From NCBI GenBank assembly GCA_030725715.1, contig JANRFG010000031.1, forward strand, positions 1-54,982: a stretch of 54,982 bases of DNA, read 5' to 3'. Shown here in pieces: positions 1 through 54,982 of the stretch (the stretch's first letter is position 1; each line of letters starts with the position of its first letter). Source of the stretch: Opitutales bacterium. GTDB lineage: Bacteria; Verrucomicrobiota; Verrucomicrobiia; Opitutales; UBA953. Position numbers and translations under genes: made by a program. The notes under the pieces were generated by a model that had not been told where the DNA came from, ran no database searches, and saw only the letters and a program-made list of their open reading frames with translations.

Positions 1-11
1 CCCGGCGACCC

Positions 12-1049
12 TTACTTGGTCGTGTACTCGGCCTGGGCGCCGCGGATGTTGCGCTTCTGGACCCAGGGCATGAGGGAGCGGAGACGCTGGCCGGTCTTTT
101 CGATCGGGTGGTTCTCGCCCTTCTTGAGGAGCTTGTTGTAGTTCTTCAGGCCGCCCTTGTATTCCTTGACCCACTGGGCAGTGAACTTGCCGGACTGGAT
201 CTCCTTGAGGATCTCGCGCATCGCCTTGCGGGACGAGCTGTTGATCACGCGGGGACCGCGGGTGATGTCGCCGTACTTGGCGGTCTCGGAGATCGAGAAG
301 CGCATGCCGGAGATGCCGGACTCGACCATGAGGTCGACGATGAGCTTCAGCTCGTGGAGGCACTCGAAGTAGGCCATCTCGGGCTGGTAGCCGGCTTCGA
401 CGAGGGTCTCGTAGCCCACCTTGACGAGTTCGGAGGCACCGCCGCAGAGGACGGCCTGCTCACCGAAGAGGTCGGTTTCGGCTTCTTCCTTGAAGGAGGT
501 CTTGATGACGCCGGCGCGGGTGCCGCCGATGCCCTTGGCCCAGGCGAGGGCGGTCTTGGTGGCCTTGCCGGAGACGTCCTGCTGGACGGCGATGAGGGCA
601 GGGACGCCCTTGCCTTCGACGTACTGGGCGCGGACGACGTGGCCCGGGCCCTTGGGGGCGACCATGGCGATGTCGACGTTCTTGAGGGGCTTGATCAGCT
701 TGTAGTGGATCGAGAGGCCGTGGATGAAGAGGACGGTCTTGCCACCCTTGCCGAGGTTCGGAGCGATGTCCTTCTCCCAGACGGAGGCCTGCTTCATGTC
801 GGGGATACCGACGAGCATGACGTCGGCGCGACGGACGGCTTCGGCGGTCTCATAGACCTTGAAACCCTTCTTCTTCGCGGCGGCGGCGGACTTGGAACCC
901 TTGTACAGGCCCACGATGACGTTGAGTCCGCTGTCGCGGAGGTTCATCGCGTGGGAATGTCCCTGGGAACCGAAGCCGAGGACGGCGAGGGTCTTGTTCT
1001 TGAGGAAGCCGAGATCGGCGTCCTTGTCGGTGTACACTTTGGCAGGCAT
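12..1049 (-). CDS. ilvC: Ketol-acid reductoisomerase
   Basis: Converts acetolactate or acetohydroxybutyrate to the dihydroxy acid in valine, leucine and isoleucine synthesis, using NAD(P)H and Mg2+; cytosolic. The 345-residue protein has the N-terminal Rossmann motif GFGSQG at residues 25-30. The loop after it (GLYKGSKS) carries serines of the kind that bind the NADPH phosphate in the short class I enzymes. KGPGH and the metal-binding segment AETDLFGEQ follow. Length is normal for class I. It lies 19 bp downstream of ilvN on the same strand, so the two are probably one transcript. The leader before the ATG is C/A-rich with no Shine-Dalgarno sequence. Identification is secure. Confidence 0.98.
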   Translation of the reverse strand: MPAKVYTDKDADLGFLKNKTLAVLGFGSQGHSHAMNLRDSGLNVIVGLYKGSKSAAAAKKKGFKVYETAEAVRRADVMLVGIPDMKQASVWEKDIAPNLGKGGKTVLFIHGLSIHYKLIKPLKNVDIAMVAPKGPGHVVRAQYVEGKGVPALIAVQQDVSGKATKTALAWAKGIGGTRAGVIKTSFKEEAETDLFGEQAVLCGGASELVKVGYETLVEAGYQPEMAYFECLHELKLIVDLMVESGISGMRFSISETAKYGDITRGPRVINSSSRKAMREILKEIQSGKFTAQWVKEYKGGLKNYNKLLKKGENHPIEKTGQRLRSLMPWVQKRNIRGAQAEYTTK

Positions 1050-1068
1050 GGTGTTTGGTGGAAAAGGG

Positions 1069-1584
1069 TTACTTCTTGACGGCCTTCTTGAGGCCGCGGG
1101 GCAGGGCGACGGCGCCGGTGCGGGCGGAAGCGAGGATGCCGTAAGGGCTGATCAGCTCGAGGAAGGCGGCGATCTTGTTCTCGTTGCCGGTGAACTCGAT
1201 GACGACGGTGTCGTGGGCGACGTCGACGACCTTGGCGCGGAAGAGCGAGGCGATCTCGATGATCTCGGTGCGGGTCTTGGTGTCGCACTTCACCTTGCAG
1301 AGGATGAGCTCGCGGGCGACGTGTTCGACCTCTTCGCGGGAGAAGTCCTGGACGGTGATGACGTTGATCAGCTTATCGAGGGCCTTGACGCAGCGGTCGA
1401 GGGCGGCGTCGTCGGCGACGACGGTCGCGGTGATGCGCGAGAAAGCCGGGTCATGGGTCGGTCCGACGTTGAGGGTCTCGATGTTGAAACCGCGACCGGA
1501 GAGCATGCCGGCGACGCGGGCCAGGACGCCGAACTTGTTTTCGACGAGGGCGGAGAGCGTGTGCTTCTTCTTAGGGGGCGTCAT
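1069..1584 (-). CDS. ilvN: Acetolactate synthase small (regulatory) subunit
   Basis: Regulatory subunit that binds valine and controls the catalytic subunit of acetolactate synthase. The 171-residue protein starts with an ACT domain (HTLSALVENKFGVLARVAG, GRGFNIETL) within about the first 80 residues, followed by the usual C-terminal small-subunit domain. I use the ATG at 1584: the frame remains open upstream, but that extension runs through the tRNA-Val gene and is not plausible. The catalytic subunit gene (ilvB) is not in the window. Also called ilvH in many genomes. Confidence 0.95.
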   Translation of the reverse strand: MTPPKKKHTLSALVENKFGVLARVAGMLSGRGFNIETLNVGPTHDPAFSRITATVVADDAALDRCVKALDKLINVITVQDFSREEVEHVARELILCKVKCDTKTRTEIIEIASLFRAKVVDVAHDTVVIEFTGNENKIAAFLELISPYGILASARTGAVALPRGLKKAVKK

Positions 1585-1611
1585 GGCGACTGGAGAGTGT
1601 GATGGAAGGGG

Positions 1612-1685
1612 TGGACGGAGAGGGACTCGAACCCACGACATTCTGCGTGTAAAGCAGACGCTCTAACCAACTGAGCTATCCATCC
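1612..1685 (-). tRNA. tRNA-Val (anticodon TAC)
   Basis: The minus strand folds as a full cloverleaf: a 7-bp acceptor stem (GGATGGA with TCCGTCC, one G-U pair), D arm, anticodon stem TCTGC/GCAGA with loop TTTACAC (anticodon TAC, valine GUN), and a T arm with TTCGAGT that contains one T-T mismatch. The discriminator base is A at 1612 and CCA is not encoded. It lies 27 bp upstream of ilvN on the same strand, which suggests co-transcription with valine biosynthesis genes. Confidence 0.95.
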
Positions 1686-1729
1686 AGAGGAAGGGTTGGT
1701 ATAGGGATACCCCCCGCCTTTTGTCCACT

Positions 1730-2023
1730 ATGAAAACCGCCCCGCGGGCTTGCTCCGGGCCCGTTCGGCCCGCAATCTGCGGGCAAATGGACCCTGTCCG
1801 CCGTCAACGCATCCTGGAGGCTCTCCAAGCCCTCGCCCAGCCGGGCCTCCCCAAGGACGGCCTTTTGGCCTGTATGAAGGTGCTCGATGCGGAAGTGGCG
1901 GCCCCCGATTCGGACCTGCCGGGCGACCTCGATCACTACCTCCGCCGCCGTTCCTACGAGAAGGCGCTGGTCTATCTCCAGGGCGGTACGCCGGGCGCGG
2001 GGACCTGCGGACGCGGCGCATGA
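1730..2023 (+). CDS. Small helical protein of unknown function, coupled to SUI1 gene
   Basis: I do not recognise this 97-residue product. Its N-terminal third is rich in Pro, Cys and Arg; from about residue 20 it looks helical and ordered (RRQRILEALQAL, then LDHYLRRRSYEKALVYLQGG). An internal ATG at 1787 would remove the odd N-terminus and leave 78 residues, and may be the true start. The stop overlaps the ATG of the SUI1 gene in the string ATGA (2020-2023), the usual sign of translational coupling, and this is the main reason for believing that the gene is real. A role in translation is a guess from its neighbour only. Confidence 0.6.
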   Translation: MKTAPRACSGPVRPAICGQMDPVRRQRILEALQALAQPGLPKDGLLACMKVLDAEVAAPDSDLPGDLDHYLRRRSYEKALVYLQGGTPGAGTCGRGA

Positions 2024-2355
2024 GCGGCAATCCTTTCGATAAGCTGGATGGCCAGGACCTGCCCCCCGGCCCGCCCCCGAAGCCGGTCGTGCCCGCCGCC
2101 AAGGCGAAGCCGAAACTCGGCAAGGTTATCCTGCAATACGAGCGCGCCGGCCGCGGCGGCAAGGAGGTCACGATCCTCAAGGGTCTCTGGATCGAATCCC
2201 AGGAGATGCGCATGCGCGAGGCGTTGCTCAAGGAACTCAAGCGCGCCCTCGGCACCGGCGGCGCCCTCGAGGGACGCGAGATCGTGCTGCAAGGCGACCG
2301 TCGCGACACGGCCAAGGCCTGGCTGCTGAAGGAAGGTTTCACGACCAACCTCTGA
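2020..2355 (+). CDS. SUI1/eIF1-like translation factor (YciH family)
   Basis: The 111-residue protein belongs to the SUI1 domain family, related to eukaryotic eIF1 and bacterial YciH, thought to act at start-codon selection on the 30S subunit. Residues 1-30 form a Pro/Lys-rich tail. The SUI1 fold follows: KVILQYERAGRGGKEVTIL, a helix with LLKELKRALGTGGAL, then the glycine-rich IVLQGDRRD and a C-terminal helix. Length is typical. The start codon overlaps the stop of the small upstream gene. The cca gene follows 47 bp later. A start-codon fidelity factor is notable in a region where Shine-Dalgarno sequences are missing, but no functional link is shown. Confidence 0.9.
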   Translation: MSGNPFDKLDGQDLPPGPPPKPVVPAAKAKPKLGKVILQYERAGRGGKEVTILKGLWIESQEMRMREALLKELKRALGTGGALEGREIVLQGDRRDTAKAWLLKEGFTTNL

Positions 2356-2367
2356 GCCGCAAAACCA

Positions 2368-2396
2368 CTCGCCTCCGGCCGCCGCGTCCGTAGGGT
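2368..2396 (+). promoter_or_regulatory. Possible leaderless promoter of cca
   Basis: CTCGCC, a 17-bp spacer and TAGGGT end 6 bp before the GTG at 2403. If used, transcription would start at or next to the start codon. The -35 is weak, and read-through from the SUI1 gene is an alternative. Confidence 0.3.
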
Positions 2397-2402
2397 GGGG
2401 AC

Positions 2403-3803
2403 GTGTCCGACCTGCAGCCCAGTCTCATTCGCCTCGATGGCGACTTCGCGCCCGTCCGACGCGTGGTCGAGCTGCTGCGTGACGCCGGCGGACGCCCGCT
2501 GCTGGTCGGTGGTTGCGTGCGCGACGCGCTGATGAAGGTGCCGGTGCTCGACGTCGACATCGAGGTCTACGGCCTCGGCACGCGTCAGGTCGAAGCGGCC
2601 CTGCGCAAGGAATTCGGCATCATCACGGTCGGCGCGGCCTTCGGCGTGACGAAGCTCAAGGACTTCCCGGTCGATGTCTCGGTGCCCCGCCGCGAGAACC
2701 GCACGGGCGCCAAGCACACGGATTTCGACGTGCAGGCCGACCCGACGATGACGCCGAAGGACGCCGCGGAGCGCCGCGACTTCACGCTCAACGCGATCAT
2801 GTGGGATCCCTTCACGGGCGAGGTCCTCGACCCGTGGGGCGGCGTGGCCGATCTGGACGCAAAGCGTCTCCGCCACGTTTCAGACAAGTTCGCCGAAGAC
2901 CCGCTCCGCGTCCTCCGCGCGATGCAGTTCACCGCGCGCTTCGAATTCTCGGTCGCGCCGGAGACGATCTCCCTTTGCGCCACGCTCACGCAGGCCGACC
3001 TCCCGCCGGAGCGTCTGATGGAAGAGTGGACGAAGCTCCTGCTCCGCGGCCGTAAGCCCTCCGTGGGCTTGAATGTCCTCAAGGACTGCGGCTGGACGAA
3101 GTTCTACCCCGAGCTGCACGCGATGATCGGCGTGCCCCAGGATCCGGAATGGCATCCCGAGGGCGACGTCTGGAATCACACCCTCGAGTGTCTTGATGCC
3201 TACGCCAAGGAGCGCCTCGGCGACCGCGATGAAGACCTCATCATCGGCCTTTCCGTGCTGCTGCACGACATCGGCAAGGCGACCACGACGAAGAAGGAGG
3301 AGAAGGATAATCGCTGGCACGCCTACGGACACGAAGAGGAGAGCTTCAACCTCGCCCCGCGTTTCCTCGCCCAGATCACGAACGAGAAGAAGCTCATCGA
3401 CTCCGTCCTGCCGCTCGTGCGCTGGCACGGTCAGCCGTATTACCTCCACAAAGCCGGCGCCGGAGACGCCGCTGTCCGCCGCCTCGCCAACAAGGTCGTC
3501 CGTATCGACCGCCTCTGCCGCGTGGACCTCGCCGATCGTCGTGGTCGCGGTACCGCGAGCATGCTCGGAGCCTCCCCGCATGGCGAATGGCTCGCCGAAC
3601 GCGCGGCCGCCCTGCAGGTCGCCTCGACCGCCCCCAAGAAGATCGTCCTCGGCCGCCACCTCATCGCCATGGGCCACAAGCCCGCCGGATGGTTCTCCCA
3701 GGTCCTCGACGAGGCCTTCGAAGCCCAGCTGGACGGCGTCTTCGGCGACGAAGCCGGCGGCCTCGCCTGGCTCACGGAACGCATGTCCAAGGGCGTTGTC
3801 TGA
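2403..3803 (+). CDS. cca: CCA-adding enzyme / tRNA nucleotidyltransferase with HD domain
   Basis: A class II polymerase-beta-type nucleotidyltransferase that builds or repairs the CCA end of tRNA. Residues 33-41 hold the LVGGCVRD motif and 50-55 the catalytic carboxylates [14 protein letters not shown] follows at 124-131, where the family has its flexible-loop and head motifs. A C-terminal HD phosphohydrolase domain starts near residue 250, with LLHDIGK at 286-292. The 466-residue length fits HD-containing members. A need for CCA addition fits the tRNA-Val gene nearby, which lacks an encoded CCA. The start is GTG at 2403. A poly(A) polymerase role cannot be excluded from sequence alone. Confidence 0.93.
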
Positions 3804-3813
3804 TTTTTACACC

Positions 3814-4287
3814 ATGTCGCAATCTGCTGCCGGTATCCCTGAACTCCTTTCCGTCCGCTCGCCTGATTGGGCGGCCGTACTCATCAAAGTGTTGGCGAAC
3901 TTCGCCTGCGCTACGGGCACGATTCACCGGACGGATTCGTCCACGGGCCTGCTCACGTTGGTCACCCAGCACGGCATCCCGCCGCACGTGCTCCCGATGC
4001 TGCTGCCGAAGATCGACAATATCCCCTTCGGTAAGGGCATCGCCGGTTGCGCGGCTCAGCGGAAGGAAGCCGTGCAGCTCTGCAATCTCCAGGAAGACCT
4101 TGGCGGCGTCGCCAAGCCTGACGCTCAGAAGACGAACGTCCAAGGCGCGCTCGCCGTCCCGATCGTCGGCGCCGACGGCAAGGTCATCGGCGTCCTCGGC
4201 ATCGGTAAGATGCAGCCCTACGACTTCACTCCCGCCGAGATCGCGGACCTGAATGCGGTGGCGGCGCTGATTTCAGCGAAGATGTAA
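3814..4287 (+). CDS. GAF-domain protein
   Basis: The 157-residue protein is essentially one GAF domain (about residues 20-155), a small-molecule or redox sensing fold. It shows TLVTQHGIPPHVLP, the loop IPFGKGIAGCAAQ, and the ending AVPIVGADGKVIGVLGIGK that is typical of GAF. No output domain is attached, so it may sense alone or through a partner. It follows cca by 10 bp and is probably read from the same transcript. It lacks the cysteine arrangement I would require to call it a free-methionine sulfoxide reductase. The ligand is unknown. Confidence 0.8.
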   Translation: MSQSAAGIPELLSVRSPDWAAVLIKVLANFACATGTIHRTDSSTGLLTLVTQHGIPPHVLPMLLPKIDNIPFGKGIAGCAAQRKEAVQLCNLQEDLGGVAKPDAQKTNVQGALAVPIVGADGKVIGVLGIGKMQPYDFTPAEIADLNAVAALISAKM

Positions 4288-4295
4288 ACGGAGTA

Positions 4296-4385
4296 GATGA
4301 CAGATGGCGGATGGCAGATGACAGAAAAGGCAGCCCGATTTTTAGCCTTCAACTATCTGTCATCCGTCATCTGTCCTCTGTCATC
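4296..4385. repeat. Inverted heptad array (GATGNCN words) between convergent genes
   Basis: Left arm 4296-4324 reads as 7-nt words gatgaca, gatggcg, gatggca, gatgaca. Right arm 4353-4385 reads as the complementary words tcatccg, tcatctg, tcctctg, tcatc. The 28-nt spacer contains its own small stem (aaggc/gcctt). The arms face each other and would form a long imperfect hairpin exactly between the convergent GAF and uvrA genes, where it could act as a bidirectional terminator. A related copy lies at 35719. Confidence 0.8.
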
Positions 4386-4391
4386 GATTCT

Positions 4392-7319
4392 TCACGAGCC
4401 CGCTAGCGCTCTTCCCGTCGGCGATCCCTTCGTCTTGAGCAGGCCGGCGGGCAGGCCGGCGTAGACGAGCTGGCCGCCTTTTTCGCCGCCTTCCGGTCCG
4501 AGTTCCATCACCCAGTCCGCCGCGAGGATGACGTCGGCGTGGTGTTCGATCACGATGAGCGTGGCGCCGGCGTCACGGAGACGTCCGAGCAGGGCGAGGA
4601 GCTTGGCGATGTCATCCCAGTGCAGGCCGGTCGTGGGTTCATCGAGGACGTAGAGGCGGCCGGAGTGGTCGCGGCGCGCGAGCTCGGACGCGAGCTTGAG
4701 GCGCTGCGCTTCGCCGCCTGAGAGGGTGTTGGCAGCCTGGCCGAGCTTGAGGTAACCGAGACCGACCTCGGCGAGGGTGCGGAGTTTCTCGGCGAGCTTG
4801 GGCTGGGCGCGGAAGACTTCGGCGGCTTCGTTGACCGAGAGGCCGAGGGCGTCGGCGATGCTGAGTCCCTTGAAGCGGACCTCGAGGGTCTCGCGGTTGA
4901 AACGTCGGCCGGCGCAGCTGGGGCAGTCGACGAACGTCTCGCCGAGGAACTGCATGTCGAGCGCGACGGAGCCTTCGCCGGAGCAGGTCTCGCAGCGGCC
5001 GCCCCGCACGTTGAAACTGAAGCGTCCGGGTCCGTAGCCGCGGGCCTTGGCCAGCGGGAGCGCGGCCCAGAGGTCGCGCATGAGGTCCATGATGCCGGTG
5101 AAGGTCGCCGGATTCGAGCGCGGGGTGCGGCCGATGGGCTCCTGGTCCACGGCGGTGAACGCGGTGATCTGCTCGAGTCCCTCCAGTCCGGCATGGCGGC
5201 CAGGCACGACCTTGGCGCCGTTGATCTTGCGCGCAGCGGCGGCGGACAGGATGTCGATCGCGAGCGTGCTCTTGCCCGAGCCGGAGACGCCGCAGACGAC
5301 GGTGAGCGCGCCGATCGGGAACGAGGCGGTGACGTCCTTGAGGTTGTTCTCGGTGGCGCCTTTGACGGTGATCGCGGCCTTGCCGATGGGCTTGCGCTTC
5401 ACGATGCCGTCCAACGTTGCCCGACCGGAAAGATAAGCGCCGGTGCGCGAGGACGCGTGCGCGCCGCAGGCCTTGGGGGTGCCTTCGAAGACGATGCGTC
5501 CGCCGTCGATGCCCGCGCCGGGCCCCATCTCGATGAGGTGGTCCGCCGCGAGCATCATGTCGCGGTCATGTTCGACGACGAGGACGGTGTTGCCGAGGTC
5601 GCGCAGGCCGCGGATCGAACCGATGAGGCGCTGATGGTCGCTCGGGTGCAGGCCGATGCTGGGTTCGTCGAGGACGTAGGTCACGCCGACGAGCCCGAGG
5701 CCGAGCTGCGTGGCGAGGCGGACGCGCTGGGCTTCGCCGCCGGAGAGCGAACTGCACTCGCGGTCGAGCGTGAGGTAGTTGAGGCCGGCGTCGTGGAGGA
5801 ACGCGAGGCGCTGCTCGAGTCCGCGCCGGGCTTCCTCGGCAGGCATGACGCCGGGATGCGTCGCGAGCTGCTTCGTGAACTCCAGCGCCGCGGGGATCGT
5901 CATCGCCAAGAACTCTGCCATCGTCTTGCCATTGAGACGCAAGGAGAGGGCGGTGGGGGAGAGGCGGCGGCCTTGGCAGCCGGCGCAGACGGAGCCCGCC
6001 TGGAACTGCAGCAGGCGCTGGCGGAGCGATTCGCCGGTGGTCGTACGGTAGGCGTGCTCGAGTTCGGTGAACATGCCGGTCCAGGCGGTCTCGATGGGCT
6101 TACGGCCCTTGGGCGGCGGGAGCAGGAACTTACGTTTGGGGTCGCCGTGCAGCAGCAGGTCGCGGACGGCCTTGGGGAGGTCGCGCCAAGGGGTCTTGAG
6201 GTCGAACGGCACCTGCTCGGCAAGCGCGCGGGTGATGGCGTTGCGGCGGATGAGCGTCTTGCGCGTGGCGCACTTCCACGGCTTCACGACGCCGTCATGG
6301 ATCGACAGGGACTCGTCGTGGATCGAAAGGCTTTCCTGGAAGCGCATCTGCCGGCCGAGGCCACCGCAATCCGGGCAGGCGCCCTCGGGATGGTTGTGCG
6401 AGAGCGCCCGCGGGCTGATGGGCTCATACGTCTCGCCGCAGTGTTCGCAGGCGAGGTGGAGTGAAAGCACGTGCTCTTCCCAGCGTCCGTCTTTCTCGGC
6501 GAGCACGCTCGCGCGATGGCGTCCTTCGCGGAAGGCCAGTTCGAGCGAGTCGGCGAGGCGGCTGCGTTGGTCGGGGCCCGCGACAATGCGGTCGACCACG
6601 ACGTCGAGCTGCTTGGCTTCGCGGCCGCTCAGCAGGCCGGCGGCTTCTTCGAGGGTGGCGACAGTACCGTCGACGCGGACGCGCGAGAAGCCACGGCGTC
6701 CGAGGTCGGCGGAGGCTTCGAGGAGGATGGAGGGCTTATCCTTGGCGACCGGGGCGACGACCATCAGGCGGGTGCCGTCCGGGATGGCTTCGAGGGCGCG
6801 GAGGTTGTCGTCGAGCGAACGGCGGCGGACCGGGTGGCCGTCCTCGAGGCAGCGGCGGTCGCCGGCGATGATCCACAGGGGGCGGGCGTGGTCGGCGATC
6901 TCGGTCAGGGTGGCGACCGTCGAGCGGGGGTTGGTGTTGCCGCCGGTCCGCTGGGCGATGGCGATGACCGGGGAGAGCCCCCGGATGAAGTCCACGTCGG
7001 GCCGGGGGGCGGCATCCAGCATGCCGCGGGCCTTGGCGGAGAGGGATTCGAGGTACTGGCGGCTCCCTTCGGCGTGCAGGGTATCGAAGGCCAGAGAGGA
7101 TTTGCCCGAGCCGCTGACCCCGGTGATGACGGTCAGCTGACCACGCGGGATGGTCACTTCCACGTCCTTGAGGTTGTGGGTGCGGGCTCCCTTGATGTGG
7201 ATGGGTGGGTTCAGGACAGCGGACGATACTCCGTCCGCCCTCCGGGAGAAGGCGGAAGTGACCGCCCCGTTAATAAGTCGTCCCTTAATCCGCTTTAATC
7301 GGCCCAGCCGAAACTTCAA
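4392..7319 (-). CDS. uvrA: Excinuclease ABC subunit A
   Basis: DNA-damage recognition ATPase of nucleotide excision repair. Two ABC modules are visible: Walker [10 protein letters not shown] near the N-terminus and GVSGSGKST in the second half, with two LSGGEAQR signatures and [14 protein letters not shown] Walker B regions. Zinc modules are CEHC...CPDC and CETC...CPSC. The start is a problem. Family similarity begins at about 7214 (residues [15 protein letters not shown]), and counting from there gives 940 residues, the length of E. coli UvrA, yet no ATG, GTG or TTG lies at that point. I give the nearest standard upstream start, TTG at 7319; a CTG at 7214 is the main alternative. The insertion region is divergent, so it could be a UvrA paralogue. 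Confidence 0.92.
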
Positions 7320-7329
7320 TGTGAGGGGT

Positions 7330-8211
7330 ATGCCACGCCTTTTGCTCGTCCTCCTATGCCTGTTCACCGCGCAACTCCGCGCCGACAAGCAGGAGCCGCG
7401 TATCCTCTTCCTCGGCGACAGCATCACTTACGGCGGCAACTGGACGGTCTATGTCGAGTCGGCGATCCGCGCGCAGAAGGGCATGGCCCGCGCGACGATC
7501 GTGAACATGGGGCTCTCGAGCGAGACGACTTCCGGCTTGTCCGAACCCGGTCATGCCGGCGGCGCGTTTCCGCGTCCGGACCTGCATGAACGTCTCGGTC
7601 GCGTGCTCGCCGAATTCAAGCCGACGCTCGTCGTCGCCTGCTACGGCATCAACGACGGCATCTACCAGCCGCTCGACGGCGCGCGTCAGCTCGCCTTCCA
7701 GGAAGGCGTCATCAAGCTCCGCCTCGCGTGCATCCGCGCCGGCGCGCAGATCCTCATGGTCACGCCGCCGCTGTATGCGCCAGATAACCGTGCGAAGGAT
7801 GCGATCAATTACGACGGCGTGATGGAAACTTACGGAGCGTGGCTCGTCGCGCAGCGCTCCGCGGGCTGGCAGGTCATCGACATCCATCATCTGCTGCATC
7901 AGGCCGTCGCCGCGGCGAAGAAGGCCGATCCGACTTTCATCTACGCAAAAGATAATCTTCACCCCGGCGAGCAGGGCCATCTCTTCATGGCGCAGGCCGT
8001 GTGGCAGTCGCTCGCTCCGATGATGAAGTGGAAGGCGGACGTGGCCTTCGCCGAAGGGGAGAAGCTCAAGCTGCTCCGCGAGAGCTCCGCCACGCTGCGG
8101 GATGCCTGGCTCATGAAGACCGGACATAAGCGTCCGGGAGTCAAAGGCGGTCTCCCGGTGGCCGAGGCGGAGGCCCGCTCGGCCCAGATCTTGAAGGAAT
8201 ACCTCAATTAA
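7330..8211 (+). CDS. Exported SGNH/GDSL-type hydrolase
   Basis: A 293-residue esterase-like protein with an N-terminal signal peptide (RLLLVLLCLFTAQLRA, cleavage near residue 18). The four SGNH blocks are present: GDS in RILFLGDSITYGG (catalytic Ser), a Gly in the second block, GIND for the Asn block, and the Asp-x-x-His pair in DNLHPGEQGH. Such enzymes often remove acetyl groups from polysaccharides; the substrate here is unknown. It starts 10 bp from the divergent uvrA start used here. The C-terminal 60 residues are basic and helical and outside the core fold. Confidence 0.88.
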   Translation: MPRLLLVLLCLFTAQLRADKQEPRILFLGDSITYGGNWTVYVESAIRAQKGMARATIVNMGLSSETTSGLSEPGHAGGAFPRPDLHERLGRVLAEFKPTLVVACYGINDGIYQPLDGARQLAFQEGVIKLRLACIRAGAQILMVTPPLYAPDNRAKDAINYDGVMETYGAWLVAQRSAGWQVIDIHHLLHQAVAAAKKADPTFIYAKDNLHPGEQGHLFMAQAVWQSLAPMMKWKADVAFAEGEKLKLLRESSATLRDAWLMKTGHKRPGVKGGLPVAEAEARSAQILKEYLN

Positions 8212-8232
8212 GTGGGTTTCTGGCCTTGAAAT

Positions 8233-8278
8233 GGGGTGTTTTTAGGGGGGGGGGAGCCTATCACCGAAGAAACACCCC
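8233..8278. other. Stem-loop with a run of ten G upstream of pstS
   Basis: GGGGTGTTT (8233-8241) is complementary to AAACACCCC (8270-8278). The 28-nt loop contains G10 at 8245-8254. It lies after the SGNH hydrolase gene and 54 bp before the pstS ATG. It could be a terminator without a T-tract, or part of the pst control region. A homopolymer of this length may be length-variable. Confidence 0.5.
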
Positions 8279-8331
8279 TCCGACACGCGTTCGTAACAAT
8301 CATGTGGGATGATGTCAGTGCTTTCCACCAC

Positions 8332-9315
8332 ATGAACTCCCTCCTCAAGTCCTTAGCCCTGGCCGCCCTCACCGTGACCGCCGTCACTGTGCAGGCCGCC
8401 AATGTCTCCGTCGATCCGAAGCTCCCGGCCTACGCCGTGACCTCCGGCGTGTCGGGCAACCTCAACTCCGTCGGCTCCGACACCCTGAACAACCTGATGA
8501 CCTTCTGGAGCGAAGGCTTCAAGGCCCAGTACCCGAACGTGAAGATCCAAGTCGAAGGCAAGGGCTCGGGCACCGCTCCGGTCGCCCTCTCATCCGGCGT
8601 CGCCCAGGTCGGCCCGATGAGCCGCGAGATGAAGTCCACCGAAGTTGCCGCCTTCGCCGCCAAGTTCGGCCACAAGCCGACCCGCATCCCGGTCGCCATC
8701 GACGCCCTCGCCGTGTTCGTCCATAAGGACAACGCCATCAAGGGACTCTCCCTCTCCCAGGTCGACGGCATCTTCTCCTCCACCCGCAAGCTCGGCGGCC
8801 AGAACGTCGCCACCTGGGCCGAACTCGGCCAGAAGGGCGCCCTCGCCGGCAAGACCGTCTCGGTCTTCGGTCGTAACTCCGCTTCCGGCACCTATGGCTA
8901 CTTCAAGGAAGTCGCCCTCAACAACGGCGACTTCAAGGACACCGTGAAGGAACAGCCGGGCTCCTCGTCCGTCGTCCAGGGCATCGCCGCCGACGTCGGC
9001 GCGATCGGCTACTCCGGCATCGGCTACGCCACCTCCGGCGTGCGCGCCCTCGCCCTCGCGGCCGGCAGCACCACCCACTACGTCGAGCCCACCTACGCCA
9101 ACTGCCTCAACGGCACCTACCCGCTGTCGCGCTACCTCTACGTCTACGTGAACAAGGCTCCCGCCAAGCCCATGGACAAGCTGACCAGCGAGTTCGTCAC
9201 CTTCGTCCTCTCCAAGCAGGGCCAGGAGATCGTCATCAAGGACGGCTACTTCCCGCTGCCCGCCGACGTCGCCGACGAAGGCCGCGCCTCGCTGAAGTTC
9301 TACAGCGCCGAATAA
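8332..9315 (+). CDS. pstS: Phosphate ABC transporter, periplasmic binding protein
   Basis: Binds inorganic phosphate in the periplasm and delivers it to PstCA. A signal peptide occupies about residues 1-23 (MNSLLKSLALAALTVTAVTV, then QAA). Phosphate-contact motifs are visible: GSDTLNNLM, GKGSGTAPVAL and RNSASGTYGYF. The 327-residue length is normal. I chose the ATG at 8332 because a longer in-frame reading from 8236 lacks a sensible signal peptide. The leader ends ...CCACC before ATG with no Shine-Dalgarno sequence. First gene of pstSCAB-phoU. Phosphate-starvation control through PhoB is expected, but I could not identify a convincing Pho box. Confidence 0.95.
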   Translation: MNSLLKSLALAALTVTAVTVQAANVSVDPKLPAYAVTSGVSGNLNSVGSDTLNNLMTFWSEGFKAQYPNVKIQVEGKGSGTAPVALSSGVAQVGPMSREMKSTEVAAFAAKFGHKPTRIPVAIDALAVFVHKDNAIKGLSLSQVDGIFSSTRKLGGQNVATWAELGQKGALAGKTVSVFGRNSASGTYGYFKEVALNNGDFKDTVKEQPGSSSVVQGIAADVGAIGYSGIGYATSGVRALALAAGSTTHYVEPTYANCLNGTYPLSRYLYVYVNKAPAKPMDKLTSEFVTFVLSKQGQEIVIKDGYFPLPADVADEGRASLKFYSAE

Positions 9316-9328
9316 GTTTGGTCTCGAA

Positions 9329-9419
9329 ACCGTATCGCCGCCACCACGCCCTCCGGGGTCGGTCTGCAAAGCGTGGCGATACGGTCTCGGGTCCTCCCAA
9401 GGCGGGGTCTCCCCGCCTT
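9329..9419. terminator. Two hairpins between pstS and pstC
   Basis: ACCGTATCGCC (9329-9339) pairs with GGCGATACGGT (9375-9385). A second, tighter stem, AAGGCGGGG (9399-9407) with CCCCGCCTT (9411-9419), has a 3-nt loop and no long T-tract. They probably stabilise the pstS message or reduce read-through, giving more binding protein than permease, as is common in ABC operons. Confidence 0.6.
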
Positions 9420-9457
9420 ACCCTTTCCTAGGATTTCCGACACGCAAACGACACCTG

Positions 9458-11758
9458 ATGGCAACTTCCGACCCAAAGCCTGCGCCGTCTGCGGCGCCGG
9501 ATTCGCGCTTCACGGTCAGTCCTTTCACGTTGGCGGCGGACCGTTGGATGGGACGGCTGATACGTTTCGGCGGCGTCGGCGTGGTGCTCGCGGTCTTCGG
9601 CATGCTGGCGTTCCTGGTCTTCCAGGTCTTCCCGCTCTTCGTGGGAGCCAAGGTCTCCCCGGCGAGCGCGCTGACGGTGCCGGCCGACGCCGTCGCCTTC
9701 GGCGAAGACGAGTACGGCGAGATGCCGTTCGTCGTCCGCCGCGACGGTTCGATCCTCTGCCTCCGTTCCAAGGGCGGGGCCAAGGTCCTCGAGTGGGCGC
9801 CGTCGCTCGGCGATCGTCGCGTGACCTCGGTCCGCAGTTACCCGCGGACCGGCTTGGTCTTCCTCGGTCTGTCCGACGGATCCGTCCAGGAAGTCCGCGT
9901 CGTCTACCGCTCGAGCTTCGATGCGGCCGGCAAGCGCACGATCGAGCCCGTGGTCACCGCCCTGGAGCCGGTGCCGGTCGGTCGCGCCGGCCTGCCTTGC
10001 CTGGATGTCTGGAACGCCAAGGGCCCGCAGTCCCGTCTGATGGTCGTACGCCAGGATGAGGGCGGCAAGCCGCTCCTCACCGCGGTCCGTCTGACCGAAC
10101 GCAGAGGCCTCGGCGGCCGCGGCAAGGTGACCGTGAGCCCGCCGTTCGTCGTGGCGGCCGACGCCCCTTCCGTCGAGCAGGTGCTCCTGCCTTCCACCGC
10201 GGAGTCGCTCATCGTGGTCGGTCGTTCCGGTGAGGTCCGGACGTACGCCGACGACGGCACGACCTTCTCTTTCCTGCAGTCATTCTTCCCGTTCAAGGAG
10301 GCGGCCGATCCGGCGGTCGCCTCGGCGGGCCTGATCTTCGGCAACGTCTCGGTGGTCTTCGTCGACAAGGCCGGCGCCCAGCAGGTCTGGTCGATGTATC
10401 CGCAGCTCCAGCCTGACGGCAGGAGCCTGCGTCGCTGGGGCAAGATCCACGACGGCGAGAAACTCCCCGGGGCGGGGCAGGGCATCTACGCCGCCGAATC
10501 CAACAAGTGCTACCTCGCGGTGGCCGGAGGCCGGCTGCAGCTGACGAACATGACGACCGGCACGGTCCGCTGGGAAGGCGAGGCTCCGGCCGCGGACATC
10601 CGACAGGTGGCCTTCGCCGGTAACTACGACCGCTTCACGGCGCTGTCCGCCGACGGTAAACTTCATCGCTGGAGCGTCGTCGATCATCACCCGGAATCTT
10701 CGTGGAAGACCTTCTTCGGCAAGATCTGGTATGAGGGCGCCACCGGCCCCGCATACTCATGGCAGTCGAGCGCGGGCTCCGACGAGTTCGAGCCGAAGTA
10801 TTCGCTCGTCCCGCTTTTCTACGGCACCGTCAAGGGCACGTTCTACGCCTTGCTCTTCGCCTTGCCGATCGCGCTCACCGCGGCGATCTACGTCTCCCAG
10901 TTCCTGCGGCCGGAATACCGTCAGGTGGTCAAGCCGGTGATGGAGATCATGGCCTCGCTGCCGTCCGTCGTGCTCGGCTTCCTGGCCGGCCTCTGGCTCG
11001 CTCCCCTGGTCGACCCCCGGCTGGTCTCGCTCTTCTGCGCCATCGGCATCCTGGCGCCCGCCGCGCTCTTCGCCGGCTTCCTCTGGTCCGTGCTGCCGCA
11101 GCCCGTCCGCCGGCAGGTCCGTCCGGGCATGGAGTTCCTCTGGCTGCTGCCTTTCCTCGCCCTCTGCGTCTGGGGCGCCTGGCAGGCCGGACCGGCGATC
11201 GAATCCCTGTGCTTCACCGTCAAGGACAGCGCCTCCGGGCTGCCGATCGCCGACTTCCGCGAGTGGTGGCGCCAGACGACCGGCGAGACGTATGACTCGC
11301 GCAACTCGCTCGTGGTCGGCTTCGTGATGGGCTTCGCCGTCATCCCGATCGTCTTCACCATCGCCGAGGACGCCCTCTCCAACGTGCCCAACTCCCTCGT
11401 CTCCGGTTCCCTCGCCCTCGGCGCCAGCCGCTGGCAGACGGTCTGGAGCGTCGTCGTCCCGACCGCGATCTCCGGCATCGTCTCGGCAGTGATGATCGGC
11501 TTCGGCCGCGCCATCGGCGAGACGATGATCGTCGTGATGGCCACGGGGAACACCGCGGTCATGGACACCAATCCGTTCAGCGGCATGCGGACGCTTTCCG
11601 CCAACATCGCGGTGGAGCTGCCTGAGGCCGCTGCGGGCCACACGCACTACCGGGCGCTCTTCCTCGGCGCCTGCTGCCTCTTCCTGCTCACCTTCGTGAT
11701 CAACACCCTCGCGGAAGTGCTCCGCCAGCGCCTCCGTGAGCGCTACAAAGTCGTCTGA
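9458..11758 (+). CDS. pstC: Phosphate ABC transporter permease PstC with large extracytoplasmic domain
   Basis: Inner-membrane channel subunit for phosphate uptake. At 766 residues it is more than twice the E. coli length. After a first membrane segment (about 36-63), roughly residues 70-420 form a soluble region of repeated beta-rich blocks (for example LVFLGLSDGSVQEVRVVYR, SLIVVGRSGEVRTYADDG, DRFTALSADGKLHRW) that resemble beta-propeller blades and should lie in the periplasm. The permease core starts near residue 455, with membrane segments and the ATPase-coupling EAA loop SLALGASRWQTVWSVVVP near 650. Pseudomonas-type PstC proteins also carry an N-terminal extension, so the enlargement has precedent. 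Confidence 0.92.
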   Translation: MATSDPKPAPSAAPDSRFTVSPFTLAADRWMGRLIRFGGVGVVLAVFGMLAFLVFQVFPLFVGAKVSPASALTVPADAVAFGEDEYGEMPFVVRRDGSILCLRSKGGAKVLEWAPSLGDRRVTSVRSYPRTGLVFLGLSDGSVQEVRVVYRSSFDAAGKRTIEPVVTALEPVPVGRAGLPCLDVWNAKGPQSRLMVVRQDEGGKPLLTAVRLTERRGLGGRGKVTVSPPFVVAADAPSVEQVLLPSTAESLIVVGRSGEVRTYADDGTTFSFLQSFFPFKEAADPAVASAGLIFGNVSVVFVDKAGAQQVWSMYPQLQPDGRSLRRWGKIHDGEKLPGAGQGIYAAESNKCYLAVAGGRLQLTNMTTGTVRWEGEAPAADIRQVAFAGNYDRFTALSADGKLHRWSVVDHHPESSWKTFFGKIWYEGATGPAYSWQSSAGSDEFEPKYSLVPLFYGTVKGTFYALLFALPIALTAAIYVSQFLRPEYRQVVKPVMEIMASLPSVVLGFLAGLWLAPLVDPRLVSLFCAIGILAPAALFAGFLWSVLPQPVRRQVRPGMEFLWLLPFLALCVWGAWQAGPAIESLCFTVKDSASGLPIADFREWWRQTTGETYDSRNSLVVGFVMGFAVIPIVFTIAEDALSNVPNSLVSGSLALGASRWQTVWSVVVPTAISGIVSAVMIGFGRAIGETMIVVMATGNTAVMDTNPFSGMRTLSANIAVELPEAAAGHTHYRALFLGACCLFLLTFVINTLAEVLRQRLRERYKVV

Positions 11759-11760
11759 AC

Positions 11761-13395
11761 ATGCCTTCCTCTTCCGACAGCAGCACTCCCCGGGGCGAAG
11801 CCTGGGTCTGGTTCAGCGGCCTAGGCCTGATCATCGGCTTGGGCATGGTCGTGGGCCTGCTCGCCTTGGTCCTGATGAACGGTGCCACGGTCTTCTGGGC
11901 CCCGCCCGTGCCGGTGGCGCAGGTCGACGACGGTCGCGTCCTGATCGGTCAGCTCGCCCAACGTCGTATCCGCGCGGGCTCGCCGGCGGATCAGCCGCGC
12001 TATGAGCGCCAGTATCAGGTCGGCCTCCGCGAGCTGAACGGCAACTCCTACCTCTGGGTCGACGAGGCCAGGATCAAGGGCGAGACCTTCCCGGCCGACG
12101 TCCTCGGCCTGGAGCGAGTCGAGAACGGACCGGCCTTCGTCCGCCCGCAGTCCCTGCGCAAGTCCGACGGCAAGGTCATCCTCGTCGCCGACCCCGCCTT
12201 CGAAGCGGCCTTCCAGGCCGAGGTCGCCGCGGCCGCGGCCGTCCGCGAGAAGCTCATCGAGATCAACCGCCACCGCATCGGCGACGTCAACGCGGCGATG
12301 GACAAGGCCCGCGTGGCGCTGCGCCGGGCCGAGGACCTGAAGCTCACCGACGACATCGCCGCCCTGCAGAAGGAGATCGCCGGACTCGACGGTCGTTTCG
12401 CGGCCCTGCAGGACGAGGGCAAGAAGGTCGTCGCCGGGGGTGCGGTCGCCTCGCTCGTCTCGCAGGACGCCGCCGGACGCGAGGTCGTCGTGCCGCTCAC
12501 GCAGGTCATCCGCGCCTGGTTCCCGAACCGTCTCGATACCTGGGGCCGCGTGAAGCTCTTCGCCTCCCGTCTCGGGGAGTTCATCTTCGACGAGCCTCGC
12601 GAGGCCAACACCGAGGGCGGCCTGATGCCGGCCATCTTCGGCACGCTGGTCATGACGGTCTTCATGAGCCTGCTGGTCACGCCCTTCGGCGTCATCACCG
12701 CCATCTACCTCCGCGAATACGCCCAGCAGGGCGCCGTCCTGCGCATCGTGCGCATCAGCGTCAACAACCTCGCCGGCGTGCCCTCGATCGTCTTCGGCGT
12801 CTTCGGCCTCGGCTTCTTCGTCTACGTCCTCGGCGGCTCGATCGACCAGCTGTTCTTCGCCGACCAGCTGAAGTATAACAACAACACGCCGGTCTTCGGC
12901 ACGGGCGGCCTGCTCTGGTGCTCGCTCACGCTCGCCCTGATGACCTTGCCGGTCGTCATCGTGGCCACCGAAGAAGCCTTGGCGGCGGTCCCGCGCGGCA
13001 TGCGCGAGGCCTCCTTGGCCACCGGTGCCTCGAAGTGGCAGACCATCCGCGACATCCTTCTGCCGGCCTCCGCGCCTGGTATCCTGACCGGCGTCATCCT
13101 CGCCATGGCCCGTGGGGCAGGGGAGGTCGCTCCGCTCATGCTCGTGGGCGTCGTGAAGCTCGCCCCGACCCTGCCTTTCGACGGCTCCGCCCCGTTCCTG
13201 CACATGGACCGTAAGTTCATGCACCTGGGCTTCCACGTGTATGACCTCGGCTTCCAGTCGCCCGACTCGGACGCGGCCCGCCCGATGGTCTTCGCGACTA
13301 CGCTCCTGCTCATCGTCCTCGTCGTCTGCCTGAACCTCGGCGCGATCTGGATCCGCAACCGCCTTCGTGCCCGCTTCAAGGGGGCTTCCTTCTAA
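11761..13395 (+). CDS. pstA: Phosphate ABC transporter permease PstA with coiled-coil extension
   Basis: Second channel subunit, 544 residues against about 300 in E. coli. Membrane segment 1 is near residues 20-43. A periplasmic region follows, with an Ala/Lys/Glu-rich stretch at about 140-230 (for example [33 protein letters not shown]) that looks like a coiled coil. The permease core begins near 290, with the EAA loop [20 protein letters not shown] near 415. It starts 2 bp after the pstC stop. The coiled coil may meet the PstC propeller in the periplasm; that is inference. Confidence 0.92.
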
Positions 13396-13408
13396 TAAAA
13401 ACCCACTC

Positions 13409-14233
13409 ATGCCCCCGATCATGAATCCTCCTTCTTCTTCCCGTATCAAGGTCCGCCCCGCCGCCGAACGCGAAGGCCGCAAGGACTACATCAGCATCCG
13501 CGACTTCGGTTTCTATTACGGAGAGAAGAAGGCCCTCGACGCCATCTCCCTCGACATCCCTGAGCGTCAGGTCGTCGCCTTCATCGGCCCGTCCGGTTGC
13601 GGTAAGTCCACGCTCCTGCGCAACCTGAACCGCATGAACGACCTCGTCGACGGCATCCGTCACGAAGGGGACATCACCATCAACGGCCGTTCGATCTACG
13701 ACCCCGGCCTGGAGGTCATCTCCCTCCGCCGTCGCGTGGGCATGGTCTTCCAGAAGTCCAATCCCTTCCCGAAATCCATCTTCGAGAACGTCGTCTACGC
13801 CCTGCGCGTGGTCGGCGTGCGCGACCGCGCCGTCCTCGAGGAGGCCTGTGAGACCTCGCTCCGCAAGGCCGCCCTCTGGGACGAGGTGAAGGACCGACTC
13901 GACGACAGCGCCCTCGGCCTTTCCGGCGGCCAGATGCAGCGTCTCTGCATCGCCCGCGCCATCGCCAACCGCCCCGAGATCCTGCTGATGGACGAGCCTT
14001 GCTCGGCCCTCGACCCGATCGCGACCGGTAAGATCGAGGAGCTCATCCACGAGCTGAAGGAGCAGTTCACCATCGTCATCGTCACCCACTCGATGCAGCA
14101 GGCCGCCCGCGTCTCCGACCGCACGGCCTTCTTCTACCTCGGCAAGCAGATCGAATACGACACCACCGAGAAGATCTTCATGAACCCGACACAGGCCCAG
14201 ACCGAGGCCTACATCTCCGGACGTTTCGGTTGA
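13409..14233 (+). CDS. pstB: Phosphate ABC transporter ATP-binding protein
   Basis: ATPase that powers phosphate import. Walker A is GPSGCGKST at residues 60-68, the signature LSGGQMQR is near 170, Walker [13 protein letters not shown] near 190 and the switch His is in VTHSMQQA. The 274-residue length is normal. The ATG at 13409 is used; ATG 13421 is equally possible. The string [11 protein letters not shown] is typical of PstB. A longer upstream reading overlaps pstA and is rejected. The N-terminal 25 residues are Pro/Ser/Arg-rich and lie outside the domain. Confidence 0.96.
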
Positions 14234-14252
14234 TTCTCAAACAAACACACAC

Positions 14253-14906
14253 ATGCAACGCTTCTTCCACGACGAACTCCGCCAGCTCCGGGATGACCTG
14301 ATCCTGATGGGCGAGCGCTCGCTCGACATGACCCGCCTCGTGCTCCGCGCCGTCGAGAACGGCGACGACTCCCTGGCGCTCCAGGTCCGCGGCATGGACG
14401 ACCGCGTCGACGAGCTCGAGAAGCGCGTCGACCGCGAGATCATGCGCTACCTGACGCTCTTCGGCCCGATGGGCAGCGACGTCCGTCTGCTCCTCGCCGC
14501 CCGCGACATCGGCCACGACCTCGAGCGTATCGCCGACGAAGCCTCGGTCATCGCCAAGCGAGCCATGGTCATCTCCGAGCGCGGCCCGCTCAAGGACCTG
14601 CTCCACGTCCCGGCCGAAGGCATCATCGCCTGCGAAGTCCTGCGCCTGGCCATCGACAGCTTCATCGAGGGCGACCTCGCGAAGGCCCGCCTGGTCCTGA
14701 CCCGCGATGCCGAGATCGACGCCCTCAACCGTCGGAACTACGAGGAGCTCTTCGGCAAGGCCGGCGACGCCGCCAAGGTGTCCGCCTCCCACGTCGAGCT
14801 GATCTTCATCTCCAAGGCCCTCGAGCGCATCGGCGACCATTCCAAGAACATCGCCGAGCAGGTCATCTTCCTGCTCTCCGGCGAGGACGTCCGCCACGCC
14901 CGCTGA
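14253..14906 (+). CDS. phoU: Phosphate signalling protein PhoU
   Basis: A 217-residue helical protein made of two PhoU repeats (about 10-105 and 110-210). It links the Pst transporter to the sensor kinase and represses the Pho regulon when phosphate is plentiful. The conserved metal-site strings are RDIGHDLERIADEA in the first repeat and KALERIGDHSKNIAEQ in the second. It ends the pst operon and is followed by a strong hairpin. No phoB/phoR pair is present in the window. Confidence 0.95.
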   Translation: MQRFFHDELRQLRDDLILMGERSLDMTRLVLRAVENGDDSLALQVRGMDDRVDELEKRVDREIMRYLTLFGPMGSDVRLLLAARDIGHDLERIADEASVIAKRAMVISERGPLKDLLHVPAEGIIACEVLRLAIDSFIEGDLAKARLVLTRDAEIDALNRRNYEELFGKAGDAAKVSASHVELIFISKALERIGDHSKNIAEQVIFLLSGEDVRHAR

Positions 14907-14913
14907 GGGCAGA

Positions 14914-14954
14914 CCACGGGAAAAGTCCCCCCTTGTCGGGGGGCTTTCCTGTGG
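14914..14954 (+). terminator. Terminator-like hairpin after phoU
   Basis: A long stem with two bulges: CCACGGGAAAAG-T-CCCCCC pairs with GGGGGGCTTTCCTGTGG around a 5-nt loop. It starts 7 bp after the phoU stop. There is no T-tract beyond it. It overlaps the promoter proposed for the next gene. Confidence 0.65.
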
Positions 14955-14960
14955 TATGAT
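14933..14960 (+). promoter_or_regulatory. Promoter of holin-like gene, probably leaderless
   Basis: TTGTCG, a 16-bp spacer and a good -10 TATGAT end 6 bp before the ATG at 14967. A normal initiation distance would put the first transcribed base at the ATG itself. The -35 half lies inside the phoU terminator hairpin. Confidence 0.5.
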
Positions 14961-14966
14961 GCGGGG

Positions 14967-15416
14967 ATGGAAGTCGCCCGTCGTCTCGGTGTCTTGATGC
15001 TTGAATGGGGTTCCCTCGCCCTGGGGGTGTTCTTGGCTAAGTATTTTGGCTTCCTGAACTACGGTGACCCCGTGACCTTGGGCGTCGTCGCGGTGGTCCT
15101 TGGCCTGTTCAACTCCTTCCTGCGTCCGTTCCTCCTGGCGATCTTCATGATCGTCTCGATTCCGATCCTGTTCCTCACCCTCGGCCTCGGCGCCTATCTG
15201 GTGCTCTTCGTGACCAACGGCGCGATCCTCGCCCTGACCGATAGTCTCATCAAGGACTTCCACTTGAGCAACTGGGCCATGGCGACCCTCACGATCTCCA
15301 TCACCTCCTGGATGATCTCGTCCACTGTCGGGATCGACCAGCTCAAGCCGCTGCGCCGGGCCAACGAAGCCAAGGCCAACGCCCAGAAGGCCAAGGACGA
15401 CGCCATCGACATCTGA
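14967..15416 (+). CDS. Phage-holin-family (PF04020-type) membrane protein
   Basis: A 149-residue membrane protein with four predicted hydrophobic segments (about 12-30, 37-55, 58-85, 105-122) and a charged, Ala/Lys-rich tail from about 128. The layout, including a short FNSFLRPFLLAI segment between helices, matches the PF04020 family of small membrane proteins named after holins but widespread in chromosomes without phages. Function unknown. Nothing around it suggests a prophage. Confidence 0.7.
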   Translation: MEVARRLGVLMLEWGSLALGVFLAKYFGFLNYGDPVTLGVVAVVLGLFNSFLRPFLLAIFMIVSIPILFLTLGLGAYLVLFVTNGAILALTDSLIKDFHLSNWAMATLTISITSWMISSTVGIDQLKPLRRANEAKANAQKAKDDAIDI

Positions 15417-15436
15417 GGCAAGAGAGACAGTCGATT

Positions 15437-15546
15437 CAGGTGGCGGGTGGCAGCTCCGGGTGGCTGGTGGCAGCAGCGCGAGCAGGGTAGGGTGAGGTGT
15501 CCGTTGCGCCTGCCACCCGCCACCTGAGGCCGCCACCTGCCACCCG
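15437..15546. repeat. Inverted heptad array (GGTGGCN words)
   Basis: Left arm 15437-15473 is built from words such as caggtgg, cgggtgg, ctggtgg; right arm 15510-15546 holds the complements (gccaccN). The arms could form a long hairpin around a 36-nt spacer. The last 25 nt of the right arm (15522-15546) are identical to 27258-27282, nearly 12 kb away, which shows that this is a dispersed family. Confidence 0.85.
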
Positions 15547-15554
15547 TCTCTCTT

Positions 15555-15594
15555 GGGTTCTCTGGCCCTCCGGTCCTCATGCCCTCGGGCCCTC
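15555..15594. repeat. Octad array (NNNNNCTC words)
   Basis: Five consecutive 8-nt words: gggttctc, tggccctc, cggtcctc, atgccctc, gggccctc. The last three bases are fixed and the first ones vary. It lies between the GGTGGC array and the aminotransferase start. Confidence 0.7.
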
Positions 15595-15650
15595 GCATTC
15601 ACTCAGTCTTGCCAATCCGCCGGGAGTCCTTTGCGTGGGGGCTCCACGCC

Positions 15651-16841
15651 ATGTCGAATCCCGCTCTCTCCTCCTGGGCCCGCAACGTCGCCCCTTCACC
15701 GACCCTCGCCGTCGATGCCAAGGCGAAGGCCCTCAAGGCCGCCGGCAAGGACGTCGTCGGCTTCGGCGTCGGCGAGCCCGACTTCGACACCCCGCTGTTC
15801 GTCAAGGACGCCTGCGCCAAGGCCCTGGCCGACGGCCAGACCAAGTATGCCCCCACGCCGGGCATCCCCGCCCTCCGTAAGGCCATCGCCGAAGACTACA
15901 CCCGTCGCGGCTTCACCGGCATCGCCGACGCCAACGTCGTCGTCTCCCCGGGTGGCAAGATGTCCTGCTACCTCGCCATCCTCGCCACGATCAGCGCCGG
16001 CGACGAAGTCATCATTCCGGCCCCGTATTGGGTGAGCTACCCTGAGATGGTGAAGCTCGCCGGCGGCACCCCCGTCGTCGTCAACGCCGAGGACGTCACC
16101 GGTTTCAAGATCACCCCGGCCCAGCTGACCGCCGCGCTCACCCCGAAGACGCGCATGGTCATCATCAACAGTCCGTCCAACCCGACCGGCGCCGTCTACA
16201 CCCGCGCCGAGCTCGAAGCCCTCGTGGCCATCTGCGTGAAGTCCAACGTCTGGATCATGTCCGACGAGATCTACGAGAACCTCGTCTATGACGGCCAGAC
16301 CACCTGCAGCCCGGCGACCTTCTCGCCCGAGGCCGCCCGCCTGACCATCACCGTCTCCGGCTACGCCAAGAGCTATTCCATGACCGGCTGGCGCCTCGGC
16401 ACGCTCGTCGCCTCCGACAAGGCCCTCGCCGCCGCCGTGGCCGACCTGCAGAGCCAGATCTCGTCCAACGCCACCACCTTCGCCCAGTTCGGCGCCCTCG
16501 CGGTGCACCAGCACCCCGACAAGGCCAAGGCCTCCCTCGCCGAGATGGGCGCCGTGTTCGACAAGCGCCGTCTCAACCTCCTCGCCGGTCTCAACGCCAT
16601 CCCTGGCCTGACCTGCTACCGCTCGCAGGGTGCGTTCTACCTCTTCCCGAACATCAAGTCGTTCGGCCTGACCTCCGCCCAGTTCGCCGACCGCCTGCTG
16701 GAAGAAGAACTGATGGCCGTCGTCCCCGGTTCTGCGTTCGGCTCCGAAGGCTACATCCGCCTCAGCTACGCGACCTCCGACCAGGTCATCGCCCAGGGCC
16801 TCGAGCGCCTCGCCCGTTTCTGCGCTAAACTCAAGAAGTGA
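15651..16841 (+). CDS. Pyridoxal-phosphate aminotransferase (aspartate aminotransferase type Ib)
   Basis: A fold-type I class I/II transaminase of 396 residues. [10 protein letters not shown] near residue 37, [15 protein letters not shown], and [11 protein letters not shown] are typical of the Ib aspartate aminotransferases. The PLP-binding lysine is K240 in [15 protein letters not shown]. The likely reaction is aspartate plus 2-oxoglutarate to oxaloacetate plus glutamate, though some members also use aromatic or prephenate substrates. The ATG at 15651 fits the family N-terminus; an upstream in-frame reading only adds low-complexity repeat sequence. It ends with a clear intrinsic terminator. 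Confidence 0.93.
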
Positions 16842-16869
16842 TCGCCTAAGGCGATCGCCCCTAAACGAA

Positions 16870-16896
16870 AGGACGGCACCCGGTGCCGTCCTTTTT
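16870..16896 (+). terminator. Intrinsic terminator of the aminotransferase gene
   Basis: AGGACGGCAC pairs with GTGCCGTCCT across a tiny loop and is followed by a T6 tract. A smaller hairpin, GATCGCC-TAA-GGCGATC (16840-16856), overlaps the stop codon just before it. Confidence 0.93.
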
Positions 16897-16910
16897 TGTG
16901 CCTGCATCGA

Positions 16911-16939
16911 GGTAGGGGCACGACCGCGTCGTGCCCTAG
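16911..16939 (+). repeat. GGTAG 29-bp hairpin element
   Basis: GGTAG, stem GGGCACGAC, loop CGC, stem GTCGTGCCC, TAG. A perfect 9-bp stem. It lies between the convergent aminotransferase and higA genes. It is preceded by GCATCGA; the copy at 22719 is preceded by the similar GTATCGA. Confidence 0.85.
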
Positions 16940-16954
16940 TTGAATCGTTTCAAT

Positions 16955-17254
16955 TTACGCCACCTGCAGCGGCTTGATGCTCGCCTTCACCTTGGGGCCG
17001 ATGGTGTTGATGGCCTGTCTGAGGTCGTAGGCGAGCTGGGCGCGCAGCCAGTAGCCTGGCTCGAGGCCGAGGTAGGCGCAGAGATGCAGATCGGTCTCGG
17101 CGGTGATGCCACGGCGCTCCTTGAGGATCTCGTTCACGCGCTGGTGGGGCAGTCGGGCGCCCTTGGCCAGGCGGTAGGCCGTGATTCCAAGGGGCATCAG
17201 GAACTCCTCGCGGAGCAGTTCACCCGGGTGGACGTTGAGGAGTTTCTTTTTCAT
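16955..17254 (-). CDS. higA: HigA-family antitoxin / HTH regulator without a toxin
   Basis: A 99-residue Xre-type regulator of the HigA addiction-module antidote family. HPGELLREEFLMPLGIT leads into a helix-turn-helix at about 25-50 (AYRLAKGARLPHQRVNEIL). DLHLCAYLGLEPGYWLRAQ is the usual C-terminal half. In this family the higB toxin normally sits just upstream of higA. Here only 209 bp of non-coding DNA separates it from the next gene, with no room for a toxin frame of about 90 codons. It is therefore an orphan antitoxin or a plain repressor. A 23-bp palindrome upstream is its probable operator. Confidence 0.85.
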   Translation of the reverse strand: MKKKLLNVHPGELLREEFLMPLGITAYRLAKGARLPHQRVNEILKERRGITAETDLHLCAYLGLEPGYWLRAQLAYDLRQAINTIGPKVKASIKPLQVA

Positions 17255-17297
17255 GAGGCATGTTGGTTATCAGCGATGCCTAAAGGATGCAATCATG

Positions 17298-17320
17298 CTA
17301 TGCACGATTAGCGTGCATAG
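17298..17320. promoter_or_regulatory. Probable HigA operator palindrome
   Basis: CTATGCACG, 5 nt, CGTGCATAG: a perfect 9-bp inverted repeat centred 55 bp upstream of the higA ATG, in an AT-richer stretch. Its symmetry and position suit autoregulation by the HigA dimer. Confidence 0.65.
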
Positions 17321-17337
17321 TTGAGATGGTGTGTCTC

Positions 17338-17433
17338 GTCCGCCGGATGGTGGACGCATGGGTAGGGGCGGGGCTACGCCACGCCCGGGCACGTCGTAAC
17401 CGTGCCCCTACCTCAGGCCACCATGCGGCGGCC
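17338..17433. repeat. Composite palindrome: H18-GGTAG-GGTAG-H18
   Basis: Four hairpin modules in mirror order. An 18-bp hairpin on the minus strand (17338-17355) comes first. A GGTAG element on the plus strand (17361 on; stems GGGCGGGGC/GCCACGCCC) follows. Next is a GGTAG element on the minus strand ending CTACC at 17412 (stems GGGCACG/CGTGCCC), then an 18-bp hairpin on the plus strand (17416-17433, GGCC-A-CC-ATGC-GG-C-GGCC). The same module order occurs at 22747-22852. Together with the operator, this accounts for the whole gap between higA and the HAD gene. Confidence 0.8.
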
Positions 17434-17463
17434 TCATGAAGCCGGCCCACGTGTCCCCTAAAT

Positions 17464-18072
17464 TTATGCCGGCTCCACCAAAATACACGCCATCCCCGCG
17501 GCGTCGGCGGCTTCCTTGCCGCGTGGGCTGTCCTCGATGACCACGCAGTCGGCGGGCTTCAGGCCGAGGCGGTCCGCGGCGGCGAGAAAGAGGTCAGGGT
17601 GCGGCTTGGAGCGCGGGGCGTCTTCGGCGGTGATGACGGCGTCGAAGAGGTGCGTGATGTCGATGCGCTTGAGTGTGGTGTGCACGTGGTCGCGTCGGCC
17701 GGCCGAAGCGACTGCGGTCTTGTGGCCGAGGCCGCGGACGTGGTGGACGACGGCGACGACTTCGTGGCGGGCGGTGACGTCCTTGGCGAGGTGCTCCTCG
17801 AGGAACTCATGGCCATCGGCGAGCAGCTGCTCGACGTTCAGGTCGAAGCCGTAGTCGGCCTTGAGGCGCTGGCAGGTGTCGACGGCGGACATGCCGCCCA
17901 TCGAGCAGAAGAGGGGCCAGGGGAAGTCGAACGGACGACCGATCTGCTTGCTGACGATGTGGGTCCAGCTGCGGTGGTGGATCCACATGGAGGCCGCGAG
18001 GGTGCCGTCGCAGTCGAAGATCCAGCCCGGACGGGAGAGGAGGGCCGGGTCGAAGGGAATCATCTTGGACAT
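17464..18072 (-). CDS. HAD-superfamily phosphatase (beta-phosphoglucomutase-like)
   Basis: A 202-residue HAD subfamily IA enzyme. Motif I is FDCDGTLA (about 19-26, nucleophile Asp plus acid/base Asp), motif II the Ser in VASAGRR, motif III the Lys in RSKPHPDLF and motif IV IEDSPRG. The cap is the helical type between motifs I and II. Likely activities are sugar-phosphate phosphatase or phosphoglucomutase; the substrate cannot be read from sequence. The start is 5 bp after the ffh stop, so it is probably translated from the ffh transcript. Confidence 0.88.
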   Translation of the reverse strand: MSKMIPFDPALLSRPGWIFDCDGTLAASMWIHHRSWTHIVSKQIGRPFDFPWPLFCSMGGMSAVDTCQRLKADYGFDLNVEQLLADGHEFLEEHLAKDVTARHEVVAVVHHVRGLGHKTAVASAGRRDHVHTTLKRIDITHLFDAVITAEDAPRSKPHPDLFLAAADRLGLKPADCVVIEDSPRGKEAADAAGMACILVEPA

Positions 18073-18077
18073 GGCGA

Positions 18078-19463
18078 TCAGCGCATGCCGGGGAAACCGC
18101 CGCCCGGAAAACCGCCACCGGGCATGCCGCCGCGGCCGCCGCCCATCTGGCCCATGCGACGCATGAGCTCCTTGCCCTTGCCGCCTTTCATCATGCGCAT
18201 CATCTCGCGCATCTGGGAGAACTGCTTGATCAGCGCGTTGACGTCGCTGACCTGGGTGCCCGAGCCCTTGGCGATGCGCTGGCGGCGGGAGCCGTTGAGG
18301 ATGTCGGGATTACGACGCTCCTTCTTGGTCATCGAAAGCACGATGGCTTCGGTCTTCGCAAGGTGCTTCTCTTCCTTGGCGCCGACCTGGATGCCGCCCA
18401 TGCCGGGCATCATCTTCATGATGTCGCCGAGCGGGCCCATCTTCTTCATCTGCGACATCTGCGCGAGGAAGTCCTCGAGGTCGAAGTCGGCCTTCTTCAT
18501 CTTCTCGGCCAGACGCTCGGCTTCCTTGTGGTCGACGACCTCCTGGGCCTTCTCGACGAGGGAGACGACGTCGCCCATGCCCAGGATACGCTGGGCCATG
18601 CGGTCGGGGTGGAAGGTGTCGAAGTCAGAGGACTTCTCGCCCGTGCCCATGTAGCGGATCGGGACGCCCGTGACGGACTTCATCGACAGCGCGGCGCCAC
18701 CACGGGCGTCGCCGTCGAGCTTGGTCAGGATGATGCCCGTGAGGGGCGTGGATTCGTGGAACTTGGCGGCCACGTCGACGGCCTGCTGGCCGAGGGCGGC
18801 GTCGGCGACGAGGAAGACCTCGTGCGGCTGGAAGGCGTCGCGCACGCGGCGGACTTCTTCCATCAGGTCGCCGTCAATCTGCAGGCGGCCGGCGGTGTCG
18901 ACGATGACGAGGTCCGCGGCGGCGGCTTCGGCTTCCTTGACGAGGCGGCCCACCATCGCGGCGACGTCGGTCGCGGAGCGGTCGGCGCGGAAGTCGAAGC
19001 CTTCGTTCTTGGCGAGGGTCTCGAGCTGGTCAATGGCCGCGGGGCGGCGCAAGTCGGCGGCGACGAGGGACGGCTTCCGGATGCCCTCCTTCTTGACGAG
19101 GTGCTTGGCGAGCTTGGCGGCGCTGGTGGTCTTGCCGGAGCCCTGGAGGCCGACGAGGAGCACGCGGAGCGGGCGACGGGGGTCGATCGGGCGCTCGCCT
19201 TCGCCGAGGAGCTTCGTGAGCTCGTCGGACACGATCTTGACGGCCATCTGGCCCGGGTTGACGGACTCGATGACGGCCTGGCCGAGGCAGGCGACCTTGA
19301 CGCGTTCGGTGAAGTCCTTGGCGACCTTGAAATTGACGTCGGCGGACATCAGCGCCGAGCGCACCTCGGTCAGCGCCGGGGCGATGTTCTCCTCGGAGAG
19401 CTTGGAGAGCCCCCGGAGGTCGCGGAGGGCCTTGGTAAGTTTGTCGGTGAGGTTGGCGAACAC
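18078..19463 (-). CDS. ffh: Signal recognition particle protein Ffh/SRP54
   Basis: GTPase that binds signal sequences and, with 4.5S RNA and FtsY, targets proteins to the membrane. N domain about 1-85; G domain with GLQGSGKTT (105-113), DTAGRL, and [10 protein letters not shown]; methionine-rich M domain from about 300. The last 40 residues are rich in Met, Gly and Pro ([12 protein letters not shown]), a common tail in this phylum. At 461 residues it is normal. Start is GTG at 19463. The leader shows no Shine-Dalgarno sequence. Confidence 0.97.
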
Positions 19464-19479
19464 GGAAGTCGGGGACTGA

Positions 19480-19570
19480 GAGTATGGAGTATCGAGTATG
19501 GAGTCTCGGGGGACTGCCGAAGGGGAGGGAGTAAAGGCGGTCGGGAATGGAGTATCGAGTATAGAGTAGC
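19480..19570 (+). repeat. Two heptad arrays (GAGTATN words), same orientation
   Basis: 19480-19507: gagtatg, gagtatc, gagtatg, gagtctc. 19550-19570: gagtatc, gagtata, gagtagc. The core GAGTAT is fixed and the seventh base varies. They lie upstream of ffh and downstream of the four-helix-bundle gene; an inverted array (20123-20150) lies on the other side of that gene. Confidence 0.85.
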
Positions 19571-19621
19571 GTGAAAAGGGCTTCCCCCGCCCAAAATGCC
19601 GCCTTCTGCCACGGCTGACTA

Positions 19622-20026
19622 CTAACGGTCGGTGGAAAGCCTTTCCCGGTCCTGCCTCATGCGGATAACGCCCCCTATGAGTCGTCCCAGTTCTTCGGCC
19701 AAGGCTCGGAACCTGGCGACATCCTCTTGGCTGACCGCTCCGATTTCATGGGCGATCTCCATCTGAGTCTCGAGTTCCGCCAGCGACGCCCGGGCGATGA
19801 CGACGAAGCGCAGTGATTCCTTGTTGGTGCTCCGTTCGTCGCCCTCGGCGATATTCGAGGCGATGGAAATGGCCGCACGGGTCATCTGGTCGCAAAGAGT
19901 ATATTTTCGCGAAAGACCGGGTGTCTCGCAGAGGCGATAAATCGAGACGGCCATCAGCTTGGCTTTTTGCCAGACGAGCAGATCGCGATAGGTCTTAACC
20001 GGGCCGAGGGGTTGGGAAGGTTTCAT
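19622..20026 (-). CDS. Four-helix-bundle protein (S23 / 23S rRNA IVS family)
   Basis: A 134-residue protein of the family first found in intervening sequences of 23S rRNA genes. The hallmark strings are [10 protein letters not shown] at the N-terminus, [24 protein letters not shown] and [15 protein letters not shown]. Four helices fill the whole length. Function is unknown; members form pentameric bundles. It stands alone here, away from rRNA, and is bracketed by inverted heptad arrays (19550-19570 and 20123-20150), which recalls the stem-flanked layout of the rRNA insertions. Confidence 0.9.
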
Positions 20027-20122
20027 CGCCAGGAGTGAAAGGCATGGTGGTGAGCGGTCACCTGCGGCCTCGTCGGCTATTCCCTGAAGGGTGTCACCCC
20101 CTTATGCCCCTGGCATTAACCC

Positions 20123-20150
20123 TATACTCGATACTCCATACTCGATACTC
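20123..20150 (-). repeat. Heptad array (NATACTC words, complement of GAGTATN)
   Basis: Four perfect-period words: tatactc, gatactc, catactc, gatactc. Inverted relative to the arrays at 19480-19570. It lies between the divergent four-helix-bundle and MBL genes, about 50 bp before the MBL start. Confidence 0.85.
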
Positions 20151-20200
20151 AGCGAAGTCCGCCTCTTGCCTTTCATCGCCTTTCTCGTCTTCTTCGCCTC

Positions 20201-20995
20201 ATGGAAATCCTCATCATGGGCTGCGGCACGTCGCAGGGCTGTCCCTTGCCCGCCCATGACAATCCGGGGCTGGATCTGAAGGAGGAGCGCAACTGGCGCG
20301 CCCGGACGAGCATCCATGTCGTCATCGAGGGCCATCACGTCCAGGTCGACGCCGCCCCGGAGTTCCGGACGCAGTGCCTGAAATACGATGTCCGCGAGGT
20401 CGACACGTTCATCCTGACCCACGGCCATGCCGACCACGTGCTCGGCATGGATGACCTTCGTCAGTTCTGCACGAACAAGGGCGGGGCGGCCATCCCGGTG
20501 TATTCGACCGACGTCGGCCTCGAGCGGATCAAGGCCATCTTCCCTTACGCCGTCGGCAAGCCGGCGGCCTCGGGTTACGTCTCACTGGGACTGAACCTCA
20601 TGCCGTCGAAGCTCGTCCTGCCCGGCGGCGGCATCATCCGTTCGACGCTCCTGCCGCACGGCAATGAGTCCACCCTCGGCCTCGTCTTCGAAGAACCTTC
20701 GACGGGTCGTAAGTTCGCCTATTATACGGACTGCCGGGCGATGACCGAGCAGTCGATTGAACTGGGTGCGCATGCCGACCTCGCGATCCTCGACGGCCTG
20801 AGGCCGAACCCGCATCCGACGCACATGACGGTCGATCAGGCCTGTCAGGCGGCGGCCGATCTGCGGGTCCCCCGCGCTTTGCTGACGCACATGACTTTCC
20901 AGGTCGATTACGCGACCACGATGGCCCGTCTCAAGGTCGAGCACTCGAACGTCGGGCTCTGCTATGACGGGCTGCGGATCACGCTCGGCGCCTGA
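20201..20995 (+). CDS. MBL-fold metallohydrolase (PhnP-like)
   Basis: A 264-residue metallo-beta-lactamase-fold enzyme. The N-terminal MGCGTSQGCPLP resembles the GTSQGVP start of PhnP/RNase Z-like phosphodiesterases. Metal ligands are H74, H76, D78 and H79 in THGHADH, followed by His in LLPHGNES, Asp in YYTDCR and His in LLTHM. The likely reaction is hydrolysis of a cyclic or nucleotide phosphodiester; the substrate is unknown. The PhnP zinc-finger cysteines are not evident. It is monocistronic and ends at a shared terminator. Confidence 0.88.
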   Translation: MEILIMGCGTSQGCPLPAHDNPGLDLKEERNWRARTSIHVVIEGHHVQVDAAPEFRTQCLKYDVREVDTFILTHGHADHVLGMDDLRQFCTNKGGAAIPVYSTDVGLERIKAIFPYAVGKPAASGYVSLGLNLMPSKLVLPGGGIIRSTLLPHGNESTLGLVFEEPSTGRKFAYYTDCRAMTEQSIELGAHADLAILDGLRPNPHPTHMTVDQACQAAADLRVPRALLTHMTFQVDYATTMARLKVEHSNVGLCYDGLRITLGA

Positions 20996-21007
20996 ACGGG
21001 CACGAAA

Positions 21008-21030
21008 AAGGGCGCCCTGCGGGCGCCCTT
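21008..21030. terminator. Bidirectional terminator between MBL and DUF1080 genes
   Basis: AAGGGCGCCC and GGGCGCCCTT separated by TGC. The AAAAA before it gives a T-tract in the minus-strand transcript, so it serves the DUF1080 gene best. A second small hairpin (CTCTGAGC/GCTCAGAG, from 21041) overlaps that gene's stop codon. Confidence 0.88.
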
Positions 21031-21052
21031 GATTCACCGGCTCTGAGCGGGC

Positions 21053-21703
21053 TCAGAGTTCGGTGACGACGATGTTGCGGAACCAGCACGGGTCGCCGTG
21101 CTCGGTGAGCATCAGCTTGCCGTGGCCGGGCCCGAAACCCTTGTTGTTCTTGAACTTGCTCTTGGCGATGGCGGCCTTCCATTCCTCGGACTTCGTGTCG
21201 GCCGAAGAGCTCAGCTTGCCGTTGAGGTAGTGCTCGATCTTGCCGTCCTTCACCACGATGCGGCTCTGGTTCCATTCGCCGATGGGTTTCTTGGCCTTAT
21301 CCTTGGCGGAGTCGACGATGTCGTAGATCGAGCCCGTGTTGTGGCTGCCGCCGCGAAGGCCGTCGGGGTGGCCGTCGTCGTCGATCATCTGGTATTCGAT
21401 GCCGAGCCACGCGCCCTTGCCCTTGGCGTCCTTGATTTCGGTGACCCAGAACTTGATGCCGTTGTTGCCCTTGGCTTCGAGGCGCCATTCCCAGGTGAGT
21501 TCGAAGTTCGTGTATTCCTTCTTGGAGATCAGGGCGCCCGTGCCCTTCTGGGCGACGAGACGGATGACGCCGCCTTCTTCGGTCTGCCAGCCGCCGGCAG
21601 GAGCGCCGCCTTTGAGGTCGGTGAAGTCAGCGAGCGTGAGGGTGACCTTTTCGCCGGCGAAGAGGGAGCCGGTGGCGAGCAGGGCGAGGAGGAGGGATTT
21701 CAT
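21053..21703 (-). CDS. Exported DUF1080 protein (3-keto-disaccharide hydrolase family)
   Basis: A 216-residue protein with a signal peptide (MKSLLLALLATGSLFAG) and one DUF1080 (PF06439) domain, a concanavalin-like beta-sandwich. Diagnostic strings are GNNGIKFWVTEI, GIEYQMIDDDGHPDG, WNQSRIVVKDGKIEHYLNG and the ending GDPCWFRNIVVTEL. Members act on glycosides previously oxidised to 3-keto sugars. I use the ATG at 21703; the upstream in-frame stretch has no signal peptide and crosses a good promoter. Leader C-rich, no Shine-Dalgarno sequence. Confidence 0.88.
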   Translation of the reverse strand: MKSLLLALLATGSLFAGEKVTLTLADFTDLKGGAPAGGWQTEEGGVIRLVAQKGTGALISKKEYTNFELTWEWRLEAKGNNGIKFWVTEIKDAKGKGAWLGIEYQMIDDDGHPDGLRGGSHNTGSIYDIVDSAKDKAKKPIGEWNQSRIVVKDGKIEHYLNGKLSSSADTKSEEWKAAIAKSKFKNNKGFGPGHGKLMLTEHGDPCWFRNIVVTEL

Positions 21704-21715
21704 GGGGAGGCCTTG

Positions 21716-21744
21716 TATATGGGAAGTATTCCGGCGGATTTGAA
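21716..21744 (-). promoter_or_regulatory. Promoter of the DUF1080 gene
   Basis: On the minus strand, TTCAAA, a 17-bp spacer and CATATA lie 12 bp before the ATG at 21703. Confidence 0.5.
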
Positions 21745-21759
21745 GTCCTTTATCGAGGG

Positions 21760-22605
21760 TCAGGGCAGGACCTTGATTTCCTTGAGCCAGACGAGCGCTT
21801 CGGCCTGCCACTTGTCCCAGGAGGGGCCCTTGTAGCCGTTGAGGCCGTGGCCGCCGTTAGGGAGTTCGACGAGCCTGGTCGGGAGGCCTGCCTTCTGCTG
21901 GGCCGCGTAGAACATGCGGCTGTTCTCGATGCCCACGACCTTGTCATCGAGCGCGTGCGCCAGGAAGGCGGGCGGAGTGCTGGCCTTCACGTGCTTCTGC
22001 GTCGAGAAATATTCCGGGAGGTCGGCGGCCGGCGTTTCGCCCATCAGGTTCTTCTTGGAGCCGCGGTGGACACCGACATCCATGCTGATGACCGGATAGA
22101 TCAGGATCGAGAAGTCGGGGCGGCTGCTTTCGCGCGCGATCGCATCGGTGCTTTTTCCTTCGCCGGCATCGAAGTGTACGGTCGCCGTCGAGGCGAGATG
22201 GCCGCCGGCGGAGAAGCCGATGATGCCGACTTTCTTCGGATCAATCTTCCACCGGGCGGCGTTGGCGCGCACGGTGCGAATCGCCTGCTGGGCGTCGAGG
22301 AGCGGCACGTAAGGACGTCCGGCCGGGAGACGGTATTCGAGGACGATGCCGGCGATGCCTTGGGCGTTGAGCCAGGCGGCGATGCCGTGGCCTTCGCCTT
22401 TGGTCACCAAGCCGCCGTAGCCGCCGCCGGGGCAGATCACGATCGCCGCGCCGTTCGGCTTCTCGGGCAGGTGTACGGTGATCTTCGCCTTGGAGGAGTC
22501 GGAGAACTTGCCGTTGCCCTCAGGCGCATCACCCGGCCAGAGCGGCAGGGTTTCCGCGGCGAAGGAGGAAGCGGTGAGCGCGAGGAGGGCGAGGAGGGGG
22601 CGCAT
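21760..22605 (-). CDS. Exported alpha/beta-hydrolase (carbohydrate esterase-like)
   Basis: A 281-residue esterase/lipase-type hydrolase with a signal peptide (MRPLLALLALTASSFAAE). Oxyanion region CPGGGYGG, nucleophile Ser in IIGFSAGGHLAS, Asp in AHALDDKVV and His in ELPNGGHGLNGYKG complete the triad. Relatives in this phylum are annotated as acetyl- or feruloyl-esterases acting on polysaccharide side chains, fitting the carbohydrate enzymes around it. I reject the longer frame from 22653, whose added PTPTPNPTP residues are translated hexad repeat. Confidence 0.85.
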   Translation of the reverse strand: MRPLLALLALTASSFAAETLPLWPGDAPEGNGKFSDSSKAKITVHLPEKPNGAAIVICPGGGYGGLVTKGEGHGIAAWLNAQGIAGIVLEYRLPAGRPYVPLLDAQQAIRTVRANAARWKIDPKKVGIIGFSAGGHLASTATVHFDAGEGKSTDAIARESSRPDFSILIYPVISMDVGVHRGSKKNLMGETPAADLPEYFSTQKHVKASTPPAFLAHALDDKVVGIENSRMFYAAQQKAGLPTRLVELPNGGHGLNGYKGPSWDKWQAEALVWLKEIKVLP

Positions 22606-22615
22606 CGGGTTTAGA

Positions 22616-22645
22616 GGGGTAGGGTTAGGGGTTGGGGTAGGGGTA
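22616..22645 (+). repeat. G-rich hexad array (GGGGTA words)
   Basis: Five consecutive 6-nt words: ggggta, gggtta, ggggtt, ggggta, ggggta. It has G-quadruplex potential and resembles a telomere repeat in form. It begins 11 bp upstream of the esterase start. A related inverted pair lies at 34916-34997. Confidence 0.8.
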
Positions 22646-22680
22646 GTGTGCATACGAATGACTTCGCAGGGAAGGCGATT

Positions 22681-22852
22681 GGTAGGGTCGGGACCCCGTC
22701 ACGACCTGGTTGTATCGAGGTAGGGACAGCACCACGTGCTGTCCTAGTTCGCCGCAGGGCGAACGCGGGTAGGGGCAAGGCTTCGCCTTGCACTCCTCGA
22801 TCGGAGGGCGCGGCAGAGCCACGCCCCTACCTTCGCCCGCCCTGCGGCGGCC
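22681..22852. repeat. Cluster of GGTAG hairpins and H18 hairpins
   Basis: Occupies most of the only gene-free gap longer than 300 bp (22606-22908). Modules: GGTAG plus-strand copies at 22681-22709 (one stem mismatch), 22719-22747 (perfect stem GGACAGCAC/GTGCTGTCC) and 22768-22793 (GCAAGGC/GCCTTGC); a minus-strand copy ending CTACC at 22831; and 18-bp hairpins at 22747-22764 (GTTCGCC-GCAG-GGCGAAC) and about 22835-22852. From 22747 the module order repeats that at 17338-17433. Confidence 0.8.
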
Positions 22853-22865
22853 GCACGGGCATAAA

Positions 22866-22889
22866 AAAGCCCCGGAGGTCCGGGGCTTT
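22866..22889 (-). terminator. Terminator of the ThuA gene
   Basis: AAAGCCCCGGA, 2 nt, TCCGGGGCTTT. The A6 run at 22863-22868 gives a T-tract on the minus strand. Confidence 0.9.
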
Positions 22890-22908
22890 GGTTGATTTGC
22901 CTGACGGC

Positions 22909-23754
22909 TTACTTGCCGAAACCGGCGGAGGGCTTGCCGTCGGCTTCGAGCTTGCCGGCCGACCACAGGACGGCGCGTCCGACGAGGTCGAGGTAACGGG
23001 CGTCTTCGACGGTGGCGTTGTTGTGGCCGATCGTGGTGCTGAAGATGCGGGTCTTCTTCGGGCCGAACTCATTGGTCCAGGCGACGATGGCGTTGGCTTC
23101 GGAGGCCGGGGTGACCTTGCCCTTCTTGTCCTTCCTCTCCGGGATCTTCTGGTTGCCGGTGGCGAGGGTCTTGGCGCCCAGGACCTGGACGTTGTTGTAG
23201 AGCTCTTCGTTGACGGTGGTCCAGTCGGCGAGGCCGGTGGTCACCGGGTGGGACTTGTCGGTGAAGGTGATGGCGATCGGCTGCTGGGGACCGTGGCCGG
23301 TGGACTGCAGGCCGAGCATCTCGTACCAGCTGGCGTTGTCGTCGCCGGCCTTCACGGCCGTCCGGAAGTTGCCCCAGCGGTAGCTGTGCATGGCGCAGTG
23401 GAGGTTCACGGCGGGCAGGCCGTTCTTGTGGGCGTTGACGATGTTGGCGACGTAGGCCTGGTCGGTGATGTCGGCGGCGCACTCGTCGTGGACGACGACG
23501 TCGAAGTTCTTACCCCAGTCCGGGCTCTTGAAGAGTTCGAAGAGCGGCTTGGTGGACTTGGTCGGGTCGTAGGCGACTTCGACCACGGCGTTCACGCGGG
23601 CTTCGATGCCCTTCTTCAGGACTTCTTTCTGCGTGGCGTAATCGTGGCAGCAACCGCCGGCGACGATGAGGACGCGCAGAGGCTTCTGCTCGGCGGCGAG
23701 CGTGGAGGTCAGGCCGACGAGGGCGGCCAGCGCGAGGAGGGTACGGAGTTTCAT
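22909..23754 (-). CDS. Exported ThuA-domain protein
   Basis: A 281-residue protein with a signal peptide (LRTLLALAALVGLTSTLAAE) and a ThuA domain (PF06283), a class I glutamine-amidotransferase-like fold. Strings seen include VLIVAGGCCHDYATQK, VVVHDECAADI, AVNLHCAMHSYR and the HNNATVEDARYL ending. ThuA proteins act in uptake and conversion of trehalose or other disaccharides through 3-keto intermediates; how these exported members work is not settled. It is followed by its own terminator. Its promoter lies at 23766-23795. Confidence 0.85.
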   Translation of the reverse strand: MKLRTLLALAALVGLTSTLAAEQKPLRVLIVAGGCCHDYATQKEVLKKGIEARVNAVVEVAYDPTKSTKPLFELFKSPDWGKNFDVVVHDECAADITDQAYVANIVNAHKNGLPAVNLHCAMHSYRWGNFRTAVKAGDDNASWYEMLGLQSTGHGPQQPIAITFTDKSHPVTTGLADWTTVNEELYNNVQVLGAKTLATGNQKIPERKDKKGKVTPASEANAIVAWTNEFGPKKTRIFSTTIGHNNATVEDARYLDLVGRAVLWSAGKLEADGKPSAGFGK

Positions 23755-23765
23755 GGGGTATCTGG

Positions 23766-23795
23766 GATAAAGGGGGCGAGGGGGTCGGCGGGCAA
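23766..23795 (-). promoter_or_regulatory. Possible promoter of the ThuA gene
   Basis: On the minus strand, TTGCCC, an 18-bp spacer and TTTATC end 11 bp before the ATG at 23754. The TTGCC-type -35 recurs upstream of hemL and the tagaturonate epimerase gene. Confidence 0.4.
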
Positions 23796-23804
23796 AAGAA
23801 AAAC

Positions 23805-24275
23805 CTACTTCTTAGGCTTCGGGGCCGGCTTGGGGGCGGTCAGGGCCTTCTTGGTATCGGCGATCGCGGCCTTGGCCAGTTCGTCGGGGATGGGCTGGCC
23901 TTCGACGAAGGCGTAGAGGGCTTCCTTCTGCTTCTCGGTCAGCGGATGTTCTTCCTTCGGCGGCATGACGTCGCCCGCCGAACGATCAAGGAAGACGCGG
24001 GCCAGGAGCATGCTGTCGTTGGGCCGGCCGATCGTGAAGGCCAGGTTCTTGCCGCCCTTGAGGGTGGCTTCGAGGGTGTCGAGGCGCAGCTTGCCTTTCA
24101 CTTTCTTGGGGCCGTGGCAGGAGACGCACTGCGCGTCGAACATCGGCTGGACGACCTTGGCGTAATCCGACTTCTGCGCCGGCGTGAGCGGCTTGATCGG
24201 TTCGGGTTTCTTCTTCGGGACCGTCGGCGCGGCGAACGCGCAGGCGGCGAGGAGCAAGGGCAGCAAAGAGCGCAT
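23805..24275 (-). CDS. Exported c-type cytochrome (planctomycete type)
   Basis: A 156-residue protein: signal peptide (MRSLLPLLLAACAFA), heme-binding CVSCH in VQPMFDAQCVSCHGPKKVKG, and MPPKEEHPLT before the last helix, which supplies the distal Met. The C-terminus is a Lys/Pro/Ala tail. It is a close relative of the cytochrome part of the next gene (same KVKGKLRLD and EGKPIPD-type strings), implying duplication. Probably a periplasmic electron carrier. Four bp separate it from the upstream gene, so the pair is co-transcribed. The start at 24275 follows the family; an in-frame upstream extension is Arg-rich and lacks a signal peptide. Confidence 0.88.
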   Translation of the reverse strand: MRSLLPLLLAACAFAAPTVPKKKPEPIKPLTPAQKSDYAKVVQPMFDAQCVSCHGPKKVKGKLRLDTLEATLKGGKNLAFTIGRPNDSMLLARVFLDRSAGDVMPPKEEHPLTEKQKEALYAFVEGQPIPDELAKAAIADTKKALTAPKPAPKPKK

Positions 24276-24279
24276 CGGA

Positions 24280-25221
24280 TTATTTCTTCGGGGCCTGCTT
24301 GGGCGCCTTGGTCGCGGCGAGGGCGGCCTTGGCCACGTCGTCCGGGATGGGCTTGCCTTCGATGAAGAGGGCGAAGGCCTGGATCTGCTCCTTCGTGAGC
24401 GGGTTGCCTTCGGTCGGCATGAATTCATCGTCCGACGGGTCGAGCGTCACGCGCACGTGCATGAGGCTCTGCTTCAGGTCGCCGGCGACGAAGGCCGCGC
24501 CTTCCGAGCCGCCCTTCTTGAGGGCCTCGAGCGAATCCATGCGGAGCTTGCCTTTGACCTTCTTGGCGCCGTGACACTCGACGCAGTGGGCTTCGAGGAT
24601 CGGGGCGATGACCTGCGCATAGTCGTCGCGCTTGGCGCCGGGCTCCACGTCGGGTGCAGGCTTGCCCGGCCGGGGGGAGGCGGTCTTGTTGGCCTTGAAG
24701 GGGAAGCCTTCCTCGTGGACAAGCTCGCCGCCGACGTGCGCGGCGAAGCTCATCACCCCGATGGCCACGACCTGGCTGGCCAGGCGCACCGTGAACGACT
24801 TCGAGAGCAGCAGGCTGGCCAGTCCGGCGAAGGCGGAGGCGCCGATGCCGCCCCAGAGGTGGAGTTCGATGGCTTCGCCGGCAAAGCCGTTGAAGTGGGC
24901 ATGCAGGATGCCGCAGAGGACGGCGCCCCAGGTTCCGGCGGCCGAGAAGACGGACAGACGACGGACGGTCGCAGTGGCCTGCTCGTGGCGTTCGAAGAAC
25001 TCGAACATCGGCACGATGAGCAGCACGGCGGCCGGGATGTGCAGGGCGAGGATGTGGAAGTTGCCGAGGATGGACAGGATGGCCGGGCCCCGCTCCGAGC
25101 CGTCAGGGGGCAGTAGGAAGGCCAGCGCGACCAAGAGGAGATTGGCGGCGGCGACCAGGATGGCGGCCTGTCCGAAGGTCAGGGCGTGCAGGCGTGCTTC
25201 GAGGCGGTGAAGGGGCGTCAT
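24280..25221 (-). CDS. Membrane protein with C-terminal cytochrome c domain
   Basis: A 313-residue protein with about five N-terminal membrane segments (about 18-37, 48-70, 90-110, 122-142, 146-165; the region resembles DUF2231) followed by a periplasmic cytochrome c domain with CVECH near residue 215 and MPTEGNPLT near 270. The membrane part would anchor electron transfer at the inner membrane, and the partner cytochrome is the next gene. Such pairs are frequent beside exported dehydrogenases in Planctomycetes and Verrucomicrobia. Electron donor and acceptor are unknown. Confidence 0.82.
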   Translation of the reverse strand: MTPLHRLEARLHALTFGQAAILVAAANLLLVALAFLLPPDGSERGPAILSILGNFHILALHIPAAVLLIVPMFEFFERHEQATATVRRLSVFSAAGTWGAVLCGILHAHFNGFAGEAIELHLWGGIGASAFAGLASLLLSKSFTVRLASQVVAIGVMSFAAHVGGELVHEEGFPFKANKTASPRPGKPAPDVEPGAKRDDYAQVIAPILEAHCVECHGAKKVKGKLRMDSLEALKKGGSEGAAFVAGDLKQSLMHVRVTLDPSDDEFMPTEGNPLTKEQIQAFALFIEGKPIPDDVAKAALAATKAPKQAPKK

Positions 25222-25242
25222 GGGACGGAAAGGGGTCTGGGT

Positions 25243-25271
25243 GATATGGAGTCGCTTCGGGGTGGGGTCAA
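25243..25271 (-). promoter_or_regulatory. Promoter of the cytochrome pair
   Basis: On the minus strand, TTGACC, an ideal 17-bp spacer and CATATC lie 21 bp before the ATG at 25221. It is one of the best sigma70-type promoters in the window. Confidence 0.6.
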
Positions 25272-25313
25272 ACGCAAGCGACCGCGCTTAGGTCCTTCCA
25301 CATGAGACACAAA

Positions 25314-25341
25314 AAAAGCCCGCGGGGTTCCGCGGGCTTTT
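25314..25341 (-). terminator. Terminator of the 25361 cytochrome gene
   Basis: AAAAGCCCGCGG, GGTT, CCGCGGGCTTTT. A7 on the plus strand (25311-25317) supplies the T-tract for the minus-strand transcript. It is symmetric enough to work in both directions. Confidence 0.92.
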
Positions 25342-25360
25342 CGTCAGCAAGCCGTTAGGC

Positions 25361-25756
25361 TTACTTGGCTTCGATGAAGGCCTTGATCTTGGCGACCTGC
25401 TCCTTCGTGAGGGGCGGGTTCTTCTCGTGGGACTTCTTCGGGGGCATGGCCATGTCGTCTTCCGGGCTGGTCGCGGAGAGGTGGATGGTCTTGTAGAGGG
25501 AGCTCTTGGAGACGTCGCCCCAGGTGATGCCTTCGCCCAGTTCCTTGCCGCCCTTGACGATGGACTTCAGGCTGGAGGAATCGAAGCCGGATTTGACCTT
25601 GCCGTTCTTGGCCTTCTTCGGGTCGTGGCAGTTAGCGCAGCTCTTTTCGAGGATCGGAGCGATGTCGGCCTTGAAGGCGGCTTCGTGGTCGACGGCGGCG
25701 AAAGCCGAGGAGGCGGAGAGGAGGGTGAGGAGGGTGAGGAGGGCGAGGGTACGCAT
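25361..25756 (-). CDS. Exported c-type cytochrome
   Basis: A 131-residue periplasmic cytochrome: signal peptide (MRTLALLTLLTLLSASSAFA), heme motif CANCH in LEKSCANCHDPKKAKNG, a middle stretch ending DDMAMPPKKSHEKNPPLT with the likely Met ligand, and a final helix EQVAKIKAFIEAK. It belongs to the same family as the two cytochromes downstream but is a separate transcript with its own terminator. Probably carries electrons from exported dehydrogenases. Confidence 0.88.
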   Translation of the reverse strand: MRTLALLTLLTLLSASSAFAAVDHEAAFKADIAPILEKSCANCHDPKKAKNGKVKSGFDSSSLKSIVKGGKELGEGITWGDVSKSSLYKTIHLSATSPEDDMAMPPKKSHEKNPPLTKEQVAKIKAFIEAK

Positions 25757-25817
25757 GGGTGTGATAAGGTAACATCAGCCAAAGCGAAAAGTTGCCCGCT
25801 GGGGAGCAAAAAGTGGC

Positions 25818-27134
25818 CTATTCGCGGACGGCCCACACCCGGCAGGCCTCCTGCATCCGGGTCGGGATGAAGGCTTCCACCCGCGTTCCTTCGGCCAGGG
25901 CCTTGGAATGGATGATCGTGGCCCCGGCGTGCAGCTTGGAGAGCATCGCATACTGGTCGTGGGGGATGAGTAGGGTCATATGCTCATCCCGGCTGGCGGC
26001 GCATTCCTCGAGGCGTTGCAGCAGGGCCGGCAGGCCTTCCCCCGTCCGGGTGCTGATCAGCTTGGCGTCCGGGTAGGCGGCCAAGGCCTGGGCGCGCTCG
26101 ACCTCATCGCAGAGGTCGGCCTTGTTGAGGACGGTGATCACCGGACGGTCGCCGGCGCCGATCTCGGTCAGCACCTGCAAGGTCGTCTCGGCGTGCTTGT
26201 CGCGTTCGGGCGAACCGAGGTCGATGACGTGCACCAGGAAGTCGGCCTGCACGGCTTCTTCGAGCGTGGCCTTGAAGGCTTCGACGAGACGGTGAGGGAG
26301 GCGGCGGACGAAGCCCACCGTGTCGGTCAGCAGCAAGGCGCGGCCGGAGGGCAGGGCGAGGCGGCGGGTGGTCGGGTCGAGCGTGGCGAAGAGCTTGTTC
26401 GCGGCGAGGACCTCGGAGCCGGTAAGTTTGTTGAGGAGCGAGGACTTGCCCGCGTTGGTGTAGCCGACGATCGAGAAGGTCGGGAGCGGGACGCGCTTAC
26501 GCTGCTTTCGCTGGGTCGCGCGCTGGGCGACGACTTCCGCGAGGTCGCGGCGGACCTTGGCGATCTTGTCGCGGATCTTGCGCTGGTCCATCTCCAGCTG
26601 GGTCTCGCCGGCGTCGCGCTGCATCGTGCCACCGCCGCGCTGGCGGTCCAAGTGGGACCAGAGGCGCTTCAGGCGCGGCAGCATCTGCTGCAGCGCGGCG
26701 AGTTCGACCTGGAGGACGGCCTCGCGGGTCTTCGCCCGGGTGATGAAGATATCGAGGATGATCTCCTGCCGGTCGATGGCGCGCAGTTTGGCGTCCTTCT
26801 CCCAGTTGCGCTGTTGGGCCGGCGTGAGCTCGTCGTCGAAGATGATGAGGCCGCATTCCTTGTCGCGGGCCAGCTGGGCGATCTCCTCGAGCTTGCCCGA
26901 GCCGACGAGCGTGCGCGGATTCTCTTCGCGCAGTTTGGCGATGATCGAGCCACGGATCTCGACGCCGACATTGCCCACGAGTTCGTGGAGTTCGTCGAGC
27001 AGCATCTGGGCTTCTTCGGCCGTATCGTCCGGACGTTGCAGTCCGACCAGGATCGCGCGGTTGGAGCGGGCGATGACCTCAGGGTCGAAAGGGTCGAGCG
27101 GCTTTTCTTTTTTGTCTTCGGATTCGTCGGACAC
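25818..27134 (-). CDS. hflX: Ribosome-associated GTPase HflX
   Basis: A 438-residue Obg/HflX-class GTPase that can split stalled ribosomes. The N-terminal domain has NPRTLVGSGKLEEIA and the glycine-rich RQRGGGTMQRDAGETQLE. The G domain follows: GYTNAGKSS (G1), TDTVGFVRRLPHRLVEAF (G3 and switch II), NKADL (G4). A C-terminal ubiquitin-like domain ends the protein. Start is GTG at 27134, with TATTTC 6 bp upstream as a possible -10, so it may be leaderless. The length matches the family. Confidence 0.96.
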   Translation of the reverse strand: MSDESEDKKEKPLDPFDPEVIARSNRAILVGLQRPDDTAEEAQMLLDELHELVGNVGVEIRGSIIAKLREENPRTLVGSGKLEEIAQLARDKECGLIIFDDELTPAQQRNWEKDAKLRAIDRQEIILDIFITRAKTREAVLQVELAALQQMLPRLKRLWSHLDRQRGGGTMQRDAGETQLEMDQRKIRDKIAKVRRDLAEVVAQRATQRKQRKRVPLPTFSIVGYTNAGKSSLLNKLTGSEVLAANKLFATLDPTTRRLALPSGRALLLTDTVGFVRRLPHRLVEAFKATLEEAVQADFLVHVIDLGSPERDKHAETTLQVLTEIGAGDRPVITVLNKADLCDEVERAQALAAYPDAKLISTRTGEGLPALLQRLEECAASRDEHMTLLIPHDQYAMLSKLHAGATIIHSKALAEGTRVEAFIPTRMQEACRVWAVRE

Positions 27135-27197
27135 GTGGCGGAAATAAAAAGGGGAAGGTAACTTTGGCGACCGCCCCTAGTCAGGCGAGATAAGATT

Positions 27198-27283
27198 CGG
27201 GTGGCAGGTGGCGGCACCGGGTGGCAGGTGGCAGGGTCATTATGCCCGCCACCCGTAACCTGAGGCCGCCACCTGCCACCCGG
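27198..27283. repeat. Inverted heptad array (GGTGGCN words), second copy
   Basis: Left arm 27198-27234 (gggtggc, aggtggc, ggcaccg, ggtggca, ggtggca) faces right arm 27245-27283 across only 10 nt, so it should fold into a near-continuous hairpin. 27258-27282 is identical to 15522-15546. It lies between hflX and the PQQ dehydrogenase gene. Confidence 0.88.
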
Positions 27284-27294
27284 AACGATGCTTC

Positions 27295-29982
27295 TTACTG
27301 GCTGAACTCCACCCAGTCGACGTTCATGAGCCCGCCGCTCTTCTTGGGGTGGGTCAGGACGAGGTAGACGTCATGGCGGCCGGGCGTGGGCGTGAGCTTG
27401 GCCTTGTTCTGCATGAACTTGCCCCAGTCGCCGGTGTGGGCGATGTCGACGGTGGCGACGATGGGGCCGGTCGGCGAATCCAGGCGGACTTCGATCTGGC
27501 TGCCCTTGGCGCCGCCGCCGGCGGAAGCGTTGATCTTGATGTTCTTGGTGTCGGCGAGGTTCAGGTTGGCGAACTTGAGCGTGGCGCCGTGCTGCGTGGA
27601 GCCGATGGCCTTGCCGGTATTCTTGCCGCCGGTGATTTCGGCGGTCTCGGCTTCGAGCTTACGGTGGCGGAGTCGGACGATGCCCTTGCCGGTCAGCGGG
27701 CCCGCGGCGCCGGCGCCGGCGTCGGTGACGACGGCTTCGAGGAGCAGGGTGCCGGGCTTGTTATCCTTCGGCGCGGTCAGCTGGCCTTCGAGGCCGCGGG
27801 TGAGGGTCGGGCCGCCCTTGCCCTTCTCGAGGGCGAGCATCCAGCGGAGCATGATGGCGACTTCGTCCTCGGTGTGCTGCGGGTGGGCGAGCATCGGGAT
27901 CTGGCCCCAGACGCCGCTGCCGCCGAGGCGGACCTTCTGGTTGAGGAGGTCATCGGCGCCAGGCTGCTTGCGGTATTTGTCGGCGATGGCGACGAACGAC
28001 GGACCGACGAGCTGCGTCTCCACGGCGTGGCAGTTGAAGCAGTCGCTCTGGCGCATCAGCGAGAGGCCCGGGTCGACCGCCACGGCCTTGCCGTCGGCGG
28101 GAAGGAAGGCGGAGGTCACCAGCGTGCGGGCGGCGAACTCGGCGGGCTTGGCTTCGGAGGTGCCGTCTTCGGCGTCCTGCGCGGTGACCTTGAAATCGAG
28201 CGGCTTGCCGGGCGTGAAGAAGTCGCCGTCCTGCGGGGCGAGGAAGCGGACGGTCGGCATGGTGTTGCCGACGACGACGGGGATCGTGCGCGTCACGGAG
28301 CCGCCCTGGCCGTCGGTGACGGTGAGTTCGACGTTGAAGTTGCCCGCGGTCTCGAGGGCCACGGTGAGTTCTTCGACTTCTCCGAGCTGCTTGTCGCCGG
28401 GCTGAAGTTTCCAGGCGTAGCTCAGCTTGCCGCCGTCGAGGTCGCGCGAGCCCTTGGCGGAGAGCGTGGTCTTGAGCGGTGACGGGCCGGCCGGGGTCGA
28501 GACGGCGAGCTTGGCGATCGGCTGGAGGTTGCCGCGCACGTAGGAGATCTTCAGCAGGGCCGAGTCCGGGTTGACGCCCCAGGTATCGCCGTAATCGAGC
28601 AGGTAAAGGCAACCGTCCGGACCGAAGGTCGCGTCGACCGGGCGACGGAGGATCGTCGCGCCATTGTCGATGAGCGCCTGCTGCTTCTTGCGCTGTTCGT
28701 CGGTGTTGGCGGCCACGAAGGCCGTGGGCGCGAAGGCTTCGAGGCCCTTGAGGTCGGAGTTCGCGTCGAGGCGGGCCCACTTGATGAACGGGCGCTGCCA
28801 ATCCCAGAAGAGCAGGGAGCGGTCGAAGTGCTTTGGGAAGCCATTGGTCTTATCGTAAGACTCCTGCCAGTAGAAGACCGGGCCCGCGCAGGCGGTGCGG
28901 CCGCCTTCGCCGAGTTCCGGCCACTGTTCGGAGACCGCGTAGGGCCAGTAGATGAAGGCCGGGACGGCGGGCGGGAGTTCGACGAGGCCGGTGTTGTTGC
29001 GGCTCTTGTTGAGCGGGGCCTTCGGGTCGAAGAGCGCGCCGACCTTCTCGGTCGCGTAGTCATATTCCGCGTAAGGGAAGTTGTTGCCGACGAAGAGCGG
29101 GTAGCCGTGGTTGCCGGCCTTCTTCGCCTGGTTGATCTCGTCGTAACCGCGGGACCCGCGGGGGCCGTCGACGCGCGCGTCGGGGCCGACTTCGCCCCAG
29201 TAGACGTAGCCGGTCTTCGGGTCGATGCTGAGGCGCCACGGATTGCGCGTGCCCATCGCGAAGATCTCGGGACGGGTCTTGGGCGTGCCGGGCTTGAAGA
29301 GGTTGCCTTCGGGGATGCTATAGGTGGCGTCGTCATGCACGCGGATGCGGTTCACCTTGCCGACGAGGGTGTTGGTGTTGGCAGAGGTGCGCTGGCCGTC
29401 CCACGGTTCCTTGCCAGGGCGCTGGTCGAGCGGAGCGTAGCCCTTGCTGTCGCCGAACGGGCTGGTGTTGTCGCCGGTCGAGAAATACAGGCAGCCGTCC
29501 GGGCCGAACTTCAGCGTCGCGCCGTGGTGGCAGCACTGCAGGCGCTGTTCTTCGTATTTCAGGATGAGCTTCTCGCTGCCGGCGACGAGCCGGTCGTCCT
29601 TCACCTGGAAGCGGGAGAGATACTGGCCGTCGAAACCGACGGGCGAGTAGATCAGGTAGATCCAGCCGTTCTGCGCGAACTTCGGGTCGAGGGCGAAGGC
29701 GAGGAAGCCGTTCTCCTGCGACTTGAAGATCTCCATCTCGGCGACGAGTTTCACGCGCTTGGTCTTCGGATCGTAGATCTTGAGGGCGCCCGCGTACTCG
29801 TTGAACCAGAGACGGCCGTCGGGGGCGAACTCGAGGTGCATCGGCTGCGGGAGGCCGGTGAGCAGCGTCTCGGTCTGGAAGCGCACGTCCTCAGGCAAGG
29901 CGTCGGCGGCGCGGACGGCCGGGGCGGCGGCCAGCAGGGCGGCGCCGAGGAGGGAAAGGAGGCGGACAGGGGAGGAAGCCAT
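27295..29982 (-). CDS. Exported PQQ-type sugar dehydrogenase fused to cytochrome c, PKD and CBM domains
   Basis: An 895-residue periplasmic protein. Signal peptide about 1-26. Residues 30-470 form a six-bladed GSDH-type propeller (PF07995): GLPQPMHLEFAPDGRLWF, CCHHGATLKFGPDGCLYFSTGD, RNPWRLSIDPKTGYVYWGEVG, VDATFGPDGCLYLLDYGDTWG. A PKD-like domain is at about 490-590. A cytochrome c domain has CFNCH in the 620-740 stretch. A C-terminal carbohydrate-binding (CBM6-like) module covers about 765-895. The logic is oxidation of a bound sugar with electrons passed to the attached heme. I start at ATG 29982, where the signal peptide begins; the open frame further upstream is translated repeat. Confidence 0.87.
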   Translation of the reverse strand: MASSPVRLLSLLGAALLAAAPAVRAADALPEDVRFQTETLLTGLPQPMHLEFAPDGRLWFNEYAGALKIYDPKTKRVKLVAEMEIFKSQENGFLAFALDPKFAQNGWIYLIYSPVGFDGQYLSRFQVKDDRLVAGSEKLILKYEEQRLQCCHHGATLKFGPDGCLYFSTGDNTSPFGDSKGYAPLDQRPGKEPWDGQRTSANTNTLVGKVNRIRVHDDATYSIPEGNLFKPGTPKTRPEIFAMGTRNPWRLSIDPKTGYVYWGEVGPDARVDGPRGSRGYDEINQAKKAGNHGYPLFVGNNFPYAEYDYATEKVGALFDPKAPLNKSRNNTGLVELPPAVPAFIYWPYAVSEQWPELGEGGRTACAGPVFYWQESYDKTNGFPKHFDRSLLFWDWQRPFIKWARLDANSDLKGLEAFAPTAFVAANTDEQRKKQQALIDNGATILRRPVDATFGPDGCLYLLDYGDTWGVNPDSALLKISYVRGNLQPIAKLAVSTPAGPSPLKTTLSAKGSRDLDGGKLSYAWKLQPGDKQLGEVEELTVALETAGNFNVELTVTDGQGGSVTRTIPVVVGNTMPTVRFLAPQDGDFFTPGKPLDFKVTAQDAEDGTSEAKPAEFAARTLVTSAFLPADGKAVAVDPGLSLMRQSDCFNCHAVETQLVGPSFVAIADKYRKQPGADDLLNQKVRLGGSGVWGQIPMLAHPQHTEDEVAIMLRWMLALEKGKGGPTLTRGLEGQLTAPKDNKPGTLLLEAVVTDAGAGAAGPLTGKGIVRLRHRKLEAETAEITGGKNTGKAIGSTQHGATLKFANLNLADTKNIKINASAGGGAKGSQIEVRLDSPTGPIVATVDIAHTGDWGKFMQNKAKLTPTPGRHDVYLVLTHPKKSGGLMNVDWVEFSQ

Positions 29983-30067
29983 GGGAGGGTGACCTTGGGG
30001 GACGGTGGGGGTTCCTGCAGGGTTAGGAAAATGGGCCCGAGGGCAAGAGGGGAGGGAGCTACGCTCC

Positions 30068-30095
30068 GAGTATCGAGTATGGAGTATTGAGTATA
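30068..30095 (+). repeat. Heptad array (GAGTATN words)
   Basis: Four perfect-period words: gagtatc, gagtatg, gagtatt, gagtata. The seventh base takes all four values in this one array. Confidence 0.85.
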
Positions 30096-30107
30096 GGGGA
30101 TGTGCAC

Positions 30108-30154
30108 GGCCGCCGAATGGTGGCCGAGGGGTGGGGCACGGCTTCGACGTGCCC
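30108..30154. repeat. H18 hairpin plus degenerate GGTAG hairpin
   Basis: 30108-30125 is an 18-bp hairpin on the minus strand (GGCC...GGCC with loop GAAT). 30134-30154 has stem GGGCACG/CGTGCCC around GCTTCGA, with a decayed head. This is half of the composite palindrome seen complete at 17338 and 22747. Confidence 0.7.
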
Positions 30155-30212
30155 GGGGGAGCATGGCCGCGAGGGCCTAACCTCCCGCTTTTCTTCGGGG
30201 CATGTCTCTCCT

Positions 30213-30244
30213 CTGGCCAACCGGCCAACGGTTCAACTGATCAA
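30213..30244. repeat. Octad array (NNNNNCAA words)
   Basis: Four 8-nt words: ctggccaa, ccggccaa, cggttcaa, ctgatcaa. It ends 15 bp before the sufT stop codon region. Confidence 0.65.
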
Positions 30245-30258
30245 CGGCGCGTGAGCGC

Positions 30259-30885
30259 TCAGATCAACCCGAGCTGCATCTTGCCGTCCTCGGAGATCAT
30301 GGTCTGGGTCCAAGGCGGATCCCAGACGATGTCGACGCGGGCCTGGTTGATGCCCGGGACGCCGAGCACGCGATTACGCGCGTCTTCGGCGATGACGGGA
30401 CCCATGCCGCAACCGGGAGCGGTCAGGGTCATGGCGACGACGACGCTGTGGCGGTCGGGCGAATTATCCAGGGGCTCGACCTTGAGCGAATAGACCAGGC
30501 CGAGGTCGACGATGTTCACAGGGATCTCCGGGTCGAAGACCTTCTTGAGGCTTTCCCAGACGGCTTCGTCGGAAGGCTTGCCCGTGTGGCCGGGGTGTTC
30601 GGCCGTGCCGACGGAACCATAGGCGTCGGTCTTGCCTTCGTTCTCCGTGGCGTCGGTCGGCGCCTGCTCGCCGAGCGCGTCGGCGTCGGAGCCCTTGATA
30701 CGGAACATGCCCGTATCGCAGACGACGGTGAAGTTGCCGCCGAGGCGGTGGGTGATGGTGACCTTGGTGCCCGCGGGGAGCACGGCGGGTTCGCCGGCGG
30801 GGATGACCGTGGCCTGCACATCGCGCGCGAGGACGCGGTCGTGAGGGCTGGGCGTGTGGCGCTGGCCGGTGGTGTCTTCGCTCAT
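30259..30885 (-). CDS. sufT: Fe-S cluster assembly protein SufT (MIP18 family)
   Basis: A 208-residue protein. About residues 1-105 carry the SufT-type N-terminal region ([36 protein letters not shown]). About 115-205 is the MIP18/PaaD-like domain ([37 protein letters not shown] with the reactive Cys, [15 protein letters not shown]). It helps mature Fe-S proteins. The start at 30885 lies 2 bp past the sufD stop and fits the family; the upstream open extension overlaps sufD. Last gene of the suf operon. Confidence 0.93.
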
Positions 30886-30887
30886 GT

Positions 30888-32213
30888 TCAGGCTTGGTGG
30901 AATTTCAGGCGGAGCATCTCGCGCGCCGCGGCGCTGGCCTCTTCGTGGCCGACCTTGGCGAGGATTTCCTCGAGGAAGCCCTGCGCGAGCAGTTCCTGGG
31001 CGACGGCGAGCGGGATGCCGCGGGCGCGCAGGTAGAACAGTTCGGCGGGGTCGATCTGGCCGGTCGTCGCGCCGTGCGAGCACTTCACGTCGTTGGCTTC
31101 GATCTCGAGGCCGGGCAGGGAGTCCGCTTCGGCGTCCGGCGAGAGCAGGAGGTTACGGTTGGTCTGGTAGGCGTCGGTGCGCTGGGCGTCCGGGGCGACC
31201 TTGATGAGGCCCGAGAAGATCGTGCGCGCCTTGCCGAGCAGGGCGTTCTTGAAGAGCAGGTCGGACTTCGCGTGGCCGGCGGCGTGGATCTGCAGGGTGC
31301 GCTGGTCGAACTCCTGTTCGCCCGTGGCGACCGAGATGCCGAAGAGGCTGACGTCGGCGCCGGGGCCGTCGATGCGTACGCAATTCTCGAGCCGCGCGCG
31401 GCGGGAGCCGACGGCGGCGTTGACGGAGCTGATGACCGCGTCGCGTCCGCCGCAGGTGTTGTCGACCTGGAAGGACTGCGTGGCGGAACCCCAGGCCTGG
31501 ACGGCGAGTCGGCGGACTTGCGACCCCGTGCCGGCATGGATGTCGGCGGCGGAGATCGCGAGGGCGCGCTGGTCGGCCTTGGCGGCGAGATGGAAGTCGT
31601 GGAGGTCGGCCTTGGCGCGCTCGCCGGCGATGACGAGGGCGTGCGGGAAGACCGCGACGCCGTCGGTGAGCGTCCAGGTGACGGAGACGAACGGCTGCTT
31701 CACCTCGACGCCCTTGGGGACGTGGAGGACGTAGCCGGCGCGGAGCCAGGCACGGTGCAGCGAGGCGAACTTGTCGCCACCGAGAAGCACGGGGTGCTTC
31801 AGGAGGTGTTCCTGGAGCAGGGCAGGGCGGTTACGGACAGCGTCCTCGAGCGACTCGAAGACCACGCCTTGGGCGACGAGCTCGGCGGAGAGCGTCGGCT
31901 TCAGCACGCAATGTCCGTCGACGTGGACGATGAGGCCCGCGGCGTCGGAGATCAGGCGTGAGCGCGCGATGAGGTCGGCGGCCTGGGCGGCGGTCGGGGC
32001 CGGCGCGGGCGCGTAACCGTCGAGCGAGAGCGTGCGGGCGTCGGAGAAGCGCCACTTCTCGTTGTCGCGCGTGGGCATCGGCAGCGACTGGAACGTATGC
32101 CAGCCCTGCTGACGCAGGACGGCGAACCAATCCTGCGCGCGGAAGCGCGCGGTCTCGGCGGACTGCAGGGCGACGTCGAGGACGCCGGCGGGGGCGGAGG
32201 CGACGGCGCTCAT
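30888..32213 (-). CDS. sufD: Fe-S cluster scaffold subunit SufD
   Basis: A 441-residue partner of SufB in the SufBC2D scaffold. The N-terminal helical part ends near residue 100. A beta-helix core follows with [21 protein letters not shown], and the C-terminal [29 protein letters not shown] holds the SufD-type conserved Cys-x-His pair. The start at 32213 overlaps the sufB stop (ATGA), so the two are translationally coupled. Confidence 0.95.
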
Positions 32214-33637
32214 CCGACGGACCCTTCCATCTGCAGTTCGATGAGGCGCTTCAGCTCGACGGAGTATTCCATCGGGAATTCCTTCACCAGGTCGTTGACG
32301 AAGCCGTTCACGGCGAGGGACATCGCTTCGCCTTCGGACAGGCCGCGCTGCATCATGTAGAAGATCTGCTCGGCCGAGACCTTGGAGACGCTCGCTTCGT
32401 GCTGGACCGAATTCTTGCGGCCGCGGACGGAGATCGCCGGGTAGGTGTCGGTGCGGCTGTGCTCGTTGATGAGCAGGGCGTCGCACTCGGTGTTGTTGCG
32501 GCAGTTCGAGAGCGTTTTCGGGATGTGGACCAGGCCGCGGTAGGTCGAACGGCCTTCGCCGACGGAGATGGACTTCGCGATGATGTTCGAGGTCGTGTCA
32601 TCGGCCGCGTGGATCATCTTCGCGCCGGTGTCCTGGTGCTGGCCGTCGTTGGCCAGGGCGATCGAGAGGACCTCGCCGCGGGCGCGCTTGCCGCGCAGGA
32701 CCACGCCGGGATACTTCATCGTCAGGCGGGAGCCGATGTTGCAATCGATCCAGCGGACTTCGGCGTCCTCTTCGGCCACGCCGCGCTTCGTCACGAGGTT
32801 GAAGACGTTGGCGGACCAGTTCTGGACGGTGATATACTGGATCTTCGCGCCCTTGAGGGCGACGAGCTCGACGACCGCGGAGTGCAGGGTGGCCGTCTCG
32901 AACTTCGGGGCCGTGCAGCCTTCCATGTAGGTGACTTCCGAGCCTTCGTCCGCGATGATGAGCGTGCGCTCGAACTGGCCGAAGTTCTCGGCGTTGATGC
33001 GGAAGTAGGCCTGCAGGGGCTGGGCCACCTTCACGCCCTTGGGGATGTAGATGAACGAGCCGCCGGAGAAGACCGCGGAGTTGAGGGCCGAGAACTTGTT
33101 GTCGCCGGCCGGGATCACCTTGCCGAACCACTTGCGGAAGATCTCCGGGTGGTCGCGCAGGCCTTCGGTCGGTCCGCAGAAGATGACGCCCTGTTTCTCG
33201 AGCTCTTCCTTCATGCGGGAGTAGACCGCTTCGGAGTCGAACTGGGCTTCGACGCCGGCGAGGAACTTACGTTCCGACTCCGGGATGCCGAGGCGTTCGA
33301 AGGTCTTCTTCACGTCGTCGGGGACTTCTTCCCACGTGCGGACGGGCTTCTGGCCCTTGGAGAGGTAGTAGCGGATGTCCTCGAACTTGATGTTCTCGAG
33401 GTCGGCCGTGGCCCAGTGCGTGGGCATCGGGAGGTCCTGGAAGATCTTGAGGGACTTCTGGCGGAACTCGCGGATCCACTCTTCTTCGCCCTTCACCTTG
33501 GCGATGTAGTCCACGGTCGCGGGGGTCAGCCCGATGCCCGCGTCGAAGGCGTAGTTCTCCTCGTATTTGAAGTCGCCCTTGGAGCGATCGACTTCGATCG
33601 CTTCGCGCTGGGCCAGGTTTTCGTCGATGTCGGCCAT
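32210..33637 (-). CDS. sufB: Fe-S cluster scaffold subunit SufB
   Basis: A 475-residue core scaffold on which the nascent cluster is built. Typical strings are [31 protein letters not shown] (candidate cluster Cys), [22 protein letters not shown] and [20 protein letters not shown]. Length matches other SufB. It lies between sufC (4 bp gap) and sufD (overlap). No cysteine desulfurase (sufS) or sufE/U gene is in the window; they must be elsewhere. The leader has no Shine-Dalgarno sequence. Confidence 0.97.
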
Positions 33638-33641
33638 GGTC

Positions 33642-34400
33642 TTAGGCTTTGGCGAGATCCTGCTTCACCCAATCGTAGCCCTTCTCCTCGAGTTCGAGGG
33701 CGAGCTCCTTGCCGCCGCTGTGGACGATGCGGCCGTCCCACATGATGTGCACGCGGTCCGGGACGATGTATTCGAGCAGGCGCTGGTAGTGGGTGATCAC
33801 GAGGAAGCCCGTGTCCGGTCCGCGCATGGCGTTGACGCCTTCGGAGACGATGCGGAGCGCGTCGATGTCGAGGCCGGAGTCGGTCTCGTCGAGGACGGCG
33901 TACTTCGGCTTGAGCATCATCAGCTGGAGGATCTCGCAGCGCTTCTTCTCGCCGCCGGAGAAGCCTTCGTTGACGAAGCGGGAGGTGAACTTCCGGTCCA
34001 TCTTGAGGGCGTCCATCTTGGCGTAGAGCTCGGCGTAGTAGGCCTTGGCGTCGAAGGGCGCGCCCTTGGCTTGGCGGGCGACGAGCGCGGCGCGGATGAA
34101 GTTGGCGATGGTCACGCCGGGGATCTCGCTCGGATACTGGAAGGCGAGGAAGAGGCCGGCGCGGGCGACGACGTCAGGCTCGAGGCCGATGATCTGTTCG
34201 CCGTCGAGGAAGGCTTCGCCGGACTGCACGGAGTAGTCGGGGTGGCCGGCGAGGACCTTGGAGAGCGTGCTCTTGCCGGTGCCGTTAGGCCCCATGATGG
34301 CGTGCACTTCGCCCTTCGGGACCGTGAGGGAGAAATCCTTCAGGATCGGGCGGTCGCCGATGGAGGCGTTGAGATTCTTGATGACGAGAGAGTCAGGCAT
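33642..34400 (-). CDS. sufC: Fe-S assembly ATPase SufC
   Basis: A 252-residue ABC ATPase that drives conformational change in SufBD. Walker A is GPNGTGKST (37-45), the signature is [14 protein letters not shown], Walker [17 protein letters not shown], and the switch region [12 protein letters not shown]. All SufC-specific features are present. It starts 9 bp after the Fur-family gene, giving the order fur-sufC-sufB-sufD-sufT in one transcript. Confidence 0.97.
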
Positions 34401-34409
34401 GGCGGGAAA

Positions 34410-34856
34410 TTAGTTGGCAGGGGAGTCCTTGGCCTGGGCGCGGCCGTGGAAGCTGATCTCGATGACTTCGGAGTCGAAGCCGGGCGGGAGGATCGAGCGG
34501 AGGCTCTTGATGACTTCGGGCGGGAGCTCGATGTCGTGGACGCGGCCGGTCTCCTTGTCGCGGAAGTGCGCATGCGGGGCCAGGTTGGGGCAGTAGCGGG
34601 TGGACTCGCGCTCGTGGTTGACCTGGCGGACCAGGCCGCAGCCGACGAAGGTCTCGAGGCAGTTATAGACCGTGGCGAGGGAGACGCCGGGCATGACCTC
34701 GCGGGCGCGCTGGAAGACTTCGTCGACCGTGGGGTGGTCGCGTTCGGCCAAGAGGACGGTAAAGACGGCCTCGCGCTGCGGGGTGACCTTTTGGCCGCTC
34801 TTTCCGAGGGCTTCTTGCAGGTGCTCCCGATCGTGTTCAGTGAGATTTTGAATCAT
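34410..34856 (-). CDS. Fur/PerR/Irr-family repressor heading the suf operon
   Basis: A 148-residue winged-helix regulator. The DNA-binding half has KVTPQREAVFTVLL and SLATVYNCLETFVGCGLVRQV. The dimer half has APHAHFRDKETGRVHDIELP, where classic Fur and PerR have a CxxC zinc site; here the cysteines are replaced (DKET). That makes it closer in form to Irr or other Fur proteins without structural zinc. Iron, heme or peroxide is the likely signal, and the operon it heads makes Fe-S clusters. I start at ATG 34856; a longer frame to 34895 would read through the operator. Confidence 0.9.
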   Translation of the reverse strand: MIQNLTEHDREHLQEALGKSGQKVTPQREAVFTVLLAERDHPTVDEVFQRAREVMPGVSLATVYNCLETFVGCGLVRQVNHERESTRYCPNLAPHAHFRDKETGRVHDIELPPEVIKSLRSILPPGFDSEVIEISFHGRAQAKDSPAN

Positions 34857-34888
34857 TCTAAGTACCAACACAGTTAGAATGAGTCTAA
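34855..34888. promoter_or_regulatory. Fur/PerR-type operator in front of the suf operon
   Basis: TTAGAAT-G-AGTCTAA (34874-34888) is a 7-1-7 inverted repeat with one mismatch, the classic Fur/PerR box geometry. A second half-site, ATTCTAA (34855-34861), forms another inverted pair with TTAGAAT. It covers the start of the Fur-family gene and probably its promoter, implying autoregulation of the whole operon. Confidence 0.75.
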
Positions 34889-34915
34889 TCCGCAAGAAGA
34901 AAGGGTGCTAAACAA

Positions 34916-34997
34916 GGGGTAGGGATGGGGGTAGGGGTAGGCAAAAGCAGCCAAACTAGGGCCTACTACCCCAACCCCGACCCCTATCCCTACCCCT
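34916..34997. repeat. Inverted hexad array (GGGGTA / TACCCC words)
   Basis: Left arm 34916-34941: ggggta, gggatg, ggggta, ggggta, gg. Right arm 34962-34997 includes ccccaa, ccccga, ccccta, tcccta, cccc. The arms face each other across 20 nt, and the G-rich strand could also form a G-quadruplex. It lies just downstream of the LON-domain gene. Confidence 0.85.
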
Positions 34998-35004
34998 AAA
35001 GGGG

Positions 35005-35673
35005 CTAGTTCATCCCTCGGGCTTCCTCATCCCCGCCTTGTTCGTCGAGCTTACGCTGGGCGTCCAGGCGGGAGAGTTCATCGGCCACGGCCTTGATGCG
35101 CTGATCTTGGGAAAGGCATTCCAGCAAGGCCCGGCGCGTATCGGCCTCGGCGACGAGGTGTCCGGCCGCGGCATCGGCCAAGGCACCGGGCTGATTAGCG
35201 AGCCCACGTAGGCGCTGCATCAGCGGGGCGGCTTCTTCGCCGAGTTCGCCGACGATGTTCTCCGCGAAGGCGAGCACGCGCGCGATGTCCCGCGTGCAGC
35301 CGGCGAGGTCCGTCGAGGCTTCGTCGACGACCGGGGCGATCTCGAGCTGCGGATACGGCGTCTTGCGCTTCACCTTGATGACGCGCGCACGGCGCAGGCC
35401 TTCGAGGACGATGTGCGAGGTGCCGTCTTCGAGTTCGACGTGGCCGACGATGCGGCCGACGCACGTGAAGGGGCAGGGCGGTTCGTCGTTGTCCGGCGAG
35501 AGGCTGTCTTCGTCCAACTGCGAGATCGCGAACATGCGGCTACCCGCGAGGGTCTCCTTCAGCATCTTGCGGTAACGCGGCTCGAAGATGCGCAGCGGCA
35601 GGAGCTGCTGCGGGAGGAACACGCAGTTGCCCAGGGTCATGACGGGGACGACGACGGTGGGAACCATGGCCAC
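35005..35673 (-). CDS. LON N-terminal-domain protein
   Basis: A 222-residue protein made of the substrate-binding domain of Lon protease without ATPase or protease parts. Diagnostic strings are VMTLGNCVFLPQQLLPLRIFEPRYRKML, FAISQLDE, CVGRIVGHVELEDGTSHIVLEGLRRARV. A helical C-terminal part (about 125-210) follows. Such stand-alone proteins (YcgK/LonN-like) are common; their role is unknown, perhaps as adaptors. M1 or M3 could be the start. Confidence 0.88.
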   Translation of the reverse strand: MAMVPTVVVPVMTLGNCVFLPQQLLPLRIFEPRYRKMLKETLAGSRMFAISQLDEDSLSPDNDEPPCPFTCVGRIVGHVELEDGTSHIVLEGLRRARVIKVKRKTPYPQLEIAPVVDEASTDLAGCTRDIARVLAFAENIVGELGEEAAPLMQRLRGLANQPGALADAAAGHLVAEADTRRALLECLSQDQRIKAVADELSRLDAQRKLDEQGGDEEARGMN

Positions 35674-35718
35674 TAGGATGGAAGGATTACCCCCGAAGGC
35701 AAACGGTGGAGCGGCTTG

Positions 35719-35820
35719 GATGGCTGAATCGAGGACAGATGACTGAGTCGATGGCAGATGACTGAAACAGGCCTGGGCCTGTATTTGCTTCCCGAAATCG
35801 ATTCAGCCCTCTGTCATCGA
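35719..35820. repeat. Heptad array (GATGACN-type words), second copy
   Basis: Related to 4296-4385. The left part has gaggaca, gatgact, gagtcga, tggcaga, tgactga; a central hairpin ACAGGCC-TG-GGCCTGT (35767-35782) follows; the right part, TCGATTCAGCCCTCTGTCATC (about 35798-35818), is partly complementary to the left. More diverged than the first copy. Confidence 0.7.
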
Positions 35821-35849
35821 CGCAGCAATCTTTGTCTCTCTTGCTTATT

Positions 35850-35884
35850 CCAACCGCCAACCGCCAACCGCTAACCGCAAGCCG
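35850..35884. repeat. Heptad array (CCAACCG words)
   Basis: Five words in perfect period 7: ccaaccg, ccaaccg, ccaaccg, ctaaccg, caagccg. It ends 23 bp before the stop of the helix-hairpin-helix gene. Confidence 0.85.
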
Positions 35885-35907
35885 CTATCACCTATCTTTA
35901 GCCGTAG

Positions 35908-36201
35908 TCACTGCCACTGATCCAAGAAAAGCTTCTTGGGGTCCGGGCTGTCGGACTCCGCGAAGTAGACCGCCATGCGCAAAGAGGGCAGGAAGTGCGC
36001 GGGGAGCTTGGCCTTGTTGCGGGCCGCGATCTCGGTGAGGAGCGATTCGGGCGAACGGCCGGCGAGCTGGTCGACGCGGTAGTAGCCGGCGTCGAGCAGT
36101 TCACGGGCGACGTCGACCGGGAAGCGCGAGATGCGCATGAACGGACTGCACACGGCCTCCCGACGTCTTTCGGCCGCGCGCTGTCGTTCCGCTTCGTCCA
36201 C
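35908..36201 (-). CDS. Cdd1-like helix-hairpin-helix protein
   Basis: A 97-residue protein that resembles the Cdd1 (PF11731, pathogenicity locus) family: VARELLDAGYYRVDQLAGRSPESLLTEI is a helix-hairpin-helix-like region at about 31-58, and LPSLRMAVYFAES near 71-83 is the family's usual ending motif. I use GTG at 36201, 2 bp after the leuB stop, which gives coupling to leuB; the frame is open further up only as a leuB shadow. The biochemical role of the family is unknown; DNA binding is suggested by the fold. Confidence 0.72.
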   Translation of the reverse strand: MDEAERQRAAERRREAVCSPFMRISRFPVDVARELLDAGYYRVDQLAGRSPESLLTEIAARNKAKLPAHFLPSLRMAVYFAESDSPDPKKLFLDQWQ

Positions 36202-36203
36202 GG

Positions 36204-37298
36204 TCAGAGTCGGGCGAGGATCGCCGCGCCCATGGCCTTCGTGCCCACGGACTTGCCACCGCCGGCGATGTCCGCGGTGCGGATGCCTTCGGCGATGGTC
36301 TTCTCGACCGCGAGTTCGATGGCCTTGGCTTCGGCTTCGAGGCCGAAGGAATGGCGGAGCATCAGGGCGGCGGAGAGGATCTGGGCGCACGGATTGGCCT
36401 TGTCCTGGCCGGCGATGTCCGGGGCGGTGCCGCCCGAAGGTTCGAAGAGGCCGTAGCCGTAACCGTGGCGGTTGCGGTTCGCGCCGAGGGAGGCGGAAGC
36501 CATCATGCCGAGGGAGCCGCAGATGACGGCCATCTCGTCGGAAAGGATGTCGCCGAACATGTTCTCGGTGAGGAGGACGTCGAACTGGGAGGGCTTGAGG
36601 ACGAGCTGCATCGCGGCGTTGTCGATGTACATCACCGTGAGGGCGATGTCCGGCGCGGTGGCCTTGAGGCGGTCGGCGACGACCTTGCGCCAGAGGACGG
36701 ACGTCTGGAGGACGTTGGCCTTGTCGACGAGGGTGATGTGCTTGCGACGGGCGCGCGCGGTGGCGATGGCGACGTCGGTGATGCGTTCGATCTCCGACTT
36801 GCGGTAGACCATGGTGTCGATGGCTTCGATGTCGCCGCCTTCGATCTCCTTGGTGGACTTCGGACCGAAGTAGAGGCCGCCGGTGAGCTCGCGGATGCAG
36901 ACCATGTCGACGCCGTTCGGGATGCGGTCCGGGCGGATGGGCGAGGTGTCGATGAGGTTCTTCAGGAGCAGGCCGGGGCGGACGTTGGCGTAGAGCGTGA
37001 AGTGCTTGCGGAGGGGCAGGAGGGAGGCGCGCTCCGGCTGTTCGGCCGGGGGGAGCTTCTCCCACTTCGGGCCGCCGACGGAGCCGAAGAGGATGGCGTC
37101 CGCGGCGCGGCAGGCCTCGAGGGTCGAGTCCGGCAGGGCCTTGCCATGATTGTCGATGCCCGCGCCGCCCACGTCGTGGGTGGAGTGCTCGAGGGTGTGG
37201 CCTGACTTCTTCAGGACGGCCTCGAGGACGGGCAGGGCGGCGGCCATGACTTCAGGGCCGATGTAATCGCCAGGCAGGACAGCAATCTTCAGGTGCAT
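36204..37298 (-). CDS. leuB: 3-isopropylmalate dehydrogenase
   Basis: Third step of leucine synthesis: NAD-dependent oxidative decarboxylation of 3-isopropylmalate. The 364-residue protein has FGSVGGPKW, RPGLLLKNLIDTSPIR, ELTGGLYFGPK, YIDNAAMQLV, ENMFGDILSDE and HGYGYGLFEPSGGTAPDIAGQDKANP, all typical. The N-terminal loop reads GDYIGPE where most members have GDGIGPE. The metal and substrate residues look intact. leuA, leuC and leuD are not in the window. Confidence 0.97.
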   Translation of the reverse strand: MHLKIAVLPGDYIGPEVMAAALPVLEAVLKKSGHTLEHSTHDVGGAGIDNHGKALPDSTLEACRAADAILFGSVGGPKWEKLPPAEQPERASLLPLRKHFTLYANVRPGLLLKNLIDTSPIRPDRIPNGVDMVCIRELTGGLYFGPKSTKEIEGGDIEAIDTMVYRKSEIERITDVAIATARARRKHITLVDKANVLQTSVLWRKVVADRLKATAPDIALTVMYIDNAAMQLVLKPSQFDVLLTENMFGDILSDEMAVICGSLGMMASASLGANRNRHGYGYGLFEPSGGTAPDIAGQDKANPCAQILSAALMLRHSFGLEAEAKAIELAVEKTIAEGIRTADIAGGGKSVGTKAMGAAILARL

Positions 37299-37386
37299 AG
37301 GGAGGACGGGCAGTAAAGATGAACCGCGGCGTCGAGGGCAAGGAGAAGCGAGGGGGCGGAACGCCGAAAATCGGACTTCCGGGTGG

Positions 37387-37416
37387 TTGCCAACGCCTCC
37401 GCCCGGGCCCTACTCT
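37387..37416 (+). promoter_or_regulatory. Promoter of the tagaturonate epimerase gene
   Basis: TTGCCA, an 18-bp spacer and TACTCT, ending 19 bp before the ATG at 37436. It lies in the divergent gap with leuB. Confidence 0.45.
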
Positions 37417-37435
37417 GGCCGCCCTTACCCCGCGT

Positions 37436-38695
37436 ATGTCCTCCCAACCTCTCGTCATCGGTAAATTCTCCCTCGGCATGGGCGACCGCTTCGCCCACGA
37501 AGCCGAAGCCCAGCTCGCCGCCTGCCTCGCGGCCAAGAAGCTCGGCGTCGAGATCGTGCCGGTCTGGAACAAGTCCAACCGCGAGCACAACATCATCGGC
37601 TCCGAGCCGACGAGCACCCGCGCCGCGGCCGACGCCGCCGTCAAGGCCCTCGGCTGGACCGCTCCCTACTTCCTCGACGCCGACCACATCGGCCTGAAGA
37701 CCGTCGAGCGCTTCGTCGGCGTCTCCGACTTCTTCACCATCGATGTCGCCGACTTCATCGCCCAGCCGGCCGACCCCGTCGTGGTCAAGGCCTTCGTCGA
37801 CCGTCACCCGGAACTCGTCGGCACGCTCACCCTCGCCGGCATCGACCGTCCGTTCACGACCACGCGCGCCGACGTCGAGCGCACGGCCGCGAAGTTCCTC
37901 CTGGCCGTCCAGGAAGCCGGAAAGGTCTACCGCCACATCGTCTCCGTGAAGGGCGTCGGCCGCTTCGTCCCCGAGATCTCGATGGACGAGACCGACAGCC
38001 CCCAGACTCCGCCCGAGCTGCTCGTCATCCTCGCGGCCATCGCCGACGAAGGCGTGCCGATCCAGACCATCGCCCCGAAGTTCACCGGCCGTTTCAATAA
38101 GGGCGTCGATTACGTCGGCGACCTCGCCCAGTTCGAACGCGAGTTCAACGACGACCTCTGCGTCATCGCCCACGCGGTGAAGCAGTATGGCCTCCCGGCC
38201 AACCTGAAGCTCTCCGTCCATAGCGGCAGCGACAAGTTCTCCATCTACCCGGCCATCCGCCGCGCCCTCGCCAAGCATGGCGCCGGCGTCCACGTGAAGA
38301 CTGCGGGCACGACCTGGCTCGAAGAGGTCATCGGCCTCGCCGAAGCCGGCGGCGCCGGTCTCGCCCTCGCCAAGGAGATCTACGCAGAAGCCCTGTCGCA
38401 CATGGACGAGCTCTGCCAGCCCTACGCGACCGTCATCGACATCGACCGTTCCAAGCTCCCGGCCGCCGCCGTCGTCAACGGCTGGACCAGCGAGCAGTTC
38501 GTCGGCGCCCTGCGCCACGACCAGCAGAACCCGCTCTACAACGCCCACATCCGCCAGCTCATCCACGTCGGCTTCAAGGTCGCCGCCAAGATGGGCCCGC
38601 GCTACCTCGAGCAGCTCAAGGCCTGCCGCGAGTCCTGCGCGCGTAATGTGACCGGCAACCTCTTCGACCGTCACATCAAGCCGCTCTTCCTATGA
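37436..38695 (+). CDS. Tagaturonate/fructuronate epimerase family protein (UxaE)
   Basis: A 419-residue protein of the UxaE family (PF16257), which interconverts tagaturonate and fructuronate in hexuronate breakdown. Strings supporting this include FSLGMGDRFAHEAEAQL, PYFLDADHIGLKTVERF, IDVADFIAQPA, EISMDETDSPQTPPELLVIL, TIAPKFTGRFNKGVDYVGD, LKLSVHSGSDKFSIYP and the metal-type HVKTAGTTWLEEV. Uronate use fits a polysaccharide-degrading lifestyle. The start at 37436 follows the family. It overlaps the next gene by ATGA. Confidence 0.85.
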   Translation: MSSQPLVIGKFSLGMGDRFAHEAEAQLAACLAAKKLGVEIVPVWNKSNREHNIIGSEPTSTRAAADAAVKALGWTAPYFLDADHIGLKTVERFVGVSDFFTIDVADFIAQPADPVVVKAFVDRHPELVGTLTLAGIDRPFTTTRADVERTAAKFLLAVQEAGKVYRHIVSVKGVGRFVPEISMDETDSPQTPPELLVILAAIADEGVPIQTIAPKFTGRFNKGVDYVGDLAQFEREFNDDLCVIAHAVKQYGLPANLKLSVHSGSDKFSIYPAIRRALAKHGAGVHVKTAGTTWLEEVIGLAEAGGAGLALAKEIYAEALSHMDELCQPYATVIDIDRSKLPAAAVVNGWTSEQFVGALRHDQQNPLYNAHIRQLIHVGFKVAAKMGPRYLEQLKACRESCARNVTGNLFDRHIKPLFL

Positions 38696-39114
38696 ACGGA
38701 GGGCCCTCGACGGGCCGTGGGCCGGCGCTGGTCGTCTGCCTGCTCGGAGGACTCATCGCCTTCGCCCTTGCGTTGGTCGGGCTCCTGCCGGAGGGCGATT
38801 TCTCCGTGAAGGAGCCGCTGGATCTCATCAAGTTGGTCTTCGTCCTCGCACCGGCTTTCCCGTTCCTCATGCTCGCCGGTGTCGCGATGTTGCTGAAGGA
38901 TCGGTTCCTCCTGGCCGGGACGATCGTCCTGGCCGTCCTGCTCATCCTGAGCTGCGGCTCCTATCTGGCGGCGCAGGCCGAGCATCGGGTCCGGCCTGAC
39001 GGCACGGAGCATGCGCTCACCTATCTCATCGTGCCTTTCCTCCAGGTGCCGGCCGTTTTCACGGCTCTCGGCGTCCTGGCGCTCTGGCGCGCCTGGCTTG
39101 GTCGGAATGCTTGA
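38692..39114 (+). CDS. Small integral membrane protein, function unknown
   Basis: A 140-residue protein I do not recognise. Four hydrophobic segments (about 11-32, 46-67, 72-93, 112-134) are connected by short loops; the N-terminus is Gly/Pro-rich. Its start overlaps the stop of the epimerase gene in ATGA, so it is translated with it. A transporter role for uronates is not supported: it is far too small for a known carrier. Confidence 0.75.
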   Translation: MNGGPSTGRGPALVVCLLGGLIAFALALVGLLPEGDFSVKEPLDLIKLVFVLAPAFPFLMLAGVAMLLKDRFLLAGTIVLAVLLILSCGSYLAAQAEHRVRPDGTEHALTYLIVPFLQVPAVFTALGVLALWRAWLGRNA

Positions 39115-39131
39115 ACGGATGAAGTCAGTAC

Positions 39132-39179
39132 GGGGTCAGACCGCTTCTGCTTGGTATCACTCAGAAGCGGTCTGACCCC
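39132..39179. terminator. Perfect 18-bp inverted repeat between convergent genes
   Basis: GGGGTCAGACCGCTTCTG and its exact complement flank a 12-nt loop; flanking CAGTA/TACTG extends the pairing with one mismatch. No T-tract. It lies between the convergent membrane-protein and hemB genes, so it may terminate both. GGTCAGACC-type palindromes elsewhere are linked to REP-like elements, but no transposase is near. Confidence 0.75.
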
Positions 39180-39208
39180 TTACTGTTCTCGCCGGTGGAT
39201 AGGCCGAC

Positions 39209-40219
39209 TTACTTGCGTACCGCGAAGTCGCGGGCGTAAGCTTCGGCGAAGTAGGTGAGGATCACGTCGGCGCCTGCGCGGCGGATGACGAGGAGCGACT
39301 CGTCGCGCGTGGCGCGCAGGTCGAGCCAGCCTTGGGCGGCGGCGGCGTGCAGCTGGGCGTATTCGCCCGAGACCTGGTAAGCGGCGATCGGAAGGTTCGT
39401 CGACTCGCGCAGGTCGCGGATGATGTCGAGGTAGGCGCCCGCGGGCTTCACCATCAGGAGGTCAGCGCCTTCTTCCGCATCGAGGATCGCCTCGCGGGCG
39501 GCCTCGCGGCGGTTGGCCGGATTCATCTGGTAGCTAGCCTTGGAAATGGGGGCTTCGCCGGCCTTGCGGGCGCTGCCGACGGCGTCGCGGAACGGACCAT
39601 AGAAGGCCGAAGCGAACTTGGCAGAATAGGCGAGGATGCCCGTGCCGGTGTGGCCGGCGGCATCGAGTCCCTTGCGGATCGCTTTGACGCGTCCGTCCAT
39701 CATGTCGGACGGGGCGACGAAATCGGCGCCGGCCTGGGCGGTGAAGACGGACATCTTCACGAGCGCTTCGACGGTGCGGTCATTGTCCACGTCGGTGCCG
39801 GCGGCGTTCAGGACGCCGTCGTGTCCGTGCGTGGTGTAAGGGTCGAGGGCGATGTCCGCGAAGATCACCGTGCCGGGCGACTTCGCCTTCACCTCACGGA
39901 TGGCGCGGTAGGCGAGGTTCGATGGGTTGAGGGCTTCGGCGCCTTCGACGGTCTTGCGGGCCGGGTCGACCTTCGGGAAGAGGGCCACGCCATGGATGCC
40001 GAGGGCGAGCAGTTCGGCGCACTTGGCACCGAGCTGGGCGAGCGGGATGCGGCTGACGCCCGGGAGGGAGCCGACGGGCTCAGCGACGTCACCTTCGGTG
40101 ATGAAGAGCGGCTGGATCAGGTGGCGGGGCTCGACCACCGTTTCGCCGAGCATGGCACGGATACCGGCCGAAGCACGGAGGCGGCGGAGGCGGACGGACT
40201 GGTCGAGTTGGGCCGACAT
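39209..40219 (-). CDS. hemB: Porphobilinogen synthase (delta-aminolevulinate dehydratase)
   Basis: Condenses two aminolevulinate molecules to porphobilinogen in heme synthesis. In the 336-residue protein, the Schiff-base lysines lie in YSAKFASAFYGPFRDA and LMVKPAGAYLDIIRD. The metal-site stretch reads FADIALDPYTTHGHDG with Asp instead of the three Cys of zinc enzymes, so it should be a Mg-dependent type. hemL, the preceding step, is 4 kb away. Confidence 0.97.
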   Translation of the reverse strand: MSAQLDQSVRLRRLRASAGIRAMLGETVVEPRHLIQPLFITEGDVAEPVGSLPGVSRIPLAQLGAKCAELLALGIHGVALFPKVDPARKTVEGAEALNPSNLAYRAIREVKAKSPGTVIFADIALDPYTTHGHDGVLNAAGTDVDNDRTVEALVKMSVFTAQAGADFVAPSDMMDGRVKAIRKGLDAAGHTGTGILAYSAKFASAFYGPFRDAVGSARKAGEAPISKASYQMNPANRREAAREAILDAEEGADLLMVKPAGAYLDIIRDLRESTNLPIAAYQVSGEYAQLHAAAAQGWLDLRATRDESLLVIRRAGADVILTYFAEAYARDFAVRK

Positions 40220-40373
40220 CGGAGGGTTGAGATAGCGTTCAGGGCAGGGAAGGGCAACGGCGAAGCCAGCGTGGGCGTCATCCGGTGGGACACTTTGTCA
40301 TTCTGACCCGCTTGGGACAGCGACAATCGCCGGCCATACCTGCGAAAACTAAGGCAAAAGCGGGAATTTCCCT

Positions 40374-40388
40374 TGGCACAAGCCCTGC
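40374..40388 (+). promoter_or_regulatory. Possible sigma54-type promoter of dnaK
   Basis: TGGCAC-AAGCCC-TGC matches the -24/-12 pattern (GG and GC spaced as required; the -12 half is CTGC instead of TTGC). It would place the start near 40400, 24 nt before the ATG. No CIRCE (HrcA) palindrome is present upstream. No enhancer-binding protein is encoded nearby. Confidence 0.35.
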
Positions 40389-40423
40389 CAATAAGGGGCA
40401 TAACCCATCTACCAAAACAACAC

Positions 40424-42358
40424 ATGAGTAAAATCATCGGCATCGACCTCGGCACCACCAACTCCTGCATGGCCGTCCTGGAAGCAGGCGAGTCCGTCGT
40501 CATCTCCAACTCGGAAGGCGCGCGCACCACGCCCTCCATCGTCGCGTTCACCAAGAACGGCGACATCCTCGTCGGTCAGGCCGCCAAGCGCCAGGCCGTC
40601 ACCAACCCGAAGAACACGATCTTCTCCGCGAAGCGCCTCATCGGCCGCAAGTTCTCGGAAGTGAAGGCCATCGCCTCGAAGCTCCCTTACAAGGTCGTCG
40701 AAGGTAAGAACGGCGACGCCGCCATCGAATGCGAAGTCGACGGCAAGCCGCGCGTGTTCGCGCCGGAAGAAATCGCCGCCAAGGTCCTCGCCAAGCTCAA
40801 GGCCGACGCCGAAGCCTACCTCGGCGAGAAGGTCACGCAGGCCGTGATCACGGTCCCCGCTTACTTCAACGACTCGCAGCGCCAGGCTACCAAGGACGCC
40901 GGCACGATCGCGGGCCTCGAAGTGCTCCGCATCGTCAACGAGCCCACCGCGGCTTCCCTCGCCTACGGCCTCGACAAGAAGGGCGACGAAAAGATCGCGG
41001 TCTATGACCTCGGTGGCGGCACCTTCGACGTCTCGGTCCTCGAGATCGGCGGCGGCGTCTTCGAAGTGAAGGCGACCAATGGCGACACCGAGCTCGGCGG
41101 CGACAACTGGGACGAACGCATCATCCAGTGGCTCATCGACGGCTTCAAGACGGAGTCCGGCATCGACCTCTCCAAGGACGCCATGGCCCGCCAGCGCCTC
41201 AAGGAAGAAGCCGAGAAGGCCAAGATCGCCCTCTCGTCCTCGAACTCCGTGGACATCAACCTGCCGTTCATCACCGCCGACGCCTCCGGCCCGAAGCACC
41301 TGAACGTCACGCTCACCCGCGCCCAGATGGAGAAGGTCTGCGATGACCTCTCCGAGCGCACCCGCCGTCCGTTCGAATCCTGCCTCAAGGACGCCGACCT
41401 CAAGATGGCCCAGGTCGACGAGCTCGTCCTCGTCGGCGGCATGACCCGCATGCCTAAGATCATCGAGATCGCCCGCAACCTCGCCGGCAAGGAACCCCAC
41501 AAGGGCGTCAACCCGGACGAAGTCGTCGCCATCGGCGCCGCCATCCAGGCCGGCGTGCTCAAGGGCGACGTGAAGGACGTGCTCCTCCTCGACGTGACCC
41601 CGCTCACCCTGTCCATCGAGACCATGGGCAGCGTCGCCACGCCGATGATCGAGCGTAACACGACCATCCCGACCAAGAAGTCGCAGATCTTCTCCACCGC
41701 CGCCGACAGCCAGCCGGCCGTCGACATCGTCATCGTCCAAGGCGAACGCCCGATGGCGAAGGACAACAAGCAGCTCGGCACGTTCAAGCTCGACGGCATC
41801 AAGCCGGCGCGCCGCGGCGAACCGCAGATCGAAGTGACCTTCGACATCGACGCCAACGGCATCCTGCATGTCTCGGCCGTCGACAAGGGATCGGGCAAGG
41901 AGCAGAAGATCTCCATCACCGGCTCCTCGGGTCTCTCCAAGGAAGAAGTCGAGAAGCTCCGCAAGGAAGCCGAACTCCATGCCGAAGAGGACAAGAAGGT
42001 CCGCGAGCTCGCCGAAGCCCGCAACCGCCTCGACGCCGGCGTCTTCACCGCCGAGAAGTTCCTCGCCGACAACGGCGAGAAGATGCCCGCCGAAGCCAAG
42101 GCCTCCGCCGAGGCTGCGCTCAAGGAAGCCCAAGAAGCCCTCAAGAAGACCGACGCCTCCGCCGAGGACTTCGAGAAGGCCGCCACGGCCCTCCAGACCG
42201 CGCTCATGGCCGCCGCGCAGACCGTCCCGGCTTCCGCCGGCGAACAGCCGCAGGCCGATGCTGGTCCCGCCCCTGATGCCCCTGAAGGCAAGAAGAAGTC
42301 CCAGGACGGTAAGGTGGTCGACGGCGACTTCGAGGTCGTCGACGACGGCAAGAAGTAA
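40424..42358 (+). CDS. dnaK: Chaperone DnaK (Hsp70)
   Basis: A 644-residue Hsp70. ATPase domain 1-385 with [53 protein letters not shown] and VGGMTRMPK; linker [16 protein letters not shown]; substrate domain; helical lid; and a C-terminal tail ending [12 protein letters not shown], close to the usual EEV-like ending. grpE and dnaJ are not beside it. I start at ATG 40424 ([10 protein letters not shown]). The leader is A/C-rich without a Shine-Dalgarno sequence, unexpected for such an abundant protein. Terminator at 42417. Confidence 0.98.
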
Positions 42359-42416
42359 GCGTCGCGTTGCGACGCAGGGCTAGGGCCAGGGATAGGGCCA
42401 GTCCGACAGTCAAAGG

Positions 42417-42445
42417 GCCGGAGTCGCGAGACTCCGGCTCTTTTT
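42417..42445 (+). terminator. Intrinsic terminator of dnaK
   Basis: GCCGGAGTC-GCGA-GACTCCGGC followed by TCTTTTT. A second hairpin, GCGTCGC-GTT-GCGACGC (42359-42375), follows the stop codon directly. Confidence 0.92.
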
Positions 42446-42447
42446 GT

Positions 42448-44049
42448 TCATGCCTTGCCTGTCGCGACGTCGGTGATGTCGCCCGCCGCCGAGTTGTCTT
42501 CGCTGATCACGGTGAAGTCGGTGCCGGAGACGAGTTCGCCCGGCATGCCTTCCATCAGGCGGACGGCGATGCGCAGACCCGGGTGGCGCTTGGCCAGCCC
42601 GTGCAGCAACGTGCCGGGCTCGGCGATCGGACAGCAGATCAGGAGCGAGCCGGCTTCGGCCACGCCGGCTTCGTTGAGCACTTCGAGCGAGCCGCCGTCG
42701 CCGCAGAGCGCGCGGACGCCGGCTTTCTGGAGGCGACGCACCAGGACGATGTCGCTGTCGACGATCGTGAGCGGGATGCCTTTGAGGCGCAGGTCTTCGC
42801 CGACACGTCGGCCCACGTCGCCGTAGCCGACGATGATGGCGTGGCCGGGAATGACCGCCTGACCCACGGTGGGCCGGCTGGCGGCCCGACGGACGCGCTG
42901 GCGGAGACGTCGATAGAGGCTGGGATTGAGGGCGATGGAGATCATCGAGGCCGCGACGAGGCCGTTCCAGACCGGCTGGCCGATGAGGCCCAGCGCCTTG
43001 GCGGAAGTCCCCAGCACGAAGGTGAACTCGCCGATCTGACTCAAGGCCGCGCCGATCTGCGCGGACATGGCGCGGGTTTCGCCGGTGAGCCGGACGAGCA
43101 GGGAAGCCGCGAGCGGCTTACCGATCACGACCACGCCCAGGAGCACCAGCACGGGCAGCGGATGGGCGATCAGGTCGGCCGGGTCGAAGAGCAAGCCGAC
43201 CGAGACGAAGAACAGCACCGCGAATGCGTCACGCAGCGGCAAGGCTTCGGCCGCGGCCCGGGCCGAGAACTCCGAACGTCCCACGACGAGGCCCGCCAGA
43301 AAAGCCCCCAGCGCCATCGAGACGCCGAAGAACTTGGCGGCGAGCAGCGCCATGCCGGGCGCGAGCGCGAGCGTGGCGAGGGTGAAGAGTTCGCGGGACT
43401 TGGTCGCATTGACCTTGGCGAGCATCCATGGGATGACGCGTCCGCCGATCAGGATGGCCAGCGTGGCGCAGAGCACGACCTTGCCGGCGGCGACGAGGAG
43501 CGGGAGAGCAAGACGCCCGAGGTCGCCACTGCCTTCGGCGGCGAGCACCGGCAGGGCGACGAGGAGCAGGACGGTGAGCAGGTCTTCGACCACCACCCAG
43601 CCGACGGCGATGTGCCCCGCGCGCGTGGAGAGGTCGCGGTTCTCGTTCAAGACCCGCATCAGCACGACGGTGCTGGCCACCGAGATCGCCAGACCGGCGA
43701 CCAAGGCTTCGTCCGGAGCGATGCCGATGGCGCTAAGTCCGCCCCAGGTCAGCAGGGTCGTCAGCAGGCTGGTCAGCAACGCGCCCGGCACGGAGACGCG
43801 CCAGACGGCGAAGAGCTCGTGGAGGTGGAATTTGAGGCCGACACCGAACATGAGCAGGATGATGCCCATTTCCGCGAACTGCTCGGCGACCTGGAGGTTG
43901 GCGGTGAAGCCCGGCGTGTGCGGCCCGACGGCGACGCCCGCGAGGAGGAAGCCGACCACCGGGGAGAGCCCCAATCGGTGGGCGAGGTAGCCCAAGATCA
44001 ACGCCGCGGCCATGGCGGCGGCGAAAGTCAGCACGATATCATTGCCCAT
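42448..44049 (-). CDS. CPA2-family cation:proton antiporter with TrkA-N domain
   Basis: A 533-residue Kef/YbaL-type transporter. About residues 1-385 hold 12-13 membrane segments, with LGYLAHRLGLSPVVGFLLAGVAVGP at the N-terminus and the conserved helix SVASTVVLMRVL. A TrkA-N Rossmann domain follows (IIVGYGDVGRRVGEDL, near 405) and binds NAD or another nucleotide as a gate. Probably exchanges K+ or Na+ for protons. The start at 44049 follows the membrane topology; M1 of the longer frame adds 12 non-family residues. Divergent from hemL. Confidence 0.92.
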   Translation of the reverse strand: MGNDIVLTFAAAMAAALILGYLAHRLGLSPVVGFLLAGVAVGPHTPGFTANLQVAEQFAEMGIILLMFGVGLKFHLHELFAVWRVSVPGALLTSLLTTLLTWGGLSAIGIAPDEALVAGLAISVASTVVLMRVLNENRDLSTRAGHIAVGWVVVEDLLTVLLLVALPVLAAEGSGDLGRLALPLLVAAGKVVLCATLAILIGGRVIPWMLAKVNATKSRELFTLATLALAPGMALLAAKFFGVSMALGAFLAGLVVGRSEFSARAAAEALPLRDAFAVLFFVSVGLLFDPADLIAHPLPVLVLLGVVVIGKPLAASLLVRLTGETRAMSAQIGAALSQIGEFTFVLGTSAKALGLIGQPVWNGLVAASMISIALNPSLYRRLRQRVRRAASRPTVGQAVIPGHAIIVGYGDVGRRVGEDLRLKGIPLTIVDSDIVLVRRLQKAGVRALCGDGGSLEVLNEAGVAEAGSLLICCPIAEPGTLLHGLAKRHPGLRIAVRLMEGMPGELVSGTDFTVISEDNSAAGDITDVATGKA

Positions 44050-44109
44050 CACCCTGCTTGGTAGGTCCGTGCCGAGAGACCGCAAGCCTCCCCGAAACTC
44101 GCTCGACGC

Positions 44110-44137
44110 TTGCCCCGCAGGGGTGACTCCATACCTC
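44110..44137 (+). promoter_or_regulatory. Promoter of hemL, probably leaderless
   Basis: TTGCCC, a 16-bp spacer and TACCTC, ending 7 bp before the GTG at 44145. Transcription would begin at or within one base of the start codon. Confidence 0.45.
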
Positions 44138-44144
44138 TGGATGG

Positions 44145-45422
44145 GTGAATACCTCGGAGCAGCTTTTCCAACGCGCCCTCTCGATGATCCCGGGCGGCGT
44201 CAATTCCCCGGTCCGCGCTTTCCGCTCGGTCGGCGGCACCCCTTTCTTCACCAAGTCGGCCAACGGCGCCCGTCTGACGACGGCCGACGACCAGGAGCTG
44301 GTGGACTTCGTCCTGACCTGGGGTCCGGCCATCCACGGCCATAACGACCCGGATATCCGCGCGGCGATCCGCGAGGCCCTCGACCGCGGCACGAGCTTCG
44401 GCACCCCGAACCCGCTCGAGGTCGAGATGGCCGAACTGATCCTGTCCTGCGTCCCGGCGGTGAAGAAGGTCCGCATGACCAACAGCGGCACCGAAGCCAC
44501 GATGTCCGCCATCCGCCTCGCCCGCGGTTACACCGGCCGTAATAAGATCATCAAGTTCTCGGGCTGCTACCACGGCCACGTCGATTCGCTCCTCGTGAAG
44601 GCCGGCTCCGGCGCGCTCACGCAGGGCAATCCCGATTCCGCCGGCGTCACGCCCGGTACCGCCGCCGACACCCTCGTCGCCGAATACAATAATCTGCCCG
44701 CCCTCTCCGCGCTCTTCGATGCCAATGCCGGCCAGATCGCCGGCCTGATCGTCGAGCCGTTCCCGGCCAACGTCGGCCTGATCCTGCCCGACGCCGGTTT
44801 CCTCGCCGGGCTCCGTGAGCTGTGCACGAAGCACGGCACGGTGCTCATCTTCGACGAAGTGATGACGGGCTTCCGTCTCTCCCTCGCGGGCACGCAGGGC
44901 CTGCATGACGTCGTCCCGGACCTCGTCTGCATGGGCAAGATCATCGGCGGCGGCCTCCCGGTCGGCGCCTTCGGCGGCAAGGTCGAGATCATGGACAAAC
45001 TCGCTCCGCTCGGCCCGGTCTATCAGGCCGGCACGCTCTCGGGCAATCCGCTCGCCATGGCCGCCGGCCTCGCCGCGGTCCGTAAGTTGAAGTCCCAGAA
45101 TCCTTACGCGCGTCTCGACGTCCTCGGCCGTCGCGTCCGCGACACGCTCCTCGCCGCCGCGCAGGCCAAGGGCATCCCGCTCCAGGTCCCGCAGGTCGGC
45201 TCGATGTTCTCGCTCTACTTCAATACCGAGAAGGTCCGTAACTACGACCAGGCCATCGCCTCCGACGGCGACCTGTACCGCAAGGTCTTCCGCACCGCGC
45301 TCGACAAGGGCGTCTACCTCGCGCCTTCGCCTTACGAGACCGCGTTCATCTCCACCGCCCACGAGGGCAAGGACATCGACAAGGCCTGCGAAGTCCTCGA
45401 CGCCGCCGTGCGCGCCCTCTGA
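44145..45422 (+). CDS. hemL: Glutamate-1-semialdehyde 2,1-aminomutase
   Basis: Makes 5-aminolevulinate from glutamate-1-semialdehyde (C5 heme pathway) with PLP. The 425-residue protein starts [23 protein letters not shown], a strong family signature. [17 protein letters not shown] and FDEVMTGFR follow, and the PLP lysine is K265 in [16 protein letters not shown]. Start is GTG at 44145. proC follows by 2 bp, so both genes share a transcript. Confidence 0.97.
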
Positions 45423-45424
45423 TC

Positions 45425-46228
45425 ATGCCCAGACTCGCTTTCATCGGTTCTGGACGCATGGCAGGCGCCATGGTGCATGGCCTGCTTCGTTCGGGCGCCT
45501 GCGCCCCAGCTGACATCACCGTCATCGGTGGCAACGATTCCACCGCCGTCGACCTCTCCAAGGCTGCCGGCGTCCGCGTGGCCGCGACCCCGGCCGAGCT
45601 CCTGGCCGGCGCCGATGCGGTCGTGCTCGCCTGCAAGCCGCAGCAGTTCGCCGACCTCGACAAGTCCTACGCCACGCTCGCGCAGGGCAGGCTCGTGCTC
45701 TCCATCCTCGCCGGCACGCGCCTCGCGACCATCGGAGCCTTCTTCTCGTCCGCCCGTAATGTCGCGCGCGCCATGCCGAATACCCCGGGCGCCGTCGGGC
45801 AGGGCATCAGCGCCCGTTGTTCCGCGACCCCGCTCGCGGCTACCGACGCCCAGATCGTCGACTCGATCCTCTCCGGTCTCGGTCCGGTGATCGAACTCCC
45901 TGAGTCCATGTTCGACGCCGTCACCGCCGTCTCCGGTAGCGGCCCCGGTTTCTTCTTCGAATACGTCGCCGCCTACGAAGAGGCCGCCGTCGCCTTGGGC
46001 TTCACGCCCGAGCAGGCCAAGCTCCTCGTCCGCCAGACCTTCAGTGGTTCGCTCGCGCTCCTCGCCGCTACCGGTGAGACGCCCGTGAACCTGCGCATCC
46101 AGGTGACTTCGCCCGGTGGCACGACCAAGGCCGGTCTCGATGCTCTGGAGGCCGGTAAGTTCCGCGCGATCGTCGCCTCCGCCCTCCTCGCCGCCAAGCA
46201 GCGTGGCGAAGAGCTGGGCAAGAAGTGA
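45425..46228 (+). CDS. proC: Pyrroline-5-carboxylate reductase
   Basis: Last step of proline synthesis, NAD(P)H-dependent. The 267-residue protein has FIGSGRMAGAMVHGL at the N-terminus (Rossmann), ACKPQQFADL, RAMPNTPGAVGQG, AVSGSGPGFFFEYVAA and SPGGTTKAGLDALE. All catalytic-domain motifs are intact and the length is standard. It is the second gene after hemL. Confidence 0.97.
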   Translation: MPRLAFIGSGRMAGAMVHGLLRSGACAPADITVIGGNDSTAVDLSKAAGVRVAATPAELLAGADAVVLACKPQQFADLDKSYATLAQGRLVLSILAGTRLATIGAFFSSARNVARAMPNTPGAVGQGISARCSATPLAATDAQIVDSILSGLGPVIELPESMFDAVTAVSGSGPGFFFEYVAAYEEAAVALGFTPEQAKLLVRQTFSGSLALLAATGETPVNLRIQVTSPGGTTKAGLDALEAGKFRAIVASALLAAKQRGEELGKK

Positions 46229-46248
46229 GGCGTCCTCATGGTCTTGCG

Positions 46249-46307
46249 GGTAGGGTCAGCACTGCGTGCTGACCTAGGCTAGGTCACGACGCAGTCGTGA
46301 CCCTACC
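46249..46307. repeat. Tail-to-tail pair of GGTAG 29-bp hairpins
   Basis: Plus-strand copy 46249-46277: GGTAG, GGTCAGCAC, TGC, GTGCTGACC, TAG. Minus-strand copy 46279-46307: stem GGTCACGAC/GTCGTGACC, ending CTACC. Both 9-bp stems are perfect but differ from each other by compensatory swaps (CAGCAC versus CACGAC). Between the convergent proC and membrane-protein genes. Confidence 0.9.
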
Positions 46308-46338
46308 AGCGTATGATTCCCATACTACCCGTTCGGGG

Positions 46339-46815
46339 TCAGCCTTGGGCTGTTACTGGCATCATCCGTCGGCGTAGGTCCCAGCAGTTGCCTACGGCGA
46401 GGAAGATCGGCACGACGGTCACGAAGCCGTAGAACGGATACCAGAAGAACATGATGAGCGAGTCGTGGAAGCGAAGCCCTTGGAAGGACTCCATCACGCC
46501 CCGCCAGGCGAGGCTCTGGGTGAATTCATAGCCCGCGACGACGACCAGCATGCAGGCGGCGAAGATCAGCGTGCCCAGCAGCAAGGCCGCTGGACCGTAA
46601 GTCCATACTTTCCACGCTTTCGTCCTGCCGAGGCGTCCGGCGAGCAGGCGCGTCACCAGGATGCCGGTCGGGATGCTGCCTAGCAGATACCAGCCAGTCA
46701 TCCGCGTGAAAAAATCTCCCCCGAGGCTTTTCAAGACCGCCAGGGCGACGCCGCCCCAGAGCAGACCGTAGACGGCGCCGAGTCGGTTCAGGTTGGGCGA
46801 GCGGGTGCTTTCCAT
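46339..46815 (-). CDS. Hypothetical membrane protein
   Basis: A 158-residue protein not recognised. Four hydrophobic segments (about 11-28, 39-58, 73-97, 118-142), with a basic loop GRLGRTKAWKVW between the second and third and a basic C-terminus (LRRRMMPVTAQG). No enzyme motif is visible. Its upstream region is the most AT-rich stretch nearby and carries a clear promoter. The gene stands alone, flanked on both sides by repeats. Confidence 0.72.
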   Translation of the reverse strand: MESTRSPNLNRLGAVYGLLWGGVALAVLKSLGGDFFTRMTGWYLLGSIPTGILVTRLLAGRLGRTKAWKVWTYGPAALLLGTLIFAACMLVVVAGYEFTQSLAWRGVMESFQGLRFHDSLIMFFWYPFYGFVTVVPIFLAVGNCWDLRRRMMPVTAQG

Positions 46816-46823
46816 GACGGCAA

Positions 46824-46851
46824 TTATTACTTACACCAGTAATTCAGCCAA
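46824..46851 (-). promoter_or_regulatory. Promoter of the 46339 membrane protein, near-leaderless
   Basis: On the minus strand, TTGGCT, a 16-bp spacer and TAATAA, ending 8 bp before the ATG at 46815. A small inverted repeat ATTAC/GTAAT overlaps the -10 region and could be an operator. Confidence 0.5.
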
Positions 46852-46952
46852 CTTTCTATATGCAGAATATATGCAAGTGGGCCGGGTTATCTCGCCCATT
46901 AGGACCGCGGGGAAGTCGTGATTCACGCCGTTTGAAGCGACCTAATCGTGGC

Positions 46953-46981
46953 TTAGGACAGCACGTGGTGCTGTCCCTACC
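46953..46981 (-). repeat. GGTAG 29-bp hairpin element
   Basis: Minus-strand copy: GGTAG, GGACAGCAC, CAC, GTGCTGTCC, TAA. It matches the plus-strand copy at 22719-22747 in all but the last base, in the opposite orientation and 24 kb away. Confidence 0.9.
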
Positions 46982-46991
46982 TTTTAAACCC

Positions 46992-47019
46992 CATACTCAA
47001 TACTCGTTACTCTATACTC
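46992..47019 (-). repeat. Heptad array (NATACTC words)
   Basis: Four words: catactc, aatactc, gttactc, tatactc. Just downstream of the last sulfatase gene (stop at 47028). Confidence 0.85.
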
Positions 47020-47027
47020 TCACCCGC

Positions 47028-48683
47028 CTACTTCTTCTTGGCTTTCTTGACGGCTTGGCCGCCGGGCAGGCGCTTCTGGCCTTGGTTGGGCAGCGGGCCG
47101 GCGAGGGGCGGGGTCTCGAAATACTTGCCGTCTTCGAGCATGCGCGGGTCGCCGGTCTCGCGGAGGATCGCGAAGAGGCGCTCGGTCATTTCCTTGCGTA
47201 AGGCGGCATAGGCGGGTGACTCGGCCACGTTGTTCATCTCGTGCGGATCCGCCTTCAGGTCGTAGAGCTCGAACATCGGGCGCCGGCCGTAGAACTTCTC
47301 GAAGAGCGCGGACCACTCGGGGGATTTTCGGGCGCCGACGAACCAGGCCTTGGTCGGGCCGGCATCGTCGTCAGGCAGAGTCACGAAAGTCGTCTGGGCG
47401 AGCTCAGCGAAGGTCGGCTCATCTGTGCCGTCGAGACGGTACGGATTGCCCAGCGGCCAGCGCTCGGGCTTGAAGTTCACGATCAGGACGTGTTCCTGGG
47501 TGCGCAGGGCGCGCTGCGGGTAGGGCGAGTAGTCCGGGCGGGCGATCTCGACGTGACGTTCGCGGCCGGCGACGACCCAGGTGCGGGTCGGGTCGACCTG
47601 GCCTTGTCGGTCGGACTGCAGGACGTTCCAGAGCGAACGTCCGGTCATCACCGCGGGCGGCTTCACGCCGCCGGCTTCGAGGAAGGTCGGGGCGAGGTCG
47701 GGTAGGGTCACCATGTCGTCCACCACGCGTCCGCCCTTTACGCCGGCGCCGGCGACGATGAGCGAGACGCCCGTGCCGAAGCCGTAGAGGTTGCACTTGC
47801 CGTGCGGGAAGCCCGGGGCGCCGTGGTCGCCGCTCACGGCGATCAGCGTCTTGCCGCGTTCGCCGGCGCGGTCGAGTTCTTCGAGCAATACGCCCATCGC
47901 GGCGTCGAGGGCCTGGACTTCGCCGAGGTAGTCGGCGAGGTCTTCGCGCACTACCGGGACGTCGGGCAGGAAGGCCGGCAGCTTGCCCTTGAGGGCGTCG
48001 GGATCGAGGCCCCAGAGTTTCTGGCCACTGCCACGTACCCACGCGCGGTGGGTGTTGGTCGGGCCGAACCAATAGGCGAAGGGCTGGCCGGCGGCCTTGG
48101 CCGCGAGCATCGCCTTGAAATTGCCGCGGACCTCTTCGAGGAGCTTGGCGCGGGCCGCCTCGACCGTGGCGCCCTTCGCCACCAGGTCGGTCGCGTTTTC
48201 CGAGAAGTTGTTGAAGGCGCGTCCTGACTTCTCGAAGGCGTGCTGCTGGCCGCCGTAAGGGGCGTCGGCGGGCGAGCCCGGGCTCCAGACCTTATAGGAC
48301 TTGCCGAGGTGGTAGCCGGCGTCGCGCAGCAGCAGCGGGTAGGTCGGGATGGATTCGTCCCAGACCGCGCCTTGGAGGATGGCGCCGCGGCCGGTACGCC
48401 AGAAGTGCTGGCCCGAGAGCAGCGAGCTACGGCAGGGCGTGCAGGAGGGCGCGTTGACGTGCGCGTTGCGGAAGAGCACGCCTTCCTTCGCCAGGCGGTC
48501 TAGGTTCGGGGTTCGGAGCAGGCCGTTCGTGCCGGCGAGGTCGCCATGTTCGGCGTAGATGCGCGCGAAGCGGCCCCAGTCGTCGGCGAAGAAGAAGAGG
48601 ATGTTCGGGCGCTCCGGCGCCGAGAGGGCGAAGCCGGACGCGGCGAAGAGCAGGACAGAAAGGTATCCGAAGATGAGTCTCAT
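47028..48683 (-). CDS. Exported sulfatase (S1 family) with CTPCR active-site motif
   Basis: A 551-residue arylsulfatase-fold enzyme with a signal peptide (about 1-21). RPNILFFFADDWGR is the N-terminal metal site. The formylglycine Cys is C81 in APSCTPCRSSLLSG; the motif is C-x-P-C-R instead of the usual C-x-P-S/A-R. SGDHGAPGFPHGK supplies the later metal ligands. ELYDLKADPHEMNNVA is the common C-terminal sulfatase string. Related to heparan N-sulfatase-like groups; natural substrate unknown. The C-terminus is Lys-rich. Its start overlaps the stop of the preceding sulfatase (ATGA). Confidence 0.9.
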   Translation of the reverse strand: MRLIFGYLSVLLFAASGFALSAPERPNILFFFADDWGRFARIYAEHGDLAGTNGLLRTPNLDRLAKEGVLFRNAHVNAPSCTPCRSSLLSGQHFWRTGRGAILQGAVWDESIPTYPLLLRDAGYHLGKSYKVWSPGSPADAPYGGQQHAFEKSGRAFNNFSENATDLVAKGATVEAARAKLLEEVRGNFKAMLAAKAAGQPFAYWFGPTNTHRAWVRGSGQKLWGLDPDALKGKLPAFLPDVPVVREDLADYLGEVQALDAAMGVLLEELDRAGERGKTLIAVSGDHGAPGFPHGKCNLYGFGTGVSLIVAGAGVKGGRVVDDMVTLPDLAPTFLEAGGVKPPAVMTGRSLWNVLQSDRQGQVDPTRTWVVAGRERHVEIARPDYSPYPQRALRTQEHVLIVNFKPERWPLGNPYRLDGTDEPTFAELAQTTFVTLPDDDAGPTKAWFVGARKSPEWSALFEKFYGRRPMFELYDLKADPHEMNNVAESPAYAALRKEMTERLFAILRETGDPRMLEDGKYFETPPLAGPLPNQGQKRLPGGQAVKKAKKK

Positions 48684-50050
48684 GGCGTCAGTTTAGGTAA
48701 GGATCGGAGGCGGGTGGTAAGGTCTTGGAGCACCGGAGCGTGCTGGGCGGCCACGTTATGCGACTCTTCTGGGTCCTGGTCGTGGTCGTAAAGTTCCGTC
48801 TGTCCATCGCTCCACTGGGTGAAGCGCCAGCGGGCGGTGCGCACGCTCTGACCGTGAAGTTTGGGGCCGCGCGTGACGAGGGTGAAGGCGGCGTCCTTGA
48901 TGGGGGCGACGGGGTCGTTCAGGATCGGGCGCAAGCTCGATCCGGCGGCGGCGTGCGGCATCTTCAGGCCGCAGAGGTCGGCGATCGTGGGATAGATGTC
49001 GACGAATTCGGTCAGCGAGCGCGTCGTCTGTCCGCCCTTCATCCCGGGCGCCGCGATGATGAGCGGCGCACGGCAGCTGCGCTCGAAGAGGGTGTTCTTA
49101 TTCCACCACTGGCGCTCGCCCGTGTGGTAGCCGTGGTCGCCGACGAAGACGACGATGGTCTTTTCCCAGAGGCCGTTTTTATCGAGCGCGTCGAGGACCC
49201 GGCCGAGTTGCGCGTCCATGTAGCTGGTCGCTGCACAGTAGGCGCGGAATAGTTCCTGCCACTCCCGTGTCGTGAATTTTCCGAAGGCTAGGCCGTAGTC
49301 GCCGAACCCGACGCTCTCCTTGCGTGCCGGGGTGGTGTCGGCGGGGTCGCGCCAAGGCTGCAAGCTGTCGGCCGGATAGAGATCGAAGTATTTCTTGGGC
49401 GCGATGAAAGGGTCGTGCGGCTTCATGAAGCCGCAGCCGATGAACCAAGGCTTGTCTCCGAGTTTCTCGATCATCGCCACGGTGGCGGCGGCAATCTGGC
49501 CATCCGGCTGATCGTCATCGGTGCCATCGGCGGCCCCCCATACGCACCATTTCAAGGCGCCGTTGGTCACGTCCCGGCCGGCGAGCATCTTGCGGCCGAC
49601 CTTGGTCGTCTCAAAGTCCTGTGCCGTTTGCCAGGAGCGATCGGCGTCCACCCAGCGCAGTCTTGCCGCCGTGTCTTTGCCCCCGCCGAGGTGGTAGATC
49701 TTGCCGAAGGCGTGCGCCTGCCAGCCGGCTTCCTTGCAGAGTTGAGGAAGCGTGACGATGTCCGGCAGCTTCTGCCTCAGGGGGATGTCATTGCCCACGA
49801 TGCCCGTCTGCTCCGCTCGTAAGCCGGTCAGCATGCTGCTGCGGCTCGGGTTGCAGACGGGATACTGAACGTAAGCCCGTTCGAAGGTCGTTCCGCGGGA
49901 ACGCAGACGATCGAGATTCGGGGTCTTCACGGCCGCCTTCGTGAACGCTCCGCCGAAGTCCCTCAGGTCATCTGCCATGATGAGCAGGACATTGGGCTTG
50001 GCTTGGGCCAACCCGGTCAGGGGGAGAAGCAGCAGGGCGAGCAGGCGCAT
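48680..50050 (-). CDS. Exported sulfatase (iduronate-2-sulfatase-like)
   Basis: A 456-residue S1 sulfatase with a short signal peptide (MRLLALLLLPLTGLAQA). KPNVLLIMADDLRDFGG, then C66 in PVCNPSRSSMLTG (formylglycine site), FGKIYHLGG, CGFMKPHDPFIAPKKYFDLY and FVGDHGYHTGERQWWNKNTLFE follow. These are close to iduronate-2-sulfatase and related choline-sulfatase-like groups. ELYDHDQDPEESHNVA closes the domain. It lies in the middle of a three-gene operon: 3 bp after the first sulfatase and overlapping the third. Confidence 0.93.
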   Translation of the reverse strand: MRLLALLLLPLTGLAQAKPNVLLIMADDLRDFGGAFTKAAVKTPNLDRLRSRGTTFERAYVQYPVCNPSRSSMLTGLRAEQTGIVGNDIPLRQKLPDIVTLPQLCKEAGWQAHAFGKIYHLGGGKDTAARLRWVDADRSWQTAQDFETTKVGRKMLAGRDVTNGALKWCVWGAADGTDDDQPDGQIAAATVAMIEKLGDKPWFIGCGFMKPHDPFIAPKKYFDLYPADSLQPWRDPADTTPARKESVGFGDYGLAFGKFTTREWQELFRAYCAATSYMDAQLGRVLDALDKNGLWEKTIVVFVGDHGYHTGERQWWNKNTLFERSCRAPLIIAAPGMKGGQTTRSLTEFVDIYPTIADLCGLKMPHAAAGSSLRPILNDPVAPIKDAAFTLVTRGPKLHGQSVRTARWRFTQWSDGQTELYDHDQDPEESHNVAAQHAPVLQDLTTRLRSLPKLTP

Positions 50051-50053
50051 GAT

Positions 50054-51616
50054 TTAGCGAGAGGATTTGATGGGTGCCGGTTCGAAGTCGGTCTTGCTGA
50101 CCCAGCCCGCGTCGAGAAGTTCCCCGCCCATGTAGCGTTCGTAGAAGCCTCGGCGGCGGGTATCGGGATGAGGGAAGGCCTCGTATTCGGCTCCGCGTCC
50201 GAGCGCGCGGAGGTCGCCTTGCTTCTTCAGCTCGGCCCACATCAGGGTGCGGAGTTTTTCCACGTCCGCGCTCCGTTCGGCGGCGAGATTGCGCACGCAG
50301 TCCGGATCGGCCTTCAGGTCGTAGAACTCGCGTCCGGGGCGCATCCCGAAGCAGAGCTCCCAGAAGGGGTCGGTTCCGGCGGCGCGGCGCGCCTGGAGGA
50401 TGAAGCTCTTCGTCGGGCTCGCGTCGGTATCGAGGTAGCCGGTCTCGGGATTGCAGGCCGGCCAGCGGGAAGGCTCGGCGTTCTCGAGATAGAGCAGGCC
50501 GGCCTTGGCGATGCCGCGTACCGGGTAGCCTTCGTCATGCGGGCGTCCGAGGTCGTTGCGCTCGCGGCCGATCAACGTGAACTCGCGACCGGGCAGGGGC
50601 TGGGCGCCATCGGACTTGAAGACGTCGAAGAGGCTGCGACCCGACGTCGGGAGCAGGCCGGACTTATCCCAGGCCAGGCCGGCGGCCTCGAGGAAGGTCG
50701 GGGCAAGGTCGGCGAAGCCGACGTAGTCGGCGATCTTGCGGCCGGAGCGGGCGATGCCGGCGGGCCAGCGGACCGCGAAAGGGAGGTGGTTGGCGTTCTC
50801 GTAGGTCGAGCCCTTCACGCGGGGGAAGGGCATGCCGTTGTCGGACGTCACGATGATCAGGGTACGGTCGAGTTCGCCGCGGGCCTCGAGCTGCGCGAGG
50901 ACCTTGCCGAGCTGGGCGTCGAGGTGTTCGACCTCCACCGCGTAGTCGAGCATGTCGCCGCGGACCGTGGCGTTGTCGGGCCAGTATTTCGGCACACTGT
51001 CCACGTCGCCGGGCTGCTTGCCGAAGCGCGTATGGCTGCCTTCTTCGTAGGCGCGATGCGGTTCCTGGAAGCCCAGCCAGAAGAACCACGGTTTATCGGC
51101 GGCGGTCTCCTTGAGGAAGTCGGCGAAGTTGGCCGCGTAGTCGTTGGGAGCGATCGCCTTGGCCGGAGGCTGCAGGCGTCGCTTCTGGTAGACCTTGCCC
51201 GTCATCGGTCGGGGCGAGCCGTCGGCTTTCAAGGATTCACCGGGGCCCCAGACCTTGCCGGTGGAGGCGTAGAAGTAGTCCGCCTTGGCGAGGGCTTCGG
51301 GCAGGATGCCGATCTCCGGCGGGAAACTGGGCGTATGGTTGGCCGCGGCGCCGAGGAGCCACGGGTGACGTCCGGTCATGATGCTGGAGCGCGAGGGCGC
51401 GCACTTCGCCGTCGGCGTGTAGGCGTTGAGGAAGAGCAGTCCTTCCTTGGCCACGCGATCGAAGTTCGGGGTCTTCACCCACGGGCAGCCGTAGGCGCCG
51501 GCGTGGCCGTTGCCCCAGTCGTCGGCGATGACGAAGAGGATGTTCGGGCGCGTCGGTTCGGTGGCGTGGCCGATGAGGGCCGCGCAGAGGGCGGCAAGGA
51601 GCAGGGTGGGGCGCAT
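50054..51616 (-). CDS. Exported sulfatase, first gene of the trio
   Basis: A 520-residue S1 sulfatase: signal peptide (about 1-19), RPNILFVIADDWGNGHAG, C72 in AKCAPSRSSIMTGRHPW (formylglycine site), WFFWLGFQEPHRAYE, and VTSDNGMPFPRVKGSTYEN. EFYDLKADPDCVRNLA near residue 430 is the family ending. It resembles heparan N-sulfatase-like enzymes of Planctomycetes and Verrucomicrobia. A good promoter is 19 bp upstream. A formylglycine-generating or anaerobic maturase gene is not in the window and must act from elsewhere. Confidence 0.92.
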   Translation of the reverse strand: MRPTLLLAALCAALIGHATEPTRPNILFVIADDWGNGHAGAYGCPWVKTPNFDRVAKEGLLFLNAYTPTAKCAPSRSSIMTGRHPWLLGAAANHTPSFPPEIGILPEALAKADYFYASTGKVWGPGESLKADGSPRPMTGKVYQKRRLQPPAKAIAPNDYAANFADFLKETAADKPWFFWLGFQEPHRAYEEGSHTRFGKQPGDVDSVPKYWPDNATVRGDMLDYAVEVEHLDAQLGKVLAQLEARGELDRTLIIVTSDNGMPFPRVKGSTYENANHLPFAVRWPAGIARSGRKIADYVGFADLAPTFLEAAGLAWDKSGLLPTSGRSLFDVFKSDGAQPLPGREFTLIGRERNDLGRPHDEGYPVRGIAKAGLLYLENAEPSRWPACNPETGYLDTDASPTKSFILQARRAAGTDPFWELCFGMRPGREFYDLKADPDCVRNLAAERSADVEKLRTLMWAELKKQGDLRALGRGAEYEAFPHPDTRRRGFYERYMGGELLDAGWVSKTDFEPAPIKSSR

Positions 51617-51635
51617 GGCTCGGGGCTTTAGGCTT

Positions 51636-51663
51636 TTCTAGCCTTCGCGGACCCGCATGCAAT
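51636..51663 (-). promoter_or_regulatory. Promoter of the sulfatase operon
   Basis: On the minus strand, TTGCAT, a 16-bp spacer and TAGAAA, ending 19 bp before the ATG at 51616. Confidence 0.55.
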
Positions 51664-51686
51664 GCCTCAGCCACCTGGGCAGAGAA

Positions 51687-51716
51687 AAGGCCGGGCGACT
51701 TGCGTCGTCCGGCCTT
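51687..51716 (-). terminator. Terminator of the tandem DUF1080 gene
   Basis: AAGGCCGGGCGAC, loop TTGC, GTCGTCCGGCCTT with one G-T pair; AAAA on the plus strand gives a T4 tail in the minus-strand transcript. It separates the Gfo/DUF1080 unit from the sulfatases. Confidence 0.88.
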
Positions 51717-51737
51717 CGTCAGCGCCTCAGGGAGGGC

Positions 51738-53270
51738 TTACTTCTTGGCGGGCTCGGCCTTCTTGGCCGGGGCCTTCTTGCCACCCTTGGCGGCGGGCTT
51801 GGCGGCCGGCTTCGGGGCGAGGTCACGGATCTTCACGTTGCGGAACCAGACTTCGTCGCCGTGTTCCTGCAGGAGGATGTGGCCGTCGGCCCACTCGCCG
51901 AAGTTCTTGCCATACTTAGGATCGGCATACTTGGACTTCGCGACGAGGTCGCGGAACTCCGCGGTGTTGCGGTCGTAGGAGACGACGAGGCGGCCGTTAA
52001 GCCAGTGTTCGACCTTGGTGCCCTTGGCGATCACGTAGGCGTTGTTGAATTCGCCGATGCGCTTGGGGCGCTTTTCCTTGGAGGCGGTCTTCAGGTCGTA
52101 GAGCGAGGAGACCGTGCGGTTGCCATCGCGGCCGAGCTTGGCGTCCGGGTGGACGGCGTCGTCGAGCATCTGGAACTCCAGGCCGAAGGCCGAGCCGGCG
52201 CCCTGGTTGAGGTTCGGCTGCACGAAGTACTTCAGGCCGCTGTTGGCGCCCTTGGTGAGCTTGAAGTCGACGGACACTTCGAACTCCTTGAAGCGTTCGA
52301 TCGTGATGATGTCCCCGGCGTTGGCGGATTCCTTGCCGTCGCCCTTGGCGGTGCGGAGCGTACCCTTCTCGACGGACCAGCCGGCCTTCGGGAAATCCGG
52401 GCCCTTGGCGGAGCGCCAGCCCTTGCTGGAGCGGCCGTCGAAGAGGAGCTTCCAGCCGTCGGCCTTCTCGGACTCGGTCAGCGTGTTGTCCGGGATCTTC
52501 GTGAGCGAGATGTTGCGCCACTGGACGGTGGTGCCGGCCTTGGCGGCGTCCTTGCCGATGCCATGGACCTGGAAGGCGATGAAGCCGGCCTTGTAGCCGT
52601 CGTCACGGACGTCGACGCGCGGCACGCCGTTGAACCAGGTGCGGATGCGGTTGCCGTTGGCTTCGATCTTCACGTGGTTCCACTCGCCGACCTTGGTGAG
52701 CTCGCGGCCCTGCTTGGAGAAGGCGAGGGCGTCGCCGCCGCCGAAACCGGGGAAGATCCAGCCGCGACGGCCTTCTTCGTAGAGACCGGCGGACCACATG
52801 CGGGCCTCGGTGTCCGGCTTCTTCACGTTCTTCGGATCGGTGTCGATCTCGGCCTGGTAGCCATGGACGCGGCCGGCGGGCACCTTGGCGGGCTTGCCGT
52901 CGGCGCCCTTGTAGGCGACCTCCTTGGCTTCGGAGTGGCTGCGGAACTGCACGCCCGAGTTCAGGCGCGGGTCGTTCTTGAAGTCATACTCCAGGACGAA
53001 GTTGCCGTAGTCCTTGTCGGTGGCGAGGAAGGTGTTCGGCGTGTTGAGGGTCGAGGTGCCGACGAGGGCGCCTTCGGCGTTCACGGCGTAGGTGGCGTCG
53101 CCGCCGAGCTTCTTGAAGCCCGTGAGGTCCTTGCCGTTGAAGATCTCGACTTTGTTCGGGTTGCCCTTGGGCGCGCCGGCGGCGGCCTGCGGGGCCTGGG
53201 CGTCGTTGGCGCAGCCCACGAGGAGGAGGGCGGCGGCCGTGAGGCTCAGGAGTGGCTGGGTCTTTTTCAT
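51738..53270 (-). CDS. Lipoprotein with two DUF1080 (3-keto-disaccharide hydrolase) domains
   Basis: A 510-residue lipoprotein: lipobox LLLVGC with acylated Cys at 20, then an Ala/Pro-rich linker. The first DUF1080 domain (about 41-260) starts VEIFNGKDLTGF and includes NFVLEYDFKND and GVQFRSHS. The second (about 285-490) starts WKLLFDGRSSKGWRSAKG and includes ANSGLKYFVQPNL, GLEFQMLDDAVHPDA and GDEVWFRNVKIRDL. The last 20 residues are a Lys/Ala/Pro tail. It probably hydrolyses 3-keto-glycosides at a membrane surface. It lies downstream of the Gfo/Idh gene, separated by a terminator. Confidence 0.9.
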   Translation of the reverse strand: MKKTQPLLSLTAAALLLVGCANDAQAPQAAAGAPKGNPNKVEIFNGKDLTGFKKLGGDATYAVNAEGALVGTSTLNTPNTFLATDKDYGNFVLEYDFKNDPRLNSGVQFRSHSEAKEVAYKGADGKPAKVPAGRVHGYQAEIDTDPKNVKKPDTEARMWSAGLYEEGRRGWIFPGFGGGDALAFSKQGRELTKVGEWNHVKIEANGNRIRTWFNGVPRVDVRDDGYKAGFIAFQVHGIGKDAAKAGTTVQWRNISLTKIPDNTLTESEKADGWKLLFDGRSSKGWRSAKGPDFPKAGWSVEKGTLRTAKGDGKESANAGDIITIERFKEFEVSVDFKLTKGANSGLKYFVQPNLNQGAGSAFGLEFQMLDDAVHPDAKLGRDGNRTVSSLYDLKTASKEKRPKRIGEFNNAYVIAKGTKVEHWLNGRLVVSYDRNTAEFRDLVAKSKYADPKYGKNFGEWADGHILLQEHGDEVWFRNVKIRDLAPKPAAKPAAKGGKKAPAKKAEPAKK

Positions 53271-53296
53271 GGTGGGTGTGATTTGGTCTGGAGATG

Positions 53297-53329
53297 AAAA
53301 AGCGGAGCGGCCTGGCGACCGCTCCGCTT
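53297..53329 (-). terminator. Terminator of the Gfo/Idh gene
   Basis: AAGCGGAGCGG, 8-nt loop, CCGCTCCGCTT; A5 on the plus strand gives the T-tract on the minus strand. It sits 12 bp after the stop and 27 bp before the DUF1080 start, so expression of that gene may depend on read-through. Confidence 0.88.
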
Positions 53330-53341
53330 CGTCGGAGGAGC

Positions 53342-54895
53342 TTAGAACGTGGTCGGGATCTCGAAGCCCTTGCGGCCGACGCGCTTCGCGACGAGGTCGC
53401 GGTTGGCGGCTTCGGCGTTGGCGCCGGTGAACAGTTCGGTCTTCGTGTCCTGCGTGAGCGGGGCGCCGAGGACGGCCTTGGACTTCTCGAGGTTCACGCC
53501 GTTACGGCCGAGGTGCTCGGCCATGCGGCCGAAGGCTTCGGCGAGGCCGGAACTGGACTTCAGGGCGTCCTTGATCTGTCCGGGGCTCTTCTTCGCGCCG
53601 AGGCGGAAGGAGATGTTGGCGGAGTGGACGAGGGCGGTGGACAGGTGGCACTCGCGGACCGGGGCATTGATGTCGGCGGAGCTGCCGTTACGGATGCCGG
53701 CGACCCAGTTGGCGTGGTGGCCGGAGGCGCCGCCGGTGAGGTCGACCTGGTCGACGACCTTGCCGTAGGACTTGATGAGCTTGCCGGAGAGATCGTAGGC
53801 CTGGGCGGAGTTGTAGTCCGGGACGACGATGGTGGCGTTCTCGCACTCGACGATGATGCCGATGCCGGGGGACTTGGCCGACTTCTCGGTCGGGTTGTTC
53901 TCCTTGAACTTGCCGAACTTGTTCATCGGGCCGTCCATCTTGCCGTCGGAGGTGAGGCCGTAGACCTCGGTGATGAGCGGGGCGGCGGCGTAGTTGTGGA
54001 TCGAGATGAAGGTGTTCGGGGTCTCGGCGCAGTCGACGTAGCCGAAGCGGCCGCCGACGGAGACGACCGTGGGGGCCACCTCGTGCGTGTTCAGGAACCA
54101 GCGGGCGATGTCGATCTCGTGGATCGCCTGGTTGCAAAGGTCGCCGCCGCCGTAGTTCCAGAACCAGTGCCAATCATAATGGACCGGACCCTGGTTGCCG
54201 GTCTGTCGGACCTTGTCGGTCTGGTTGCCGCGGATGGAATCCTGGACGTCGGCCGGACCGTTCCAGAGGTCGTAGTCGATCTCGGACGGGATGGCGTTCT
54301 TCTTGGCCGGTCCGATCGACTTGCGGCGCTTGTAGCAGATGGCGCGGGAGACCTTCACCTTGCCGTACTTGCCGGCGTGGACGTCCTTGATGGCGGCACG
54401 GATGCCGGCGCCGGAGCGGCTCTGGGTGCCGGCCTGGACGATCAACTTGGAGAAGTGGTTCGAAGCGGCGACGAGCTGCTGGCCTTCGAAGATATTGTGC
54501 GAGAGGGGCTTTTCGACGTAGAGGTGCTTGCCGGCCTGCAGCGTCCAGATGCCCTGGATGGCGTGCTGATGGTTCGGGGAGGCGATGGAGACGGCGTCGA
54601 TATCCTTGTCTTCGAGCATCTTCCGGATGTCGGTGTAACCCTTGGCGCCGGGGTTGGCCTTCAGGCCCTTCTCGACGACCTTGGAGTCGACGTCGCAGAG
54701 GGCGACGATGCGGACGCCCTTGATCTTCTTAAGCTCCTTGATGTGCTCGTTGCCGCGGCTGCGGAAGCCGACGACGGCGACGCGGAGATCGCCGTTGGCG
54801 CCCTGAGAGTGGGTGTGATTGCAGGCGGAGAGTCCGGCCACGGCGGCAGCCAGGGCGGAGTTCTTGATGAACGTACGACGATGTAGTTGGGACAT
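53342..54895 (-). CDS. Tat-exported Gfo/Idh/MocA oxidoreductase
   Basis: A 517-residue NAD(P)-type sugar oxidoreductase with a twin-arginine signal (HRRTFIKNSALAAAVAGLSAC). Rossmann domain: LRVAVVGFRSRGNEHIKEL, VALCDVD, IASPNHQHAIQGIWTLQAGKHLYVEKPLSHN (EKP catalytic Lys). The C-terminal domain has GGGDLCNQAIHEIDIARWFL, with the conserved H-x-x-D pair. A Cys in the signal (SACN) could also be lipidated. Tat export means that the cofactor is bound before export. Family members oxidise sugars at C3 among other reactions; that fits the DUF1080 gene downstream. The true start is ATG 54895; the frame is open a little further. Confidence 0.92.
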   Translation of the reverse strand: MSQLHRRTFIKNSALAAAVAGLSACNHTHSQGANGDLRVAVVGFRSRGNEHIKELKKIKGVRIVALCDVDSKVVEKGLKANPGAKGYTDIRKMLEDKDIDAVSIASPNHQHAIQGIWTLQAGKHLYVEKPLSHNIFEGQQLVAASNHFSKLIVQAGTQSRSGAGIRAAIKDVHAGKYGKVKVSRAICYKRRKSIGPAKKNAIPSEIDYDLWNGPADVQDSIRGNQTDKVRQTGNQGPVHYDWHWFWNYGGGDLCNQAIHEIDIARWFLNTHEVAPTVVSVGGRFGYVDCAETPNTFISIHNYAAAPLITEVYGLTSDGKMDGPMNKFGKFKENNPTEKSAKSPGIGIIVECENATIVVPDYNSAQAYDLSGKLIKSYGKVVDQVDLTGGASGHHANWVAGIRNGSSADINAPVRECHLSTALVHSANISFRLGAKKSPGQIKDALKSSSGLAEAFGRMAEHLGRNGVNLEKSKAVLGAPLTQDTKTELFTGANAEAANRDLVAKRVGRKGFEIPTTF

Positions 54896-54918
54896 AGAGG
54901 GACTTGGGGTGAAGACGA

Positions 54919-54946
54919 AGCATACGGAGATGCCGTCCGAGTCGAG
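54919..54946 (-). promoter_or_regulatory. Possible promoter of the Gfo/Idh gene
   Basis: On the minus strand, CTCGAC, a 16-bp spacer and TATGCT, ending 23 bp before the ATG at 54895. The rest of the window to 54982 shows no other feature. Confidence 0.4.
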
Positions 54947-54982
54947 AATGTTCCTAGGCACGGATTAACCGAATATCGGTAG

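Follow-up and report, generated by a model that had tools for sequence, protein, structure and literature searches.

The short hairpins in the 54,982-nt stretch of Opitutales bacterium DNA analysed here (the window) are almost certainly GTAG-type REPs, non-autonomous elements spread in trans by RAYTs (REP-associated tyrosine transposases), with one hairpin family for each RAYT lineage. Family structure, RAYT association, congruence between hairpins and RAYT clades, intergenic placement, and presence or absence between species are all directly observed. Elements of this kind are already known, and the window hairpins are new members from a genus of Opitutae (Verrucomicrobiota). The element is nothing out of the ordinary in this field; with five or more cognate hairpin/transposase pairs (A, B, C, D and F), the genus lends itself naturally to testing how RAYTs read hairpins and how REP families outlive or share their transposases. 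The elements of the window are as follows.

16911..16939, plus strand: REP of type E1 (GGGCACGAC-CGC-GTCGTGCCC), a single copy in this genome
17361..17386, plus strand: REP of type D1 (GGGCGGGGC-TAC-GCCACGCCC), with the sequence of the hairpin upstream of the second RAYT (contig C16)
17387..17412, minus strand: REP, D2-like partner forming an inverted composite with D1
22681..22709, plus strand: REP of type F with a few changes, in the same orientation as the A copy at 22719 and 38 nt upstream of it
22719..22747, plus strand: REP of type A (GGACAGCAC-CAC-GTGCTGTCC), with the sequence of the hairpins on either side of the contig C27 RAYT
22768..22793, plus strand: REP-like element of the GGGCAAGGC type, similar to a hairpin flanking RAYT L079 of a relative
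22803..22831, minus strand: inverted partner of the 22768 element, GGGCGTGGC type
30130..30154, plus strand: probable relic whose head is GTGG and whose stem is D2-like
46249..46277, plus strand: REP of type C1 (GGTCAGCAC-TGC-GTGCTGACC), left half of a REPIN
46279..46307, minus strand: REP of type E2 (GGTCACGAC-TGC-GTCGTGACC), right half of the REPIN
46249..46307, plus strand: REPIN, the 59-nt inverted pair C1-E2 (as DNA -23 kcal/mol, z -7.3)
46953..46981, minus strand: REP of type A, with a TAA tail like the copy upstream of the C27 RAYT

The five strict 29-nt copies (E1, C1, E2 and both A copies) lie exactly where the first-pass annotation had placed them, each with GGTAG, a perfect 9-bp stem and a 3-nt loop; the TAG tail it described holds for four, and the 46953 copy ends in TAA. 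In a scan of the 245 GTAG sites of the window these five were the only ones followed by such a hairpin, and of nine control tetramers six gave no match and three gave one. As single-stranded DNA the five have z values of -4.1 to -4.9, and for each of them 0 of 200 shuffles were equally stable. As in GTAG-type REPs, each is a palindrome of 20-40 nt with GTAG at one foot. Several further elements had been described as decayed copies. That at 17361 is instead an exact D1 hairpin, and 17387-17412 resembles its D2 partner. The 22681 element does carry a few changes, relative to the commonest family, F (GGTCGGGAC-CGC-GTCACGAC, itself with an imperfect stem), the elements at 22768 and 22803-22831 resemble the pair around L079, and the one given at 30134, here 30130-30154, has a GTGG head. 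At least three relatives (G015, G010 and G021) have an inverted B-type REP next to E1.

The expectation of further copies elsewhere in the genome was borne out. A covariance model built from 13 variants recovered at least 128 copies at E<=0.01 in the 1.93-Mb genome, a lower bound because only 150 of 3405 candidates were scored, and a degenerate pattern gave 78 matches genome-wide where the reversed pattern gave 0. We sampled 94 copies in 366 kb, made up of the window and 20 stretches chosen non-randomly around pattern matches. This sample contains 21 copies of one identical F sequence, 14 of C1, 14 of A (with a TAG or TAA tail), 8 of B and 7 of C2. A simple hexamer-based gene finder puts 93 of the 94 outside predicted genes, 13 of them at the ends of fetched stretches, and the one that overlaps a predicted gene meets a gene of 72 nt; positions drawn at random from this sequence overlap predicted genes in 90% of cases. 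As had been claimed, the five strict copies and the listed lesser copies are all outside the predicted genes of the window. Both the high copy number and the intergenic placement are those of GTAG-type REPs.

Hairpins in such positions could also be bidirectional terminators, or 3'-end RNA hairpins kept for their RNA fold, although we consider this extremely improbable. Mapping against gene ends, which had been proposed as a check, places a 3' end nearest to 57 of 80 copies (53% for random intergenic places), and convergent genes enclose 24 of 47 loci (26/95 per thousand for random intergenic places), as would suit terminators. A T run follows some A copies (e.g. C15:88774 in this genome, and others in G040 and G050), and individual copies may therefore act as terminators, but none of the five strict window copies is followed by one. 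Terminators would not be expected to occur as identical DNA copies, to carry a GTAG head, to flank RAYTs or to be present in one species and absent from another. Terminators as the main explanation, together with known RNA families, were set aside, as no terminator-like site was reported in 16800-17500 and the only match in an Rfam search of the window was a tRNA at 1612-1685.

Two RAYTs are present in the assembly. The first, on contig C27, lies between two inverted copies of type A, the hairpin of 22719 and 46953, and the second, on C16, is flanked by the D1/D2 hairpin types of 17361-17412. A RAYT flanked by two inverted copies is characteristic of GTAG-type REPs, and the arrangement is seen in relatives within the genus as well as for type A here. 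The C27 protein matches NCBIfam REP_Tyr_transpos with E 6e-20 and 71.6 bits, below the curated cut-off of 80 that some RAYTs of other genus members exceed, and Pfam Y1_Tnp with 19.9 bits (curated cut-off 23). By sequence it matches PDB 4er8, an entry named TnpArep in which a RAYT is bound to a REP hairpin, with E 4e-10. The AF2 model of the C27 protein (pLDDT 86.7) adopts the TnpA_REP fold, with 4er8 again the best match (E 1.2e-9, TM 0.69). H70-x-H72, Y123 and N127-P128 are invariant in 20 of 20 sequences of a hand-chosen alignment, giving the HUH motif and a tyrosine before N-P; we take Y123 to be the catalytic residue. RAYTs of types B, C and F were not found in the assembly (94.9% complete) despite 9, 25 and 28 exact copies of their hairpins, which may reflect loss, assembly gaps or cross-mobilisation.

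Across the relatives, 76 RAYT loci were fetched, 74 of which matched the C27 protein, four of them weakly. Hairpin labels were assigned to 55 of the 74 after reading the flanks, hence not blind, and removal of six identical proteins left 49 RAYTs, on which the 19 labels (12 with two or more rows, seven with one) required 18 changes. This is the minimum, with each stem type flanking its own clade. An automatic test, using the 48 of 74 loci that remained when both flanks were present and duplicates removed, gave correlations between protein distance and hairpin of r=0.73 upstream and r=0.70 downstream, with 0 of 5000 permutations as high. Type A is found on both sides in 12 of 12 loci of the A RAYT clade, several of which are one gene fetched twice (L003/L035 are one base off downstream), and types B, C (C1/C2), D and F each flank a RAYT clade of their own. 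Because stem type follows RAYT clade, the co-varying stems represent separate REP families with cognate transposases. The A, B and C1 hairpins differ by one stem pair and the loop, and the A RAYT has about half of its residues in common with the B and C RAYTs. Congruence within a clade is also given by joint inheritance of the locus with its flanks. Copies of other families were seen near some RAYTs (A beyond B at L046 and L080, and A near L089).

Genomes in which the A RAYT was found carry 13.3 A copies, compared with 3.0 in those without (p 8e-5), and the corresponding figures for B are 19.2 and 4.3 (p 3e-4). For C (p 0.044, with G007 entered as a carrier despite its broken C RAYT frame) and F (p 0.025, two genomes) the association was no better than in mismatched controls, 9 of 12 of which fell below 0.05. 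The relationship between copy number and RAYT presence is thus weakly or not family-specific.

The paired stem differences had been taken to mean that the fold, and not the sequence, is kept. This is right in a limited sense. The stems do not vary freely around a single element. Across 13 distinct variants, of which 12 had been selected by patterns that hold part of the stem constant, pairing is seen in 94.9% of stem cells, versus 78.2% when shuffled, and neither the covariation score nor the number of cells changed on both sides was reached by any of 500 shuffles. Conversely, the pairs changed on both sides (4, with 144 of 500 shuffles as high) and the pair types (6, with 318 of 500 as high) do not rise above shuffles. 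Where the left and right hairpins of a RAYT are unlike, the mid-stem carries paired changes and the foot and loop-closing pairs remain mostly constant. For this comparison, 27 RAYTs with two foldable hairpins gave 14 distinct pairs, and among the 10 that are unequal with equal stem length, and not independent of one another, stem positions 1, 2, 8 and 9 are changed in 0, 0, 0 and 1. That the foot and loop-closing pairs hardly change points to recognition, and suggests that the mid-stem is free provided it pairs while these outer and inner pairs are what the transposase recognises. Single loop changes on intact stems were also seen.

Quasi-palindromes are known to mutate by template switching, and the paired changes could have arisen through templated self-correction, with one arm copied from the other in replication, instead of through transposase selection. 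The mid-stem differences between hairpins of one RAYT are consistent with this, as is the same two-pair change on two different backgrounds in E1 and E2. Nonetheless, we consider this unlikely, since the near-constancy at positions 1, 2, 8 and 9 points to recognition, and the process is in any case compatible with recognition by a transposase. Far less probable is the earlier proposal that paired stems derive from arms exchanged between copies by recombination. Chimeric copies do exist, possibly from the collapse of tandem pairs, but the two clear examples, which were noticed in passing, join a B 5' half to a C2/F-like 3' half (G023) and an F 5' half to a B 3' half (G050), and both have mismatched stems, so exchange breaks pairing rather than keeping it.

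For REPs mobilised by RAYTs, the cutting, strand choice and copying step can be proposed by analogy with published work on the RAYTs of E. coli and Stenotrophomonas. On a strand exposed, for example, at a replication fork, a single REP or a REPIN (an inverted pair) would fold, and the RAYT, a Y1/HUH single-strand transposase, would read the foot and loop region along with the GTAG head. It would then cut beside the hairpin and join the unit elsewhere, with units ending up mainly between genes. A separate hairpin for each RAYT lineage would allow several families with different, mostly paired stems to coexist. T follows the stem in 73 of 73 copies, and family F mostly lacks CT at this position. 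Upstream CT, the expected cut site, is clear only in B (8/9) and C1 (12/15), weak in A (7/20) and absent in C2 (1/7) and F (7/22, as in control windows).

The first-pass annotation was wrong that no described element has this exact plan, as REPs of Stenotrophomonas match it. In the relevant passages of PMC2817692 and PMC8266576, one is tabled as GGTAGCGCCGGGCCATGCCCGGCG and another has GTAG with a perfect palindrome of 8 bp around a 3-nt loop. As described in sections of PMC2817692 and PMC3733652, GTAG-type REPs share with our elements GTAG directly before a GC-rich palindrome, many intergenic copies, inverted pairs, RAYT-flanking positions, several families per genome and alternative complementary stem residues. 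According to a passage of PMC3733652, such residues define sub-families in most GTAG REP families. In this literature Opitutus terrae (O. terrae) is called highly enriched in GTAG repeats. Our elements appear to differ in having stem and loop sequences of their own. The Stenotrophomonas group 3 REP/RAYT system (REPtron Sm), as set out in part of PMC8266576, shares the perfect stem of 8-9 bp, the 3-nt loop, the GTAG foot and the small RAYT between inverted REPs; it differs in its sequences. The C27 RAYT has the Y1/HUH fold of IS200/IS605 (fold matches 2a6m and 2vjv), but unlike in IS200/IS605 the hairpins are dispersed without a transposase, and the RAYT would act in trans. A literature search joining 'repetitive extragenic palindrom' and 'Opitut' found no paper, and PMC3733652, judged by the passages cited, was the relevant one among the RAYT and Verrucomicrob literature listed.

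The 46249-46307 element forms a single long hairpin whose internal loops are symmetric. In this it resembles the REPINs outlined in parts of PMC3116915, in which two inverted REPs form one long hairpin, and departs from them in that its left and right REPs differ mid-stem, giving the internal loops. Also unlike REPINs, 36 of the 94 sampled copies have no second model-found copy within 150 nt. Behind the same gene (ending at 46228) in relatives, the REPIN is present, partial or absent. Of 20 fetched loci 17 were readable, our own genome included, and the C1-E2 pair is found at five (our own, G015, G034, G004 and G050, with E2 damaged in G015 and G004). C1 stands alone in G033 and beside an A copy in G040, another GGTAG element is found at two loci, and eight have no such element.

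The preponderance of heterotypic direct pairs is less expected. Searching spacings of 29-59 nt gave 91 close direct pairs, five with an unclassifiable side, and 83 of the remaining 86 join two different families, mostly about 38 nt apart (mode 38 nt). Homotypic pairs number three, compared with 22 expected if partners are drawn by the genus-wide abundance of exact copies, and F is on exactly one side in 72, with no F-F pair. As direct pairs shared by descent are not independent, we also counted distinct family/linker combinations, of which three of 76 are homotypic (P 4e-7). It is possible, if rather doubtful, that REPs of different families assemble in the same direction and a near-fixed register, almost never with their own kind, that inverted pairs are more often of one family, and that the mid-stem is free if paired. 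A RAYT may insert beside the hairpin of another family and avoid its own, or homologous tandems may be deleted while divergent ones survive; the arm chimeras lead us to lean towards deletion and survival. In the sample from our own genome, five of seven classified inverted pairs are homotypic, and none of 18 direct pairs.

The hairpins in the window were confirmed as GTAG REPs (short repeat hairpins) and REPINs (inverted REP pairs forming one long fold) with cognate REP-associated tyrosine transposases (RAYTs), a known kind of element; the REP families here are new and lie in a little-studied genus. All five hairpins listed in the first-pass annotation are exact, at 16911, 22719 and 46249 (plus strand) and at 46279-46307 and 46953-46981 (minus strand). 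A scan for GTAG plus hairpin recovered these same five among 245 GTAG sites in the window, and nine control tetramers gave 0 or 1 match each. The window forms contig C31 of a 1.93-Mb genome assembled into 37 contigs (94.9% complete); across this genome, a degenerate hairpin pattern matched 78 times and the reversed pattern 0 times. A genome-wide covariance-model search, as proposed in that annotation, found at least 128 copies at E<=0.01.

The search for RAYTs in this genome turned up two, on contigs C27 and C16. The C27 protein (163 aa) matches the NCBIfam REP_Tyr_transpos model (E 6e-20) and Pfam Y1_Tnp, both under the cut-off, and PDB 4er8, a RAYT solved with its REP hairpin, is both a sequence match and its best fold match. 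Its gene is flanked by two inverted copies of GGTAGGGACAGCACCACGTGCTGTCCTA, the same hairpin as at window 22719 and 46953 (type A). D1 and D2 hairpins lie on either side of the C16 RAYT, and the elements at window 17361-17412, previously described as decayed copies, are of these same types. RAYTs 78-85% identical to the genome's own occur in three uncultured Opitutae bins, in 'Opitutae bacterium BS6' and in a bin titled Akkermansia muciniphila, and the genome is accordingly assigned to Opitutae (Verrucomicrobiota). RAYTs for types B, C and F were not found in this 94.9% complete assembly; PMC3686654 suggests that RAYTs can be lost while REP classes persist. The REP flanks show the cut site only in part. 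A second, longer group matching the RAYT model (about 300-340 aa) is also present in the genus (L094, L095, L096 and other loci).

The association between stem type and transposase was examined in 76 RAYT loci fetched mainly from the genus, 74 of which gave a match. In all 12 A-clade loci, which include some genes counted twice, the RAYT has A hairpins to either side (one change in L003/L035), and the B, C, D and F hairpins each flank their own RAYT clade; two B loci have an extra A copy further out. On a tree of 49 RAYTs with hairpin labels assigned by eye, the 19 labels required 18 changes, the minimum possible, and each of the 12 labels with more than one row forms one side of a branch. Comparing 48 RAYTs automatically gave r=0.73 and 0.70, with 0/5000 permutations as high. 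Part of the congruence within clades comes from gene and flanks being inherited vertically as a unit. One supported group unites the A, B, C and F RAYTs, whose hairpins are largely alike in sequence.

Exact copies in this genome number 20 (A), 9 (B), 25 (C1 and C2) and 28 (F), and such copies occur in 37, 40, 36 and 36, respectively, of 55 genomes of the genus, with zero matches for reversed controls. Types E1 and E2 are both rare, with 22 matches between them in 17/55 genomes; several adjoin B (E1) or C1 (E2). For A and B, copy number tracks the cognate RAYT; for C and F it is not specific. In the same test, 9/12 mismatched controls also fell below 0.05.

The compensated stem differences seen at first reading are explained by the membership of the copies in different REP families. 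Among 13 distinct variants, stem pairing exceeded that in shuffles (94.9% of stem cells against 78.2%, 0/500 as high); doubly changed pairs numbered four, not above shuffles (144/500 as high). Family F, whose stem is imperfect, is a standing exception. When the two hairpins flanking one RAYT were compared, left against right (10 distinct unequal pairs), no differences fell at stem positions 1, 2 and 8 and one at position 9, while positions 3-7 each differed in 3 to 8 pairs; the loop was identical in 7/10. This pattern agrees with the role of loop and head described for a group 3 RAYT in PMC8266576.

This position-wise freedom of the mid-stem, together with a heterotypic tandem pattern, is worth following. 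Close pairs in a sampled 366 kb comprised 20 direct and 12 inverted; where both sides were classified, one-family pairs made up 0/18 direct and 5/7 inverted pairs (A/B/C/F only). Genus-wide, 91 direct pairs were found in 27/55 genomes, 36 of them spaced exactly 38 nt apart, and homotypic pairs accounted for 3 of 86 classified against 22 expected. Since hairpins of types A, B and C closely resemble one another and F is more different, slippage loss of homologous tandems would give this pattern, and two arm chimeras among the direct-pair data look like collapsed tandems. The alternative is targeted insertion beside a foreign REP.

The inverted pair at 46249-46307 folds into a single long hairpin whose internal loops are symmetric. 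Of 20 fetched loci behind the gene preceding it, 17 were readable (two lack the gene and one ends there). The C1-E2 pair was present in five, with the E2 half damaged in genomes G015 and G004 and the right-hand gene unrecognised in G004 and G050. C1 stands alone in G033 and beside an inverted A in G040, two loci hold another GGTAG element, and eight hold none of these; in one of the eight (G014), a 38-bp gap separates the same two genes. REPIN-like units also occur elsewhere in other genomes.

The intergenic placement reported earlier held on mapping: 80 of 94 sampled copies lie between two predicted genes, 13 are at fetched-stretch ends and one overlaps a predicted 72-nt frame; of random positions drawn from the same sequence, 90% fall within predicted genes. 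The 47 loci between predicted genes were convergent (24), tandem (20) or divergent (3). Outside the window, a T run directly follows some A copies (G000:C15:88774, G040:C6:3373-3444, G050:C2:64839), which may have been co-opted as transcription terminators.

A palindrome at window 16870-16896 (GGACGGCACC/GGTGCCGTCC) with a T run after it lies immediately upstream of the 16911 hairpin and looks like an intrinsic terminator of the aminotransferase gene; it was not reported by a consensus terminator scan, and the REP model matches it weakly. Between two REP sites, window 16955-17254 (minus strand) encodes a 99-aa protein with a Cro/C1-type HTH (PF13443, just over cut-off). G-rich intergenic runs of the GGGGTAGGGGTTGGGG / GGGTTAGGG type (window 22605-22655, L001 2540-2565, L117, L120) occur repeatedly close to gene ends and include GGTAGG-like words. 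A degenerate ATACTCAATACTC-type repeat is found in several of the genus's intergenic regions (window 46990-47020, L109, L115). GC-rich CAGGTGGCGGG-type repeats, possibly a second intergenic repeat family, adjoin several REP copies (L059, L063, L070, L071, L074).
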